From: Onchidella celtica
Taxonomy: Eukaryota; Mollusca; Gastropoda; Systellommatophora; Onchidiidae
Assembly: GCA_963931925.1 (NCBI GenBank)
Contig: OZ007571.1
Coordinates: 13,402,506-13,466,505, forward strand
Direction of reading: 5' to 3'
Length of the DNA: 64,000 nucleotides
The position numbers and the translations under genes are program-made. Of this stretch, positions 1 to 64,000 are shown in pieces. The notes below the pieces were generated by a model that worked only from the letters and a program-made list of their open reading frames with translations, did not search any database and had not been told where the DNA came from. Position 1 is the first letter of the stretch, and every line of letters starts with the position of its first letter.

Positions 1-204
1 TATTGTATCATTACTTTTTCATTCAAGCAAACAGCATGAGAACGCCCCAGTAGCTTTGTGTTATGTGACATGATTGTATTCTTTCGAGGACGCCGACAAA
101 TCATATATCGACCATACGTCGAACAGATGTCTTGATATTTATGACGTGTTTCCATACAAATTATAAACTAATGTTTAATTCATAATTATGAGACGGGGAA
201 GGCG

Positions 205-216
205 GGAAACAGAGAA

Positions 217-267
<51 letters not shown>

Positions 268-392
268 CAGACAGACAGACAGAGAGACAGACAGACACAG
301 AGAGTCAGACACAGAGAGAGAGACAGAAACAGAGAGACAGACAGACGGACAGAGAGGCAGAGACAGAGAGAATTTTTCTGTGTCTTCTCTCT
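205..392. repeat. GA and CAGA microsatellite
   Basis: Purine-rich simple repeat. A (GA)n run is followed by imperfect CAGA and CAGACAGA repeats. Open frames across it are pure repeat translation (Arg/Glu) and are not genes. Confidence 0.95.
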
Positions 393-394
393 AG

Positions 395-1537
395 TTCCTC
401 ATCCCTGCAGTTTCCCATTTTGTTTAGAAGTAGAAAACACGAGGTAGGATATGAAGATAATTTTGAAGAGGGCTTTTTGCCGTAAATGCTTTCTGTCTTC
501 CTTATAGTGCCCGGAGTGTAACACTAAGTACACAGACGAAGGGACGGAGAGAAGTGGGAGCAAAGAGGTCTTGCGCATGATTGTGCCGACTGTACGTAGA
601 TCGGTAAGGAAACAAAAAGTCACAAAGTTGAAAGAGGAAGGATGACGATGGTAAATCCCAAATAAAAAATGTTATGAAATTATACTTTTCCTGCACTGAA
701 ATTAAACAAGGAAGTTTGGATCCACCCTTTTAGAGTGCAAACGGGAGTAGTTTGCGACAATGTGAAGAGAGTCAGATAATTGGCATATTTTCGAAAACCT
801 CTTTGTTATTGTTACACTCTTATTCGATAAATCATTCTGTGAATCTTTTACACTGCACTTTTCAGAGATCCTAAGCCGGCGTGTTGACCATAGGCAAATT
901 CCCATTATTACAAACGATAATTGCGTGGGCGAAAAATCATAAACTTTTAGAATATCTGAGGTAAATTCTTCGTGAGTTTCAAATTCTACGGAATAATAGG
1001 ATTGATAAGAAAAGAAAGAATCCCTTTTACTATTTCATTCGCATAAAGGTACAAGTTCGGTAGAAAGTGAACTTTTGAGACATTCTCTACACCCCCACCC
1101 CCAGTGGTGTATTTCGGAAGGCAAAGGCTTAAAATTTATCTTAACACCAGAACCGGGACGCACACACTACCGGGCCATTTACCCGAAAATTGGGTCAGCA
1201 TGTAGAGGGCCGACTCACAGGTCACTCTTCCTTACTATTGTTAAAAATTCAGAGTTTCTCCCCTTGTTAAGGTGTCAAATACCTCTTTCTCTTATCAATG
1301 CGATTACAACCTCCACTACGTTTCTTATGTCGGAGAGTAGCGAAAATGACGATATCGATACTAAATAGTATTGGTCTAAATTTAGTTAGGTTCGATTTAG
1401 TTTTTGTCGGGTATTTTCAAACAGACAACAACGATGTGCTCTTAATTTCTCTAGGATTATTGCACACATTCTTGGATTATAACTTTTGAATTTTGTTCAC
1501 AAACCTATGTGTTGCCAGTGTTGTGATAGTGTGAAAT
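395..1537. other. No recognisable gene
   Basis: Short frames only, with no domain, splice pattern or repeat family that I recognise. Confidence 0.5.
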
Positions 1538-1580
1538 AGTCTAGATCTAGTTAGATCTAACTAGAATCTAGATCTAGACT
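1538..1580. repeat. Foldback of CTAGATCTAG motifs
   Basis: The left arm AGTCTAGATCTAG is followed by TTAGA, and the right arm is its inverse with a short extra insertion, so the strand can fold into a hairpin. It lies about 100 bp upstream of the THAP gene and may be a terminal or regulatory part of that element; this is inference. Confidence 0.6.
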
Positions 1581-1676
1581 TAAATTTATGCGATAGAGAG
1601 AGAGAGTTGGAAGAAATGTGGACATGGAGATCCAGCCTTCCTCGAAGTGTTTGTAGCCTGTGAGTAACTAAATACC

Positions 1677-2779
1677 ATGGGGAAGAAATGCTCTGTGCTA
1701 GGGCGTACTACAAATTACAAATCAAGTAGTTTAAAGGAAAAAGTACCTGTTTATTCATTTCCTTCGGACAAGGATAAATGTCGAGAGTGGGTAATATGTC
1801 TACCAAACAAGTTAGCCGTGAAAAATGTTACAGGAAACATGGGAGTATGTGCGCTGCATTGGCCAAAAGATATCCCGCTGACTAGAGCTTCAAGAAGCAG
1901 ACATTTAGTTCCAGCTGTACCTCCATCCATTTTTCCAAATGTGTCCCAGTCATGTATACCCACCTCCAGCCAAACTACTCCACGTCCAACAAAGAAGGCC
2001 ACACAGACCGCTCGAGCAATTGATGTCGATCAGATGGGTGACTTTCTTGACCAGGACACCATTAAATTAGAGAATTATCAAGACAAGTTTCTTGACAAGT
2101 TACAGTGTCATGGTTTTGCAGCCATGTCTATGAATGTAAGTTCTTCTACCTATGTTTTCTTAAGCCAAGATAGAAAAGGACCAATCCCAAACCATTCCAT
2201 ATACTTCAGAGCAGTGGAGGATTCGGGGGCTATGAGATTCGAGTTTGAAACCTACTCTAATGTAAGAAGGTTGAGCCACCCCTTTTTAAGAAGTGTTCAG
2301 TTCTGGAGTCAGCTTGACGAACTTATCCGCTTTGTTATGGCTTGCACAGTGGATGAATCCGACAAGAAATTAAAGTTCATTAATAGCTCCATAGACCTCC
2401 TAAACACTCCTAAATACAGTTGCCTTTACAATCATCAAGACCTTCTGCGGGCTTTCACATGGGTGTCCCAGTCAAGATCTTTGTACAATCAACTTAGAAC
2501 TTGGATTCAGTTGCCATCTTTGTCCACATTGAGTAAAATTTCTGCAGCAGCAAAGAGCAAAAGTGACGAGCGACTGTTTACAGCTGTCTTTTCAACAGTT
2601 TCTGAGCGCTGCAGATTCTGTATTATTATTGTAGATGAAGTTTATGTGAAAGCTTCCATTACATATCGGGGTGGTTCCATCTTCGGTTATGCTGTGGATA
2701 CCAGAGGAAAGATCGATACAACGCTTCTGTGCATCATGGTCAAGTGTTTCTTTGGAGGGCCAACGTTTGTAGCAAAGAT
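1677..2779 (+). pseudogene. THAP-domain P-element-like transposase, N-terminal part only
   Basis: The frame opens with a THAP zinc-finger domain (residues about 1 to 65): a single Cys at 5, the conserved Trp at 38, and the C-x2-H pair at C58/H61 followed by W62. The expected second cysteine near residue 10 is Arg, so one zinc ligand is missing. The middle part and the motif around residues 325 to 345, with an Asp in VDEVYVK, match the start of the RNase-H-like catalytic core of P-element/THAP9-type transposases. The recognisable sequence stops after FFGGPTFVAKM, just before a CT microsatellite. The frame runs a few more codons to 2810 without homology. The rest of the catalytic domain is not seen, so this is a truncated transposase or transposase-derived gene unless a further exon lies beyond my recognition. 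Known family role: sequence-specific DNA binding and cut-and-paste transposition. Confidence 0.8.
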
Positions 2780-2848
2780 GTCTTTCTTTATCATTTGGCT
2801 TGGAGTGTGAGTGTGAGTGCTTTTTGGGTGAGTCAAGTAACTTTTTCT

Positions 2849-2869
2849 CTCTCTCTTCTCTTCTCTCTT

Positions 2870-2929
<60 letters not shown>

Positions 2930-2940
2930 CCACTCTCTCC
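2849..2940. repeat. CT microsatellite
   Basis: Nearly pure (CT)n directly after the end of the THAP transposase fragment. Confidence 0.95.
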
Positions 2941-2959
2941 CCCCATACAAACTCATACA

Positions 2960-4007
2960 TGCATTATTTTTATTATCAATATCAGTTCAAGAAGATTTTC
3001 CATAATTTGCGACTGCCCATAGATCGATCTAAATCTAGGTCTAGTTATGCCAAGTTTTTTTTTCTCTATAATTCTAAGGGTTCTTGAGGAGAAATAATAT
3101 TTGCTGAGAAGGGGGGGGGGGAGTGCGCCTGTCACAAATGATCATGGCTATACTATTATACATTCTTTTAGTTAGACAAGTGGGGGGAATCAGTCAACTC
3201 CAGTCTCTCCCTGCACCGCGATCGGCCCCCTACTCGGCTGACCTACTTTCGATTACTAGGCCCGGTAGTGTGTGCGCCCCGACCTGAACCCATAAAGCCT
3301 CAGTTTCATATTACGTATGTCAGTCTAAACATAGGCATAGAACATAAAATAGAGGGCCGCAAAGCAAACGTCGTGTAACTCCACTTTTTGAAAAAAAATT
3401 AGATATTTGGTGCCCTTGTGGCCCTGGACAGCCCACAGGTTGTGTTATAAGCTGGGGCTTGAATTGTGAAACTTAATAGTTAAGTAATGTTTTTGAGGCA
3501 TTGTAACAATTAAGTCCGATAAAGAAATTCAATTTTTTTGCTTCTCAGGAGGTATTTGTTTAAACCAAGGTACGATAGTTTACCGCGCCGTCCTGGAAAT
3601 GTGCCCACCCGACTGTTCACAAAACGTTTCCAATATGCCACACGCAAAAGGCTAACATTACTGATAAGTTGCAATGTATCGCTGAAGGGTATTATCCAAA
3701 CGACCACTGAAATGCATAAGTTGTAAAGCCTAAGGCCCGCAATGTGAGATTTCTTTAGCCGATCTGTCCTACATTTGGTGTGTTGACACGGTAATGCTTG
3801 AGTTATTCATATCCTTTGCAGTCATACCACTATGAACACCCTTGTAAGAGGAATCCTTACAATGTATAAAACAAACAGATAGACACGCTGTTATGGAATG
3901 TCACTTCAGAATGGGTTAGTACAATAAGGACAGACATTGTCGACGACTGAAGAACGAAAATTACAAGCACTGTTCCAATGGTCGTTTGCCAATTCTGATG
4001 TCAACAA
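2960..4007. other. No recognisable gene
   Basis: Only short frames. A G-run sits at 3111 to 3121. CTAGATC-like motifs recur near 3020 to 3045, as upstream of the THAP gene. Confidence 0.5.
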
Positions 4008-4061
4008 ATACAGACAGACAGACAAACAGACAGGCAAACAGATGGACAGACAGACAGAGAA
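4008..4061. repeat. CAGA microsatellite
   Basis: Imperfect tetranucleotide repeat of CAGA/CAAA units. Confidence 0.9.
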
Positions 4062-4210
4062 TCAAGATTTGAAATACAATGTTACTGACGTTGCTTTTAG
4101 GTAAAGGTCTAACGCGGCAGTCGAGAGCTCTAGTGACTATAATGAGAAGTCACACGATCCACCGATAGCCACACTGCTTGTATTTAATGAAACGTTTGTA
4201 CTGTCACTGT

Positions 4211-4300
4211 AGCTGAACGGTTCTCAACCTTTTGAAGGCAATCGTCCCCCTGGGCCCTAGATTTTCTTTCGTGCAGCGCCCCCCCCCCCTTACCCCAGCT
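4211..4300. repeat. Degraded interspersed repeat, possibly hAT-type MITE end
   Basis: The string GGTTCTCAACCTTTT followed by a C-rich stretch and CCCTGGGCC resembles the ends of common hAT-derived non-autonomous repeats. Boundaries and partner terminus were not found, so the class is a guess. The next 700 bases hold two minus-strand frames (4492 to 4803 and 4811 to 5143) that look like decayed coding sequence but that I cannot assign. Confidence 0.3.
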
Positions 4301-5319
4301 TAACATGCAACCAGAGTTACACAGACTAGACAGAAAAATAAAATAATGTTAGGGTTTTCAAAGCTTTTTAATGACACTTAACTTACTCATTATTCAGACA
4401 TTATTTACAAAATAGAAACGTCCTTCGTCAAATGCATCAACAGTTGGCACCATGTACAGACGGTGACTTTCCCGTGATTGGTGTACTATGGTCAGCTGTG
4501 TAATGTCGGTGTTTGTGAGAAGCAAACCCAGGCCACCCCTCTCACACATCTGGAACCTGCTTCTCTGTTTTTGAGATCTCCTTGCGCTGCACTTGATCTT
4601 TTACTACAAAATAGAAAAACTTGGGGGGGGGGGGGTGCCACTAAAGGGGGAAGGAATGTCCAGATGTTCTGGTGTTTTATCCGGAAAACTGTGCAGCCCT
4701 CTGGTTTGAAAATGAATCGACCCTCGATGCAGCGCTGGAAATGATGCAATTCTTCGTGCAAATTCCTGGACGTCATCGGTGCATCGCAACCATTAGGGTT
4801 CATAATCCCCTCAGTGACGCATAATCTCGCAGGTCTTGAAATCGCCTGTGCATAACTTTGCCAAGTCGAGTGAAGTGAGCGATTTTACCACTCGAGCATG
4901 GCAAAAAACGACGAAAGGACTAGCCTTGTTGCCGTTAAATTTCACTTCATTAAACTTGGCAAGAAATTTTAACATGCAGGGAACTTTTGTATTCTCTCCT
5001 GGCATGTTGCTAAAGGAAACCCACAATTCGTCGCTTCCATGACGAACTGTCTTATACCTAAAAATAGCATTTTCGGGTTTTTGCCGAATTTTGATCTGAA
5101 CATCAACATCTATGTGTCCTATAAAGGATTTTGTCGAATTCATTTTAGTTTTTGTAAAAATGAAAATGACCGTACTGTCCTATTGCAACTTTGATTACCT
5201 TTGTTCCATGACGAACCGTCCTATCGAGATAAGACTCTTCGTCAGCGAGCCGCGCCCAGATGGGCCGGTCATTTATTGTTTGACGAACCGTCTTATGATA
5301 ATCGGACACTGACAATACG

Positions 5320-6660
5320 AGGCCAAACACTGTTAGAACGTTTTTGGATTTCGGTGATCTTCGCCAGCAAAGAAACTGGGTTGCTCAGCATTCCCAGTGT
5401 GTCAGTTCTGAAGTTCACGAAGATGGAATTCCGCGAAGAAGGGAAAAAAACTATTCCCTTCTTATTACCGCATGAACGCAAGAACACTAAGGTGTGTCAG
5501 ACAATGTTCCTAAACACCATTGGAGTCTCCACATCGTTTCTCGAGACAGTTATTAAGAAAATTAATGAGTATGGTGTATTGGAAAAGGGCAAAAGAGGTG
5601 GAAGGACAGAGAGCAATAAAGCCTGTGACAACCAAAAGAGGAAAGCAATGGAAGCGCACATTAACAGATTCCCACGAATAGAGTCACACTACTGCAGAGC
5701 TTCCATATCTCTGGAATATTTAGCCCCAGATCTCAAAGTGGCAAAAATGTTTGAACTCTACAAGGCCGATTGTGGACTCAACATCCCTGTCAGTTATTCT
5801 TTATCCCACAAACTTTTCCGAGAGAAGAATCATCGATTCCATTTGCCCAAAAAAGACATTGGCGGTTTGTGGGAATCAAAGTATAAAGACAATCCTCAAG
5901 ACGAGGAATTCATTCAGCAGTACACAAAATATATCTGAGAAAGGGATGAAGTTCCAAAAATCTTAAAAGCTTGCACAAAAGAGTCTGAAAGAAATGCTAA
6001 CGTAACATGGATACTGCTGTTTTGATTTAGAAAAAGTCCTCGATCTCCCCAAATCGCAGAGGGTTACGTTTAGCTTCTTATAGCTTCACTATCTTCGAGA
6101 CGTCTAACAAGCAAGGTCATTGCTATTTCTGGCATGAGGGTCAAGCTGGGCATGGTGCCAAAGAAATTGCCAGTTGCGTGGAAACGTTTTTAAGAAGTCT
6201 CGATTCACGAGGCGTGAACATTTTATGTTGTTCTCGGACGGATGTGCTAGACAAAATTAAATGGTATTCTGCCATCGATGTGCAGAAACGACCTCAAGAC
6301 GACAGCTTCCCTGCAACAAATATCGCATCGTTTTTTCGAAAGCAGCGAAGGCCAAACCCCAGGTGGCTCAATACATAGCGTGGTTGAAGGAGCAATGAAA
6401 AGGATTCCCGAAATTATGATGCCGGCAGACCTAGTGAGCATCATTAGAATGTCAGCCAAAAAGTCACCTTACACAGTCACAGAACTTGCAACCATTGACA
6501 TCTCTGACCGGAAGACTGGCTGGAAATTCGGGAATTCTGCGCACCAGGACATCAATGGGAACAGTACGAAGTGGACAAATTTTATGCACATTGAGGTGAA
6601 CCACATAAATTCTTTTTCAAAAACTCACACCTTGAATAAGATTGCGATTCCATTACCTTA
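5320..6660 (+). pseudogene. Transposase-like pseudogene, family not assigned
   Basis: An open stretch to 5938 encodes a protein with VCQTMFLNTIGVS, FPRIESHYCRAS, a lysine-rich hinge and FHLPKKDIGGLWESKYK. This order is familiar from uncharacterised transposase-like proteins spread through invertebrate genomes. Homologous text continues in other frames, with pieces near 6060 to 6180 (SFTIFETSNKQGHCYFW), 6178 to 6250 and 6340 to 6640 (a stretch with GGSIHSVVEGAMKR then VSIIRMSAKKSPYTVTEL). At least three frameshifts or stops break it. I do not know the formal superfamily name. Catalytic residues cannot be assigned. Confidence 0.55.
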
Positions 6661-6956
6661 AATAAAAGGTTAAGAAGCAATGAGCAGGGTACCTCTAATG
6701 CCTACACGGAACAGCCAACGCTTTCAGCAGGGAAGTATGGTGATCTAATAACTCTGTGTCAGGGTAGAACCCCAATGATTTGTAACCCAGATCATAAGGC
6801 ATTTTATCAAAATCGGTCGCATTAGACATTAATTGTAACACTTCCATTCTCCTACAAAGCTAAAAAAAAAAGCGTTTCTGTTCGTGCTTTTGTAATGCTT
6901 TTCAATGAGCTACTACTTCTAGGTATTCACCTTTATGGTAAACATTGTCATTGTAT

Positions 6957-7235
6957 GTGTGTGCCTGTGTGTGCGTGTGAGTGTGTTTTTGTGAGTGAGT
7001 GAATGAGTGCGTGAGTGAGTGAGTGAGTGTGGGAGTGGTGAGAGGACGACCAAAAAAACAACAACACACAACTGAGAAGATGACAGAGACAGAGAGAGAG
7101 AGAGAGAGAAAGGGACAGAGTGATAAAGAGAGCAAGAATGAGTCAGAGAGAGAGAGAGACAGAGAGAGAGTGAGAGAGAGAGAGAGAGAGTGAGAGAGAA
7201 AGAGATAAGAAGAGTGAGAATGAATGAGAGACAGA
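6957..7235. repeat. GT/GAGT and GA microsatellites
   Basis: GTGTGTGC and GAGT tandem units are followed by long imperfect (GA)n. A further (GT)n lies at 7279 to 7295. Confidence 0.9.
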
Positions 7236-7655
7236 GAGATATTTTTCATAATAAAAAGAAAGAAAATTTCTTTGATTTGTGTGTGTGTGTGTGTGTTTTG
7301 AAACTCTATAATGTTCGAAGTTTTAATGTCAAATTTAAGATGAAATAAATTAACATTGTTCTTTCTCTATTTCAATTTGATCCCTCTCTTAATATGAGCT
7401 TTTATATCACTCTGTAAACACAACATGATGGCGAACAACCAGGCTTAGCATTTAATAAAATTAATGAAAATAAATATGGGTTGTAACAAAAACCTTGTTC
7501 CAAGTCAATTCTATCATTTGGTCAACCGCCATGGGAATGTCTTAACCACTGTAGCGTGGCCACTTCTCTCAGCTCCATGACGAACTGTCCTAACCCCGCA
7601 CAGGTGTCTTATCGACCCAGCCCTGAGCTGTTTGTTTTATGACGAACTGTCCTGT

Positions 7656-9220
7656 CGGGGGGGTTGCCATGAATTGACAACATTTGAGAAAAGCTGCAAA
7701 CACAATAAATATCAAACTTTGTAGCATTTCGTAGGCAATAGAACAAGCTTTACAACGCATGTGTACGTTTAAATCGAGAGGTAGAGCGAGTTGAATCTTG
7801 CAGGTGACTCGACAGAAACTTTAAACCGCCCTATGTATGAGTCGGTTACGGCCTTGCACTAAGACAGACAAGGTCGTCTTCTAAATATGTTAATAAAAAT
7901 TAAATCCAAAAATCTTATTAAATTGACTCAGCACGAAAAATTAACAACTCGTGCTTTCACGAACCACTGAATGTCAACAGTCAATTACAACCACCTCACA
8001 CCCTCTAACAATGCTATTAAATCACGAACTGGAGCTGCTCTGCCATCCCTGGTTTACCTACACATATTCCTTTTTAACCATCTACAGTTTTTTATGTCGA
8101 AAAAAACATTACTCAAAATATGTTGCTCACGAGAACAGCTCAAGGACACTTCACTAGATTTTAAAAAAACTCTGAATTCAACCCGTGGCCTAGCACGGCA
8201 TTTGTAATACTAATCGGCTTCTGACATCCCATGGAAGGGAAGTAATCATAATTAGAACTTACTAATTTGCTAAGATGAGTCACGTCCCATGTTTAAGATG
8301 TGCCGATGCCTTTGTTCCACCAATAATTGGTTACTGCGAATGTATCATATTTTTTTTTATTATAAATGAATCATAGCCACATGTTTTGCCCGGTTCTTAT
8401 ATAAAATATGCACTCCATGGCTGTTCTTAATTGTGATTGTTATGTCCACTCTTGAGTCCATACGCGTGTCGTTTTATTATTTTTTTATGACTTATAAAAG
8501 CATGCAGACAGACAGACAAACAGACAGTTAAATAGGTCGACAAACAGCTAGGTAGGCAGTTGAGTATGTGGTAGGTAAGTAGATGAAGAATGATAGGTAA
8601 ATCAGTCTGTTGCTGTTAAAAGATCAATATTTCCTGTTAACATAAATTAAGAAGTTTATTATTTGAAACGCCTCCTTAAACTCACATCCCCTCCTCATCC
8701 CCACTTTCCAAACATCATGCAACATTACAAATGAATATAGACAGGTATACATGTAAAATGTTTATTGTTATCTTAACTCTACCATGGAAAGACGGGATCG
8801 CTTCATTTACATTTTCAGTGCTTTTTCAAGCGGTTTTCGCATTTTCCTACATTTATTTTACACAAATCAAAAAGAGAATTAAACGTTAAAACAGTGCAAT
8901 ACTCGGCAGATTTCCGCGCTGGATGTTTCACGTTTGCAAAGGTAGATGGCACATTTGAAAAGACAAAAATTAATCACCAATTCACTGCATTAAATTTATT
9001 AAAAATTGCACAAACTATTGTGCATTTTCTGTGCTTTAAAACAAAACTAATAAAAACTTTTTCCGATTCTAATACACATGATCAAAGTACAAATATATAC
9101 AGAGATAATCAAATAATGACTGCTGATATAAGCTGTAACAATACAAAACAACACAAACAATAGAGCACAGAGGATTAATGGACATTCAGTCTGTCCGGTT
9201 AATGGATGTTTCGACGAAAA
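7656..9220. other. No recognisable gene
   Basis: AT-rich sequence with short frames only. A CAGACAGACAAA repeat lies at about 8504 to 8527. Confidence 0.5.
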
Positions 9221-9230
9221 CATAAGCATA

Positions 9231-9741
9231 ATAATAATAATAATAATAGTTCGTCCATCAGGTATGATGATGACCTTAACAACACCAGAGGAATAAAGAA
9301 CAGAAATTGGTGAGAATTTCAACACATGGACAATAAAGAGAACTAAAGGACACAGAGGACAGAATGGAAAGACTGTTCTTTCATGACTTATGGCTTCTCA
9401 TGTGACTGATAAGTCCTATTTTTGCCCTGCAGACCCTTCCGCATAAATGACAAGAGTGCTCCGTTGGTTCAGTACCACTGGGCCTTTTCTTGCGCCATTC
9501 TCTTTTTTTGATAGCCTGCTGGACTCTGTCAGCTTCCCATGCTTTGCTGCCTCTGGTAAGGGCCGCCCTCCAATTTGCACGATCAAGCGAGAGCTTTTCC
9601 CACTCACTCACATCAATGGCAAAGGCCTTCAGTGATTGCTTGAGAGTGTCTTTGTAACGTCTCTTTGGGGCCCCAACATTCCTCGTTCCATTGGAGAGCT
9701 CAGAGAAGAAGATTTGCTTAGGGAGTCTGGAGTCGGGCATT
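9231..9741 (-). mobile_element. 5'-truncated LINE copy (3' end only)
   Basis: The minus strand encodes the last roughly 120 residues of a LINE ORF2-like protein, ending in a C2H2 finger of form CHLCGRVC-x8-HMRSH at the very C-terminus. It is about 99% identical to the copy at 16621 to 17120. The 3' tail is a short TTA microsatellite (AATAAT on the plus strand). The copy breaks abruptly at 9741. A 10-bp direct repeat CATAAGCATA flanks it at 9221 to 9230 and 9743 to 9752, which is the expected target-site duplication. It lies just downstream of the phosphatase gene stop codon. Confidence 0.9.
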
Positions 9742-9752
9742 TCATAAGCATA

Positions 9753-10407
9753 GTAGATATATAATCAGCTAACAGTTCGCCAGACAAAACGATGCAAAAA
9801 AAAAAAAAAAACTAATAAAAATCAAAAAATTCAATTGGATGGTAGGACATTAGCATAGGTAAACAGGAAAAACAATGTTTGTCTTTTTATTTTCTTTCTG
9901 TACAAGTCTTCTGTCCTTTGCTGGAAGATAATAACATGGACTTAAGTGTTCACTGGTCAAGCTAGGGACAGTTATAAAATAACATTTTAGTTTAATATGA
10001 CATGGCATGACTCAAGAGCACAGAGTTTGTATAGGCAATCTGTCATACAACATTTTCATTGTCTATGAGGCAACAATGTCAAAGAAAATCTAGACAAATC
10101 CAGTTCAAACTAACAGGCCATTGTTACATGGAAGATATAATTTGAACTGTAACCTTCACAATAATTTGGATGATCGGCTCCACTCCTCTATCACAGCACA
10201 TATTAGCAAAATTATATTAGAAGAGTCTTTAAAACGATGGTACATAGTTTCTGGAAAATTAAGTCGAAGGACTACAGCAACAGGTAGAGGCTGCAAGAGT
10301 GCGGCTTGACTGATCGAGACTGCACACACTTCCACATATTTCTGTACCGGGCAGTTTTAATCAATAGTCTGAGAAACATCAGCTTTTTCCGGGTTGGTCA
10401 TTACACG
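9753..10407. other. Downstream flank or 3' UTR of the phosphatase gene
   Basis: No coding pattern. It directly follows the stop codon of the minus-strand receptor phosphatase and may include its 3' UTR. No polyadenylation site was assigned with confidence. Confidence 0.4.
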
Positions 10408-10569
10408 TCACAGAAAGCTGTGCCCAACTCTGCCAGAGTCCAACTCCGAACCTTCAAATGCCACTTTATCAGTGGCAGTCTTGTCTGTCTGTGTGTCACT
10501 AACATTCCTGTAAAACTTTCCCATGACAATATGCAATTTCAAGATCTCGTACAATAGCTTGTATTGATC
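10408..10569 (-). CDS. RPTP last coding exon: D2 C-terminus and tail
   Basis: It begins after a GCAG acceptor with DQYKLLYEILKLH, the equivalent of the conserved Q-x-QY-x-F helix that closes PTP domains. A tail of about 40 residues follows, and a TGA stop at 10408 to 10410. Phase 0 joins cleanly to the exon at 10862. Confidence 0.85.
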   Translation of the reverse strand, partial: DQYKLLYEILKLHIVMGKFYRNVSDTQTDKTATDKVAFEGSELDSGRVGHSFL

Positions 10570-10861
10570 CTGCAAAACAAAGAATAGCAGATTTGTAATT
10601 ATATATTATTATGATCGTCAATATAATATTGTTCATGTTAATAAACCTTCTTTGATTCAACTTTTCCACTGCCCATATGAACTCGAATTACTAAAGACAT
10701 AAAACAATAGAAAAGAATGAAATTTGTTCAAATATCAAAGTTGTAATATTGCTATAGGTCCCTTGGAATGGCTCTCAATATATGTGTCCATAATTCACCG
10801 AGATTACTAAACCAGGCCAAATGTGTACACCGGATTAGTCAACAATTCAATTTAAACTCAC

Positions 10862-10997
10862 CACAGTAGGAATAACTTGTGGCCTGATGGCTTTGAGAGC
10901 CCCCACCACCAGCGGTACTGACACGTACTGATCATGGTCCATTCTGTCCAGCAGTAGCAAAATCACACACATTAGGCCACTGAAATCAGCACCATTC
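10862..10997 (-). CDS. RPTP exon: D2 signature loop (inactive)
   Basis: With the last two bases of the upstream exon it reads MCRNGADFSGLMC. The active PTP signature is HC-x5-R. Here the His is Met, the Cys is present, and the residue at the catalytic Arg position is Phe. Downstream RPQVIPTV precedes the QY helix. The length is 136 nt, with AG acceptor and GTGAGT donor. This is strong evidence for a pseudophosphatase D2. Confidence 0.9.
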
Positions 10998-11502
10998 CTG
11001 AAAAAGCAGTTTCATTACAGATACCGGTGTGCTTACATTAATCTCTCACCTATGAAATCCACCCATGAATTGTCACTAAAGTTTGCAGAGACCTCTACTG
11101 TGAAAATAAAGCATCCTTAATAAGTGGTAATAAATGGCTAGTCTAAACTATTGGGATAAAATAATACCAACGAAACAACGTATAATTATGCAAATGCATA
11201 TTTCTATTTACTATTTCTACTTCTTCGAACCTCTGACTACCAACATCTTCTTGATCATCACTTGAACTATCACTAACTAGATGCAATAAAATACGACCAA
11301 CCCAGACAACAGACACATCGAAATATTTAGTATCTTTATATTTCTTCTTTTTTTTTCTTCAGATGAACAACATTATGTTAGCATTTATTATGATAAATTT
11401 GATGTAGTTTTTTCTTTTCATTCTTTTTACTTTGTGTGTTCCTTTGTAATTTGATAAAACATTTTAGCAGATGTGAAAACCAAATAAGACTGTTGAACCA
11501 AC

Positions 11503-11636
11503 CTGCACATGAGCAGTGTTCGTCCTTGACCAACAGGCCTCCGTAACCTGATTTCCATGGCTAAAGCTAGAAGTTCAGCTGGATCAAGGTCACTTATTTT
11601 GCATCTCAAATGTGTTACATGACACTCTTTATTAAA
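11503..11636 (-). CDS. RPTP exon: D2, region of the lost WPD loop
   Basis: It encodes CHVTHLRCKISDLDPAELL and ends in LLMC plus AG at the splice. The segment aligns with the stretch that carries W-P-D in active domains, but no WPD is present (CKISDLDP instead). The acceptor is CCCACAG and the donor GTTGGT. Confidence 0.85.
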
Positions 11637-13733
11637 CTGTGGGATGAAGAAAGAGGAAATTGGTCATATTCTTATCAGTTTCTTAATAGAAATTGCTATA
11701 TTATGTGAGTTAAATGTAAGCCAAATCCCAACTGTGGTTACAGGAAAATAAATGAAAGAAGGCAAAGAACTGCAGCAGTTCAATTGGGCAATTCTATCCC
11801 GTGTGTATATGTGTGTTTTTGCGTCTTTACTCTTCATCTTATTAAATATGCCAAATTAAAGGAACATGATAACCAAAAAAGTGAAAAGAAAATGCTTCAG
11901 TTAAAGATCACAATAGAAATTGTAACTATTATCTTGACCGCAGACAATTAGACTGCATTATGATAGAAAAGATTGGCATGAGATTAAAGACAAATTTGTC
12001 TTCCGAAAAACACCTCTCGACGTGCAGGTCTTTGGGGCGCTTTTATGTTTTACACTTTGTGTTATGGATCGCAATCTAAATGTTACAAACCCACTTTGAG
12101 ATGTTATGAAGGGGGTGTGTTTGTCATTAACCGGGATGCATGGGGTTATGTGTTCGACTGCATTTCTTTTTTGCAATTAAAAGTAGATTCAATCCTTACG
12201 CACAAACATATTAGTTACCAAGTAACAAATTGGGTAACTTTTGGCCGACTTGCAGGGTTTATTAACACTACTCAAAGTTAACAATAAAAGGATGTGAATG
12301 TGAAACAATATCATAAACCACAATGTCCATAATAATTCATATTAAATCTGGACTATTAGTCTGGACTATTCTAGATCCAATATAAGCCTAACTTTAAGTC
12401 TAACCTAAATCTAACTCAGTTCCTTTCACCCTTATAAATCCTCTTCTACTTATTCTGGAACTGGCCCTTAACTACGTTAGATGTCCTCAGGACATTATAT
12501 AACATTGCTGGCCAAAGGCTGAACTGTAATGGTTTATATTTCAGTAACTCCACAGATCATACAAAAACTGTAACTATCAGAGTATTTCAGACAATACTCG
12601 AAATTCTACAATTTACCAACTTGCCTAGCTCACTACAGAGACATAGGCATAAGATTATCTAGACCTTAAATCACTGTCGCAGTCTTGTTATGACAAATCC
12701 TACCATGTAGGATATCAAATTCAAACGACACTCATACCATTAAAATTAAAATCCACATGACATGGATCGTCTTGAGACGTGATGAACTGGTATTATCCAG
12801 ATTCACCACAGGCAGTTAAGTTAAAAAAATACAGATCTAGCTCTAGCCAGATCTAGTTAGATCTCAAAGAGATTTATCGTAAACTTCATTCTTTCAAAAT
12901 CACTGTACCACACTGTTAAATGTAAATGCTATAAGTAAATTCCATTCGTTCAAAAGATAGATATCCGCAGTGATGTCCTGCTCTAGATCTGTTCCTGGGA
13001 TTCAGACGTTATGGTGGCATAACTTTGACATTTACCATTGGTTCTCAACCGAAAGGTTGAGAACAATCCATTCCAAGCTTTCAGCACATTGTGCAAAGAA
13101 CACGAGCACTCTGTTAGCTCCTGCGTTATGCACAAGATTGCATGGGCAGATCTAGCAGTCTAGTCCACTGCTTTTCATTCTAGGAGAAAAGATTAAAGCC
13201 TGAGCTTCCATCACGGCCGGATTGCTTCAGCATTCGTTTGGAACTGAAGAATTAGTTCTCTCGCGGCCGGCAGACTCCTGATAACAGTACGCCTGCCCTG
13301 ATTGGTCGTAAATTTAACCGCTAAATGACGTAGAATATAATCCTACCCCCAAGTCGAAACCGGGGCGTTGATTTTCATTAATGCCCTATTATCTTTTTAT
13401 CTAAATATCCACCATCTCCCCTAGTATATATTCTTGTTGACTTTTTCTAGCCTATTCATAAAAATATCAGCGATATCCTATTTACTCTGTTTTTGTCTCC
13501 GCTATCCTGTCAGTCTACTGTCCCCCCCATGGATTAACCTGACGTCACAAAAAAATCCAATCATCGTCTGCCTCCTTGACCTTAGATACTAGGCCACGGC
13601 TGACGCGGCACGCATGTCACCATTATCTATTGCGTGCCATATTAACCCTAAAATTGAGTCATGACACTATGAACTGTCTTATATCAATTTTCGAAATGAA
13701 AACAAAATCATCACGTTATAGTGTCACACATAC
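11637..13733. other. RPTP intron
   Basis: AT-rich. It holds CTAGATCTAG-type motifs (12832 to 12866) and a perfect 10-bp hairpin with a GAAA loop at 13041 to 13064. No coding block was recognised. Confidence 0.6.
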
Positions 13734-13895
13734 ACTGGCATGGCATGACATCCTTGAGGCTGTTTCAGCATCTGTAGTGATGATAATTTTCTTTGTCCTG
13801 AAAAGGGTTTCATCAGAGACAGGTCCAGCTTGGATGCAAAATGGTGGAAGTTTAGTTGCCTTCCCATCATCTTCTGGCAGATACTCTCCTGAAGT
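13734..13895 (-). CDS. RPTP exon: D2 central strands
   Basis: It encodes TSGEYLPEDDGK then a sheet-like stretch ending FRTKKIIITT, corresponding to the YWP...V...R-x-L segment of PTP domains. 162 nt, phase 0 at both ends, acceptor TTCAG, donor GTATGT. Confidence 0.8.
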
Positions 13896-15562
13896 CTGAA
13901 GGCCCTATCAAAGAGTTAAGTGAAAGCAGGAATGGGATGGCAAATACAGAAGCAGCTAACTAAAATGAGCCCTTTAGGGAAACAAAACAATATCATTTTA
14001 ATAATTCCATATATCATTGTCATACACATTATTCGAATCCATTATTATTGTAATCTTCTCTTTACCCTTGAGATACCCTTAGAAAACCTGACTACCGGTA
14101 TTTTATTAAAGCGCCCGTCAGAAAAGTTGGGACCCGTGTTCTCCCGATCATTTAACTTGTAGTGAAAATGTCTCAGATTTTCCATGGCTCTCTATACCTT
14201 AATGAAAGTGGAAATGAATTATATGGTTCCATCCATCATGAACACCTGATCATTCATAAATATCCAGGGAAACGACAATCGGGGGATGTTTGGTTGTATG
14301 CCGTTCCACTGATGGTATCCTTCTCCCATCCCTATTAAATGTCTCAAAATGGCTTGCTTTTTAAATAATAATTGTCATAATTATATCATTTCTTTCGCTA
14401 CCTTCCCTGTTCAATGTGCCCAAATACTCTACCACTTAAGAATAATAATGAGATGCAACCCATTAAATCTCATCTTCATCCGCCCATGTTAGATTTGTAA
14501 GTACAGTAAATGGATTTCAAATCCCTCTAAACTATTGTTTCACAGCTGCAAAATCCTAATCTGGGGTAATTGACTGTCTGCCTTTATACTGGGCGCAATC
14601 AGTTTCTGAATGAATCTGTGAAACAAATCTAGATCAATCCTGTCTATTATAATTTTATATCCTCAGGGGCATGATGTCACCCCCGCCCCCCTCCCCCGAA
14701 CCTCCCCTGATAGCATGTTGGTTTTTTTTTTTGTTGTTGTTGTTGTTTTGTTTTTGTTTTTGTTTGTTTTTTTGGGGGGTGGGTCTAATTATTTGGCATT
14801 TTGGGTAATGGTATAATAATAATATACACCGTATTAATTTCTATTCGTGCATAGGACTATAAATTATTTCCGATAACTGCCAAATACAGTAGATCTATTT
14901 CTTTGGTTTGAAGAGGTACATCAATTATCACTGACTCAGTGGTTTCTAACAGCAGTCCAAGAGCCCATACCAGGCAGATTGCATTCATTCTATTTCCGCC
15001 CGTCTGGACAATCAAAATATCATCACTTTACTGTAAAGACCTCGATTTAAAAAAAAACAAAAACTAAACTGAAAAGAAGATTTCCATGGCATAGCTCGGC
15101 GAAACTGCTGAAATAGTTGTTTTTTCTGTAGAAGAGAGCAAGCAAGTTTATTTTTGTTGATTTCTGTTTAACGTAATCAGATGCACATGCAAAATTTGAG
15201 CTATTTTCGTCCTTTGTATGCGACATCATCGAGCAACATGCATCCCAACCTTTGTGGGGTGCAATATAATAAAACTGCTCACAGTAATATCATTTACGGT
15301 CACGCTTTATATTATATAAGGTAAGATTGGCAATGTTAGTAATTACCAAAACAAAGCCACATTAAAAAAGGAATTAAAGATTTTAATGATCATAGATATC
15401 TTCTGGACTGTCATTTTCCTGTATTACAAGGGTTTCGCATTTCATTCTTTAAAATTTTTATCATGGAAAACGTAATGCTCATTGAAAAAATCCACATTCT
15501 AATAATTAAAAAACGGCAGTTTTACTCTGCATAACACTGTAAAATCAAAGAGCAAACGGTAC
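13896..15562. other. RPTP intron
   Basis: No recognisable gene. Low-complexity C-rich and T/G-rich tracts lie near 14681 to 14777. Confidence 0.6.
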
Positions 15563-15700
15563 CAAATCTTTCTTTGCTAGGTTCACATCAAATGCCACTA
15601 TGAGTGAGACTTGACACTGTGTGACCATATGCCAGAAATCAGTGACAGTCGTTGGCAAAGGTAAACACGTCAGAATCTGTTGGTTGTGATTGGTGAAGCT
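15563..15700 (-). CDS. RPTP exon: D2, DFW motif
   Basis: It encodes QQILTCLPLPTTVTDFWHM, the counterpart of the Q-x-x-LTQGP-x-x-x-T-x-x-DFW segment of PTP domains, with the usual QGP altered to CLP. 138 nt, phase 0, acceptor TTGCAG, donor GTACCG. Confidence 0.85.
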
Positions 15701-16128
15701 CTGCAAAAACCAAATGTAGATGTTGCCTGTGATTTAACCAAGACATTGGAATATATCTTGTAATATAATAGTCTTTTATTTCAAAAATTAAATTGTAAAG
15801 TTGTAAATGGGTGAACATCACCACATTTGGGGAAAAATCTGCTGACGAGGACTCTGTGAATAAAATAAATTAGCTGGGATCAGGCTGTTGGGAATACATT
15901 AATTTTCTATTGTCTTAATTTAATTGTGAAGTAGTAAGTAGAAAAACAAAAGTACTTTTCTCAGAGATAGCAAGATCACTGAAAACCTATTTTGAATCGG
16001 CCGCATTTATTTGTATAATAACGTCCACAAAATACTTGATGCACGGAATACGAGATTATAAGATTTTAATGTATATTTTTTTTTCTCAAAGTTATATTGG
16101 ACACGAAGTCCCATTTGTTATGTCTTAC

Positions 16129-16202
16129 CGGAGCAAACACAGCATTGATATAATCTCCCAATTGATCACTGTCTCGGATCAGCCTTACCCTGTAGAGATC
16201 CT
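16129..16202 (-). CDS. RPTP exon: D2, DYINA motif
   Basis: It encodes DLYRVRLIRDSDQLGDYINA, the first strands of a PTP domain (YINASFI region). 74 nt. It begins in phase to complete a Lys codon with the exon at 21309 and ends in phase 0 before GTAAGA. Confidence 0.9.
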
Positions 16203-16620
16203 CTGTGAAACAAGACGATACTTTCATGCAAATGTGTAAAAACGTTACTCATTAATTGTTTGCTAGTAACGTGGAAAATAGCCACGTTTGTGCATTTTCT
16301 GTGCAAACCCCTTCAGTGAAGTTTGCAAAACCAGTAATGAAGTAAACCAAACAACTCAGAATGTTTTCTTTCTGTAAGACGTTTCGACTTAAAAGGAGTC
16401 CCAACAATGATGATATTAACGGAAGAAATGAAGTGGCATTAGTTCCTTTTCATCAAACAAGAAAATACACAGTTCTGTCATATGCATAAGGGCTTACCTA
16501 TCTATGGCCTGTGGAGCAAAAAGAAGAAATAATAACACTAGCACAGATTAATATCCATGTATTTGATTGTAATGAAGACAATCCTCAGATCTCCTAGCCA
16601 CAAGTAAGCACACCCACACA

Positions 16621-17208
16621 TAATAATAGTTCGTCCATCAGGTATGATGATGACCTTAACAACACCAGAGGAATAAAGAACAGAAATTGTTGAGAATTTT
16701 AACACATGGACAATAAAGAGAACTAAAGGACACAGAGGACAGAATGGAAAGACTGTTCTTTCATGACTTATGGCTTCTCATGTGACTGATAAGTCCTATT
16801 TTTGCCCTGCAGACCCTTCCGCATAAATGACAAGAGTGCTCCGTTGGTTCAGTACCACTGGGCCTTTTCTTGCGCCGTTCTCTTTTTTTGATAGCCTGCT
16901 GGACTCTGTCAGCTTCCCATGCTTTGCTGCCTCTGGTAAGGGCCGCCCTCCAATTTGCACGATCAAGGGAGAGCTTTTCCCACTCACTCACATCAATGGC
17001 AAAGGCCTTCAGTGATTGCTTGAGAGTGTCTTTGTAACGTCTCTTTGGGGCCCCAACATTCCTCGTTCCATTGGAGAGCTCAGAGAAGAAGATTTGCTTA
17101 GGGAGTCTGGAGTCGGGCATTCTGACAACATGTCCTGCCCAACGTAGCTGAATTTTTTTCAGGTGGCAGAAGATGCTCAATTCCTTGGCACGATTGAGGA
17201 CCTCAGTG
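16621..17208 (-). mobile_element. LINE copy 2, 3' segment
   Basis: The minus strand encodes the last roughly 150 residues of the LINE polyprotein, from EVLNRAKELSIFCHLKK to the terminal C2H2 finger. It ends in the same AATAAT tail as the 9.2 kb copy. It is continuous with the reverse-transcriptase segment at 18400 except for an LTR inserted at 17209, and bases 17204 to 17208 are one copy of that LTR's target duplication. Confidence 0.9.
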
Positions 17209-18394
17209 TGTCACGAGTGGAGTGAGCGATAGTTAATAATTACGGGGGGAAAGGAGGAGAGTAAAATTAACGCACGTAGACAAGTAAGGAAAAGCGTGCC
17301 TGTTATGAGTGGTGGGGGGTCTGAATGAGGCGAAAGCGCTGTATTACTATCACTGCAAGTTAGAACGTCCTAAAGAGCGGACGCAAGAGAAAGCCCAGTG
17401 GGCGAACATAAGGGGAGCAGTCAGAAGACTAGTGAGAGAGTCTTTCCAGTGATGACTGGTAGGTGAAACGATGATTGATAATTATGATTGATGTATTATA
17501 TTCGTCTATTACCATGATGTAAATAAGTATATGTGAGGAATGTGGAAGTCCTTGATATTGGATATAGCAATGTGCGCCATGAGCGATAGATGAAAGTGAG
17601 TTCACGGATTTGTAGCACGAGTGAGTATTGTGTACTCCGATGGAGGTGTGTTACCGTAAGATGTTTGGTGAGTGAAAGGTGAACTATTGTGTGTACGCTT
17701 CATGGGTTGTAAGGAGAGGGGGAGTGAATAGAAATGGTAGGGTATTATACCAATGTAATGTTATTCTTGTAGGTGTCGGGGACGGGCCAAAGAGCCACCT
17801 CGGTGAGCACAGGGGATAGGCCAGCATAGGGCCGGAGGCCACACATAGGCCAAGAGTGAGGCTGTCGGTGCAGGACAGTAGAGGCACATAAAGTCGTGGC
17901 AGTCAGGCCACGGACAGGGACGTAGATATGAGCGTGAATGTGATAATGTACTATTGCCATGTTGATGGGCTCTTGAAATGATAATGTGCTATTGCCATGT
18001 TGATGGGCTATTGAAATGATAATGTGCTATTGCCCTGCTGAGGTGCTAGTGGAATGCTAAGGTGTTACGGCAATGGGAAGGTGATATTGAGAGACTGCGG
18101 GGCCAGTGAATTATTAATGTGCTATTAAGACCCTGAGGGGAGAGGCTGAGGCCGAAGTGCCTTTAGGAAGTAACTACCGGGTTGTGGATCCGAGGAAGAG
18201 TGCATGTGAGAATAAGGCCGTTGTACGGCAGTTAATTTCAATAATATAATGTATGTAATTGCGCTATTATCTGTATAATTATGTTTAATAAATGTGTGAG
18301 TCTGATGGGTTGTTCTGTTAAGTGTTAAACTTGTTCGTTCGTGATTGTTGTCCTGTCATAACTTATTACATCTCCCAGTCTGGGATTTGTGACA
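17209..18394. mobile_element. Solo LTR inserted in the LINE
   Basis: This 1,186-bp block begins TGTCA and ends TGACA (inverted LTR termini) and is flanked by the 5-bp direct repeat CAGTG at 17204 to 17208 and 18395 to 18399. It splits the LINE coding sequence exactly. It has no coding capacity, and a 38-bp tandem repeat of about 2.7 copies lies at 17941 to 18043. An AATAAA signal near 18289 on the plus strand suggests plus orientation. The retrotransposon family is unknown. Confidence 0.88.
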
Positions 18395-19187
18395 CAGTGT
18401 CTGGAATTTTATCCTGCCATTTGATCCTTAGGATCTTTCTAAGGCAGGCCAGATGAAAGTGATTTAGCTTTCTGGCATGCGATTGGTACACTGTCCAGGT
18501 TTCAGCCCCATAGAGTAGGGTGGGAAGGATCACAGCATTGTACACTTTCAGCTTGGTGTCTGTGCGAATGCCGGCGACATCCCATACTCTCTTTCGAAGC
18601 CTGCCAAATGCAGAGCTGCCTTTGCTGATTCTTGAGAGAGTTTCAGTATCAACACGAGCCGCAGAAGACAGTGTACTGCCAAGATAGGTGAAGTTCTCCG
18701 ACACCTTCAGAAGACTGTCATGGACTTTGATATTTGGGGTCATAGGATACTTGTCGTCTGGAGTAGGCTGATGGAGCACTTCCGTCTTCTTTGTGCTTAT
18801 TGTGAGGCCAAAGTTGTCACAGGCACTAGAGAACTTATCAACACAGTTTTGCATGCTATCCTCATCGTGTGCCAGAAGTGCACAATCATCAGCAAATAGT
18901 AAGTCACAGACTTGAGTATTTTTGGTTTTGCTTTTTGCCTGAAGTCTCCTGAGGTTGAATAGACTGCCATCAGTTCGGTACTTGATGCTTACCCTTTGAG
19001 GAGGAGAGCTAAAGGCTTCTTGTAGCATTGCAGAGAACATGATGCTGAACAGAGTTGGGGCTAAGACACAACCCTGTTTTACCCCATTTGTGACAGCAAA
19101 GGGCTCTGAAACACTGCCGTTGCTTTTGACTGCAGCTTGCATGCCATCATGAAACTGGCGCACTATTGTGATGAATTCGGGTGGACA
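18395..19187 (-). mobile_element. LINE copy 2, reverse transcriptase C-terminal half
   Basis: It encodes CPPEFITIVRQFHDGMQ, then VTNGVKQGCVLAP, the catalytic LLFADDCALL (FADD box), and the thumb with FTYLGSTLS and ILPTLLYGAETW. It is intact to the point where the solo LTR enters. The first codon here follows directly on the last codon of the inverted segment to its right. Confidence 0.92.
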
Positions 19188-20600
19188 ATGGGTTGCGCTT
19201 ACTTACTTTGTGCGCTGAATTTGGCCTGTTCATTACCAACACAAATTGTAGTCTCCCCGTGAGAAACAGAACGTCATGGATGCATCCCCGCTCAAAGCAT
19301 TGGCATCTCATAGACTATGTCATTGTGAGGAAGACTGACAGAAAGGATGTCCTTGTAACCAAGGCGATGTGTGGTGCCGAGTGTGGAACTGACCACAGAG
19401 TCATTGTTTGCAAGCTCAGACTAACATTGAGGCGCAATAGACGCCCTCAATGGAAAGCGCCACCTAAACGCCTAAATGTTTCAAAACTCTGCTCAGCTGA
19501 GAAACAGAGCGAGCTCTCATCAGAACTCTCCTCAAAATTGGATTACGTGACTTTTGACCCTGAGAACATTGAACAGAGCTGGACTGACCTAAATACGACT
19601 GTACACTCTTGCGCCAGCAGCACAGTTGGTTTTCCTGTCCGCAAGCACCAGGACTGGTTCAATGATAATGATAATGAAATCAAAGTGGTCATCAAAGAAA
19701 AAAATAGTCTCATCCAAGCTCACTGCAGTGACCCCTCTTCCACAGCAAAAGCTGATGCACTGCGTGCATGTAAGGGTGTACTCCAGAAGAAGCTGAGGAA
19801 AATGAAAAATGACTGGCTTGAAGAGCGAGTAAGAGAAACTCAGAAATATGCCGACACAAACAACACTAGAAAGTTCTTTGAGAGCCTCCGAGCTGTGTTT
19901 GGACCATCCCGCTCTGGCACTACGCCACTTCTTGCGTCAGATGGTTCAACACGCATTGTTGAATTGAATGCCATAATTCAGCGTTGGGCAGAACATTTCG
20001 GAGGTGTGCTAAATGGGCCATCAAATATAAATACTGAGTCCATTGACCGCCTCCCTCAGAATCCTATTAATGCAGCTCTTGCCAAGCCATTCACAGCAAA
20101 TGAGACCCGAACTGCCACAAATCAGATGTCCTTTAACAAATCACCAGGCCTGGATTCAATTCCTGCTGAGGTGTATGCCTTCGGTGGAGAAAAGCTTATT
20201 GAAAGGTTGACCGAGTTGTTCAATCATATGTTGAAAGCAGGGAAGCTGCCACAGGACTTCAAAGATGCTTCAATCATCCATCTGTACAAAAACAAAGGGG
20301 ACAGCCAAGTCTGTGACAACCATCGGGGAATCTCTCTACTTTCAATTGCTGGCAAAATATTGGCAAGAATGCTTCTGAATCGCCTTCTTGATCACCTCTC
20401 GTCAAATGACTTGCTTCCCGAGAGCCAATGTGGCTTTCGTAAAGAGAGGGGAACGGCGGATATGATTTTTGCTGCCAGACAGATTCACGAAAAATGCATG
20501 GAACAAAATAAAGCGCTGTATATCACATTTGTTGACCTCACAAAAGCATTTGACACAGTGTGTCGTGAAGGCCTCTGGAAAATCTTGGCGAAACATACAT
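19184..20600 (+). mobile_element. LINE copy 2, inverted 5' segment (endonuclease end and RT N-terminal half)
   Basis: The plus-strand frame begins in the endonuclease domain (DNGLRLLTLCAEFGLF, HLIDYVIV, GTDHRVIV with the conserved DH). It runs through the RT fingers (SPGLDSIPAEVYAFGG, NHRGISLLSIAGKILARML, QCGFRKERGTADMIF) to VDLTKAFDTV with the first catalytic Asp, and stops in GLWKILAK. It lies head to head with the 3' part, and the two share a GACA microhomology at 19184 to 19187. This is the layout made by twin priming. The LINE clade (RTE-like or CR1/Jockey superclade) was not determined. Confidence 0.92.
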
Positions 20601-20604
20601 AAAC

Positions 20605-21308
20605 ATACACAAAAAGGTACCCTAGCTTTTCTCGGCGCGACTAAAATCCGTTGCTCATAAGAACTAAACAAAAAGTGACTTTTTCTTTTTTTACATTGAA
20701 GCATATAATAGATTATGAGACAAGGGACAAGTAAAATAACTTATCTATCTCAAGTTTGGTCCTGGGGTCAATGTAACCTCACAGATTCATTCAGAAATTA
20801 AATGCACCATTGAGAATTGAACATGTACCCACGATTTGATTAAATTATCAGATGTGAAACAATCCATTAAAGTTCTGCCTTATACTCCATAAGTTCAATA
20901 TTGTAAAAGATTCTAAAAATGGAATGGTTTGGAGATCGAATACTACATTTTCAAAGCGTAAAAATTGGAACTAAAATGACATTGATAGCTTCAGAGGCGG
21001 GCTAAAATTAGCATTTAAACTCCAGTTCAATTCTTAGCCACGATTATTAGTTCTGGAACACTTCATAAACATTTATGGTGGCTTGGCTATCACCAATAGT
21101 GGGACATATAATTTTTATCTCCTCTCCTCTCTGCCCCTTTCCATTCCATGTGAGAAGAAGCATGGTGGACACGGGCTTTCCCCCTCGCCTCAGATGCTGC
21201 TCATAACAATATGTTTTGAAATTCCTCACAAGGTTTTATCACTTTCACAAGTACAGACGTTCAACAGAAAGTGCTTTATACCTCTAGCAGTTCAAGACTA
21301 CAACTTAC
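20605..21308. other. RPTP intron remainder
   Basis: No coding block recognised between the LINE end and the next exon. Confidence 0.6.
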
Positions 21309-21410
21309 TTGGCAAAACATTGTTGGCATGATTTTTCCTTTTATTAGCAATTTTCCTGCCTTCCTCTTCTACACCCAGAGTATGCTTAATGCGGTCGTCT
21401 TCACTGTTTC
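21309..21410 (-). CDS. RPTP exon: D2 N-terminus
   Basis: It encodes NSEDDRIKHTLGVEEEG then KIANKRKNHANNVLP, the counterpart of the NKxKNRxxxxLP entry helix of PTP domains. 102 nt, with 2 nt at the start and 1 nt at the end shared with neighbouring codons. It joins in frame to the exon at 16129. Confidence 0.88.
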
Positions 21411-21495
21411 CTGACACACGGCAAATTATCTGTTTAATAATAGATGTCCCATGTGAGAACAAAAAACAATGTGCCTGTAAAAGTCAGAATCTCAC

Positions 21496-21537
21496 CAGGA
21501 CAGCCTACATCTTTCCGCCATAAAAAGTCGGCCAAGA
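21496..21537 (-). CDS. Possible 42-nt RPTP exon in the D1-D2 linker
   Basis: Bounded by ACCCAG and GTGAGA, it encodes LADFLWRKDVGCP in the frame needed by the exon at 21309. It does not match the phase 0 end of the exon at 22463, which is one base off. Either a small exon is missing between them or this block is not used. Confidence 0.4.
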
Positions 21538-22462
21538 CTGGGTAAAAAAAGCAATTCTAAATTCAAATCCAAACTATTCCAAATAGCAATATTTTAAATT
21601 TAAATTTCCATTCATTGCTAAATAAAGCAATCCCATCCTTAGACAAGAAAACAAGAACAACAACAGCAACAACAACAAAAAACAACAACAGTGTATTCAA
21701 AAGTGGACAAGTCCTATAAAATAATTATGCAACTCCAAACAAAATGAAAATCGGTTTATGTTTTCAACTGCTGTTATTACTTAATCTCTGCTCCGCTATT
21801 CCTCATAGGTACAGTAGATATGTCAGTGCCCCAGTTATGTTGATGGCTGCCTCTAAACACTACGTATCGTAAAATTGCACACCATCTGAAGAATCATTAT
21901 CTAAAGGACGTTCCACTTAATTTGTATTATGATGTGTGCATGTAAGCTAAATCTTTCTTATTCAGTTGATTAAATCCTAACATCGGGGCTGGCCTATTTG
22001 GAAGTAGGCCACACTCTCTAGCATGAAACACTATATGGATTGTGTTTCACTATGTTTAGTTCACTGTATGTGACATGTCCCTGGATTTAAAAATCGTGGC
22101 TCTAAAACCACCTATACTGCAGTCATCAGAGCTCCATAAAAAATTTTAATCCAGATTCCTTCTTTCTGATCTCCCTTTTACACTGTTAGATTATTGCACC
22201 ATGCAAGAAACTTCTGTTCATTCCTGGAAGACTGTCAACATCAAACTGACAATTAGTTTGGCGTCTTCCCATGGACAGTGATACACGCGATGAATTTGGT
22301 GACTCATAAACAATATCTTCCACGAAAATAAACAGTAATAGCTATTTGTCACTAAGACCTTGATATTTAGCATTCATGAAATTGGGAGAGAGACAATAAA
22401 AAGAATATGAACATTTTACAGGACACAGCATTAGTTTTCATTTCCATAGTCATCTATCATAC

Positions 22463-22609
22463 TTGGAATTCCCTCTCCATATTGGTTTTTCCTGTCTCTG
22501 CTGTCTTTGACAGAGTTTTCATCTGTTCCTGTAAGCTCGTGGGTGTCACTGTAGTGCCCATACATGGCATGGCTGCCTGAGCAGCTTTGTGTAGAAATTC
22601 ATACTGTTC
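22463..22609 (-). CDS. RPTP exon: D1 C-terminal helix and linker
   Basis: It opens with EQYEFLHKAAQAAM, the Q-loop helix that ends D1, then a linker of about 35 residues finishing in NMEREFQ, typical of the start of a following PTP domain. 147 nt, phase 0 at both ends, donor GTATGA. Confidence 0.88.
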
Positions 22610-22971
22610 CTAAATACACAATCAGAAAAATGGTTAGTTTTAAAATACAAACGTTTCCAAATAATAACAAACATTACTTAAATCATTGCATTGAGACAAT
22701 AAATATCGTTTTTATTGCCATCGCTAAAGTAATGGGTATTCTGTATCAAACATGAATCCAAAATTAGTACAAACGCACTTCAAAAACACAGAACAACCGT
22801 GTCTACAAATAAGAAAATGCCTTCATGAACATCGGCAAATTTGGCTTTCACTGGCACTTCTCAGCTCACCTGAGTGCCAAAGCAGTTTCAGGTGTAGGAA
22901 AAAATTAGTATGGAAGTAATCCTTCACCTGCAAAATATAAGCAAGAAAAAACAAACAACAACAAAACTTAC

Positions 22972-23107
22972 AGCAGTTTGTACCATGTTTATCCTATCCA
23001 CTCTCAACTTCTGCACTGTTGCAACAAAGTCTATATGCCCAGTGACCTCAGCTTGTCTCATGACGTTTCTCAGGGCAATGAACGTTCCTGTCCGGCCCAC
23101 CCCATTG
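22972..23107 (-). CDS. RPTP exon: D1 P-loop second half
   Basis: Starting after CTCAG, it completes the signature loop with the exon at 23883: HCSNGVGRTGTF. The nucleophile Cys and the phosphate-binding Arg are both kept. The usual Ala after the Ser is Asn. It ends in RVDRINMVQTA. 136 nt. Confidence 0.93.
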
Positions 23108-23882
23108 CTGAGAGGAAATTGATACAATTGTCTTAAAGGCTGGCGGTATCTAATTTAAAGTATCTCTGTGCACACATTTCTTTTCCACTCAATACAAAAC
23201 TTTAAACTGAATGTGGGGTATTATTAAATTAAAGGCAGATTTTACTCCCCTGATTCTTTCCCTATATTTTGTGGACACTCCTTCGGTGTAGGCTATCATT
23301 TTCAGTAAGCGTTATTAGTTGTACTAGACCACTGCGACATCGATATCCCAGGCTAGAATTGCAACACTGTCCGTTTGGAGCAAGGAGGCAACAGATTGGT
23401 CAGATGTAATTTTTTTTAAAAAAACATTCCTGTCTTCATTATACTGTCTGCTACTGCAAATTACTCATATGTTTGCTACTGCATTTTCGCCAACAGCCAA
23501 TTCCCAGTTTTTGCAGCAAGAACATATTTGTGCCTGATACTACATTCAGATGACTTTCATAATATTGCCTGGGAGCCATCGTTTTGTGATCTAAGCTCAG
23601 CTAAAGAATTTATCTTTAGCAAATGACGTTCCAAAATGGAAAAGTATGATCAATCGAAAAACTTTATAACAATTCTCATCGCCTAAATTTATATGCTGAA
23701 ACCCTATTCTAATTTCTGGTGCAAGTGTGTAGGTTTGCTACATAATGCAAGAAAATCCAAATGTCCCATACATAATAATGTAGCAGATATGATTTAGTAG
23801 GTCACAATATTTCAGGCTTTACAGTATTATCTGTTATATTCTTCAAGTGTGTTGTTATTTTGGAATAACGAATTGCCCACAC

Positions 23883-24028
23883 CTGCAATGGACCACGATG
23901 GGCATATCAGTTGGAAAAGAAGCCACTCTTAGTTCAAAATCTACCAGAGCCCATGGAGCTGGAGGAACCTCTTTGTCTGTCCATGTTGTAAAGTGGAACT
24001 GTGTTATCTCCTTTGCTGGTTCTCCTGT
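23883..24028 (-). CDS. RPTP exon: D1 WPD loop and P-loop start
   Basis: It encodes EITQFHFTTWTDKEVPPAP and ends PIVVHC plus AG. The general acid Asp of the WPD loop is present, while the Pro is Thr (WTD). 146 nt with AG acceptor and GTGTGG donor. Confidence 0.93.
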
Positions 24029-24609
24029 CTGTTGCACAGTAGTAAAATAGCAAGAAATCATGTTGAATTTGTCAAACGAAATGCACTGTCATATCACTAT
24101 GAATTCACACAACAATTATTGATTGGCCTTTCGTTGTCCCTGGACCACTCTCAATATTAAACATGCAAACAACATGACATTAATTTTTACCAAAAGGAGG
24201 AGAAACATTAGGATTTATAGTAGTAACTGGTACACGCACTTCAAATAATGCTACAGAGTGCTACATGCAAAGGTTATATAAATGAAAAAATAAACATACA
24301 AAAAAAAATATTTTAGGTTTTATCTCATGGAAAACACGTGCATGGATGACAATATGTAACTTTTCTATATCTGTCTAGACCTTTCTGGTTAGCTCTCTGC
24401 GTGAAGGAACTCGAATTGCTACTGTTTCATAGTTTGATTTAGATTTAGTATTTCTTGAGTCTCTTGGAACAACCACAGGGGCAACAGTAGACAATTTTGT
24501 GTTTTCTTATTATGCCCATTTAAGAATAATATAATAGTGGCTCCACCCAACTGTAAATATATTTGAAAAGATTGACTGAAAAAACAAGTATCGCATAGTG
24601 GAATCTTAC

Positions 24610-24729
24610 TTTACTAAGTTGAAGGCCACGAATTGTGTAGTCAGCAAACACTTGAGTTGTTCTAAGACGGACCTTGATCTCACCCACATCCATTTCGCCT
24701 TTCTCTGGCCAGTATCGTATGCACTTCAT
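24610..24729 (-). CDS. RPTP exon: D1, KCxxYWP motif
   Basis: It encodes MKCIRYWPEKGEMDVGEIKV and FADYTIRGLQL, the conserved central strands of a PTP domain. 120 nt, phase 0, acceptor GACAG, donor GTAAGA. Confidence 0.93.
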
Positions 24730-24905
24730 CTGTCAATCAGATCAACACAGTCATCACCAATGGCAGTTCTGAATAATTACCAAAGACAACTATGATAACA
24801 TTCATCAAGATTCGAAGTTCTATACATGCAACGTAAAAAAAGGAACGACAGTTGATCTGAAAGCCATGAAATTGAGAGAAAATAATGCCAACAGATAATA
24901 CTTAC

Positions 24906-25003
24906 GGTTCCGTCTTCAATCAAATTTGTCAGCATGACAAGTTGTTCAACGCTTTGTTCCCATAGCATGCGCACAAAATCTACCAGTATGGCTTGAGTGG
25001 GGT
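24906..25003 (-). CDS. RPTP exon: D1, DFVRMLWEQ motif
   Basis: It encodes PTQAILVDFVRMLWEQ and VMLTNLIEDGT, the DFWRMVWE/IVMLTNL region of PTPs. 98 nt. The splice codon with the exon at 25537 gives Asp where families usually have Gly in AxQGP. Confidence 0.92.
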
Positions 25004-25259
25004 CTTGACAACAATATAAGATGTATATAATATATATTTACTTGTGTAGCAAAAACATAAAGTCACGGGAATAAATTATCACTACAATCAAAACTTTGAT
25101 CTTAATTTGGGAGTAAACTTTAAGAAAAAGATAATTTATGAAAGTCTTATCGATAACATAATTCAGTATTGTGGCAATAGTATTAAACAGGTTATAGCTA
25201 AAATATATTTCAATTGCATACCACCTCCAAAGTTGAAAAAACAATACAACGGATAAATC

Positions 25260-25405
25260 ACTTAAACAAGTAAATATATGAATGAGTAAAAAAATAAATA
25301 AACAATACCTAAATAAGTAAATAATAAATAACAATACATATTATAAACATATACATAAATAAATAAATACAATAAATAAATAAACAAATAAATAGATAAA
25401 TTAAT
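25260..25405. repeat. AAAT-rich low-complexity tract
   Basis: Repeated AAATAAAT and related units within an RPTP intron. Confidence 0.75.
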
Positions 25406-25536
25406 TAAAATTCGCAAATATTATTTTACACATGAGACATAATTTCACTATAAATTAATACGGCAATTGTCACTAGACAGGTGCAATTGAGACTCACAGA
25501 AATTTACTGAAGGACATGAACTTAAATTTTGCTAAC

Positions 25537-25573
25537 CTTGAGAAGCTATGAATTTCTCCTCTCCGTTGATACC
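25537..25573 (-). CDS. RPTP exon: D1, KFIASQ motif (37 nt)
   Basis: A very small exon encoding GINGEEKFIASQ, equal to the FIAxQ strand. It is flanked by CCTCAG and GTTAGC and fits both neighbours in phase. Confidence 0.85.
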
Positions 25574-25939
25574 CTGAGGACAACATATTTTTGACTACAT
25601 TTAGATGGCTCAGAAGCTTTCTACAAAGCCAATCACCCGTGTGGGACAAAACAGATAGCCAGAGCACAATTAATAAAACAAGTCCATTTTTCTGATGTTT
25701 TAATTTACATCTTACATCTAGTATGATAAAAAATAAAATAAAACTCGCGCCAGCCTACACAAACTTTAGTCAAGCCTGCAGACTTTATTTGGCAACGTAT
25801 GTTACTGAAGTTTTGCACAAAAATAAAAACAATTTGGACTAATCACTTTTGCCGTCAGATACGTGTTCCCTTTTCTTTTTTGACAACCGAAGCCTTTGAA
25901 ATTATTGGAAATATCTAATCTAATCCAATATATCATAAT

Positions 25940-26207
25940 ATTTCTTTTCCATTTACGCATGACGTTATCACTTCCTCCGATGTGTTCACTATCAAACACA
26001 CTTCATGCTATAGTACGGATGCTAACGGGATGCGCAGGGCGTCAACTCACAAAGGCAGAGCAGTAAGACTTATGTAAAAACAAACAAACAGAAATAAAAA
26101 AAAACAAATAGGAACAGACAAGATGAAGCAGGTCCATCATAATCACCAAGAACTGGAACTAATATTCAAACCGATTGATTCCGGGCAGGGCCGGGGACCT
26201 CCGCTAC
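25940..26207 (+). mobile_element. Helitron 3' part, copy A
   Basis: It is similar over its length to the last 280 bp of the Helitron at 44276 to 44995 (shared stretches around ACGGATGCT, CAGAGCAGTAA and the GGGCAGGGCCGGGGAC end). It ends CTAC before T, where an intact family member has CTAG before T. Confidence 0.6.
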
Positions 26208-26389
26208 TATGAAAAAAAAAAGCCCGATTTTTTATAAGACCTAGCATCGCTCATATAACTCGGATTTCCCTGAAAATTTTGAAGGTGCCTTCCTTTCGCT
26301 CTGCACAAGGTTCTTTTTTAGAGTTGGCGTCTTGAAAGGGTGGGGAAGTAATTTTTAGGTTTGCTTTGTATTGTTGACTTCGTCCTCTG

Positions 26390-26693
26390 ATTCTTTCTTT
26401 TCCACGAACACATCATTTCCTCTGATGAGTTCACTGCATAGATATACACTACTAAATGTTCACTGTTGAAACCAGTGCCCCCTACGCAGATTTATTGCTA
26501 ATTCATGAATGCTGACGAGGTGCGTTGGGCGTTAACCGCAAGGGAGTGCGGTAAGACTGATCAAATAGCAAACAAACAAACCAGAACAAAATAAACCAGA
26601 GGAAGGGCATGGTGAAGCTCATCCATTATAATCGCCCAGGACTGAAACTAATAAAATAAATTTATCCAGGGCCGAGCCGGGGACCTCAGCTAG
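26390..26693 (+). mobile_element. Helitron 3' part, copy B
   Basis: A second related copy with the same block order, ending GGGGACCTCAG then CTAG. It is more diverged than copy A. The 5' end was not found. Confidence 0.6.
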
Positions 26694-26736
26694 AGGTGTT
26701 ATAAAATGGGTGACCTTATAATTATAGGCTACATAT

Positions 26737-26912
26737 ACGTAGCCCCAGTAAACACTCCCCTTAATAATCGAAGTGGTATGGGGACACTCAATATATAACG
26801 GGGTATTTATTGGGGCTACATGTAGCCTTCATAACCAAACCCCATCCCTGAAACATCATTTGGGCTACCCGTTTCTCGCTACGGTAATATTGATCTCCGG
26901 GTAGCCCAAATT
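26737..26912. repeat. Nested inverted repeats (MITE-like foldback)
   Basis: GGCTACATATACGTAGCCCC at 26737 pairs imperfectly with GGGGCTACATGTAGCC at 26814. A second pair, TTTGGGCTACCCG (about 26858) and CGGGTAGCCCAAA (about 26898), follows. It is probably a non-autonomous DNA element or two adjacent foldbacks. Confidence 0.6.
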
Positions 26913-26984
26913 GTTATGGAGGCTTTCATCCCTAACATTCCCTCCCCCATCTCCCCCCCCCCCCAAAAAAAAAATAAAAATAAA

Positions 26985-27112
26985 AGAACCGCCAACCGGC
27001 GCTGCACTGTGGCGACGACGTGCCTGCTCCAGTTGTAACTGGGCTGCAATGGCACAAAGGCAAATTTCCCAAATGGGATTAAAGAGTTATACAAATACAA
27101 ATACAAAATAAA
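26985..27112 (+). mobile_element. MetaSINE-like SINE, 3' half
   Basis: It contains CGGCGCTGCACTGTGGCGAC, GTTGTAACTGGGCTGCAATG and AAGGCAAATTTCCC, followed by an ACAAAT-repeat tail. The same core recurs at 37040 to 37143. I recall this core from the MetaSINE superfamily of molluscs and other animals. No tRNA head is seen here. Confidence 0.6.
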
Positions 27113-27451
27113 CACTCCCTTATAAAATAATATAAAACGTAATCTAAAAAATTCAACATTAATTTGCCAGCAGACCACATAATGTCTTAGGCAATGACAG
27201 AGTATCATGACAACTGCTTGAAATGGTTTTACATTGAGAAAGACTTACCTAAAAACTTGTTCACAGTGAAAGACAAACATATTACTCAGAAAAATTGTAA
27301 ATTTTTTTTTTTCCGGTTTCAGTGCCTATACATATTACACTATTATGGACGCCCCTTTTCCGTATCAGTTTTAGGTTAAATGTAAAAAAAAAAAAATAGC
27401 TTCTCTACTTTAAAACTACATGGGAGTGGGACTTTTCTGCAATGTACTTAC

Positions 27452-27528
27452 TTCAATATAAGAGGCATTGATGTACCCTCCTTTTTCCTTTTTGGAATCT
27501 TCTAATAAATGAACACGAGAATGGTCAT
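27452..27528 (-). CDS. RPTP exon: D1, YINASYI motif
   Basis: It encodes DHSRVHLLEDSKKEKGGYIN and ASYIE. Joined to the previous exon it gives RDICAYDHSRV, a hallmark of PTP domain entry. 77 nt, donor GTAAGT. Confidence 0.93.
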
Positions 27529-27958
27529 CTGCACAAAATATAATTCAATATAATTATGAGGTATTAAGTTGAGATGAATATTATGCTGAAAAATGGATAC
27601 CATTTTTATACGGATGGATTAAAAAAATACAATGTTACCAGTCAAAAAATTACAAACTCCAAAATTCAATGATCTCTCTAAATGACACAATGCCAAGATT
27701 TAAGTGCGGGTATTTTTTTTATCAATTTATGTACCCAATGTTTGGCAGACGGGGTGGTTAAATTGACAGGTACCAAAATATTATAGTACAGATCAAAAAG
27801 ATGACATGATCAATTCTACAAGCAATACAAGTGTTCATATCGAAACTGGAATCCATCTCCTTATAGAATAGTACCAATTATGTTTCATATTAATACTTAC
27901 TATGTGGACACTTTAATCATGTACAGTAAGTAACTTCAAGGGGCAAAAAATGGCTTAC

Positions 27959-28046
27959 ATGCACAGATATCCCTATACCGATTTTTCATTTTATTCTCTG
28001 CACTGATGGCGACCCTTGTAGTGGCATCTTTATTTGCTGGAATATC
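27959..28046 (-). CDS. RPTP exon: D1 N-terminus, NKxKNRY motif
   Basis: It encodes DIPANKDATTRVAISAENKM then KNRYRDICA. 88 nt, acceptor ATCCAG, donor GTAAGC. Confidence 0.93.
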
Positions 28047-28723
28047 CTGGATCAGAAATACAAAGAGCAATACCTGACACGAAATTTTGCAGAAAATATT
28101 ATCTATTTATTGCAGTGTGTCTGGGTCTGCAAACAACGATCAGTGGTGCACATTGCATATTTACTGTTGTTGTTTTTTTTAAATACTATCCTATCTTGTT
28201 CTAATTTTTGCTTTTCTCTGTCAGAAAACAAGATTTTCTCAAAACTTAGGAAAATGAAATATTACAAACTCCAGTTTGTGTTTCCTGAAATGCTAAGAAC
28301 GTCTGAGTTTTGATGGTGTCTGTGGTTTAATAAATTATAGTGGTGAATGTGAACGATCATAATTTTTATCACGCAGCTATGTCCTGATAATGTCATGTTT
28401 GTATCGTAAACTTTGGTCACCCGAACATTATCCACGAAGTACATGCATTAAAATCCAAAATGGCGTGCATTAAACTCCACTTTTGTTATTGAGGTATTGA
28501 GGGAAGTTTTTATGCATACCAGAGACAAAATATTATATAAGATTATAAAAAAGAAACCTATCAAATGCAGATTTTACACCTCAGTTTATTTCTCCAGCTA
28601 ATGGACTATTAAAGAGAAAATTCACAGTAGGAGGTAAGAAACATACACAAACACACAAAGAAGGGAGCCTGGTGAGAAAAACATAGATGGAGCCCATTCA
28701 TTTCTTATGCTTTTTAAGCTTAC

Positions 28724-28902
28724 ATGGAACTGTTCAATGAAGAACTCTTTGCCGTGTGAAAGCATAAACTCGTCCAGATCTCTTACAGCAATAGAGGTTG
28801 AGCTCAGTGCAGGGACTGTGTTGTAATATGGTCCTTTTGTTTGCCTGCTCTCATATTTTTCTTTTCTCCCCTGGAGTAACCAAGGCTGTGTCCTCTTTGT
28901 AA
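28724..28902 (-). CDS. RPTP exon: juxtamembrane region before D1
   Basis: It encodes TKRTQPWLLQGRKEKYESRQ, KGPYYNTVPAL and IAVRDLDEFMLSHGKEFF. The last part matches the I-x-V-x-D-L-x-x-Y helix ahead of RPTP D1. 179 nt, acceptor TCTCCAG, donor GTAAGC. Confidence 0.88.
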
Positions 28903-29370
28903 CTGGAGAATATAATTTTTCTACACCTAATCCTTCTTTTTTTTTTCTTTAACAATAAATACAACCTGAAAATGCAGAATGGCAAGTAGGATGGATATGT
29001 GGCAAGAGATGTAATAGATAATTATGTAATTATGTTAAAATTATATATTATCTTTAGTTAAATACAACTGCAAAACAAAACAAAATGGAAAAGAAGACAA
29101 GGCTTCATTTTCATCAGTAAGTGAACAGTCCCTGATTTTACCACCCCCCCCCCCCCAAAAACGACCAAAATTACCTCCCTGGCTCTAATCTCAGTGAGAA
29201 ATTGTCATTCACAGAAGACCGAATCCAAAAGTTGAATAGTCAATTCTAAGATTCATTTCATGTGAAAGCGTGTGACCACAATTAATACCCCAAAACTAAT
29301 GATCAAAATTAGTAAAAGAACATTTTCCATTTGTTAAAATGCTGCACTGCGACGGGTCCATCCCAAAGCC

Positions 29371-29496
29371 GTTCAAATGAGTGACAGCTCATAAGAATAA
29401 TACAACAATGGAATGACAGAACTAGCGTTTCAAAGGAGTGACAGCTAGAGAAATGAAAGATCCTTCAAATGCGTGACAACTCAAACGAGTGACATA
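29371..29496. repeat. Four dispersed copies of an 18-bp motif
   Basis: TCAAATGAGTGACAGCTC and three variants occur at about 29373, 29430, 29465 and 29481 in the same orientation within an intron. Function unknown. Confidence 0.6.
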
Positions 29497-29764
29497 GCCA
29501 AATCCACAATGTGCGTTGCGGAACGATTACAGCCCTCGTTCTCGTGCGAAAAGTGGTTGTTCTTTCAGGATCTCTGGTGTTCGGTACACCAGCCCTCTGT
29601 CTGCTACTTTGTCTTTACCTATTTCGATTTTTACGAACTAGTGCCCATCTATTATGAGCCAGAAGTGTTTGAAAATTAAAATCCACATCCATGTGAAGTA
29701 CGTGCAGAAATATGTTCATCCTGCTCACGGTTAGAACCAAGAGCACAAACTCTAAGTTACTTAC

Positions 29765-29829
29765 TTTTAAATTTCTCCAGCTTCTTCTTTAGTGCAAATG
29801 GAAGCCCCTGGTTGTAGTATTTATACCAT
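29765..29829 (-). CDS. RPTP small juxtamembrane exon (65 nt)
   Basis: It encodes WYKYYNQGLPFALKKKLEKF. It joins downstream in frame to 28902. Upstream it needs two bases from the previous exon, and the obvious donors of the 30.5 kb exon would create a stop or shift. So an intervening microexon, or a different use, is likely. Confidence 0.65.
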
Positions 29830-30475
29830 CTGATGAATAATTAGCTTACAGCTAAAACGAGAAAGCCGTGCCAGCAGTGGACTGAATCTATTACAAAAAC
29901 TTATCGCCAGCTGTGAATTATGCCGTTTGACAAATTCAAAGCAAGGTATCGGCATGTGGTTTGAGAATCACTTTTCATTGACACTCATTTAATATTCATC
30001 TCCCATTTCGTAAGGTAACATTCGTGTCACTCATCTCTCTTTGTCAATTCTTTGTTATATTACTCTTTTGACCTGACAGTTCTTTTGTGTAAACCCTGTC
30101 CAGCCATACTGTTTGCAATAATAATGAAAACAATTGGCCATGTTAAGAAACAGAGTTGTTAATGGACAAGCTCAGTTATTTAATGTCTCACTGCATATAT
30201 TCAGAGCCAGATTTGGACATAAAGTAAATATCACTACAGCTCAAACCTCTACAGTCTACAATTTACAAACGCCAGCAATGAGGCAGTTTGAAATCGTGAT
30301 AATATATCCTTACTAATGTCATCTGTCACATTCCATAAATTATATTTAATTTAATGTCTTAATTTTATTGAGTGTACATTTACATATTTTTTTAAAACTA
30401 TATATAACGTGATGGATAGAACGCGAATCTGGTAATGAAGGAAGTGACTGGTTAGTTTTGCCACTGATCACACAC

Positions 30476-30781
30476 CAACCTGGTGGTTTGGGATTTATGG
30501 GTGGCACTGTCAATTGAGGCTTAACAAGCTCAAATCCGTCTATTTCCTCATACGGTGAACTTTCTGGCAAGACCTCACTAAGCGCCAGGTTTTCATAGTG
30601 ACCCATGGGTTTGGCAAGTTCCTCATACTGGGCTTCATCCGGTGATTGGGCTTTCAGGGTAGCATGTGCTGCATTCTTGGACTCCGGTTTGGAAAACTGT
30701 CTGCTGTTTTCTTGTGGTAGATCCATATGAGTTGGCGGCATGGAATGAAGACTGTCTGGTGTCCTAGGATGTTTTAGGCGC
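30476..30781 (-). CDS. RPTP cytosolic exon with ITAM-like tyrosine motifs
   Basis: Starting after GTCAG (completing an Arg codon with the membrane exon), it encodes a Pro/Ser-rich tail. It carries YEEL (30616 to 30627), YENL (30586 to 30597) and YEEI (30541 to 30552). YEEL and YENL are six residues apart, matching the ITAM form YxxL/I-x6-12-YxxL/I. YEEI is 11 residues further on and is the classic high-affinity Src-family SH2 ligand when phosphorylated. The 3' boundary is uncertain: donors exist at 30480 and 30476, and reading through gives a stop at 30346. Confidence 0.8.
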
Positions 30782-31575
30782 CTGACATACGTGTGATAAG
30801 CCAAACTTCACAATCAACGTAAACTCATAACATGTTTGATCACATTATCAGTATTAAGTTAGACAAACATGTTTCACATTTACCCGTCATGTACCGGTGA
30901 TATCCCGTTTAATTATCGATAAGTTTCCACCAATACTACAATCAGAGCTCTAAGCATTTGATATATTCACTTCATTTTTTATACATATGTTCATTTGCCA
31001 AAAAGGAACGGTTTGTCAATGAAAATTATTAATTTGAAGGTTTTCTGGAAGGATACCATAGGAATCTCTATAGGGTACCTGCATTGTAAGTTGTAGCACA
31101 CAAGATTGTTTGCAAGCCTATGATCCACAGAGTTGCATTAAATGGCACTTCGACATCGATGGTGACAAAATTAAGACATGGCATGGTTTGTCCCACGAGG
31201 AAGGGACTGTTTCGGTATATTTGATTTCAGACGGACATAACCATTTTCATACTGTTTGTTCCAAAAAATTCATAAATAAAATTCCAAACCATGCTAAACA
31301 TAGTAGGCCTATAGATAGTAACATTAAAAAACGAATCCTGCAACTTTGTTTAATCTCAATACCGCTTTCCATGTATTTCAGTGATGAACAATATGTTTTA
31401 CTTTCACTGTGTTAAAGAGTACAACATCTTCTGTGAAAAACAAACAAACACCAAAAAACACTTCAATAAAATACACAGCAAAAATGAAGCAAAGAAAAGC
31501 AATGAAACTAGAAAATAATAAGTGACAAGATTTCATTTTAGCCTATTCAAAACAAAAATTAGGCTATGACTGTAC

Positions 31576-31690
31576 CTCCATACAAGAACTCCTATGATGA
31601 TGGCCACGATAAGTGCAATGACAATAACTATGGGCACGATGATGGCCACAATAGGCAGATCGTCCTGATCATCTCCAGCATCCTGTTTCT
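31576..31690 (-). CDS. RPTP transmembrane exon
   Basis: It encodes EKQDAGDDQDDLP, then a hydrophobic span of about 25 residues (IVAIIVPIVIVIALIVAII to GVLVW), then Arg-Arg at the splice as the stop-transfer signal. 115 nt, acceptor CCAACAG, donor GTACAG. An acidic stretch precedes the membrane on the outer side, so the topology is type I. Confidence 0.93.
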
Positions 31691-31992
31691 CTGTTGGAGT
31701 ACACACAAATTTGAATACACAAAAACAAATACATCAATGCTTACAAGATTTATGACATGGCATAAAAACCTCCATTTGTTATACAATTTTGTAGAAGAAG
31801 AACATATTATTTGTTGTGTTTGCAATCCTTATCAGTAGATGTACAAGATATATAGATAATAATTAAAACTATCTATGACGTGAAAATGTAAGTAGAGAAA
31901 GACTGTCAAAACAAATACTTTAACTTTTCTACAGCTCTTTTTAGAAGAGTCCAATCTCTGGCGATTTCGGGAATCAGAATTGAATAATTATA

Positions 31993-33340
31993 CGAGGGGG
32001 AGTCAAAAAGTAATGCAATTTTATTTCCTGCTGAATACAGTTTATCATCAAATGAGCTGATATTTGGCATTATGGTACTTGTGCATGTACTCTTAAACTT
32101 ATATTGTTAAAATGTTATTTCATTTCATTTTTGAGTAAGTGAGATTATTTCAAAATGGCTGCCCCGGTGGAGGTCTGTCAGAAACAAAGGGCAGTGATTG
32201 AATTCCTCGTTACTGGAGAAGAAACCCCCCAAAAAAAATTATAAGCGACTGCAAAAGGTTTATAAAGATCAAGCTTTAGACTATGGTAATGATTATAGTT
32301 GGGCCTGACATCTGAGCGATAGCTTTGAAGACTAGGAATAGTTGATATCTTCATGCTTATCTGACAAACATCGTGCCGGTCGCCCGACAAGTTTTGTCAA
32401 CACTGCCAACAAAGCAAAATTAGAAGCGATAGGCGGATAACACTTGGTGAGTTGGCAGCAAACCTCTAGGTAAGCCACGGAAGTGCTCATAACTTCATCG
32501 AATCACTTAGGTTTTCCAAAATCTGTGCCTGTTGGGTACAAAGACAACTGCTGATCACAAGATTGAAAGGGCGATTTTGCTGCACGGAGCTTTTGCAGCT
32601 TAGCGAAAGAGACCACACATTCTATAGAAGGCTTTTCACTGGAGACGAGACATGGGTTCCTTATTATGAAACAGACTCGAAAAGACGATTAATGGAAAGA
32701 CGACATCCAACGTCCCCAACGACAAAAAAAGTTCGAGACAGAAAAATCAGCCAGAAAAATCACGGCAACTGTGTTTTGGGACGTTCAAGGTGTAATTCTC
32801 ACTCATGTTTTGCCACGAAGAGCGACTATAAACTCTGAAGTATACACTGAGTTACTAAAACGGCTGAAAGAAAGAATTCGGCTAGTGGAGCTCAATCTGG
32901 AAATGGACAAAGTTCTTTTTCATCACGACAATGCACCCCCCCCCCCCTCACACGAGTATCATAACAAGGGAGGCAATCACCTCGTTTGGGCGGACAACAC
33001 TGCCGCACCTATCTTTTTCTCCTGATTTTGGCACCGTCAGACTTTCACCTTTTCGGTCCCATGAAAAAAGCCCTGAGAGGCCATCGTAATGAAAACGACG
33101 AAGAAGTCAAGACCGCTGTTAAAAGTGGGCTCAAAGATCACACTGTTCAGTTTTACGAAGTTGGCATACGTGGCCTTACTAAAAGGTGGACAGTGGCTAT
33201 CGAGAGAGGTGGAGACTATGTTGAGAAGTAGCGATCTGATCCTCTAATATATGGCTTCAATTTGATGCTTGATACTTGTTATTGTGTTCATTTCTATTCT
33301 GGCAATGAAGCAAATTGCATTACTTTTTGACTCCCCATCG
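31993..33340 (+). mobile_element. Complete mariner copy 1 (TIR to TIR)
   Basis: Inverted terminal repeats of about 28 bp (CGAGGGGGAGTCAAAAAGTA at left; CGATGGGGAGTCAAAAAGTA read from the right end) are flanked by TA on both sides, the mariner target duplication. The element is 1,348 bp, the usual size for the family. It lies in an RPTP intron between the membrane exon and the last EGF exon. Confidence 0.93.
32154..33231 (+). pseudogene. Mariner transposase pseudogene
   Basis: It opens with MAAPVEVCQKQRAVIEF. The three catalytic aspartates of a D,D34D enzyme are visible in GDETW (about 32640), FHHDNAPP (about 32925) and APSDFHLF (about 33030), but they sit in different frames. There are several frameshifts and internal stops. 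An expanded C-run follows the second Asp at about 32935. Confidence 0.9.
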
Positions 33341-33498
33341 TACTTACTTTTTCTTTTATCTAACCCGTACCATTTACCTTTGATCTCATTTCCCCAGCCC
33401 CAATTACCAATGACTTTACCATTCTATTCGTGATAGTAGATCAAGTAAACAGGAAGTGACCGCCATCCACACAAAGGACGACGTAAACTAAGACTTAC

Positions 33499-33657
33499 CT
33501 GTCAGACACAGATCTCCCTCATACCTAGCCTGACATCCCAATTTGCAATTGCCATTTACATGATGACATGGAGACTGGGTGTTATTGTTCTCTACCAATA
33601 AGCAGGTCAGACTACAGGTAGAGTTGCAGGCTTTTCCATATTTGCCAGATTCGCAAA
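33499..33657 (-). CDS. RPTP exon: membrane-proximal EGF-like repeat
   Basis: It encodes CESGKYGKACNSTCSLTC, then PCHHVNGNCKLGC, then RYEGDLC: a laminin/MEGF-type EGF unit with eight or more cysteines. 159 nt, phase 1 at both ends. Confidence 0.88.
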
Positions 33658-34254
33658 CTGAAGGAAGTAGTTTAACAAATCAATTGAGCTTTTCAACTTT
33701 TTAAATGAAAATTATCTACAAGTTACATCAGGGTAGAAGTATTATTTCCTACCAGATTACCAAACTCTTGAAGTAAAGAAAAAAGACAAGGGGGAGGGGA
33801 GGGGGGGGGGGTTGTCACTACTGGAATATTATAATGTTAGGAGACTTAAGTTCAAGTTCCATTCCTTCCCCTCTCCAGACCGTGCCTTTGAATTATACAC
33901 CTACATTCTTAAAAGAACATGCCACATGTGGTGCACCTGCACATAATTATTTGTATGTGTATTGTGGCTCTAGTATCTGGCTCTACCTCTGGCACAGGCA
34001 CTAGCCAAGTATGGTTGTCAGGCAAATAATGTTGTTGCAACAGAACCTCAGTGAGCTTTGAAATGTTTAGAGTTACTCCCTTCTGGCTGCCAAAATGTGC
34101 TCTAATGCATTTGTCTACTCTTAATTTTTTTTTTTCCTTTAAAATGTTGCTCCAAGCATACCATTAAAATAGATTTAGATTTTAGACTGCATGTTAAGAA
34201 GGCTTAGAATGAACTCTGTGTTGTGCAGAGCTGGATAAAAAATTGTGGTAAATA

Positions 34255-35811
34255 CGAGGGACAAACCAAAAGTTTCCCACCTGAATATGAATGAATAGAA
34301 CTTGAGGATTGAAATTTTGCATATAATATATGAGTCATTCTCTCCATATATAGTTCCCCTGCACAGCTACACATTTCTGTCACGTTGGATGACCCTTAGT
34401 AGACCTTTAGAATAGAAAAAACCCTCTCTGTCAGAAAACCAATCTTGTACCGCTATTTTCACTGCATCATCTCTTTCAAAATGTCTTCCTTTTAGGTGCT
34501 TTTTCAGTTTGGGGAACAAACAAAAGTCTGATGGAGCTAGATCTGGCGAATAAGGTGGTTGTGGTAAAATTTCAAAGCCACAGTCTAGGGCAATTTCTGC
34601 TGCTTTCTTTGAAGTGTGCCCGGGCTCGTTGTTGTGAAGCAGTAACACATCTTTTCTTAGCTTTCCTCGGAATAATGATCTCCATTGATTGCATGCCCAT
34701 TTTCAAGATAGTCTGTTATTATTATCCCTTTATGGTCCAAAAAAACAAAAAGCACAAAACCAGATAACATCACTTTTTCACTTGAGGGCTGCACCTTTGC
34801 TTTCTTTGGTGTTGGTGATGAAGGCGATTTCCACTGCACTGAAGCTGTCTTTGACTCTGGGTCATTGAGATGAACCCAAGTTTCATCCATGGTTATAAAT
34901 TTTAAAAAACAAACAAAAAAACTCAGTTTGGGTTTCCTGACACAGATGAAGCAACTCTGCGGAACATTCCGTTCTTTGCACTTCGTCTTCTTAGAATGAT
35001 AAGGTTCTATCTCAACTTTTTGGGCTGAAGTGAGTTACACACTACGCACTACTTTTGTGGGACTTTTCCAGCGTATGTCAAAGTATCAAGCATATTCGGT
35101 GTGTAATTTGCAAGAATTACTAAAAAGAAAAAAATCGTTGCTCTAAAAGCTGTGATCACATGAAACTTCAATTCTTGATTTCTCAAAAGTTGACGGAAGG
35201 GAGTTACAACCTTGTCATTCTCAGGGGTCGACTTTCAGGGTGAGGAGTCAGGAGATGAGGAAGCCATCTTGCAGACGCCTTTATCTAATTCAGGTGTTCA
35301 ATCAGGATTTTTTTAGTTGACCCATAACTGAGGTCAGTTCTCTTTCTCAGGTGCTGAACTGTCACACGTCTGTGAGAAACAGCACGCTTTTTTATTTACA
35401 GAACATTCTTCTGTGTCAATGTTGTCACTGGCCGTCTATCAATTTGGTCATCATCAATGGACATTACTCCACACTTGAATTTCTTGCACCAGTATTTTAA
35501 CATATCATATGAAGGACAATCGTGTCCATAAACTGCTTGCATCTCCATGAGAATGCCTTAGGACTGCTTACCCTGTAAAAATTAAAACTTTTTAATTGCC
35601 CAGAGTTCAGTTTTCTACATTTTGATGCTTGAGTAGTAGAAGATCAACACCTCCTTTCACTTGGAGAGCTCTATGCCCAAAACTGATGAACAGAAATTTT
35701 TCGAAAATTTGCATGCACCCTAGGAAGAAGTTCATGTGCATCGACAGTAAGTTTCAAAACATTACCTACATTCATTCATATTCAGATGGAAATCTTTAAG
35801 TTTGCCCCTCG
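34255..35811 (-). mobile_element. Complete mariner-like copy 2 (TIR to TIR)
   Basis: Terminal inverted repeats of about 42 bp start CGAGGGACAAACCAAAAG at left and CGAGGGGCAAACTTAAAG at right, and both run into CTGAATATGAATGAA. TA flanks each end. The element is 1,557 bp, longer than usual, so it may contain a small insertion. Confidence 0.9.
34367..34890 (-). pseudogene. Mariner transposase pseudogene, catalytic Asp replaced by Asn
   Basis: The C-terminal half of the catalytic domain: MDETW with the first Asp, LLLHNNEPGH where HDN is expected (second Asp is Asn), and YSPDLAPSDFCLFPKLKKHL with the third Asp. 34 residues lie between positions two and three (D,D34D spacing). One frame break sits at about 34650. 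The N-terminal half further right (34900 to 35700) is too decayed to trace continuously. Confidence 0.88.
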
Positions 35812-36168
35812 TATTCTGACCCCAAAAAGAAATTAAGTATTGTAACTTCATAATGATATGGACGTAATTCTTTGAAATTTGGCACATAGATAAGCACTTC
35901 ATTTGTGCATAATTATGATGTTCAACTTTGTAATCTAATAGATAACAACCTTTGCGCGCCCGAAGGACGTAATTTCAAATGGTTAGATTGGAGGTCAATA
36001 ACGCACATGGCCACCCACATAATCTATAACAGCGTGGAACCTCCGACCCACTGAAGTCACAAGATTAGTAAAAACTCTAAAACATTCTCCTTCCTGCCGC
36101 ATCATCCCCACTAAGTATTAATCATTCATCTGTGAGAAACAGTAGCACGGTTATTTATATCTACGTAC

Positions 36169-36309
36169 GTTCTGTGCATTTGTCTCCCCGGTAACCGTCT
36201 TTACAGCCGTCGCCGCACGCTCCTGTACTGTCATGACAACTTCCATCTCCCCCGCAGTTCTCATTACAGCTTTTGGTGCATCCCAGATCATATTTGCCGG
36301 CTGGACATT
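36169..36309 (-). CDS. RPTP exon: EGF-like repeat
   Basis: It encodes ECPAGKYDLGCTKSCNENC, then SCHDSTGACGDGCKDGYRG and DKC: eight cysteines in the MEGF/laminin-type pattern. 141 nt, phase 1 at both ends, acceptor AACAG, donor GTACGT. Confidence 0.92.
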
Positions 36310-36700
36310 CTGTTTGATAGTTGAGTACAGTATGTAAATTTGGGAAGTACCTCAAAATATCACGTTTCAGCACTGACTGAAAATTATTGTCCTGAAAAAA
36401 ATGTTAGAATATTTTCCATTGATCATTTGGGAATGTATCCCTAATGTACTTAAAGATTTAAAAAAATTACATAATATAATATTGTGCAATGAACAGTAAA
36501 CAGATAAATGTGTTTGCCAAATTTGTCTTTGAATGGACTATTCGCTTGATTCACGTCATTATTATCTACCTTTAGGTTGTGTCCCAACATTACAAGAAAG
36601 TTAACAAACAGCGGGGAAGGAAAGAGAATAAAAGCTATGGGTGGGTTGTGAAAGGGAAACTGGGAAAGATCGATGGTAAGTAGTAAATCTATACTAACTG

Positions 36701-37143
36701 GGGACACGTTGGTCTAGAGGCAAGGTGCTCGCCTCTCATGCCGAAGGTAACGGGTTGGAATCCCGGTCGGCGCAGGCATGTTGGAATTTTGGGATGTTTC
36801 TCATATTTTCCTGTCCCTGATCCTACGGTGGGTGGGGATAAGGACAAAAACCTCGGAGGGCCCGTGTGTACGTTGCGCATTTTAAAACTACATTGGCAGT
36901 CGGAAATCGAGAAGAGCGGGCTTAACGGGCTGAAGCCCGGGCAAAATTTGTAACAAATGTATTCCTACCCCCCCCCCCCACCCCACCCCCACCCCTCACC
37001 CCCCCCCCCCCCACACACACACACACATCCCGCAAAGAAAAACCCGCCGACTAGCGTTGCACTGTGGCGACCTGTTTGCTTCGGTTGTAACTGGGCTGCA
37101 ATGACACTAAGGCAAATTTAGCAAACGGAATAAAGAAATACAA
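36701..37143 (+). mobile_element. tRNA-derived SINE with MetaSINE-like core
   Basis: The head is GGGGACACGTTGGTCTAGAG with a box A (TGGTCTAGAGG) and, about 35 bp on, a box B-like GGTTGGAATCC, so it derives from a tRNA. A middle part, a C-rich tract, and then the same core as at 26985 (GCACTGTGGCGAC, GTTGTAACTGGGCTGCAATG) follow, ending in an A-rich tail. The box B has G for C in the GGTTC core. Confidence 0.7.
36967..37027. repeat. C-rich tract with CA repeat inside the SINE
   Basis: Long runs of C followed by (CA)n. Confidence 0.9.
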
Positions 37144-37167
37144 TAAAAACTATCACTGTTTTGCTTT

Positions 37168-37283
37168 AGGCTGGCTCTATTCAGGCCGCTACCTAACGGT
37201 CCGAATAGACGAAACACGCCACTGTTATTCTTTTCAGGCCGCTAGTGCCTCTAGGTACCGGCCTGAATAGACACTCCCTTTGC
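37168..37283. repeat. Foldback with arms CTATTCAGGCCG
   Basis: CTATTCAGGCCGCTACCTA at about 37177 is inverted at about 37254 to 37272 (TAGGTACCGGCCTGAATAG). The interior repeats CAGGCCGCTA. It is a small MITE-like palindrome. Confidence 0.6.
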
Positions 37284-39182
37284 TTTATAGAGTTGTTTGC
37301 TTGCTCATTTTCTATCGGACATGTGATTAGTAATATCGTTTAATTTCAGTGAACTTGTGGTTTTGCCAGATCCTGAATTGGCAATAAAGAAAATCTTTAT
37401 CTGTTGTTTCCCAATTCTTTAAACAATGGAAGAATAGTTGAAGTACTGAATGTGAGAAATACTGCAAAACCTCTTCAGCAGATGAAGTAAAAATCTCTCT
37501 GACGGAGATGATAAAAATGTCCGAGATTAAAAAGAAATGTGCGAAACACGAAATGTAATTATCGGGATTTATTGAAGATCAGGCTCAGGCGTATTTGCTA
37601 CTTAAAAGCGCAAGAATTGGCGTCAGATGTGATTACAAGTCAAGTGCTCATCCATTACAATAAATGCGTCACTCCGCCGCTCAGGCTACAGATATGGATA
37701 AAGCAAAATTATCTCCTTTGTGGGTTGGACAGGCCGTGGTTTAATCCCTGCTGAACCAGAAGTACATCAATAAACTTGTTTTAGGTGTGAATTCTTTCCC
37801 TCAGACTCTTTGCCTCCCGTGGAACTGAGCGAAATTTAGAGGGGTGGGAGATTGGAAGAGAAGGTGAAGGGGGCACAAAGGAGAATGTATTGGGGGAGGT
37901 AAAAGGTGACAATCAGAATGGGAGAAGCAAGATAGGGTAGAACAGGGAAAGGCGAAGCGGCAAGATTTTGAAACTGTATCAGATAATTTTTACATGTAAA
38001 GCAAGTTTTCATCTTATGTTGGATACTCTCTAAGCTGTTGTATAAAAAGATTATTTAGCAGTTACTCTCACTATGACTTGCCTTGAACGTGCTCTTGTTT
38101 TGATATAGTTAGATTTTATATGCGCCTTTAGAAAAACATCTCAAATGATACCGAAGCAGTTCGGTATTTAAACATCAGCGATGCATTATAAAAATGTTGA
38201 AATGTGTTTAATTCCCACTATTGCCAACGAAAACAAGGTAGCGACGCTCATGTTATTTTTTCAACTGGTCTATGGCAAATTTCCATTCTAACAATGAGTG
38301 GACAATAACTGAGATCGCATAGTTATTATGATTAACAACATGTCATGTAACTGTTGAATCAAGATGGGTGATGTGATTTTGCATGAGACACGTCGTCGGA
38401 GTCAATTACCTTAGGTTGCTTCCTTATTATCAACATCAAGTGAATGCCCAAATCGGCCGTTGTAACATCAAAGTATATATTATATTCAATGACACATGTG
38501 CAAATTTTGAGGGCAATGTGTTCACTACTTATGGAGAAATTAAGAACTAAAATTGTGAAAATGCGTTAAAAGCAAAGGGCCCTAAGGGCTTTCTAATAAT
38601 ATTGCTCTAGCTCGCAAAAAATATCACATATAACCCAAATGGGCCATTGTAATATCAAAGAACATACATCCAAGTGCACATGTGCAAAATTTGGGGGCAA
38701 TCTGTCCACTAGTTATGGAAAAATCAAGAATTGAAATTATTTCCCAATTTTGTCTTGATCTAGTCCCAGTGGTCAATAGTTTGAGCCACTCCTCCCCTTA
38801 ATTGTGACAAATTTACTTCTAAGCTGTTGTGGTAATGGTAGCCATTTGAATTTTGTAATTGAAAATGTTTAAACTAGATTAATATGGAGAGTTGTTTCTC
38901 TTTCGATCTGATTTGTATGGAACATAATTATCAATTTGAGTCTTAATATCCAGGAACACAAATCAGTTTGCTTCACCTTGAAAAGTTCATCTTTTGAGAG
39001 TGTTTAAAGCCATCGGTAGCCCACGTGTAATATTAGATTCAGCACATTTTGATCGTATAAATTCTGACAAAATTATGCCATGCCAGATACAACAAAACGA
39101 TTAGAATGCGTGCACTTTTATTGGATGATTAAAACCATTTTAAATCAAACGTCTGACACGGAATCCATCTGGTTGTGATAAA
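37284..39182. other. RPTP intron
   Basis: No coding block or repeat family recognised. Two similar stretches, 38520 to 38580 and 38690 to 38745 (ATTTTGRGGGCAATSTG then ACTA-TTATGGA), look like an old local duplication. Confidence 0.5.
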
Positions 39183-39208
39183 CACACACACACACACAAC
39201 CACGTGCG

Positions 39209-39254
<46 letters not shown>
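39183..39254. repeat. CA microsatellite
   Basis: (CA)n with a short CT interruption. Confidence 0.95.
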
Positions 39255-39258
<4 letters not shown>

Positions 39259-40570
39259 AGCTGGCTAGTTCAATTTTCTTTAGAAACATTTCAATGCACA
39301 AGATAATAAAATTCTGGTTCTGTCAATACATTCATCCACATGATAATCTAAGACCTAACAGTGGATAGTAAGTGAATCCAGGTTCAACAGTACACTTTGA
39401 ATCTGCAATTATATATGAGGGAGGGAATGGGAATGTCGTGTCAATAATTACTAAATATAAACAGTGTCTTGATAATGTGTCTAAAAGTTTCTTATTTCCA
39501 TCAGCGCGGCTGAATTAATCACAAATAAAAATCAATTGTATGTTTCGTATTTCTTTGTCACATGTTTACAGCCGTATTTGGGATCAGAAAAAAATATGCA
39601 CTTTTCAGTCTTTAATTTTCACAATTGTTTTCCATAAAATCGAAACATCTCTAAATCTTACAATCTGTTGTGACATAATTTTAGACATCCTGAATAATTT
39701 ACAAAAGGAATGTGCATTCTATGCAGCAAACTTAGTTTATCACCAAGAGAACATCTCCAAGATCTTGAGCTATGTAATAAATAGTTCCATTGAAAGTACT
39801 GGAAGTCATGTTGTGTTTTTTCGTAAATCGATGCAAAACAATGAATTGGGAGTGGCTCAATATGAAAAATTGTCCATGACCTTGATCAAATTTATTTCTC
39901 CACTCTCATTTTTACCGCTAATACACAAGTAAGCTTTTGCCTATTCCATCTCCTTGTTCTATACCCTTTCCTCTTATTCTTTATAAATGCATTTTCTCTA
40001 ACTCAGTCAGTTGCTGATGATCATAAATAATCACATTCTAGTGGACCTAGAACTTTCATTTAATGGAGATGGTATCGGGACTAACAACAGAATGATGCTT
40101 CTTTAACAACATGGGAAAGTGGCCAAAGGTTAAATCCAAGATTCTATATAGATCATGAATAGGTAGAAACCTAACAAATAATTTGAATAAAAAACTTTTT
40201 TTAAAAATCTAATCTCAGTAGCAATTCAACATTGAAAAAAGAACAGAAGAAAAACAAAATCAAATAAAGTTTGAAAGGACATACAAAACTGAAGATCTTA
40301 GGACTCATTCACTAAATGGATACTCGAAGAAAAATATAATAAGCTGGCGTACAAAAAGAAAACAAAACAAAAAATATTATGCATCCATTTATTCCCAATC
40401 AATTATGAAAAGTGTGCGTCGTTTATTACTTACTACACAGGTTTGACTCAACGCCGTATATCTAGTTACTTTTCAAAAACTGATGAATGTACACATCACC
40501 CATGATGGCAACTTTAGATATTTATCAATAACCTGTCAATTTACCTTTTTTTTTTTTTATATTGACTTAC

Positions 40571-40672
40571 CGCATGTGTTGGTTACTTGGTTGTATGTGT
40601 GTGCTGGGTTCTGACAAATACAGACACAATTTGTATTCTGGTTGGCATTGCTGGGACAACCTTTCGGACATC
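40571..40672 (-). CDS. RPTP array exon, unit 1
   Basis: It encodes CPKGCPSNANQNTNCVCICQ then NPAHTYNQVTNTC. Six cysteines are spaced C-x3-C-x9-C-x-C-x-C-x13-C in 33 residues. Acceptor GTTCAG, donor GTAAGT. Confidence 0.88.
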
Positions 40673-41704
40673 CTGAACAATATAGATTACACCTATGTAT
40701 TTTATGCAGCGACTTTGATTTACCATGAAGAGAGCTACTAAAAGATCTTTGGCTAGGTAATAATATTTTCATTGGAACTGCTGGAGGTCACATGGTGGTC
40801 TTTGTGCAGCTTACTTGCACCATAAGATGCCGAACAGTCAGGTGGGAACAGCCTCACAAAGGACATTTTAAATGTCGTGTTTTTTCGTAAGTCGATGACC
40901 AACAATGAAGTGGGAGTGGCTCGATAGGGGAAATTCTCCATAATTATGATCAGATTTATTTATCCACTCTCACTGTAAGGCTAATACATAAGTAAGATGT
41001 TGCCTCTTTCATCTTCTTGTTCTATATCCCTTCCTCTTATCCTTTATAAATGCATTTTCTCTCACTCAGTCACTTGCTGAGTAGGACAGCACCAGACCCA
41101 TCATAAATAGCGACCTTTGAGTGGAACTAGAACTCTCATTTAATGGAGATGGCATCTGAACTAACAACAGAATGATGCTTCTTTAATGACACAGAAAAGT
41201 GGCAAGAGCTAAAATCCAAAGTTTCATACAGATCACAAATAGGTAGAAACCTAATAAAAATTTTGAATAACATATTTCTTTAACTTTTCTTTAAAATCTC
41301 AAATTATCAATTTAATACTGAAAAAGAAACAGAAGAAAAAAAAACAAGTAATGACTCACAAGATATACAATACTGGCGATCTTAGAAAAACACAACATCC
41401 TTTACAAAAGTTGAAAAGATTCACTAATGGGGTACTCCAAGAAAAGTAGAATAATTATCCTGGCGCACAAAAAAAAAAACAAAATAAGAAACATAGCGTG
41501 CATGCATTTCATCCTGATTAATCAAAAGTATTATCTGTCAGTCATTATTTACTGCACGGGGTTGATGCACCACCGTTTATTTACTTATTATTCATACACT
41601 GATAACTATACACGCCATCCTATGATGGCAATTTACATATTTGTCAATATCAATTTGTAAGTACCTGCAGTATGAGTAATTGGACTTTTGTTACACTGAC
41701 TTAC

Positions 41705-41803
41705 CGCATGTGTTATTTGCTTGGTTGTATGTGAATGCTGGGTTCTGACAAATACAGCTACAATCTGTATCCTGGTTGGCATTGCTGGGACACCTCCGAC
41801 ATT
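41705..41803 (-). CDS. RPTP array exon, unit 2 (one codon shorter)
   Basis: It encodes CRRCPSNANQDTDCSCICQ then NPAFTYNQANNTC. The spacing between the first two cysteines is x2 instead of x3. Splice sites are intact. Confidence 0.87.
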
Positions 41804-42830
41804 CTGAACAATAATCATTATCGCTATGTATTTTATGCAATCACTTTAGTTTACCTCAAAGAGAACTACTAAAAGATCTTTGCTTGGTAAGAATATTTTC
41901 ATTGGAACGTCTGAGGCTCATATGATAGCTTTTGTGCAGCTTACTTGCACCCTAAGATGCCAAACAGTTAGGTGGGAACAGCTTCACTTGGGACAACTTC
42001 ATTGTGGTGTTTTTTGGTAAGTCGATGGCCAACAATGAACTGGGAGTGCCTCGGATTGGGAAACTCTCTATGGCTATGATCAAATTTATTTCTCCGTCAT
42101 TACTTTACCGCTAATACATAATTTAGGTTTTGCCTCTTTCATCTTCTTGTTCTATACCCTTTCCGCTTATTCCTTATAAATGCACTTTCTTTAATTCAGC
42201 CAGTTACTGATTAGGACAGCAGTAGACCCATCATAAATAGTGACCTTTGAGCGGAACTAGAACTTTCATTTAATGGAGATAACATCTGGACTAACAAAAG
42301 AATGATGCTTCTTTAATAACACGGGAAATGGGCAAGACCTCAAAACCAAGATTTTATATAGATCACAAATAGGTAGAAATCTAACAAACATTATGAATAA
42401 CTTTTTTAAAACTTTTTTTTTTCTAAATCTCAAATTAGCAGTTTACTACTGAAAAAGGAACAGAAGAAAAAAAAAAACAAGTAACGACTCACAAATATAA
42501 AATATCGACGGTCTTAGTTAAACTTAATTTCCTTAACCAAAGTTGAACAGATTCACTAATGGGGTACTCCAGGAAAAATAGGATAGGCTGGCGCACAAAA
42601 ACCAAAAATAACAAATACATTATGCATGCATTTCTTCATAATCAATCAAAGACATTATCTGTCAATCATTATTTACTGCACAGGGTTGATCCACCATTGT
42701 TTATTTACTTACTATTCATACACTGATAACTATACACGCCATTCAATGATGGCAACTTTACATATTTTCAATATCAATCTATAATTTTACCTGCAGTATG
42801 AGTAATTGGTCTTTTGTTACATTGACTTAC

Positions 42831-42932
42831 CGCATGCGTTGCTTGGTTGGTTGTATATGTGTGCCGGGTTCTGACAAATACAGCCACAATTTGCATTCTG
42901 GTTGGCACTGCTGGGGCACCTTCTCGGACATT
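42831..42932 (-). CDS. RPTP array exon, unit 3
   Basis: It encodes CPRRCPSSANQNANCGCICQ then NPAHIYNQPSNAC. Splice sites intact, 102 nt. Confidence 0.87.
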
Positions 42933-43801
42933 CTGAACAATAATCATTATCGTTTTGTATTTTATGCAACCACTTTAGTTTACCACAAAAAAACTATTAA
43001 AAGATCTTTGGCTGGGTAAAATACATGTATTTTCATTGGAACGACAGAGGGTCACATGATGGTTTTTGTGCAGCTTACTTGCACCCTAAGATGCCAAACA
43101 GTTAGTTGGGAACAGCCTCACATGGAACATTTTAAATGACGTGTTTTTTCGTAAGTCGATGCACAACAATAAAGTGGAAGTAGCTCGGTAAGGGAAATTT
43201 TCCATGATTATGATCAAATTTATTTCTCCACTCTCACTTTACCGCTAATACATAAATAAGCTTTTGCCTCTTTCACCTTCTTGTTCTATACGACTTCCTC
43301 TTGTTCCTTACAAATATACTTTCTCTAACTCAGTGATTTGCTGATTAGGACAGCGACAGACCGATCATAAAATTAATAGCGACCTTTGGGTGGAACTAGA
43401 ACTTTCATTTAATGGAGATAACATCGGGACTAACAACAAAATGATACTTCTTTAATGTTACGGGAAAGGGGCAAGACCTCAAATCCAAGATTTTATATAG
43501 ATCACAAATAGGTAGAAAATTAATAAACATTATGAATAAGATTTTTTAAAACATTTTTTTCTTAATCTCAAATTAGCTATTCAGTACTGAAAAAGGAAGT
43601 GAAGAAAAAAAAACAAAAAACCAGTAACTACTCACAGGATATACAATATCGACGGTCTTAGTTAAACTTAATTTCCTTAACAAAAGTTGAACAGATTCAC
43701 TAATGGGGTAATCCAAGTTCATAATATTTAGATATTTGTCAATAGCAATTTGTAAGTTTATCTGCAGTATGAGTAATTGGTCTTTTGTTACATTGACTTA
43801 C

Positions 43802-43903
43802 CGCATGTGTTACTTGCTTGGTTGTATGTGTGTGCCGGGTTCTGACAAATACAGCCACAATTTGCATTCTGGTTGGCATTGCTGGGGCACCTTCTCGGAC
43901 ATT
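43802..43903 (-). CDS. RPTP array exon, unit 4
   Basis: It encodes CPRRCPSNANQNANCGCICQ then NPAHTYNQASNTC. Splice sites intact. To its right the unit is split by a Helitron. Confidence 0.88.
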
Positions 43904-44275
43904 CTGAACAATAATCATTATCGTTTTGTATTTTATGCAACCACTTTAGTTTACCACAAAGAGAACTATTAAAAGATCTTTGGCTGGGTAAAATACATGT
44001 ATTTTCATCTGAACGACAGGGTGTCACATGATGGTTTTTGTGCAGCATACTTGCACCCTAAGATGCCAAACAGTTAGTTGGGAACAGCCTCACATGGAAC
44101 ATTTTAAATGACGTGTTTTTTCGTAAGTCAATGGCCAACAATAAAGTGGAAGTAGCTCGGTAAGGGAAATTTTCCATGATTATGATCAAATTTATTTCTC
44201 CACTCTCACTTTACCGCTAATACATAAATAAGCTTTTGACTCTTTCATCTTCTTGTTCTGTACGACTTCCTCTTA

Positions 44276-44995
44276 TCTATATTAATAAAAGTGAAACTTT
44301 ACGACAATTGCAGCGCGTCTTTCGCTACTCCTCTGTTAATGCTGATTCGGTGGCCCTCAGATTTTATACAGCGCTTAGTAGAGACTGTCGTCGTGTCGCC
44401 GGCACAAAAAATACCCCAAAAAATAATAACTGGCAGAACGTTAGTATTAGTTTCTAGGTTGCTACACATTGGCGTTCGATCTATATTTTCGGCAAATGTA
44501 ACTGAGATTGGTTCCGGTATTTGTATCACATTCACAAAACAACTTCCGGTTAAGACTGGTTTGAATGATGAGACTGAAGATTAGACTATCAAGTATGAAA
44601 CTTTGTATGTTCTCAATGTGCCTAGACTAGGAAAAAGGAAGGGTCTGGAATTGGGAGATAGACGCTGCAGGGCCAAAAATACAGGTTTGTGTTTTCAATA
44701 TGCCTAAGAAAATATAATTTTCCATTAACGCATGGCTTTATCATTTCCTGCGATGTGCAAACAAACTAACCCGTGAGCAAATCATAGCCATTTGACGGAT
44801 GCTGGCAGGACGCGCAGGACATAACCGTGCAAAGGGAGAGCAGTAAAACTTATCTAAAAACAAACAAACAAACAAAAATAAAATAAAGCTAAAGGAACAT
44901 GCAAAATGAAGCAGGTCCATAATAATTACCCAGAACTGAAACTAATAAATCGATTTATCCCGAGCAGGGCCGAGAACTCAGCTAGTTCCTTATAA
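44276..44995 (+). mobile_element. Non-autonomous Helitron in the exon array
   Basis: 720 bp starting TCTATATTAATAAAAG and ending CTCAGCTAG, inserted between A (44275) and T (44996) with no target duplication, as Helitrons do. The empty site is preserved in sister units (for example CCTCTTATTCCTTATAAATG near 47230), which fixes both ends to the base. There is no Rep/helicase coding sequence. Confidence 0.92.
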
Positions 44996-45483
44996 ATGCA
45001 ATTTCTCTACCTCAGTAATTTGCTGGTTAGGACAGCGACAGACCGATCATAAAATTAATAGCGACCTTTGAGTGGAACTAGAACTTTCATTTAATGGAGA
45101 TAACATCGGGACTAACAACAAAATGATGCTTCTTTAATGAGACGGGAAAGGGGCAAGACCTCAAATCCAAGATTTTATATAGATCACAAATAGGTAGAAA
45201 ATTAATAAACATTATGAATAAGATTTTTTAAAACATTTTTTTCTTAATCTCAAATTAGCTATTCAGTACTGAAAAAGGAAGTGAAGAAAAAAAAACAAAA
45301 AACCAGTAACTACTCACAGGATATACAATATCGACGGTCTTAGTTAAACTTAATTTCCTTAACAAAAGTTGAACAGATTCACTAATGGGGTAATCCAAGT
45401 TCATAATATTTAGATATTTGTCAATAGCAATTTGTAAGTTTATCTGCAGTATGAGTAATTGGTCTTTTGTTACATTGACTTAC

Positions 45484-45535
45484 CGCATGTGTTACTTGCT
45501 TGGTTGTATGTGTGTGCCGGGTTCTGACAAGTACT
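45484..45535 (-). pseudogene. Truncated array exon (3' half only)
   Basis: It carries the donor side of an array exon (QNPAHTYNQASNTC) but is cut at 45535, where sequence jumps to the CTAATGGGGTACTCC intron block. A duplication breakpoint removed its acceptor and first three cysteines. Confidence 0.85.
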
Positions 45536-45638
45536 AATGGGGTACTCCAAGAAAAATATAATATTTAGATATTTGTCAATAACCATTTGTAAGTTTATCT
45601 GCAGTATGAGTAATTGGTCTTTTGTTACATTGACTTAC

Positions 45639-45740
45639 CGCATGCGTTACTTGCTTGGTTGTATGTGTGTGCCGGGTTCTGACAAATACAGCCACAATCT
45701 GCATTCTGGTTGGCATTGCTGGGGCAGCTTCTCGGACATT
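45639..45740 (-). CDS. RPTP array exon, unit 5
   Basis: It encodes CPRSCPSNANQNADCGCICQ then NPAHTYNQASNAC. Splice sites intact. Confidence 0.87.
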
Positions 45741-46781
45741 CTGAGCAACATTCGTTATCCTTATGTATTTTATGCAACCACTTTAGTTTACCACAAAGAA
45801 AACTATTAGAACATCTTTGGCTGGGTAAAATACATGTATTTTCATTGGAACGACAGGGTGTCACATGATGGTTTTTGTGCAGCATACTTGCACCCTAAGA
45901 TGCCAAACAGTTAGTTGGGAACAGCCTCACATGGAACATTTTAAATGACGTGTTTTTTCGTAAGTCGATGCACAACAATAAAGTGGAAGTAGCTCGGCAA
46001 GGGAAATTTTCCATGATTATGATCAAATTTATTTCTCCACTCTCACTTTACCGCTAATACATAAATAAGCTTTTGCCTCTTTCATCTTCTTGTTCTATAT
46101 GACTTCCTCTCATTCCTTATAAATGTACTTTCTCTAACTCAGTAATTTGCTGATTAGGAGAGCGACAGACCGATCTTAAATAGCGACCTTTGAGTGGAAC
46201 TAGAACTTTCATTTAATGGAGATAACATCGGGACTAACAACAAAAGGATACTTCTTTAATGTTACGGGAAAGGGGCAAGACCTCAAATCCAAGATTTTAT
46301 ATAGATCACAAATAGGTAGAAAATTAATAAACATTATGAATAAGATTTTTTAAAACATTTTTTTCTTAATCTCAAATTAGCTATTCAGTACTGAAAAAGG
46401 AAGTGAAGAAAAAAAAACAAAAAACCAGTAACTACTCACAGGATATACAATATCGACGGTCTTAGTTAAACTTAATTTCCTTAACCAAAGTTGAACAGAT
46501 TCACTAATGGGGTACTCCAGGAAAAATAGGATAGGCTGGCGCACAAAAACCAAAATAACAAAATATATTATACATGCATTTCTTCATAATCAATCACAAA
46601 CATTATCTGTCAATCATTATCTACTGCACGGGGTTGATGCACCACTGTTTATAATTTACTTATTATTCATACACTGATAACCATACACGTCATTCAATGA
46701 TGGCAACTTTACATATTTTCAATATCAGTCTGTAATTTTACCTGCAGTATGAGTAACTGGTCTTTTGTTACATTGACTTAC

Positions 46782-46883
46782 CGCATGTGTTACTTGCTTG
46801 GTTGTATGTGTGTGCCGGGTTCTGACAAATACAGCCACAATTTGCATTCTGGTTGGCCCTGCTGGGGCAACTTCTCCGACATT
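46782..46883 (-). CDS. RPTP array exon, unit 6
   Basis: It encodes CRRSCPSRANQNANCGCICQ then NPAHTYNQASNTC. Splice sites intact. Confidence 0.87.
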
Positions 46884-47734
46884 CTGAACAATAATCATTA
46901 TCGTTATGTATTTTATGCAACCACTTTAGTTTACCACAAAGAGAGCTACTAAAAGATCTTTGGCTGGGTAAAATACATTTATTTTCATTGGAACGACAGG
47001 GGGTCACATGATGATTTTTGTGCAAGATGCCAAACAGTTAGTTGGGAACAGCCTTACATGGGACATCTTAAATGTCGTGTTTTTTCGTAAGTCGGTGCAC
47101 AACCATAAAGTGGAAGTAGCTCGGCAAGGGAAATTTTCCATGATTATGATCAAATTTATTTCTCCACTCTCACTTTACCGCTAATACATAAATAAGCTTT
47201 TGTCTCTTTCATCTTCTTGTTCTATATGACTTCCTCTTATTCCTTATAAATGTACTTTCTCTAACTCAGTAATTTGCTGATCAGGACAGCGACAAACCGA
47301 TCATAAATAGCGACCTTTGAGTGGAACTAGAACTTTCATTTAATGGAGATAACATCGGGACTCACAACAAAATGATGCTTCTTTAATGACACGGGAAAGG
47401 GGCAAGACCTCAAATCCAAGATTTTATATAGATCACAAATATGTAGAAAATTAATAAACATTATGAATAAGATTTTTTGAAACTTTTTTTTTTCTTAATC
47501 TCAAATTAGCTATTCAATACTGAAAAAGGAAGTGAAGGAAAAAAAACAAACAAGTAACAACTCACAGGATATACAATATTGGCGGTCTTAGTTAAACTTA
47601 ATTTCCTTAACAAAAGTTGAACAGATTCACTAATGGGGTACTCCAAGAAAAATATAATTTTTACATATTTGTCAATAACAATTTGTAAGTTTATCTGCAA
47701 TATGAGTAATTGGTCTTTTGTTACACTGACTTAC

Positions 47735-47836
47735 CGCATGTGTTACTTGCTTGTCTATATGTGTGTGCCGGGTCCTGACAAGTACATACACAATTTGTAT
47801 TCTGGTTGGCATTGCTGGGGCAACTTCTCCGACATT
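47735..47836 (-). CDS. RPTP array exon, unit 7
   Basis: It encodes CRRSCPSNANQNTNCVCTCQ then DPAHTYRQASNTC. Splice sites intact. It shares CTCQDPAHTY with unit 8, so units 7 and 8 are sisters. Confidence 0.86.
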
Positions 47837-48695
47837 CTGAACAATAATCATTATGGCAATGTATTTTATGCAACCACTTTAGTTTACCACAAAGAGAACT
47901 ACTAAAAGATCTTTGCTAGGGTAATAATGATTTCGTTGGAACGGCTGAGGCTCACATGGTGATTTTGGTGAAGCTTACTTGCAATCTAAAATGCCAAACA
48001 GTTAGTTGGGAACAGCCTCACATGGGACATTTGACATGTGGTGCTTTTTCATAAGTCGATGCCAAACAATGAAATGGGAGTAGCTCGGTATGGGAAATTT
48101 TCCACGATTATGATCAAATTCATTTTCCACTCTCATTTCACCGCTAATACATAAGTAAGCTTTTGCCTCTTTCATCTTCTTGTTCTATACCCTTTCCGCT
48201 TATTCCTTATAAATGCACTTTCTTTAAGTCAGCCAGTTACTGATTAGGACAGCAGTAGACCCATCATAAATAGTGACCTTTGAGCGGAACTAGAACTTTC
48301 ATTTAATGGAGATAACATCTGGACTGACAATAGAATGATGCTTCTTTAATGACACGGGAAAGGGGCAAGACTTCAAAACCAAGATTTTATACAAATCACA
48401 AATAGCTAGAAACCTAACAAACATTATGAATAACTTTTTAAAAACTTTTTTTTTTCTAAATCTCAAATTAGCAGTTTACTACTGAAAAAGGAACAGAAGA
48501 AAAAAAAAAAACCAGTAACAACTCACAGGATCTAAAATATCGACGGTCTTAGTTAAACTTAATTTCCTTAACCAAAGTTGAACAGATTCACTAATGGGGT
48601 ACTCAAGGAAAAATATAATTTTTACATATTTGTCAATAACAATTTGTAAGTTTATCTGCAGCATGAATAATTGGTCTTTTGTTACACTGACTTAC

Positions 48696-48797
48696 CGCAT
48701 GTGTTACTTGCTTGGCTGTATGTGTGTGCCGGGTCCTGACAAGTACATACACAATTTGCATTCTGGTTGGCATTGCTGGGGCAACTACTCCGACATT
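48696..48797 (-). CDS. RPTP array exon, unit 8
   Basis: It encodes CRSSCPSNANQNANCVCTCQ then DPAHTYSQASNTC. Splice sites intact. Confidence 0.87.
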
Positions 48798-49805
48798 CTG
48801 AATAATAATCATTATCGTTATGTATTTTAGGCAACCACTTTAGTTTACCACAAAGAGAGCTACTAAAAGATCTTTGCTTGGGTAATAATGTTTTCATTGG
48901 AACGGCTGAGGCTTATATGGTAGCTTTTGTGCAGCTTACTTGCACCCTAAGATGCCAAACAGTTAGTTGGGAACAGCCTTACATGGAACATTTTACATGT
49001 GGCGTTTTTTCGTAAGTCAATGCCAAACAATGAAGCGGGAGTAGCTCGGTATGGGAAATTTTCCATGACTATAATCACATTTATTTCTCCACTCTCAATT
49101 TACCGCTAATACATAAGAAAGCTTTTGTCTCTTTCATCTCCTTATTCTATACCCTTTCCTCTTATTCTTCATAATTTAAAAGCACTTTCTCTAATTCAGC
49201 CAGTTGCTGATTAGGACCGAAACAGAACGATCATAAAGCCATATTCCAGTGGAACTAGAACTTTCATTTAATGGAAATGGCGCCTGGACTAACATCAAAA
49301 TGATGCTTCTTTAATGACACGGGAAAGTGACATGAACTCAAATTCAAGATTCTATATTGATCATGAATAGGTAGAAATCTAACAAACATGAATAAAATCT
49401 TTTTTTTTTCTAATCTCAAAGTAGCAAGACAACATTGAAAAAAGAACAGAAGAAAAACAATATCAAGTAAAGATTGACTGGACATACAATACTGACGTTG
49501 TTAGAACTCATTCACTATATGATTATGGTACTCGAAGAAAAATATAATAAGCTGGCGTACAAAAACAAATTAAGAAGAAGAAATATATTATGCATCCATT
49601 TATTCCCAATCAATTATGAAAAGTGTGCGTCGTTCATTGTGTACTACTAATACTACACAGGTTTGACTCACCGCCGTATATGTAGTTACATTTCAAAAAC
49701 TGACAACTCTACACACCACCCATGATGGAACCTTTAGATATTTGTCAATAACCTGTAAATTTATCTACAGTATGAGTAACTGATTTTTTGGTTACATTGA
49801 CTTCC

Positions 49806-49907
49806 CGCATCTATTAGTTCCTTGGTTGTATGTGTGTGCTGGGCTCTGACAAATACAGTCACAATTGGCAATCTGGTTGGCATTGCTGGGACAACTTCTC
49901 GGACAAT
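49806..49907 (-). pseudogene. RPTP array exon, unit 9, splice donor lost
   Basis: The coding part is intact (CPRSCPSNANQIANCDCICQ then SPAHTYNQGTNRC) but the donor reads GCG/GGAAGT instead of GCG/GTAAGT. With GG in place of GT the exon should be skipped or spliced aberrantly. It is the most 5' unit of the array in transcript order. Confidence 0.8.
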
Positions 49908-50461
49908 CTGAACAATAATCATTATGGCAATGTATTTTATGCAGCCACTTAAGTTTACCACGGAGAAAGATGTGGCACATTTTCAATCTGTGGGATCGAT
50001 CAACTTCGGCACTTTATTAGGATTATCGATTTTTTCAGTAAAAGCTTTTGCTTTTCTTAATCTCTTTCCCGAAAATGATTTTCTTCTGGCCATCCCTCTT
50101 TCAAATGAATCAACCAAAGCTAGCTGCAGGAAACCACACTATGGCGCATAGTTATTCACATAAAATTTCATCAGAAAGATTTCAATCCACAAATAATTTC
50201 AACGCTGGCTCTCTCAGCACCTTCATCCAACAAAACAATCTAACCATAAGCCATGATAAGTGACTGCAGGCTCAACATAGGTATACTTGCAGGCCACAGC
50301 TTGATTGGTTGGGACATCTTGAAGATTTAGAATTAAGCGGCTTAAGCAGCTTAAGTCGAAGTCATAAAGGCTGAAATCGGGTTCTGTTTCCGGAAGATTG
50401 CAAAAAATATGGCCTGGGTATTGTAACCTCAAATATTCGTCATTATCCTGTAACGTTATCT

Positions 50462-50820
50462 GCAGTATGAGACAATAGTCCTTTATTACATTGACTTCCT
50501 GCATGTGTTAATTGTTTAGTAGTATAAGTGTGTTGGGTTGACAAAGATAGAGATAACAGCACACATTAATAAGTTATTTCTCTAATTATTTCATCCTGAA
50601 AGAAATATCTTGCACATCTCAATTTCGATAATAGCCTAAATATCCCTGGAAAATGAACATATAACAATCCATGAAGCTATGTTATCCCATTACTAACTTG
50701 AGCCCATGGAACTTTCGGTAATACCCAGTAAATCTAAATACAATAAGACTATTCTTAAGTCTTTGGTTACATTGACTTTCTGCACTTGTTAGTGACAGGG
50801 TCGTATCTGAGTGCCGAATT
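50462..50820 (-). pseudogene. Two remnants of array exons
   Basis: The donor-side text of the array exon (TTACATTGACTTCCTGCATG and TTACATTGACTTTCTGCACT on the plus strand) recurs at about 50487 and 50768, without a readable cysteine module or GT donor. These are decayed units beyond the array. Confidence 0.6.
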
Positions 50821-51578
50821 AACACAAGAATCATTTCAATGTCAATACGATATAGACAGTTTATTTCTTGTGTGTTTAAAAATTATTGACAATTTTCAGC
50901 CCCTTTCCTAATTCAATGACAAAAACCACTGAAACAACTGCACTGTGTGACAATATTGCACATCCATTTGGGTATTTGCAGAACTTTGGTTTCTCACTTA
51001 GCATCTATCAACAATAAAACAAATGTTACCTGGGGGAACGTATTTGAATGTATGTTAATTAAGTCAACATATTATCTTTCAGACAGACATACATTCCCCA
51101 TGCAATGTTCAGTTTAATGTTCGTCTCACATTTTGTCCCGTCTTGTACCATGCACAATAATTATAGAAATTACAAATGTTAGTAATAACATTGCCTATAT
51201 AATAAATGGGTCTTTATTTATGTATTCTACACATCAGCACTAAATTTCAGAATTGTCTACTATATTATTAACAACGCGGTTTATATCATTTGAGATATTT
51301 GAGTATTCATAATAAACATTTGTTCCTCTGCAACCATTTCTAGCTGGGTTCGAGTTTTTGTAATACAACAGCTGCATAGAGATATGAACACTGAGTGTTG
51401 CCAAAGTAAGTTTTGTATTCTAGCGATAAATCTGAAGACAAAACAACCGTAAGCTTACCAATTCTTTGATAAAGTACAAAAAATTGCCACTGAGTGTCTC
51501 ACCTCTCTCGTAGGTCACATTTGATACTTTTACTATGAACGACATTACCCTACAGCAGTTCTACACCACTAAGACTTA

Positions 51579-51783
51579 TGTAACATATGTCAAACTGGCA
51601 ACCTACACGTTTGGCACCTGATGCCAGAGAGACCTGGCAATGCACCAACGAACTTTGTATCGGACTTCCGGCCACCCCCTCATGCTAGCAACAAGATTTC
51701 CCTGCCTACTTTTATGATCTAGATCTATGAACATCATCTACAATCTATAAGGTTAGTATACACGATATAACTAGTCTTTTACA
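51579..51783 (+). repeat. 5' LTR of Ty3/gypsy element
   Basis: 205 bp, beginning TGTAA and ending TTACA. It is identical to the 3' LTR except for two substitutions. No matching target duplication was found at the outer edges (ACTTA on the left, AGTTT on the right). Confidence 0.95.
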
Positions 51784-51800
51784 TGGTGTCAGTACTCACA
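51784..51800 (+). other. Primer-binding site
   Basis: TGGTGTCAG directly follows the 5' LTR, as expected for a tRNA primer site. A leucine tRNA is the best guess from the TGG-T-GTCAG start, with a mismatch further in. Confidence 0.6.
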
Positions 51801-51861
51801 ACCTAGCCCATACTTGATCAAGATACAACCCACCAGAACCCAGGTCTAGTAAAATCCAAAC

Positions 51862-54386
51862 ATGCATTCCAACAACCCGTTTGAGCACCCATCCATCGAT
51901 TGGGGAGCCCCTGATCTCTACAAAGAATTCACACGATTCAAAGATCATGTAGGATTCGTGTTCAGTGGACCCTTATCGGATTTGACTCCTAAACGACAGG
52001 CAGGTTGGTTGGGGACTTGGATTGGCTCTCAAGGTCGGGAAATCTGTCGCACACTTCAATGGGAGGATGGGGACAAAGATGACCCAGACAAAGTTCTAAG
52101 CAAGTTCGTGGAGTACGTCAGGCCCAGGAAGAACAAAAGGATTGCTGGGCACAATCTCAAACAGCGGCGCCAAACACAGACAGAGTCCTTCGACAAATTC
52201 CTCACGGAGCTAAGACTGATCATCATGGATTGCGATTACTCAGAACCTGATGACATACTGATCGACTGTATCATTGATGGAGTCTATGACCGAAAGGTAC
52301 AAGAACGGCTGCTGGATAGGGGCGAGGCCCTAACACTGCACAAAGCTATTGAAATCTGTCAACAATTCGAAACGTCGAAGAAACAAGTTCAAATCGTACG
52401 CGGCCAGGAGGAGGACCCTTCGGTCACTGAAATACATGAGATGAAACAGAAACCCTCAACAAACTCCAGAAAAGCCACGCAATCGAACTGCTACCGCTGT
52501 GGAGGAGACAACCAGCACCCTAAAACAAGAGGGAAATGTCCTGCGCAAGGCACATCCTGCTCATTGTGTAAAAAGCCAAATCACTGGGCCAAGGTCTGCC
52601 GTTCACAAAAGAAGATTCACAGCATCACACCTAGTGAACAGGACTCAGAAGAAGAAGTCATGGCCATCCATTCCTATGCCACAGTTGACAACCGACATAC
52701 AAAAGACAAATGGACCCAGGGGCTGTTAGCATCAGGAACACCCGTGTCTTTGAAAATCGACACCGGAGCAAAGTGTAACACTATTACGGTGGCCGACTAC
52801 CAAGCCATTTCAGATCAATGTCCCATTCGACATTCATCAAAAATCCTTCGGACCTACTCAAACCACCACATTCACCCAGTGGGTGCAGTGGACATTGAAT
52901 TAGCACACAAGGCCACAACTGTGACTGAGGAATTTCAAGTTGTTAACCTGCAACAAGAAAATGTGATTTCCGGCAGAGTTGCTGAAACACTCGGTCTCCT
53001 CACTCGCATATCATCACTCTCCGACTCCAACAGGCTTCAACAGGAGTTTCCAGATGTTACAGAGGCTACTGGGACCCTCCCTGGAAAGTATTCAATCAAA
53101 CTGAAGGATGGGGCAGTAGGAGTCGTTCATCCACTCAGGCGGCAACCTGCTGCATTAAAACAGAAAATCATAGACAAACTAAATGAGATGGTATCAAATG
53201 GTCACATTGCCAAGGTGGAGGAACCAACTGAATGGGTGAACAGCATGATGGTGGCTGTTAAAAATGACAAAATCAGGATCTGCCTTGACCCCAAAGATTT
53301 GAACAAGGCCATTAAAAGGGAACACTACCCTATGAGGACCATAGAGGAGGTTGTACAAGAAATTCCAGGCTGTAAACTATTCTCTACACTCGATGCAAAG
53401 AGCGGATTCCTTCAGATAAAACTCGATGAAGCGTCATCCCTCCTTACGACATTCAACACGCCAGTGGGGCGCTACAGATGGCTGAGGTTACCATTTGGAA
53501 TCAGTTGCGCACCAGAGGTCTTCCAAAGAATCATGGACAATATGCTGGAAGGCATCAGTGGAGCCTATGCTGTCATTGATGACATTCTCATTGCAGCCAG
53601 GACACTTGAAGAACATGACAGGATTCTACGTCAAGTCATGGAGAGGGCATCCAGCTATAATCTGAAGCTCAACTTTGAAAAGACAAGCCTCAGGCAAACA
53701 CAAGTCTCTTATGTTGGACATGTACTTACAGAACATGGACTGAAACCAGACCCGGCCAAGGTACAAGCAGTCCTCGACATGCAGAAGCCTTCAAGCAAAG
53801 ATGATGTACGCCGTTTCTTGGGGTTCATCACATACCTAGGGAAATTCTTGCCTCACCTCAGCGAGGAATCTCTTCCCTTACGTGAGGTTCTCAGGGCTGA
53901 TGTGGATTTTGTTTGGGACTCGAACCAGGATGCTGCATTCACTCGCCTAAAACTCTTATGCACCCAATGCCCAGTTCTCAAATACTTTGACACGTCAGTA
54001 CCTGTGGAAATCCAGTGTGATGCTTCAAGCAAGGGTCTTGGTGCTGTCCTGTTGCAGGAAGGACATCCCATAGCGTACGCGTCCAGAGCCCTGACAGGCG
54101 CTGAAACAAGGTACGCACAGATCGAAAAAGAAATGCTCTCTATAGTCTTCGCTTGCAAGAAATTCCACTGCTTCATATTTGGTAAGGAAACCACAGTCTA
54201 CAATGATCACAAGCCACTTGAGATGATCTTCAAAAAACCACTGATCACTGCCCCAATGAGACTGCAGAGGATGCTGCTTTCTCTTCAATGGTACGATCTG
54301 AAAATGTGTTACAGAAAGGGTGCAGATATGCAGCTGGCAGACACCCTTTCACGTGCCTACATCTCAGACAAAACCACAGAGCTTGG
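51862..54386 (+). pseudogene. Gypsy Gag-Pol, first part (Gag, protease, RT, RNase H)
   Basis: The Gag region is about 200 residues. A double CCHC-like knuckle follows (CYRCGG-x-NQHP... and CSLCKKPNHWAKVC). The protease has DTGA. RT carries the catalytic aspartate pair in AVIDDILI (Ile where Tyr/Val is commoner), and RNase H has QCDASSKGLGAVL and DTLSRAY. True homology ends at 54386, where another LTR is inserted. The frame continues to 54507 inside the insert. Established role of such polyproteins: particle formation, processing and reverse transcription. Confidence 0.93.
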
Positions 54387-55631
54387 TGTCATGATTCGGA
54401 TGTTGTTTAAAACTCACGCAGAGAGTGAGTTGTTGTTGTTTTACCAGGGCCATGAGAAATTGGCTGGTGGCCTTGAACGGCCCTCGCGAATTATAGTTGG
54501 TGAGTAAATAAATGTGAAGTTAAACTGTTAGATGCACGCTTGTCGGTTTTAATGTTCGTGATTAATAAGTAATGGAGTAGGGGTGAAACAAGGTGGGGAT
54601 AGTTGACATTGTTAAGTATGACTAGACAAGTTTTTGCACGTTAACTGGCTGGTAGAATAGTGCAGACGTATTACTACAATTGAAATGGTGGGAGGTTTCG
54701 ACCTATGAGATAGCTGAACTAATTGGGCCAGCGGACTAGCACTGCTGGGTAGCCAGATAGTATAAAACATCGTGTAACGTTCAGATTTGGGGAATACAGA
54801 CGAGCAGAAGCGTCGTGTCGTGAAGTATCTCCGGTTGGCCAGTACCTGAACTGTGTGGTTTGAAGACTAGAAGTCCTTGCTAACGGACTGACTGAGCTCT
54901 AGAAAGAAAGGTCTGAGTGGGCTGACCTTTGAAAGCCCACGCTGCGCTATTTTGATGTTCGCGCCTACCAGTAGGCGTGACCAATGGTAATATATCTTAT
55001 TAGTTCAAGCATAATAGAAGATCAGAGATAGAGAGAGAACCACAGCCTCATAGGAAGTCTAAGGAAACCCCAGCTGGCACTCGACGACGACTGGCCTGTG
55101 TTACAGAATTATTTCCATAGTATGATTGAAGTAATATGGCACATTGTTGATGAATTGAATAATGATTGTGCATATATATAAATAGTTTTTTTGCAACTGC
55201 GTAATTACCTACAAGCCGAAGTGTGCTTCTGTAGGCTTGGAACGTACTGGGCTCTCCTAACATTCAAGCCCATATGATTTAGGGAGAGTTTGCCTGGCGA
55301 CTGGCCAGTGGCGACTCAACTGTCACTTTAAATTGATATCTAGTTTCGTATAATATACCTATTTGCTATTGATTGCAGTACATCCAATAAGGAACCATAA
55401 TTACATGAAATATCATAGATTAAGTTAGTAATTAGAATTTATTGCTTTGAATATACCTCTATTGTCTTTTGTTTTGTTTATTAATATTTATGTAAGACAT
55501 GGCCTGACCGGCCTGACATATATATATACTCTAGTTGTTTAATACTTTTCTTGTGTGGTTGTGTCCGAGTGTGAGTTAGCTGCCTCTCGTGCAGTCGAAT
55601 GCTCCCCAAGACCCTAACTCTGCTCGTGACA
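54387..55631. mobile_element. Solo LTR nested in the gypsy element
   Basis: 1,245 bp with ends TGTCA and TGACA, flanked by the 5-bp target duplication CTTGG at 54382 to 54386 and 55632 to 55636. A TATAAAA box lies at about 54759. No coding sequence. Its ends resemble those of the solo LTR at 17209 (both have a CTCGTGACA end) but the interiors look unrelated. Confidence 0.93.
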
Positions 55632-57014
55632 CTTGGACCTATTGAAACCGACATCAAGCTTGTGATCTCTATCACAGATGAAAAGTACAGTGAGTTACAA
55701 GCAGCATCGGACGATGAACTAGCTCATCTGAGAGAAATCATCTTGCGAGGGTGGCCCGATCAGAAATCAGAGGTTCCACAAGACCTCCGTCCATATTGGG
55801 ACTCAAGGGCGGAACTCTCAGTGTCGGACGGGATTGTAGTGAAAGGCACCAGACTGGTCATTCCACCAAGCATGAGACAACACATGTTGTGCCTAATCCA
55901 TAGATCTCATCTAGGGATCACAAAATGCAAGCAAAGGGCAAGAGAAGTGATGTACTGGCCCAGCATGAATGCCGATATCGAGGAGACAGTCAAGAACTGC
56001 TCAAACTGTGCAGATGTCCAGAGGCAACAGATGAAAGAACCGTTGAAACCGTCACCGCTTCCTGCCTTTCCTTTCCAAAGAGTATCCACAGATATATTTG
56101 AATTCCAAGGCTCCAACTACCTAATCATGGTTGACTCATACTCAAGATTCATACTGACAGACAGACTAAACAACCTGCAGAGTGCCACTGTGATCAATGC
56201 AATGCGCCAGGTCTTTTGTGTACATGGAATCCCTGAGATTCTGACCAGCGACTGTGGTAGGCAATATACCTCTCACGAATTCCAGGACTTCTGCTCTAGC
56301 TGGAGCATCCAACATGTCACAAGTTCGCCACACTATCAACAGGCCAACGGTCTAGCAGAGAGAGCTGTACAGACGGTCAAAAGACTATGGAAAAAGGGCG
56401 CTGATCAGCATCTATCCTTACTGAATTACAACAGCACACCTATGGAAGGCTACAATGCATCCCCTGCACAACTGCTCATGGGCCGCCGGCTAAGGAATAA
56501 TCTCCCTATACCATAGGCACACCTTAAACCTCAATCTGTAGACGCCAGCCATGTTGCCAAAAGCTTTCTAAAGCAAAAAGCCACTCAGGCTTATCACCAT
56601 GACAAAGTTGCTACCAAACCCCTGCAACCATTGAAGCCAGACCAAGAAGTACGTGTAGCGCCACTCCCTGGGCAAAGAAATTGGTTTCCTGCAGTAGTCA
56701 GCCACCAACATAACCACCCAAGATCTTACATCGTGGACACAGGCAAGACAAAGTACCGACGCAATAGACGACATATAAGACCATCTTCAAACAAAGCCAA
56801 TGATCCGCTCAGAAGCACAACAGTAGAACTAGAAGAACTTCCTGAAGCAATACAGGAACGGCTACCAGAGTTGCAGCAACCCGAGTCGCCAGCGAAGGAA
56901 CAGGACCATCCTGGTACTAGAGACCTTTCCTCAACAGATCCACCAGTGAGACAGTCAAACTATACCACCCGTTCCCGACGTACAGTACGCCTCCCCGAAC
57001 GGCTGGATCTGTAA
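55632..57014 (+). pseudogene. Gypsy Pol, second part (integrase) with a premature stop
   Basis: The integrase zinc site has HRSHLG and NCSNCADV. The catalytic core has D in STDIFEF, D in LTSDCGRQYTS and E in NGLAERAVQTVK (D,D35E). A TAG at 56513 to 56515 interrupts the frame. The C-terminal part continues in the same frame to 57014. The frames of this part and of the first part agree once the inserted LTR plus one target copy is discounted, so one gene was split by the insertion. Confidence 0.92.
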
Positions 57015-57164
57015 CCTATCTACTATGAAACGAGTGTGTGGCAAGGCACAGCTACATACTGATCGTCAAGAATGTCAAGTGTATATATGTTAGTGTTGTG
57101 TTTTTCTGGCCCATGTTTTTGACTTCACATGTTGTGTATATTGATTGAATACTAAAATGGAATT

Positions 57165-57177
57165 GGAAAAGGGGAGA
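57165..57177 (+). other. Polypurine tract
   Basis: GGAAAAGGGGAGA immediately before the 3' LTR, the plus-strand primer site of LTR elements. Confidence 0.85.
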
Positions 57178-57382
57178 TGTAACATATGTCAAACTGGCAA
57201 CCTACACGTTTGGCAACTGATGCCAGAGAGACCTGGCAATGCACCAACGAACTTTGTATCGGACTTCCGGCCACCCCCTCATGCCAGCAACAAGATTTCC
57301 CTGCCTACTTTTATGATCTAGATCTATGAACATCATCTACAATCTATAAGGTTAGTATACACGATATAACTAGTCTTTTACA
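57178..57382 (+). repeat. 3' LTR of Ty3/gypsy element
   Basis: 205 bp. It differs from the 5' LTR at two positions (GGCAACTG versus GGCACCTG, and ATGCCAGC versus ATGCTAGC). Confidence 0.95.
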
Positions 57383-57472
57383 AGTTTACTTTCCCACTGG
57401 CCCAGGTCCTCAATTAAAAAAGATGTTTAAAACAAGTGCAAACAGAATAATGTCTATATTATTTTCAGACTT

Positions 57473-57615
57473 TTTTCACATCTTGGGCCTTGATAACCCG
57501 CTTTAGGACCACGTGGGCATGATCCACTTATAAAGTTACATAATATGTCATCTCGTTCACAGTTCCCACTGCAATTACATCATACATCCTAGTCCATAGC
57601 TGCCGTCAGGACAAC
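57473..57615 (-). pseudogene. Frameshifted EGF-like RPTP exon
   Basis: After a TTTACAG acceptor it reads CPDGSYGLGC, then meets TAA, while a shifted frame continues NCSGNCERDDI and SGSCPRGPKAGYQGPRC. The MEGF-type pattern is clear but one frameshift and the absence of a GT donor at the end (TGTG then A-run) mark it as dead or mis-sequenced. It lies 90 bp from the gypsy 3' LTR. Confidence 0.75.
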
Positions 57616-58195
57616 CTGTAAACAAGATAACCAGCAATAATCGACAGAGGAAGTTTAGAAAATTGTGGTTATAAATTTGTAATCATGTGTGTTTCTGTGC
57701 TGATGTAGTATGCTACTGAATAAAACTGTCTCTCTCCCAGGCCTGTAGGGCATCATTCAAATATTATCTTGGAACCGGAAATTCGTTGTATGAGTGCAAT
57801 GTGTCACTGCTTTCCAGGATACGATTTAGTCCTGGCAGATAGGCTACCGATCTTACATTCTCACTATGAATCAACAATCCACAGGTTTCTGTGCATTGAC
57901 ACACTTCAAACCTGACATCAGAAACCAAAGAAAATTACATTTTCTTGTCTTTTGTCATAATTTGTAACAACCTTTTCCTGGAAATTTCCTTACAATATTG
58001 TAAGTAGATTGTTACATTTTTTAAAAATACACAAAATCTCTAAGATTGCAGCAAGGCTGGGAATGGGGTTAAAATGTGGCAAGAAAATAAAATGTTATAT
58101 GTTGCAAAGCTCCAAACTTTCTTCAAAACCTAAACACTTCATTGAACACACGGCTCATACATTTCTTGTTACTTGTGCATGTCACAGCTTGTACC

Positions 58196-58290
58196 AATAT
58201 AACCCTCTTTACAACTACCTGGACACTCTCCAGACTTAAAGTCACATTTGACATCTCTTATACAGTTCCCGCCGCAAGTGCATACACACC
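58196..58290 (-). CDS. Possible EGF-like RPTP exon
   Basis: It encodes CVCTCGGNCIRDVKCDFKSG, then ECPGSCKEGYIGTSC, a partial EGF unit without the usual N-terminal C-x-G-x-YG. The acceptor TGATCAG is weak, and the donor could be the GTAGTT after CPG or lie further on. It may be functional or a remnant. Confidence 0.5.
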
Positions 58291-58342
58291 CTGATCAATA
58301 TTTGTTCAGTGGGTATTCTGTAAGTAAGATGGCCAAGTTACA

Positions 58343-59460
58343 TCAGCACATTGCACATTATCAGTGTTTTGAGAATGACATACAAATGTGCTTAAGGTAA
58401 TCAGACGTAAACTTGACCAAAAATTGCTGTCACAGGAAATGTGAATAAACATGTATACATATTTTTTTCTTCGGATATTAAATTTTATGTTATGGCAGAG
58501 CATCAAAATAGATACATTTTAGCATCATTTAAATAATACTCATCAGAAAAATAGAAAACAAAATGCATTTGAAAACGACTGACGTTCAGAATCTCAATGA
58601 AAATAAAACCTGAAGAAGGACAGCCGCACACAATAAAGGCACATTTGGCTGCACATGAAAGATTTCAGGCAGAGTACGTGATTTGCAAAACTAAAAACTG
58701 CAGGAAGTGGACCTGGTACTACCATCGCGATGCAAGCAATGAAAATATCTGATTTAGAACTGATGGAAGGTATGGGGAATTTCAGTATTACTAGATGAGA
58801 CATCCGGTATTACACGGGTTAAACCTGAACTCCCTCCACCCCCTCCCGCAACCCCGTAAAAAAGAAAACCTCACAACAACTGATTAAATGCTGTTTTGGG
58901 AGACAGCACCCGTCCGTCACCTTCATTCCATCCTGCACGTTCCAACTGCAGAACAATGCACATTATCAGAGTTTTGAGAATGACACACAGACGTGCTTAA
59001 AATAATCGGACGTAAACTTGACCAAAAATTGTTTGTGGCAGGAAACGTGAATAATCATGTCAACATATTATTACGTTATTGCAGAGCATCAAAATAGATA
59101 CATTTTGGCATCATTTAAATAATACTCATCAGAAAACTCGAAAACAAAATGCAGTTGAAAACTACTGACTTGTTCAGAATCTCAGTTTAATCGTTTTGTT
59201 TTCTTTTCTGTCTGTCATACCTAAAGTGAAAATAAAACCTGAAGAAGAACAGCTGCACACAATAAAGGCACATTTGGCTGCACATGAAAACTTTCGGTAT
59301 TACTAGATGAGTCATCTGGTATTGTCCGGGGTAAACCTAAGCTCCCCCACCCCCACCCCCACCCCCCAAAACAAAAAAAAACAAACAAACAACTGATTAA
59401 ATACTAGTTTTTGCGAGCCAACACCCGCCCACCATCTTCATCCCATCCTGCACGTCCCAA
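58343..59460. repeat. Tandem duplication, two units of about 0.5 to 0.6 kb
   Basis: 58343 to 58945 and 58952 to 59460 share long stretches (GAGCATCAAAATAGATACAT, AAGGCACATTTGGCTGCACA, CATCCTGCACGT) with indels. It lies in the first large RPTP intron. Confidence 0.88.
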
Positions 59461-60249
59461 CCCTTTCTCTTGTCCGTATCAACAATCCATTGTGTAACTG
59501 AAGAAAGAAAGTACATGTACACAATAACATATAAAATTATATACCATCACACACAGATGGAGTGCATATGAATGAGGTCAAATAAATAAATGACTCAGTT
59601 TCTTCTGTAGTGCTAATGTGACAAGGAAACTTAGTGATCTAGGTTGGGTACTATTATGTTCAAGAGTAAAGCTGAGTTACAACCACCATAGGAAACTGTT
59701 TTGGAGATGTGCACATGAGTTGAAAAGACGCCAGGTGAACTTACTGAATTTACTGGGGGAGGGGGGGGGGGGAGCTTGTGTTGTTATTTCTACGTGTATC
59801 CGGTTTTCCTGCTTTAATATGTATAAAATATTGCAATATGAAATGAGACGATGCCAAGTAATTGCTAAGATCGTAAACGTTTTGTAATGACTTATGAACA
59901 TTGACAGCTCGAGCACTATTTGTGTAATGCTCATGCACCTATCATCATCAATTAAAGAATGACAATTATGATTGTGTCTACAAACATGAATAATAAGAAT
60001 GTAAACCACGAGAAAACAGACACGTAATTTGATTTCAGTACGGCTGTGTGCTCTAAAAATACAAGTACAATGTGCGTTTTCGACCCGTCTGTTGTTTTAA
60101 AAAAAACCTTCTCTTCTAGCGATTTTTGTATTACATTTCGTCATATTTTAGTTTACATAACAAACCATACATATGCCAACAAATACCATGAAGTTAAAGA
60201 CAATCTCATATAAAGATGTGATTCACAACAATCAAGCTTTCAAACCTAC

Positions 60250-60335
60250 CCTGTCCCCGGCAATCCCAGACAAGGATCAACAATGAAAACACCACAAAAG
60301 TGTAGCTCCTTGGCATCATCCTCTTTGTGGCAACT
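60250..60335 (-). CDS. RPTP first coding exon with signal peptide
   Basis: Start codon at 60319. The frame gives MMPRSYTFVVFSLLILVWDC then RGQ, a standard signal peptide (basic residue, hydrophobic core, polar end). It finishes one base into a codon before GTAGGT, the phase 1 that all ectodomain exons use. The ATG is 17 bases inside an exon with a good acceptor (TTCATGCACAG), so an upstream 5' UTR exon must exist. Confidence 0.85.
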
Positions 60336-60481
60336 CTGTGCATGAAAGGAATAATGTAACATAAGGGCTGTAAGTTAACACTGATGATTTCAAAGCATTA
60401 CAGACTCAAATCTGGCCCGTACAGAATCATTTTACTGTAATCATAAAACATGTAATCGAGGTAACACATTTTTGGCACAAA

Positions 60482-60486
60482 AAGTG

Positions 60487-60559
<73 letters not shown>

Positions 60560-60560
60560 C

Positions 60561-60592
<32 letters not shown>

Positions 60593-60601
60593 GATCTATC
60601 G

Positions 60602-60635
<34 letters not shown>

Positions 60636-60636
60636 G
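60482..60636. repeat. CTAT tetranucleotide microsatellite
   Basis: (CTAT)n, more than 30 units with three interruptions, between the signal-peptide exon and a possible 5' UTR exon. Confidence 0.97.
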
Positions 60637-60669
60637 TTCGAGATTTACTACATAAAAACAAACACTTAC

Positions 60670-60760
60670 CGTTTACCTGTTTGGCTTGAAATTTCAGAAT
60701 GTTTCCAAGTTTGGAGGTTACATAATCAAAACTAACTAAACATTCTTTTCAAGAAATCAA
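60670..60760 (-). other. Possible 5' UTR exon of RPTP
   Basis: A strong donor, ACG/GTAAGTG at 60670, lies 335 bp upstream of the signal-peptide exon. The upstream boundary or transcription start is not known. Confidence 0.35.
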
Positions 60761-61034
60761 AAGGAGGCTCTCCTACACTGTAACTTGTCTACAGCCTACA
60801 CATCTATGTCTGCAAAGTATATTTGACCCCCTGTGTTACACAGTTCTTATTTGTTCAAGAGCTAAGCAAGCTCGAGAATTTTACTTCCTTCTTGCCTGTC
60901 ACGAACATGGGTGGTTTGACTGGTTCTGAATTATTGTATTAGACGTCGACCAGGTTTATAACTATACTTAGCATACCGAACACTAACATAAAATAAAAAT
61001 CACTGAAAAGAAGAGGGATTGGGTAAAATGGCGC

Positions 61035-61038
<4 letters not shown>

Positions 61039-61086
<48 letters not shown>
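61039..61086. repeat. GA microsatellite
   Basis: Pure (GA)n, about 24 units. Confidence 0.95.
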
Positions 61087-61090
<4 letters not shown>

Positions 61091-62591
61091 TGTTCGCCAC
61101 TTTTCTGGTACAAGATCTGTTTCTAACAAGTAGTCTGTCACGTTTGGACCATAAATGCATTATCAAAATCAGTGTGAATTCTGAAACCTTTTTTCACTGG
61201 TGTGGTATGACACCGCTAGCCCTAACACTGCCATTCCTATACATAACATTTCCTCGACAAGCTCCCGCGTTCATGGCCAATTCAAGTAATTCGTGACAGT
61301 TTACATTCTTTTATTGGTAGAAAGACGGCACTAAGGCTTGATATGGGTGTGTCCATGTAATAAGCAGAAGTGGGCTACAGTATAATCCTTGTCGAATCTC
61401 CTAATTCATGTGCAACCAACTGCATCCTTGAACTAGCATATAAGCACATCTCATGGAGCTGCAACTGCAGTTGTAGGTTTGTCAAATAACCTCCTACCCC
61501 TCCCCCCTCCCCTTTCCCTTTTTTTAAAGTTGCACTATGACGTTAACATAATGAATACAGGATCTTTGGCAAAATGAAAATATGATAACAACAGCGTGCA
61601 GCATTATTTCTTCCGCCAATAAAAACTACATCAAAAGACAGAAATAGCTGTCAAATAAAATATGGAAAGGCTGAATGTCCCCCATTCTAACTAAATGAGC
61701 AACAAAACATGACTTGTTAGAATATCATGTTAAATAACCAAGATGTTATGTAAGTTTTTGCTTTGCCAAGAGCACAATGCATAAGTAAGGTCAAGGATTC
61801 AATCATAATGACCTTTTTCATATTTCAAATGTCTGAGAAAAGCACAGAAAACTTTTATCAAAGTGAAATTGTGTAATTTTATGGCATCAGTTTCTTAATG
61901 CATTTTTGCGCGGACGGATTGATGAATCTGTTCTTTGTTCACTTAAATTGTTCCGCTTGACACAAAGAAGAACAAAGGAAAGGTCAATGTAATTTGGGCG
62001 TACGCCTGACGTAGCAGTTGTTCACAAAATGTATTTATAGAGAGAGGCCATGATGTGTCAACCGCTCTCCTTTGAAACATAACTGGCACGACTGCTTGTT
62101 AATCAAAAAAAAAAAAAAATGGGATCTGTAGAACACTAGAGACAAAACGTTATTCACGAACTTAATATAAGATAATACAACAAGTCACGCACGCTCACTT
62201 GACTACTTAGTTCTTTGTGTGCCATGAGTTTTTCACGTTTGCTGATGCAGGAAGAAAGTAAGTGGGAGAGATGAATGAAGACCAACTACAGTATCATCTA
62301 TTAATAGAAAGTCGACTTTCTTTCTTCCTGAAACAAAACAGCCTAGCATTCTTCTGCACCGGTACATCGGTGATTAGCATAAATATGACCAGTGGAAGAA
62401 CCGATATATCGGTGATTAGCATACAACGAGTTAATACGTGTAATACTAAACGACTTGATGATGCTCCGTTGCCCGACACCCGCTCGCATTCCTCCCATAT
62501 GATGGTATTACATTCACGTAGAGCTTCTAGAACACCCACGTGATCATCTGGTCCTTCCGACTATGATCCAGGGGGCTCGATGAACACTTAA
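61087..62591. other. No recognisable gene; presumed upstream region of RPTP
   Basis: Only short frames. The 16-bp direct repeat ATCGGTGATTAGCATA occurs at 62366 and 62408. Confidence 0.5.
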
Positions 62592-63680
62592 AGGGGTATT
62601 ACACGTACAGTTAAACAGGATCAGTTTTGGATTTACGTTGGTCGTCAGTCGGCCTGCAGTCGAATCGCAACGTGTAATAAGGAAACCGGACGAAAAACGC
62701 AGAAATTCGACCCGGCCGACGGTTGCGTCCTGAAAATCAGGCGCTGCCTGATATTTGGGATCCGGCCGCAGCGTATCAAAATTAACAAAAATACTCGCGA
62801 GTGACCAATTTTATTGCCGCCTTATTTATTTATTTTTTTCCCTGATATTTTTCACTGTTCATTGTGGAAGTGGGTGTGTTGTTTTTGTCATGACAATGAT
62901 CACCCTTGTTGCTCTGTTGAATGGGGGATATAGTGTGTAGCCTGGGGAATTATCTATGCATGAACTCTCTGTGGTGCAGGGTTGTGAGATGCTCGGTTTC
63001 GCTGTTCTCTCCTCAAACACGGCGATTTCCATTATGTCTTCATGGTCCAAAGAAACAGTTCTTCAATTTATTGAAATTTATGGTTCCACAGAGTGTTTGT
63101 GGAAAATATAAGGATTACAGCAATACATTTTCAAGAGAAAAGGCCTACGAAAAACTCGTCGACTTTTGCAAACAATTGGATCCCAATACGAACAGAGACT
63201 CACCGTTTCCAAAAAAAAAAAAAAGGCAACAATCTCAGGATTTCTTTCACAAAAAACTAAAAAAACAAGAGCAGCCATTTTTGTCAGGTGCTGGAGCTGA
63301 TGAAATTTACGTACCAAAATTCTTTTTTTTTAAAAGTCCTCAGAAAAGGTTCTTATCTCCTCCAGTGGATTTGTATGTGAGAACACACTCCTCTTTAAAA
63401 GCCAGTCTTTTGACCAAATATGACGTTGTTTTCTTCTCGTTTTTCAAAATAACATAAATTGCTACATTATCAAGCAGTTCCTCTGTCACCCATTGTATGT
63501 ATTGGTTGCCGTGTGTCTGCTATTTGCTCAACATGTGTCTGCTTGTATGTGGACGGCCTGCAGTCGGACTGTAACGTGTAATAGCAAACTTTGTCGTATG
63601 GTGGACTGCGGGCCGAGTGTCGACCGAAACTGATCCGGTCTGAAAAACTGATCCGGTTTGACTGTACGTGTAGTACCCCC
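62592..63680 (+). mobile_element. Harbinger-like element carrying a MADF gene remnant
   Basis: Imperfect terminal inverted repeats: AGGGGTATTACACGTACAGT at left and GGGGGTACTACACGTACAGT read from the right end, both continuing into a GGATCAGTTTT block. Subterminal CGGCCTGCAGTCG and AACGTGTAATA recur on both sides. The flanks are TAA and TGA, a 3-bp duplication with one change, fitting PIF/Harbinger. No transposase was found. Confidence 0.75.
63000..63335 (+). pseudogene. MADF-domain protein remnant of the Harbinger-like element
   Basis: One frame has QFIEIYGSTECLWKI, the start of a MADF (Myb/SANT-like) domain. The next lies one frame away with KDYSNTFSREKAYEKLVDFC and NTNRDS, followed by an A-run and then GAGADEIYVPKF. 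At least two frameshifts are present. Harbinger transposons are known to encode such a DNA-binding protein beside the transposase. Confidence 0.75.
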
Positions 63681-63683
63681 TGA

Positions 63684-64000
63684 CCAACAGCCGTCTAGAC
63701 TTCTCCGGGTGTTGTGAGTCAATTTCATCAAGGTCAGACCAAAGTGGAAAGGACCGCGGTGACGGGACTCACCTGACAGTACAGGTCAAGACCTGGATCA
63801 GCGACTACGTTAATAAACAAACAAAAAAAGCGCGCGGGGGGGGGGGGCGTGATATAAGCTCAGCGCTACACAATTACACCAAGAGAGTGAGGGTGGTGTT
63901 AAACGCTGCATCTGACTTCTATTATGTTAGCGAAGTGAGGATGCTTTGGCAGTTAAATGTTGTTAATATTCTCGTTGTAGCATGAGAGTGTCAAGTGAGT
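63684..64000. other. No recognisable gene
   Basis: Nothing recognised. A G-run lies at 63837 to 63847. Confidence 0.5.

Follow-up and report, generated by a model that had tools for sequence, protein, structure and literature searches.

The window, i.e., the whole stretch of 64,000 nucleotides of Onchidella celtica DNA that was analysed, is located on contig C5 and contained on its minus strand a gene of 21 exons (60319 - 10408), encoding 913 amino acids in a single frame. The exons were placed with the neighbouring paralogues as guides. The model starts with an ATG at 60319 and ends with a TGA (stop codon 10408 - 10410), and its internal junctions are canonical (AG/GT) with matching phases. 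The encoded parts consist of a signal peptide (MMPRSYTFVVFSLLILVWDCRGQ; 60250 - 60319, ending in phase 1, with 83% DNA identity to the signal exon of the downstream neighbour over 60 of its 70 bases), two intact EGF-like exons (a, 36169 - 36309; b, 33499 - 33657; both phase 1-1), the sole transmembrane (TM) exon (LPIVAIIVPIVIVIALIVAIIIGVLVW; 31576 - 31690), a tyrosine-bearing cytoplasmic tail (30480 - 30781), a juxtamembrane exon with a conserved YYNT motif (28724 - 28902), and two phosphatase domains, D1 (22463 - 28046) and D2 (10408 - 21429), in that order; the signal peptide and TM segment were judged by eye. D1 is encoded by eight exons (28046 - 27959, 27528 - 27452, 25573 - 25537, 25003 - 24906, 24729 - 24610, 24028 - 23883, 23107 - 22972, and 22609 - 22463) and carries KNRY, WTDKEVP, HCSNGVGRTG, and a conserved Q-loop. 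D2 is encoded by seven exons (21429 - 21309, 16202 - 16129, 15700 - 15563, 13895 - 13734, 11636 - 11503, 10997 - 10862, and 10569 - 10408) and is dead (CRNGADFSG). A scan for a mini-exon was performed because one gap in D1 demanded a small exon with a FIATQ-like motif; the exon retrieved (GINGEEKFIASQ) sits in the predicted interval, with a longer start as an option. Counterparts flanked by AG/GT were present in both neighbours, at one place downstream (GYNGEEMFIASQ) and at two places upstream, where one reads GFNGEEKFIASQ.

In the spliced protein, the Pfam model Y_phosphatase (PF00102) was retrieved in two stretches (E = 1.2e-101), and the best PDB sequence matches of the D1-D2 block were RPTP alpha (6uzt, the best one) and RPTP epsilon. 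With a signal peptide, one TM segment, tandem PF00102 domains, and one frame, the sequence model is that of a receptor-type tyrosine phosphatase (RPTP). The original prediction of minus-strand parts with matching splice phases, among which a signal peptide, a single membrane span, and a dead D2, was borne out by this joined frame. Indeed, pervasive frame breaks, named beforehand as a sign against it, were absent from the 913 codons, and the 11.25-Mb paralogue contains its EGF-b, TM, tail, juxtamembrane, and early D1 exons in the same order, which argues for one gene. Judged by frame, phases, and the order shared with paralogues, the window gene is therefore real and reads as one intact gene with the predicted domain order.

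The ectodomain corresponded less well to what had been expected. Two further EGF exons are broken and lie outside the model, namely a laminin-type one (58172 - 58294, minus strand) with an in-frame TGA and a Cys-to-Tyr change just 5' of it, and one with a frameshift (57457 - 57639, minus strand). Thus, the cysteine-rich/EGF repeats predicted originally comprise two intact EGF-like exons, two broken ones at 58.2 and 57.5 kb, and an array at 39.7 - 50.5 kb that is a different module. No EGF model of Pfam or NCBIfam passed its cut-off, for neither of the two intact exons, so that the domain search of the spliced protein returned the phosphatase domains and left the EGF models below their cut-offs; at the broken 58.2-kb exon, PF00053 likewise stayed below its cut-off (E = 0.0032; 18.0 bits, cut-off 21). 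By their cysteine pattern the EGF-like exons resemble EGF modules, and their best solved relative is the EGF region of Tie2 (E = 0.004). An EMI domain was not found by Pfam in the 913-amino-acid model, nor in the three minus frames of 50.6 - 60.3 kb, a scan that is insensitive to single exons, as it missed the EGF remnants there too. Beside the broken EGF exons, the first intron harbours open reading frames of an LTR-type retroelement (51853 - 56516, plus strand; RVT_1, RNase H, and integrase core). Further mobile-element traces were reverse transcriptase fragments (RVT_1) in both orientations in the D2a-D2b intron (18369 - 20602) and, outside the gene, an ORF of 380 amino acids (1668 - 2810, plus strand) that may stem from a DNA transposon and whose THAP domain is borderline (23.8 bits; cut-off 23.9).

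The array (39666 - 50545, minus strand) is made up of nine units, roughly 1 kb long, and every unit contains one phase 1-1 exon coding for a six-Cys module of some 35 amino acids. Judged by sequence, the array is distinct from the EGF-like exons, and related units occur on chromosomes 10 and 6. The module (CxxxCPSNANQNANCGCICQNPAHTYNQASNTC, 35 amino acids) forms very large arrays at C10:9.85 - 10.24 Mb and C6:39.1 Mb, and in a protein search, in which 150 of 465 candidates were scored, over 100 of the scored matches came from C10 and C6 together. In their main pieces, the units in the window resemble one reference unit at 73 - 91%, and they share 74 - 81% DNA identity with the C10 units over about 1 kb, introns included; hence, DNA units resembling those of C10 sit inside an intron of the receptor gene. 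As the module exons are in phase 1-1, they could be spliced into the receptor. A donor GT is present in eight of the nine units, the first copy (49.9 kb) having lost it. For seven window copies, however, pN/pS of the six-Cys exons, summed over pairs, was 0.83, and six copies displayed an identity of 0.88 in the exon, hardly lower in the upstream intron (0.86), and 0.66 in the downstream intron.

Tandem family and possible mosaic history

A search of 1.14 Gb of genome with PF00102 yielded at least 149 matches; this and the following counts are lower bounds, as 150 of 286 candidates were scored. At least 28 matches to the P-loop exon (profile positions about 177 - 221), including that of the window, occur in two clusters on C5, at least 10 at 3.28 - 4.21 Mb and at least 18 at 11.24 - 13.51 Mb. 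Therefore, the window gene forms part of a large tandem array, and by its sequence it belongs to a tandemly expanded molluscan family of RPTPs. A molluscan genome is also in line with 33 matches to PF14830, the molluscan haemocyanin family, against none in 14 control genomes. In the upstream paralogue, 20 of the 21 window exons were located with AG/GT kept, whilst no signal exon was detected in the part of the upstream DNA that was examined. The AA at the donor site of its EGF_a exon was considered as a sign of decay and dropped, since, following an insertion of 3 bases, a GT lies three positions further along. This closest relative has KNRC instead of KNRY in D1, and its last coding exon is frameshifted with an early stop. 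On the other side, C5:13315.9 - 13320.3 kb (3.4 - 7.8 kb of the downstream stretch) is occupied by fragments closely resembling the D1f-D1g intron and the last D2 exons of the window gene. One of the copied exons differs in length such that its frame is shifted; the whole is probably a partial duplicate.

The window gene is related to its two neighbours in different ways. Compared with the upstream gene, most of 21 - 32 kb aligns with its introns, mainly at 82 - 87% with some pieces as low as 70%; the EGF region aligns at 75 - 78%. Compared with the downstream gene, alignment extends into the introns around the signal exon and the two EGF exons, the latter exons being 90 - 91% identical (dS of EGF a+b 0.089, a rough value from a short alignment), whereas from TM to D1 only roughly exon-length pieces align (D1 dS 0.98, without one exon and with one 19-base piece mis-placed). 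Window-downstream figures for D2 were not used because of the second, fragmentary D2 copy downstream, two loci being probably mixed. This split in DNA likeness and dS indicates that ectodomain segments may have been exchanged or homogenised independently of the cytoplasmic half.

Selection, expressed as dN/dS (NG86), differed along the gene. Against the upstream paralogue, values were 0.45 for all exons, 0.29 for D1 (280 codons), 0.58 for D2, and 0.34 for the tail, and D1 gave 0.14 against the downstream paralogue (227 codons, with one exon missing and one short piece mis-placed). The EGF exons gave 0.70 against the upstream and 1.18 against the downstream gene; therefore, this test shows little or no constraint on the ectodomain. 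Together with the two broken EGF exons, the retroelement in the first intron, the lower number of intact EGF-like exons (two, compared with eight exon cores of this type in the same orientation in the downstream stretch), and the frameshifted last exon of the upstream neighbour, these ectodomain values would suit an incipient pseudogene, in which retroelement and module array destroyed most of the ectodomain while tail and phosphatase are drifting. The 21 intact exons, the uninterrupted 913 codons, and the low D1 and tail values against the upstream gene make this quite unlikely.

Catalytic loops of D1

The window D1 departs from the canonical set of an active D1 (KNRY, WPD, HCSAGVGRTG, and Q-loop) in two places, as Ala is replaced by Asn in the P-loop (HCSNGVGRTG) and WPD by WTD; the catalytic Cys and Arg, the Asp of the WPD loop, KNRY, and the Gln of the Q-loop are kept. 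The description of D1 as active-looking thus holds only in part. Two active-site exons were compared among 16 genes, namely the window gene, both its neighbours, and 13 of 25 other C5 loci. The residue following the CS of the P-loop is Asn in three genes and Ala in 13. Similarly, WTD occurs in the same three genes, WSD in one, and WPD in the remaining 12. These three are the window gene, its upstream neighbour, and the paralogue at 11.245 Mb (the 11.25-Mb gene), and they form one clade with a support of 1.000 in a tree of 246 bases from the 16 genes, the branching inside the clade being unsupported (0.213). In addition, the pTyr loop reads KNRC in the upstream gene and KNRH in the 11.25-Mb gene. 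Within the clade, pairwise omega was 0.13 - 0.30. The catalytic-loop changes are thus kept under purifying selection on D1, as in a pseudophosphatase; such selection is equally expected of an active enzyme.

Replacement of the P-loop Ala is known from other phosphatases. In HD-PTP, a Ser at this position inactivates the enzyme and its reversal restores activity, and IA-2 has an Asp there (PMC2661844). PTPRU, with a Thr, is described as inactive and as protecting substrates, although no single change accounts for its loss of activity, and the Ala-to-Thr change in PTPRK left activity in place (PMC7320164). Hence, the Asn of the window gene could be tolerated as well, and for these two reasons weak or absent D1 activity is put forward as likely only.

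The reading that we favour, at a probability of roughly 0.55, is that of a maintained gene of the RPTP family whose D1 would be inactive or strongly weakened and which, in the manner of PTPRU, would work against its normal paralogues. On its sequence, the receptor is probably catalytically impaired. With a short ectodomain of EGF-like type, one membrane span, a tail bearing tyrosines, and a D1-D2 block like that of RPTP alpha/epsilon, it would hold phosphotyrosine substrates or partners without efficient hydrolysis and may compete with or oppose catalytically normal paralogues, a decoy role proposed by analogy; it might serve as an immune or contact signalling receptor. Against this stand the retained Cys, Arg, WPD-loop Asp, KNRY, and Q-loop, the tolerance of PTPRK for a change at the P-loop position, and the frameshift in the last coding exon of the upstream clade member.

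An ordinary active RPTP is possible but doubtful. In this case, the loop changes would be tolerated, D1 would dephosphorylate tyrosine, and the tail tyrosine would dock an adaptor, which we take to be of the Grb2/Drk type. The retained Cys, Arg, Asp, and Gln, the Thr tolerated by PTPRK, the D1 omega within the clade, and the Asn at +2 of the tail tyrosine in five of six tails, one being QYAN, are consistent with it; however, among the 16 genes both loop changes occur in a single clade, and the pTyr-loop Tyr is missing in two of its three members. A more speculative, rather unlikely reading is a paired-receptor system of phosphatases, with dead and active receptors binding the same ligand and having opposite effects on tyrosine signalling. 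It would be in line with the near-alike, exchanged EGF segments (90 - 91%, dS 0.089) on differing insides (D1 dS about 1, introns unalignable).

Tail tyrosines

The tail of the window gene contains YEELAKPMGHYENL followed by YEEI, which fits the ITAM pattern YxxL/I-x6-12-YxxL/I with a spacing of YxxL-x6-YxxL. An NPxY motif is absent from this tail. When tail plus juxtamembrane exon were shuffled 100,000 times, the pattern arose with a probability of 0.015 for x6-12 and 0.0065 for x6-8. Six tails could be compared, as tail sequence was available for six of the eight juxtamembrane-exon matches, and the ITAM pattern was present in that of the window only. Indeed, the others read YEEP..YENL..CEEI (upstream neighbour), FEEA..YENV..IEEK (11.25-Mb paralogue), HEEV..HYANA (13.35 Mb), HGEV..QYANA (13.24 Mb), and HTED..HYAKA (21.06 Mb), so that the residue at the first ITAM tyrosine is Y, Y, F, H, H, and H. 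The ITAM-like motif pair predicted originally hence matches the pattern as such, in this copy alone, and it was rejected as a conserved signalling device, being missing from all five other tails. The second tyrosine (HY in the window) is conserved, and the YYNT of the following exon is present in all six paralogues. Under the favoured reading of an impaired receptor, the conserved HYxN and YYNT tyrosines would be docking sites, the YxN one presumably of the Grb2 type.

The original prediction had proposed a self-limiting switch, in which the ITAM recruits a kinase of the Syk/Shark type and the receptor's own active D1 shuts it off. The pattern with its low shuffle probabilities, the third motif (YEEI) close by, and the KNRY, Cys, Arg, and Asp retained in D1 agree with such a device. 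It has become very improbable, given an ITAM in one of six tails with a changing first tyrosine, altered D1 loops, and a model without EMI domain and NPxY.

Comparison with known systems

Draper, MEGF10, and CED-1 share with the window gene the ITAM pattern, in this one copy, and presumably a related cysteine spacing of the EGF-like exons. An EMI domain and NPxY are features of Draper/MEGF10; neither was found in the window model, which possesses phosphatase domains. Draper is erased by a separate protein, the phosphatase Corkscrew, and for Fc and T-cell receptors this part is played by CD45 (PMC4503800, PMC8092387), the erasers of MEGF10 and CED-1 being given as unreported (PMC8092387). As the Draper eraser and CD45 are separate proteins, an ITAM with its own phosphatase in cis would be unusual, and the window locus does not make the case for it. 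Among the literature titles and abstracts retrieved, none described an RPTP combining EGF modules with an ITAM, which is no proof of absence. RPTP alpha and epsilon (R4) are the best PDB sequence matches of the D1-D2 block; unlike these, the window gene has a D2 without catalytic Arg. RPTP alpha and epsilon are not known to have EGF modules.

HD-PTP (PTPN23) and IA-2 differ from the window gene in domain architecture. They resemble it in the replaced P-loop Ala (Ser and Asp, respectively, and Asn here), and the KNRH of HD-PTP is the same as in the 11.25-Mb paralogue (PMC2661844), but their inactivity was measured, whereas that of the window gene is predicted. RPTPs are also reported from mollusc haemocytes. 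In oyster agranulocytes, more than 40 RPTPs are expressed alongside Draper-like receptors, with EGF-like domain proteins among the PTP-activity transcripts (PMC13070813), and RPTP alpha-like proteins appear in haemocyte proteomes of Biomphalaria (PMC6281880). The locus suggests a way in which mollusc RPTP arrays may swap ectodomain parts. If D1 is dead, sister genes with intact active-site motifs make a decoy function directly testable across neighbours.

The human R2B receptor PTPRU has an ectodomain that is not EGF-like. It parallels the window gene in that both D1 and D2 are altered, the same P-loop position is affected (Thr; Asn here), and close active paralogues exist; it differs in having WPE and GSRQ where the window gene has WTD and KNRY (PMC7320164), and in that its inactivity is established, that of the window D1 being predicted from sequence. 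PTPRU has been called unique amongst RPTPs (PMC7320164); if the window D1 is dead, the gene would represent an RPTP lineage with two pseudophosphatase domains that originated independently of PTPRU.
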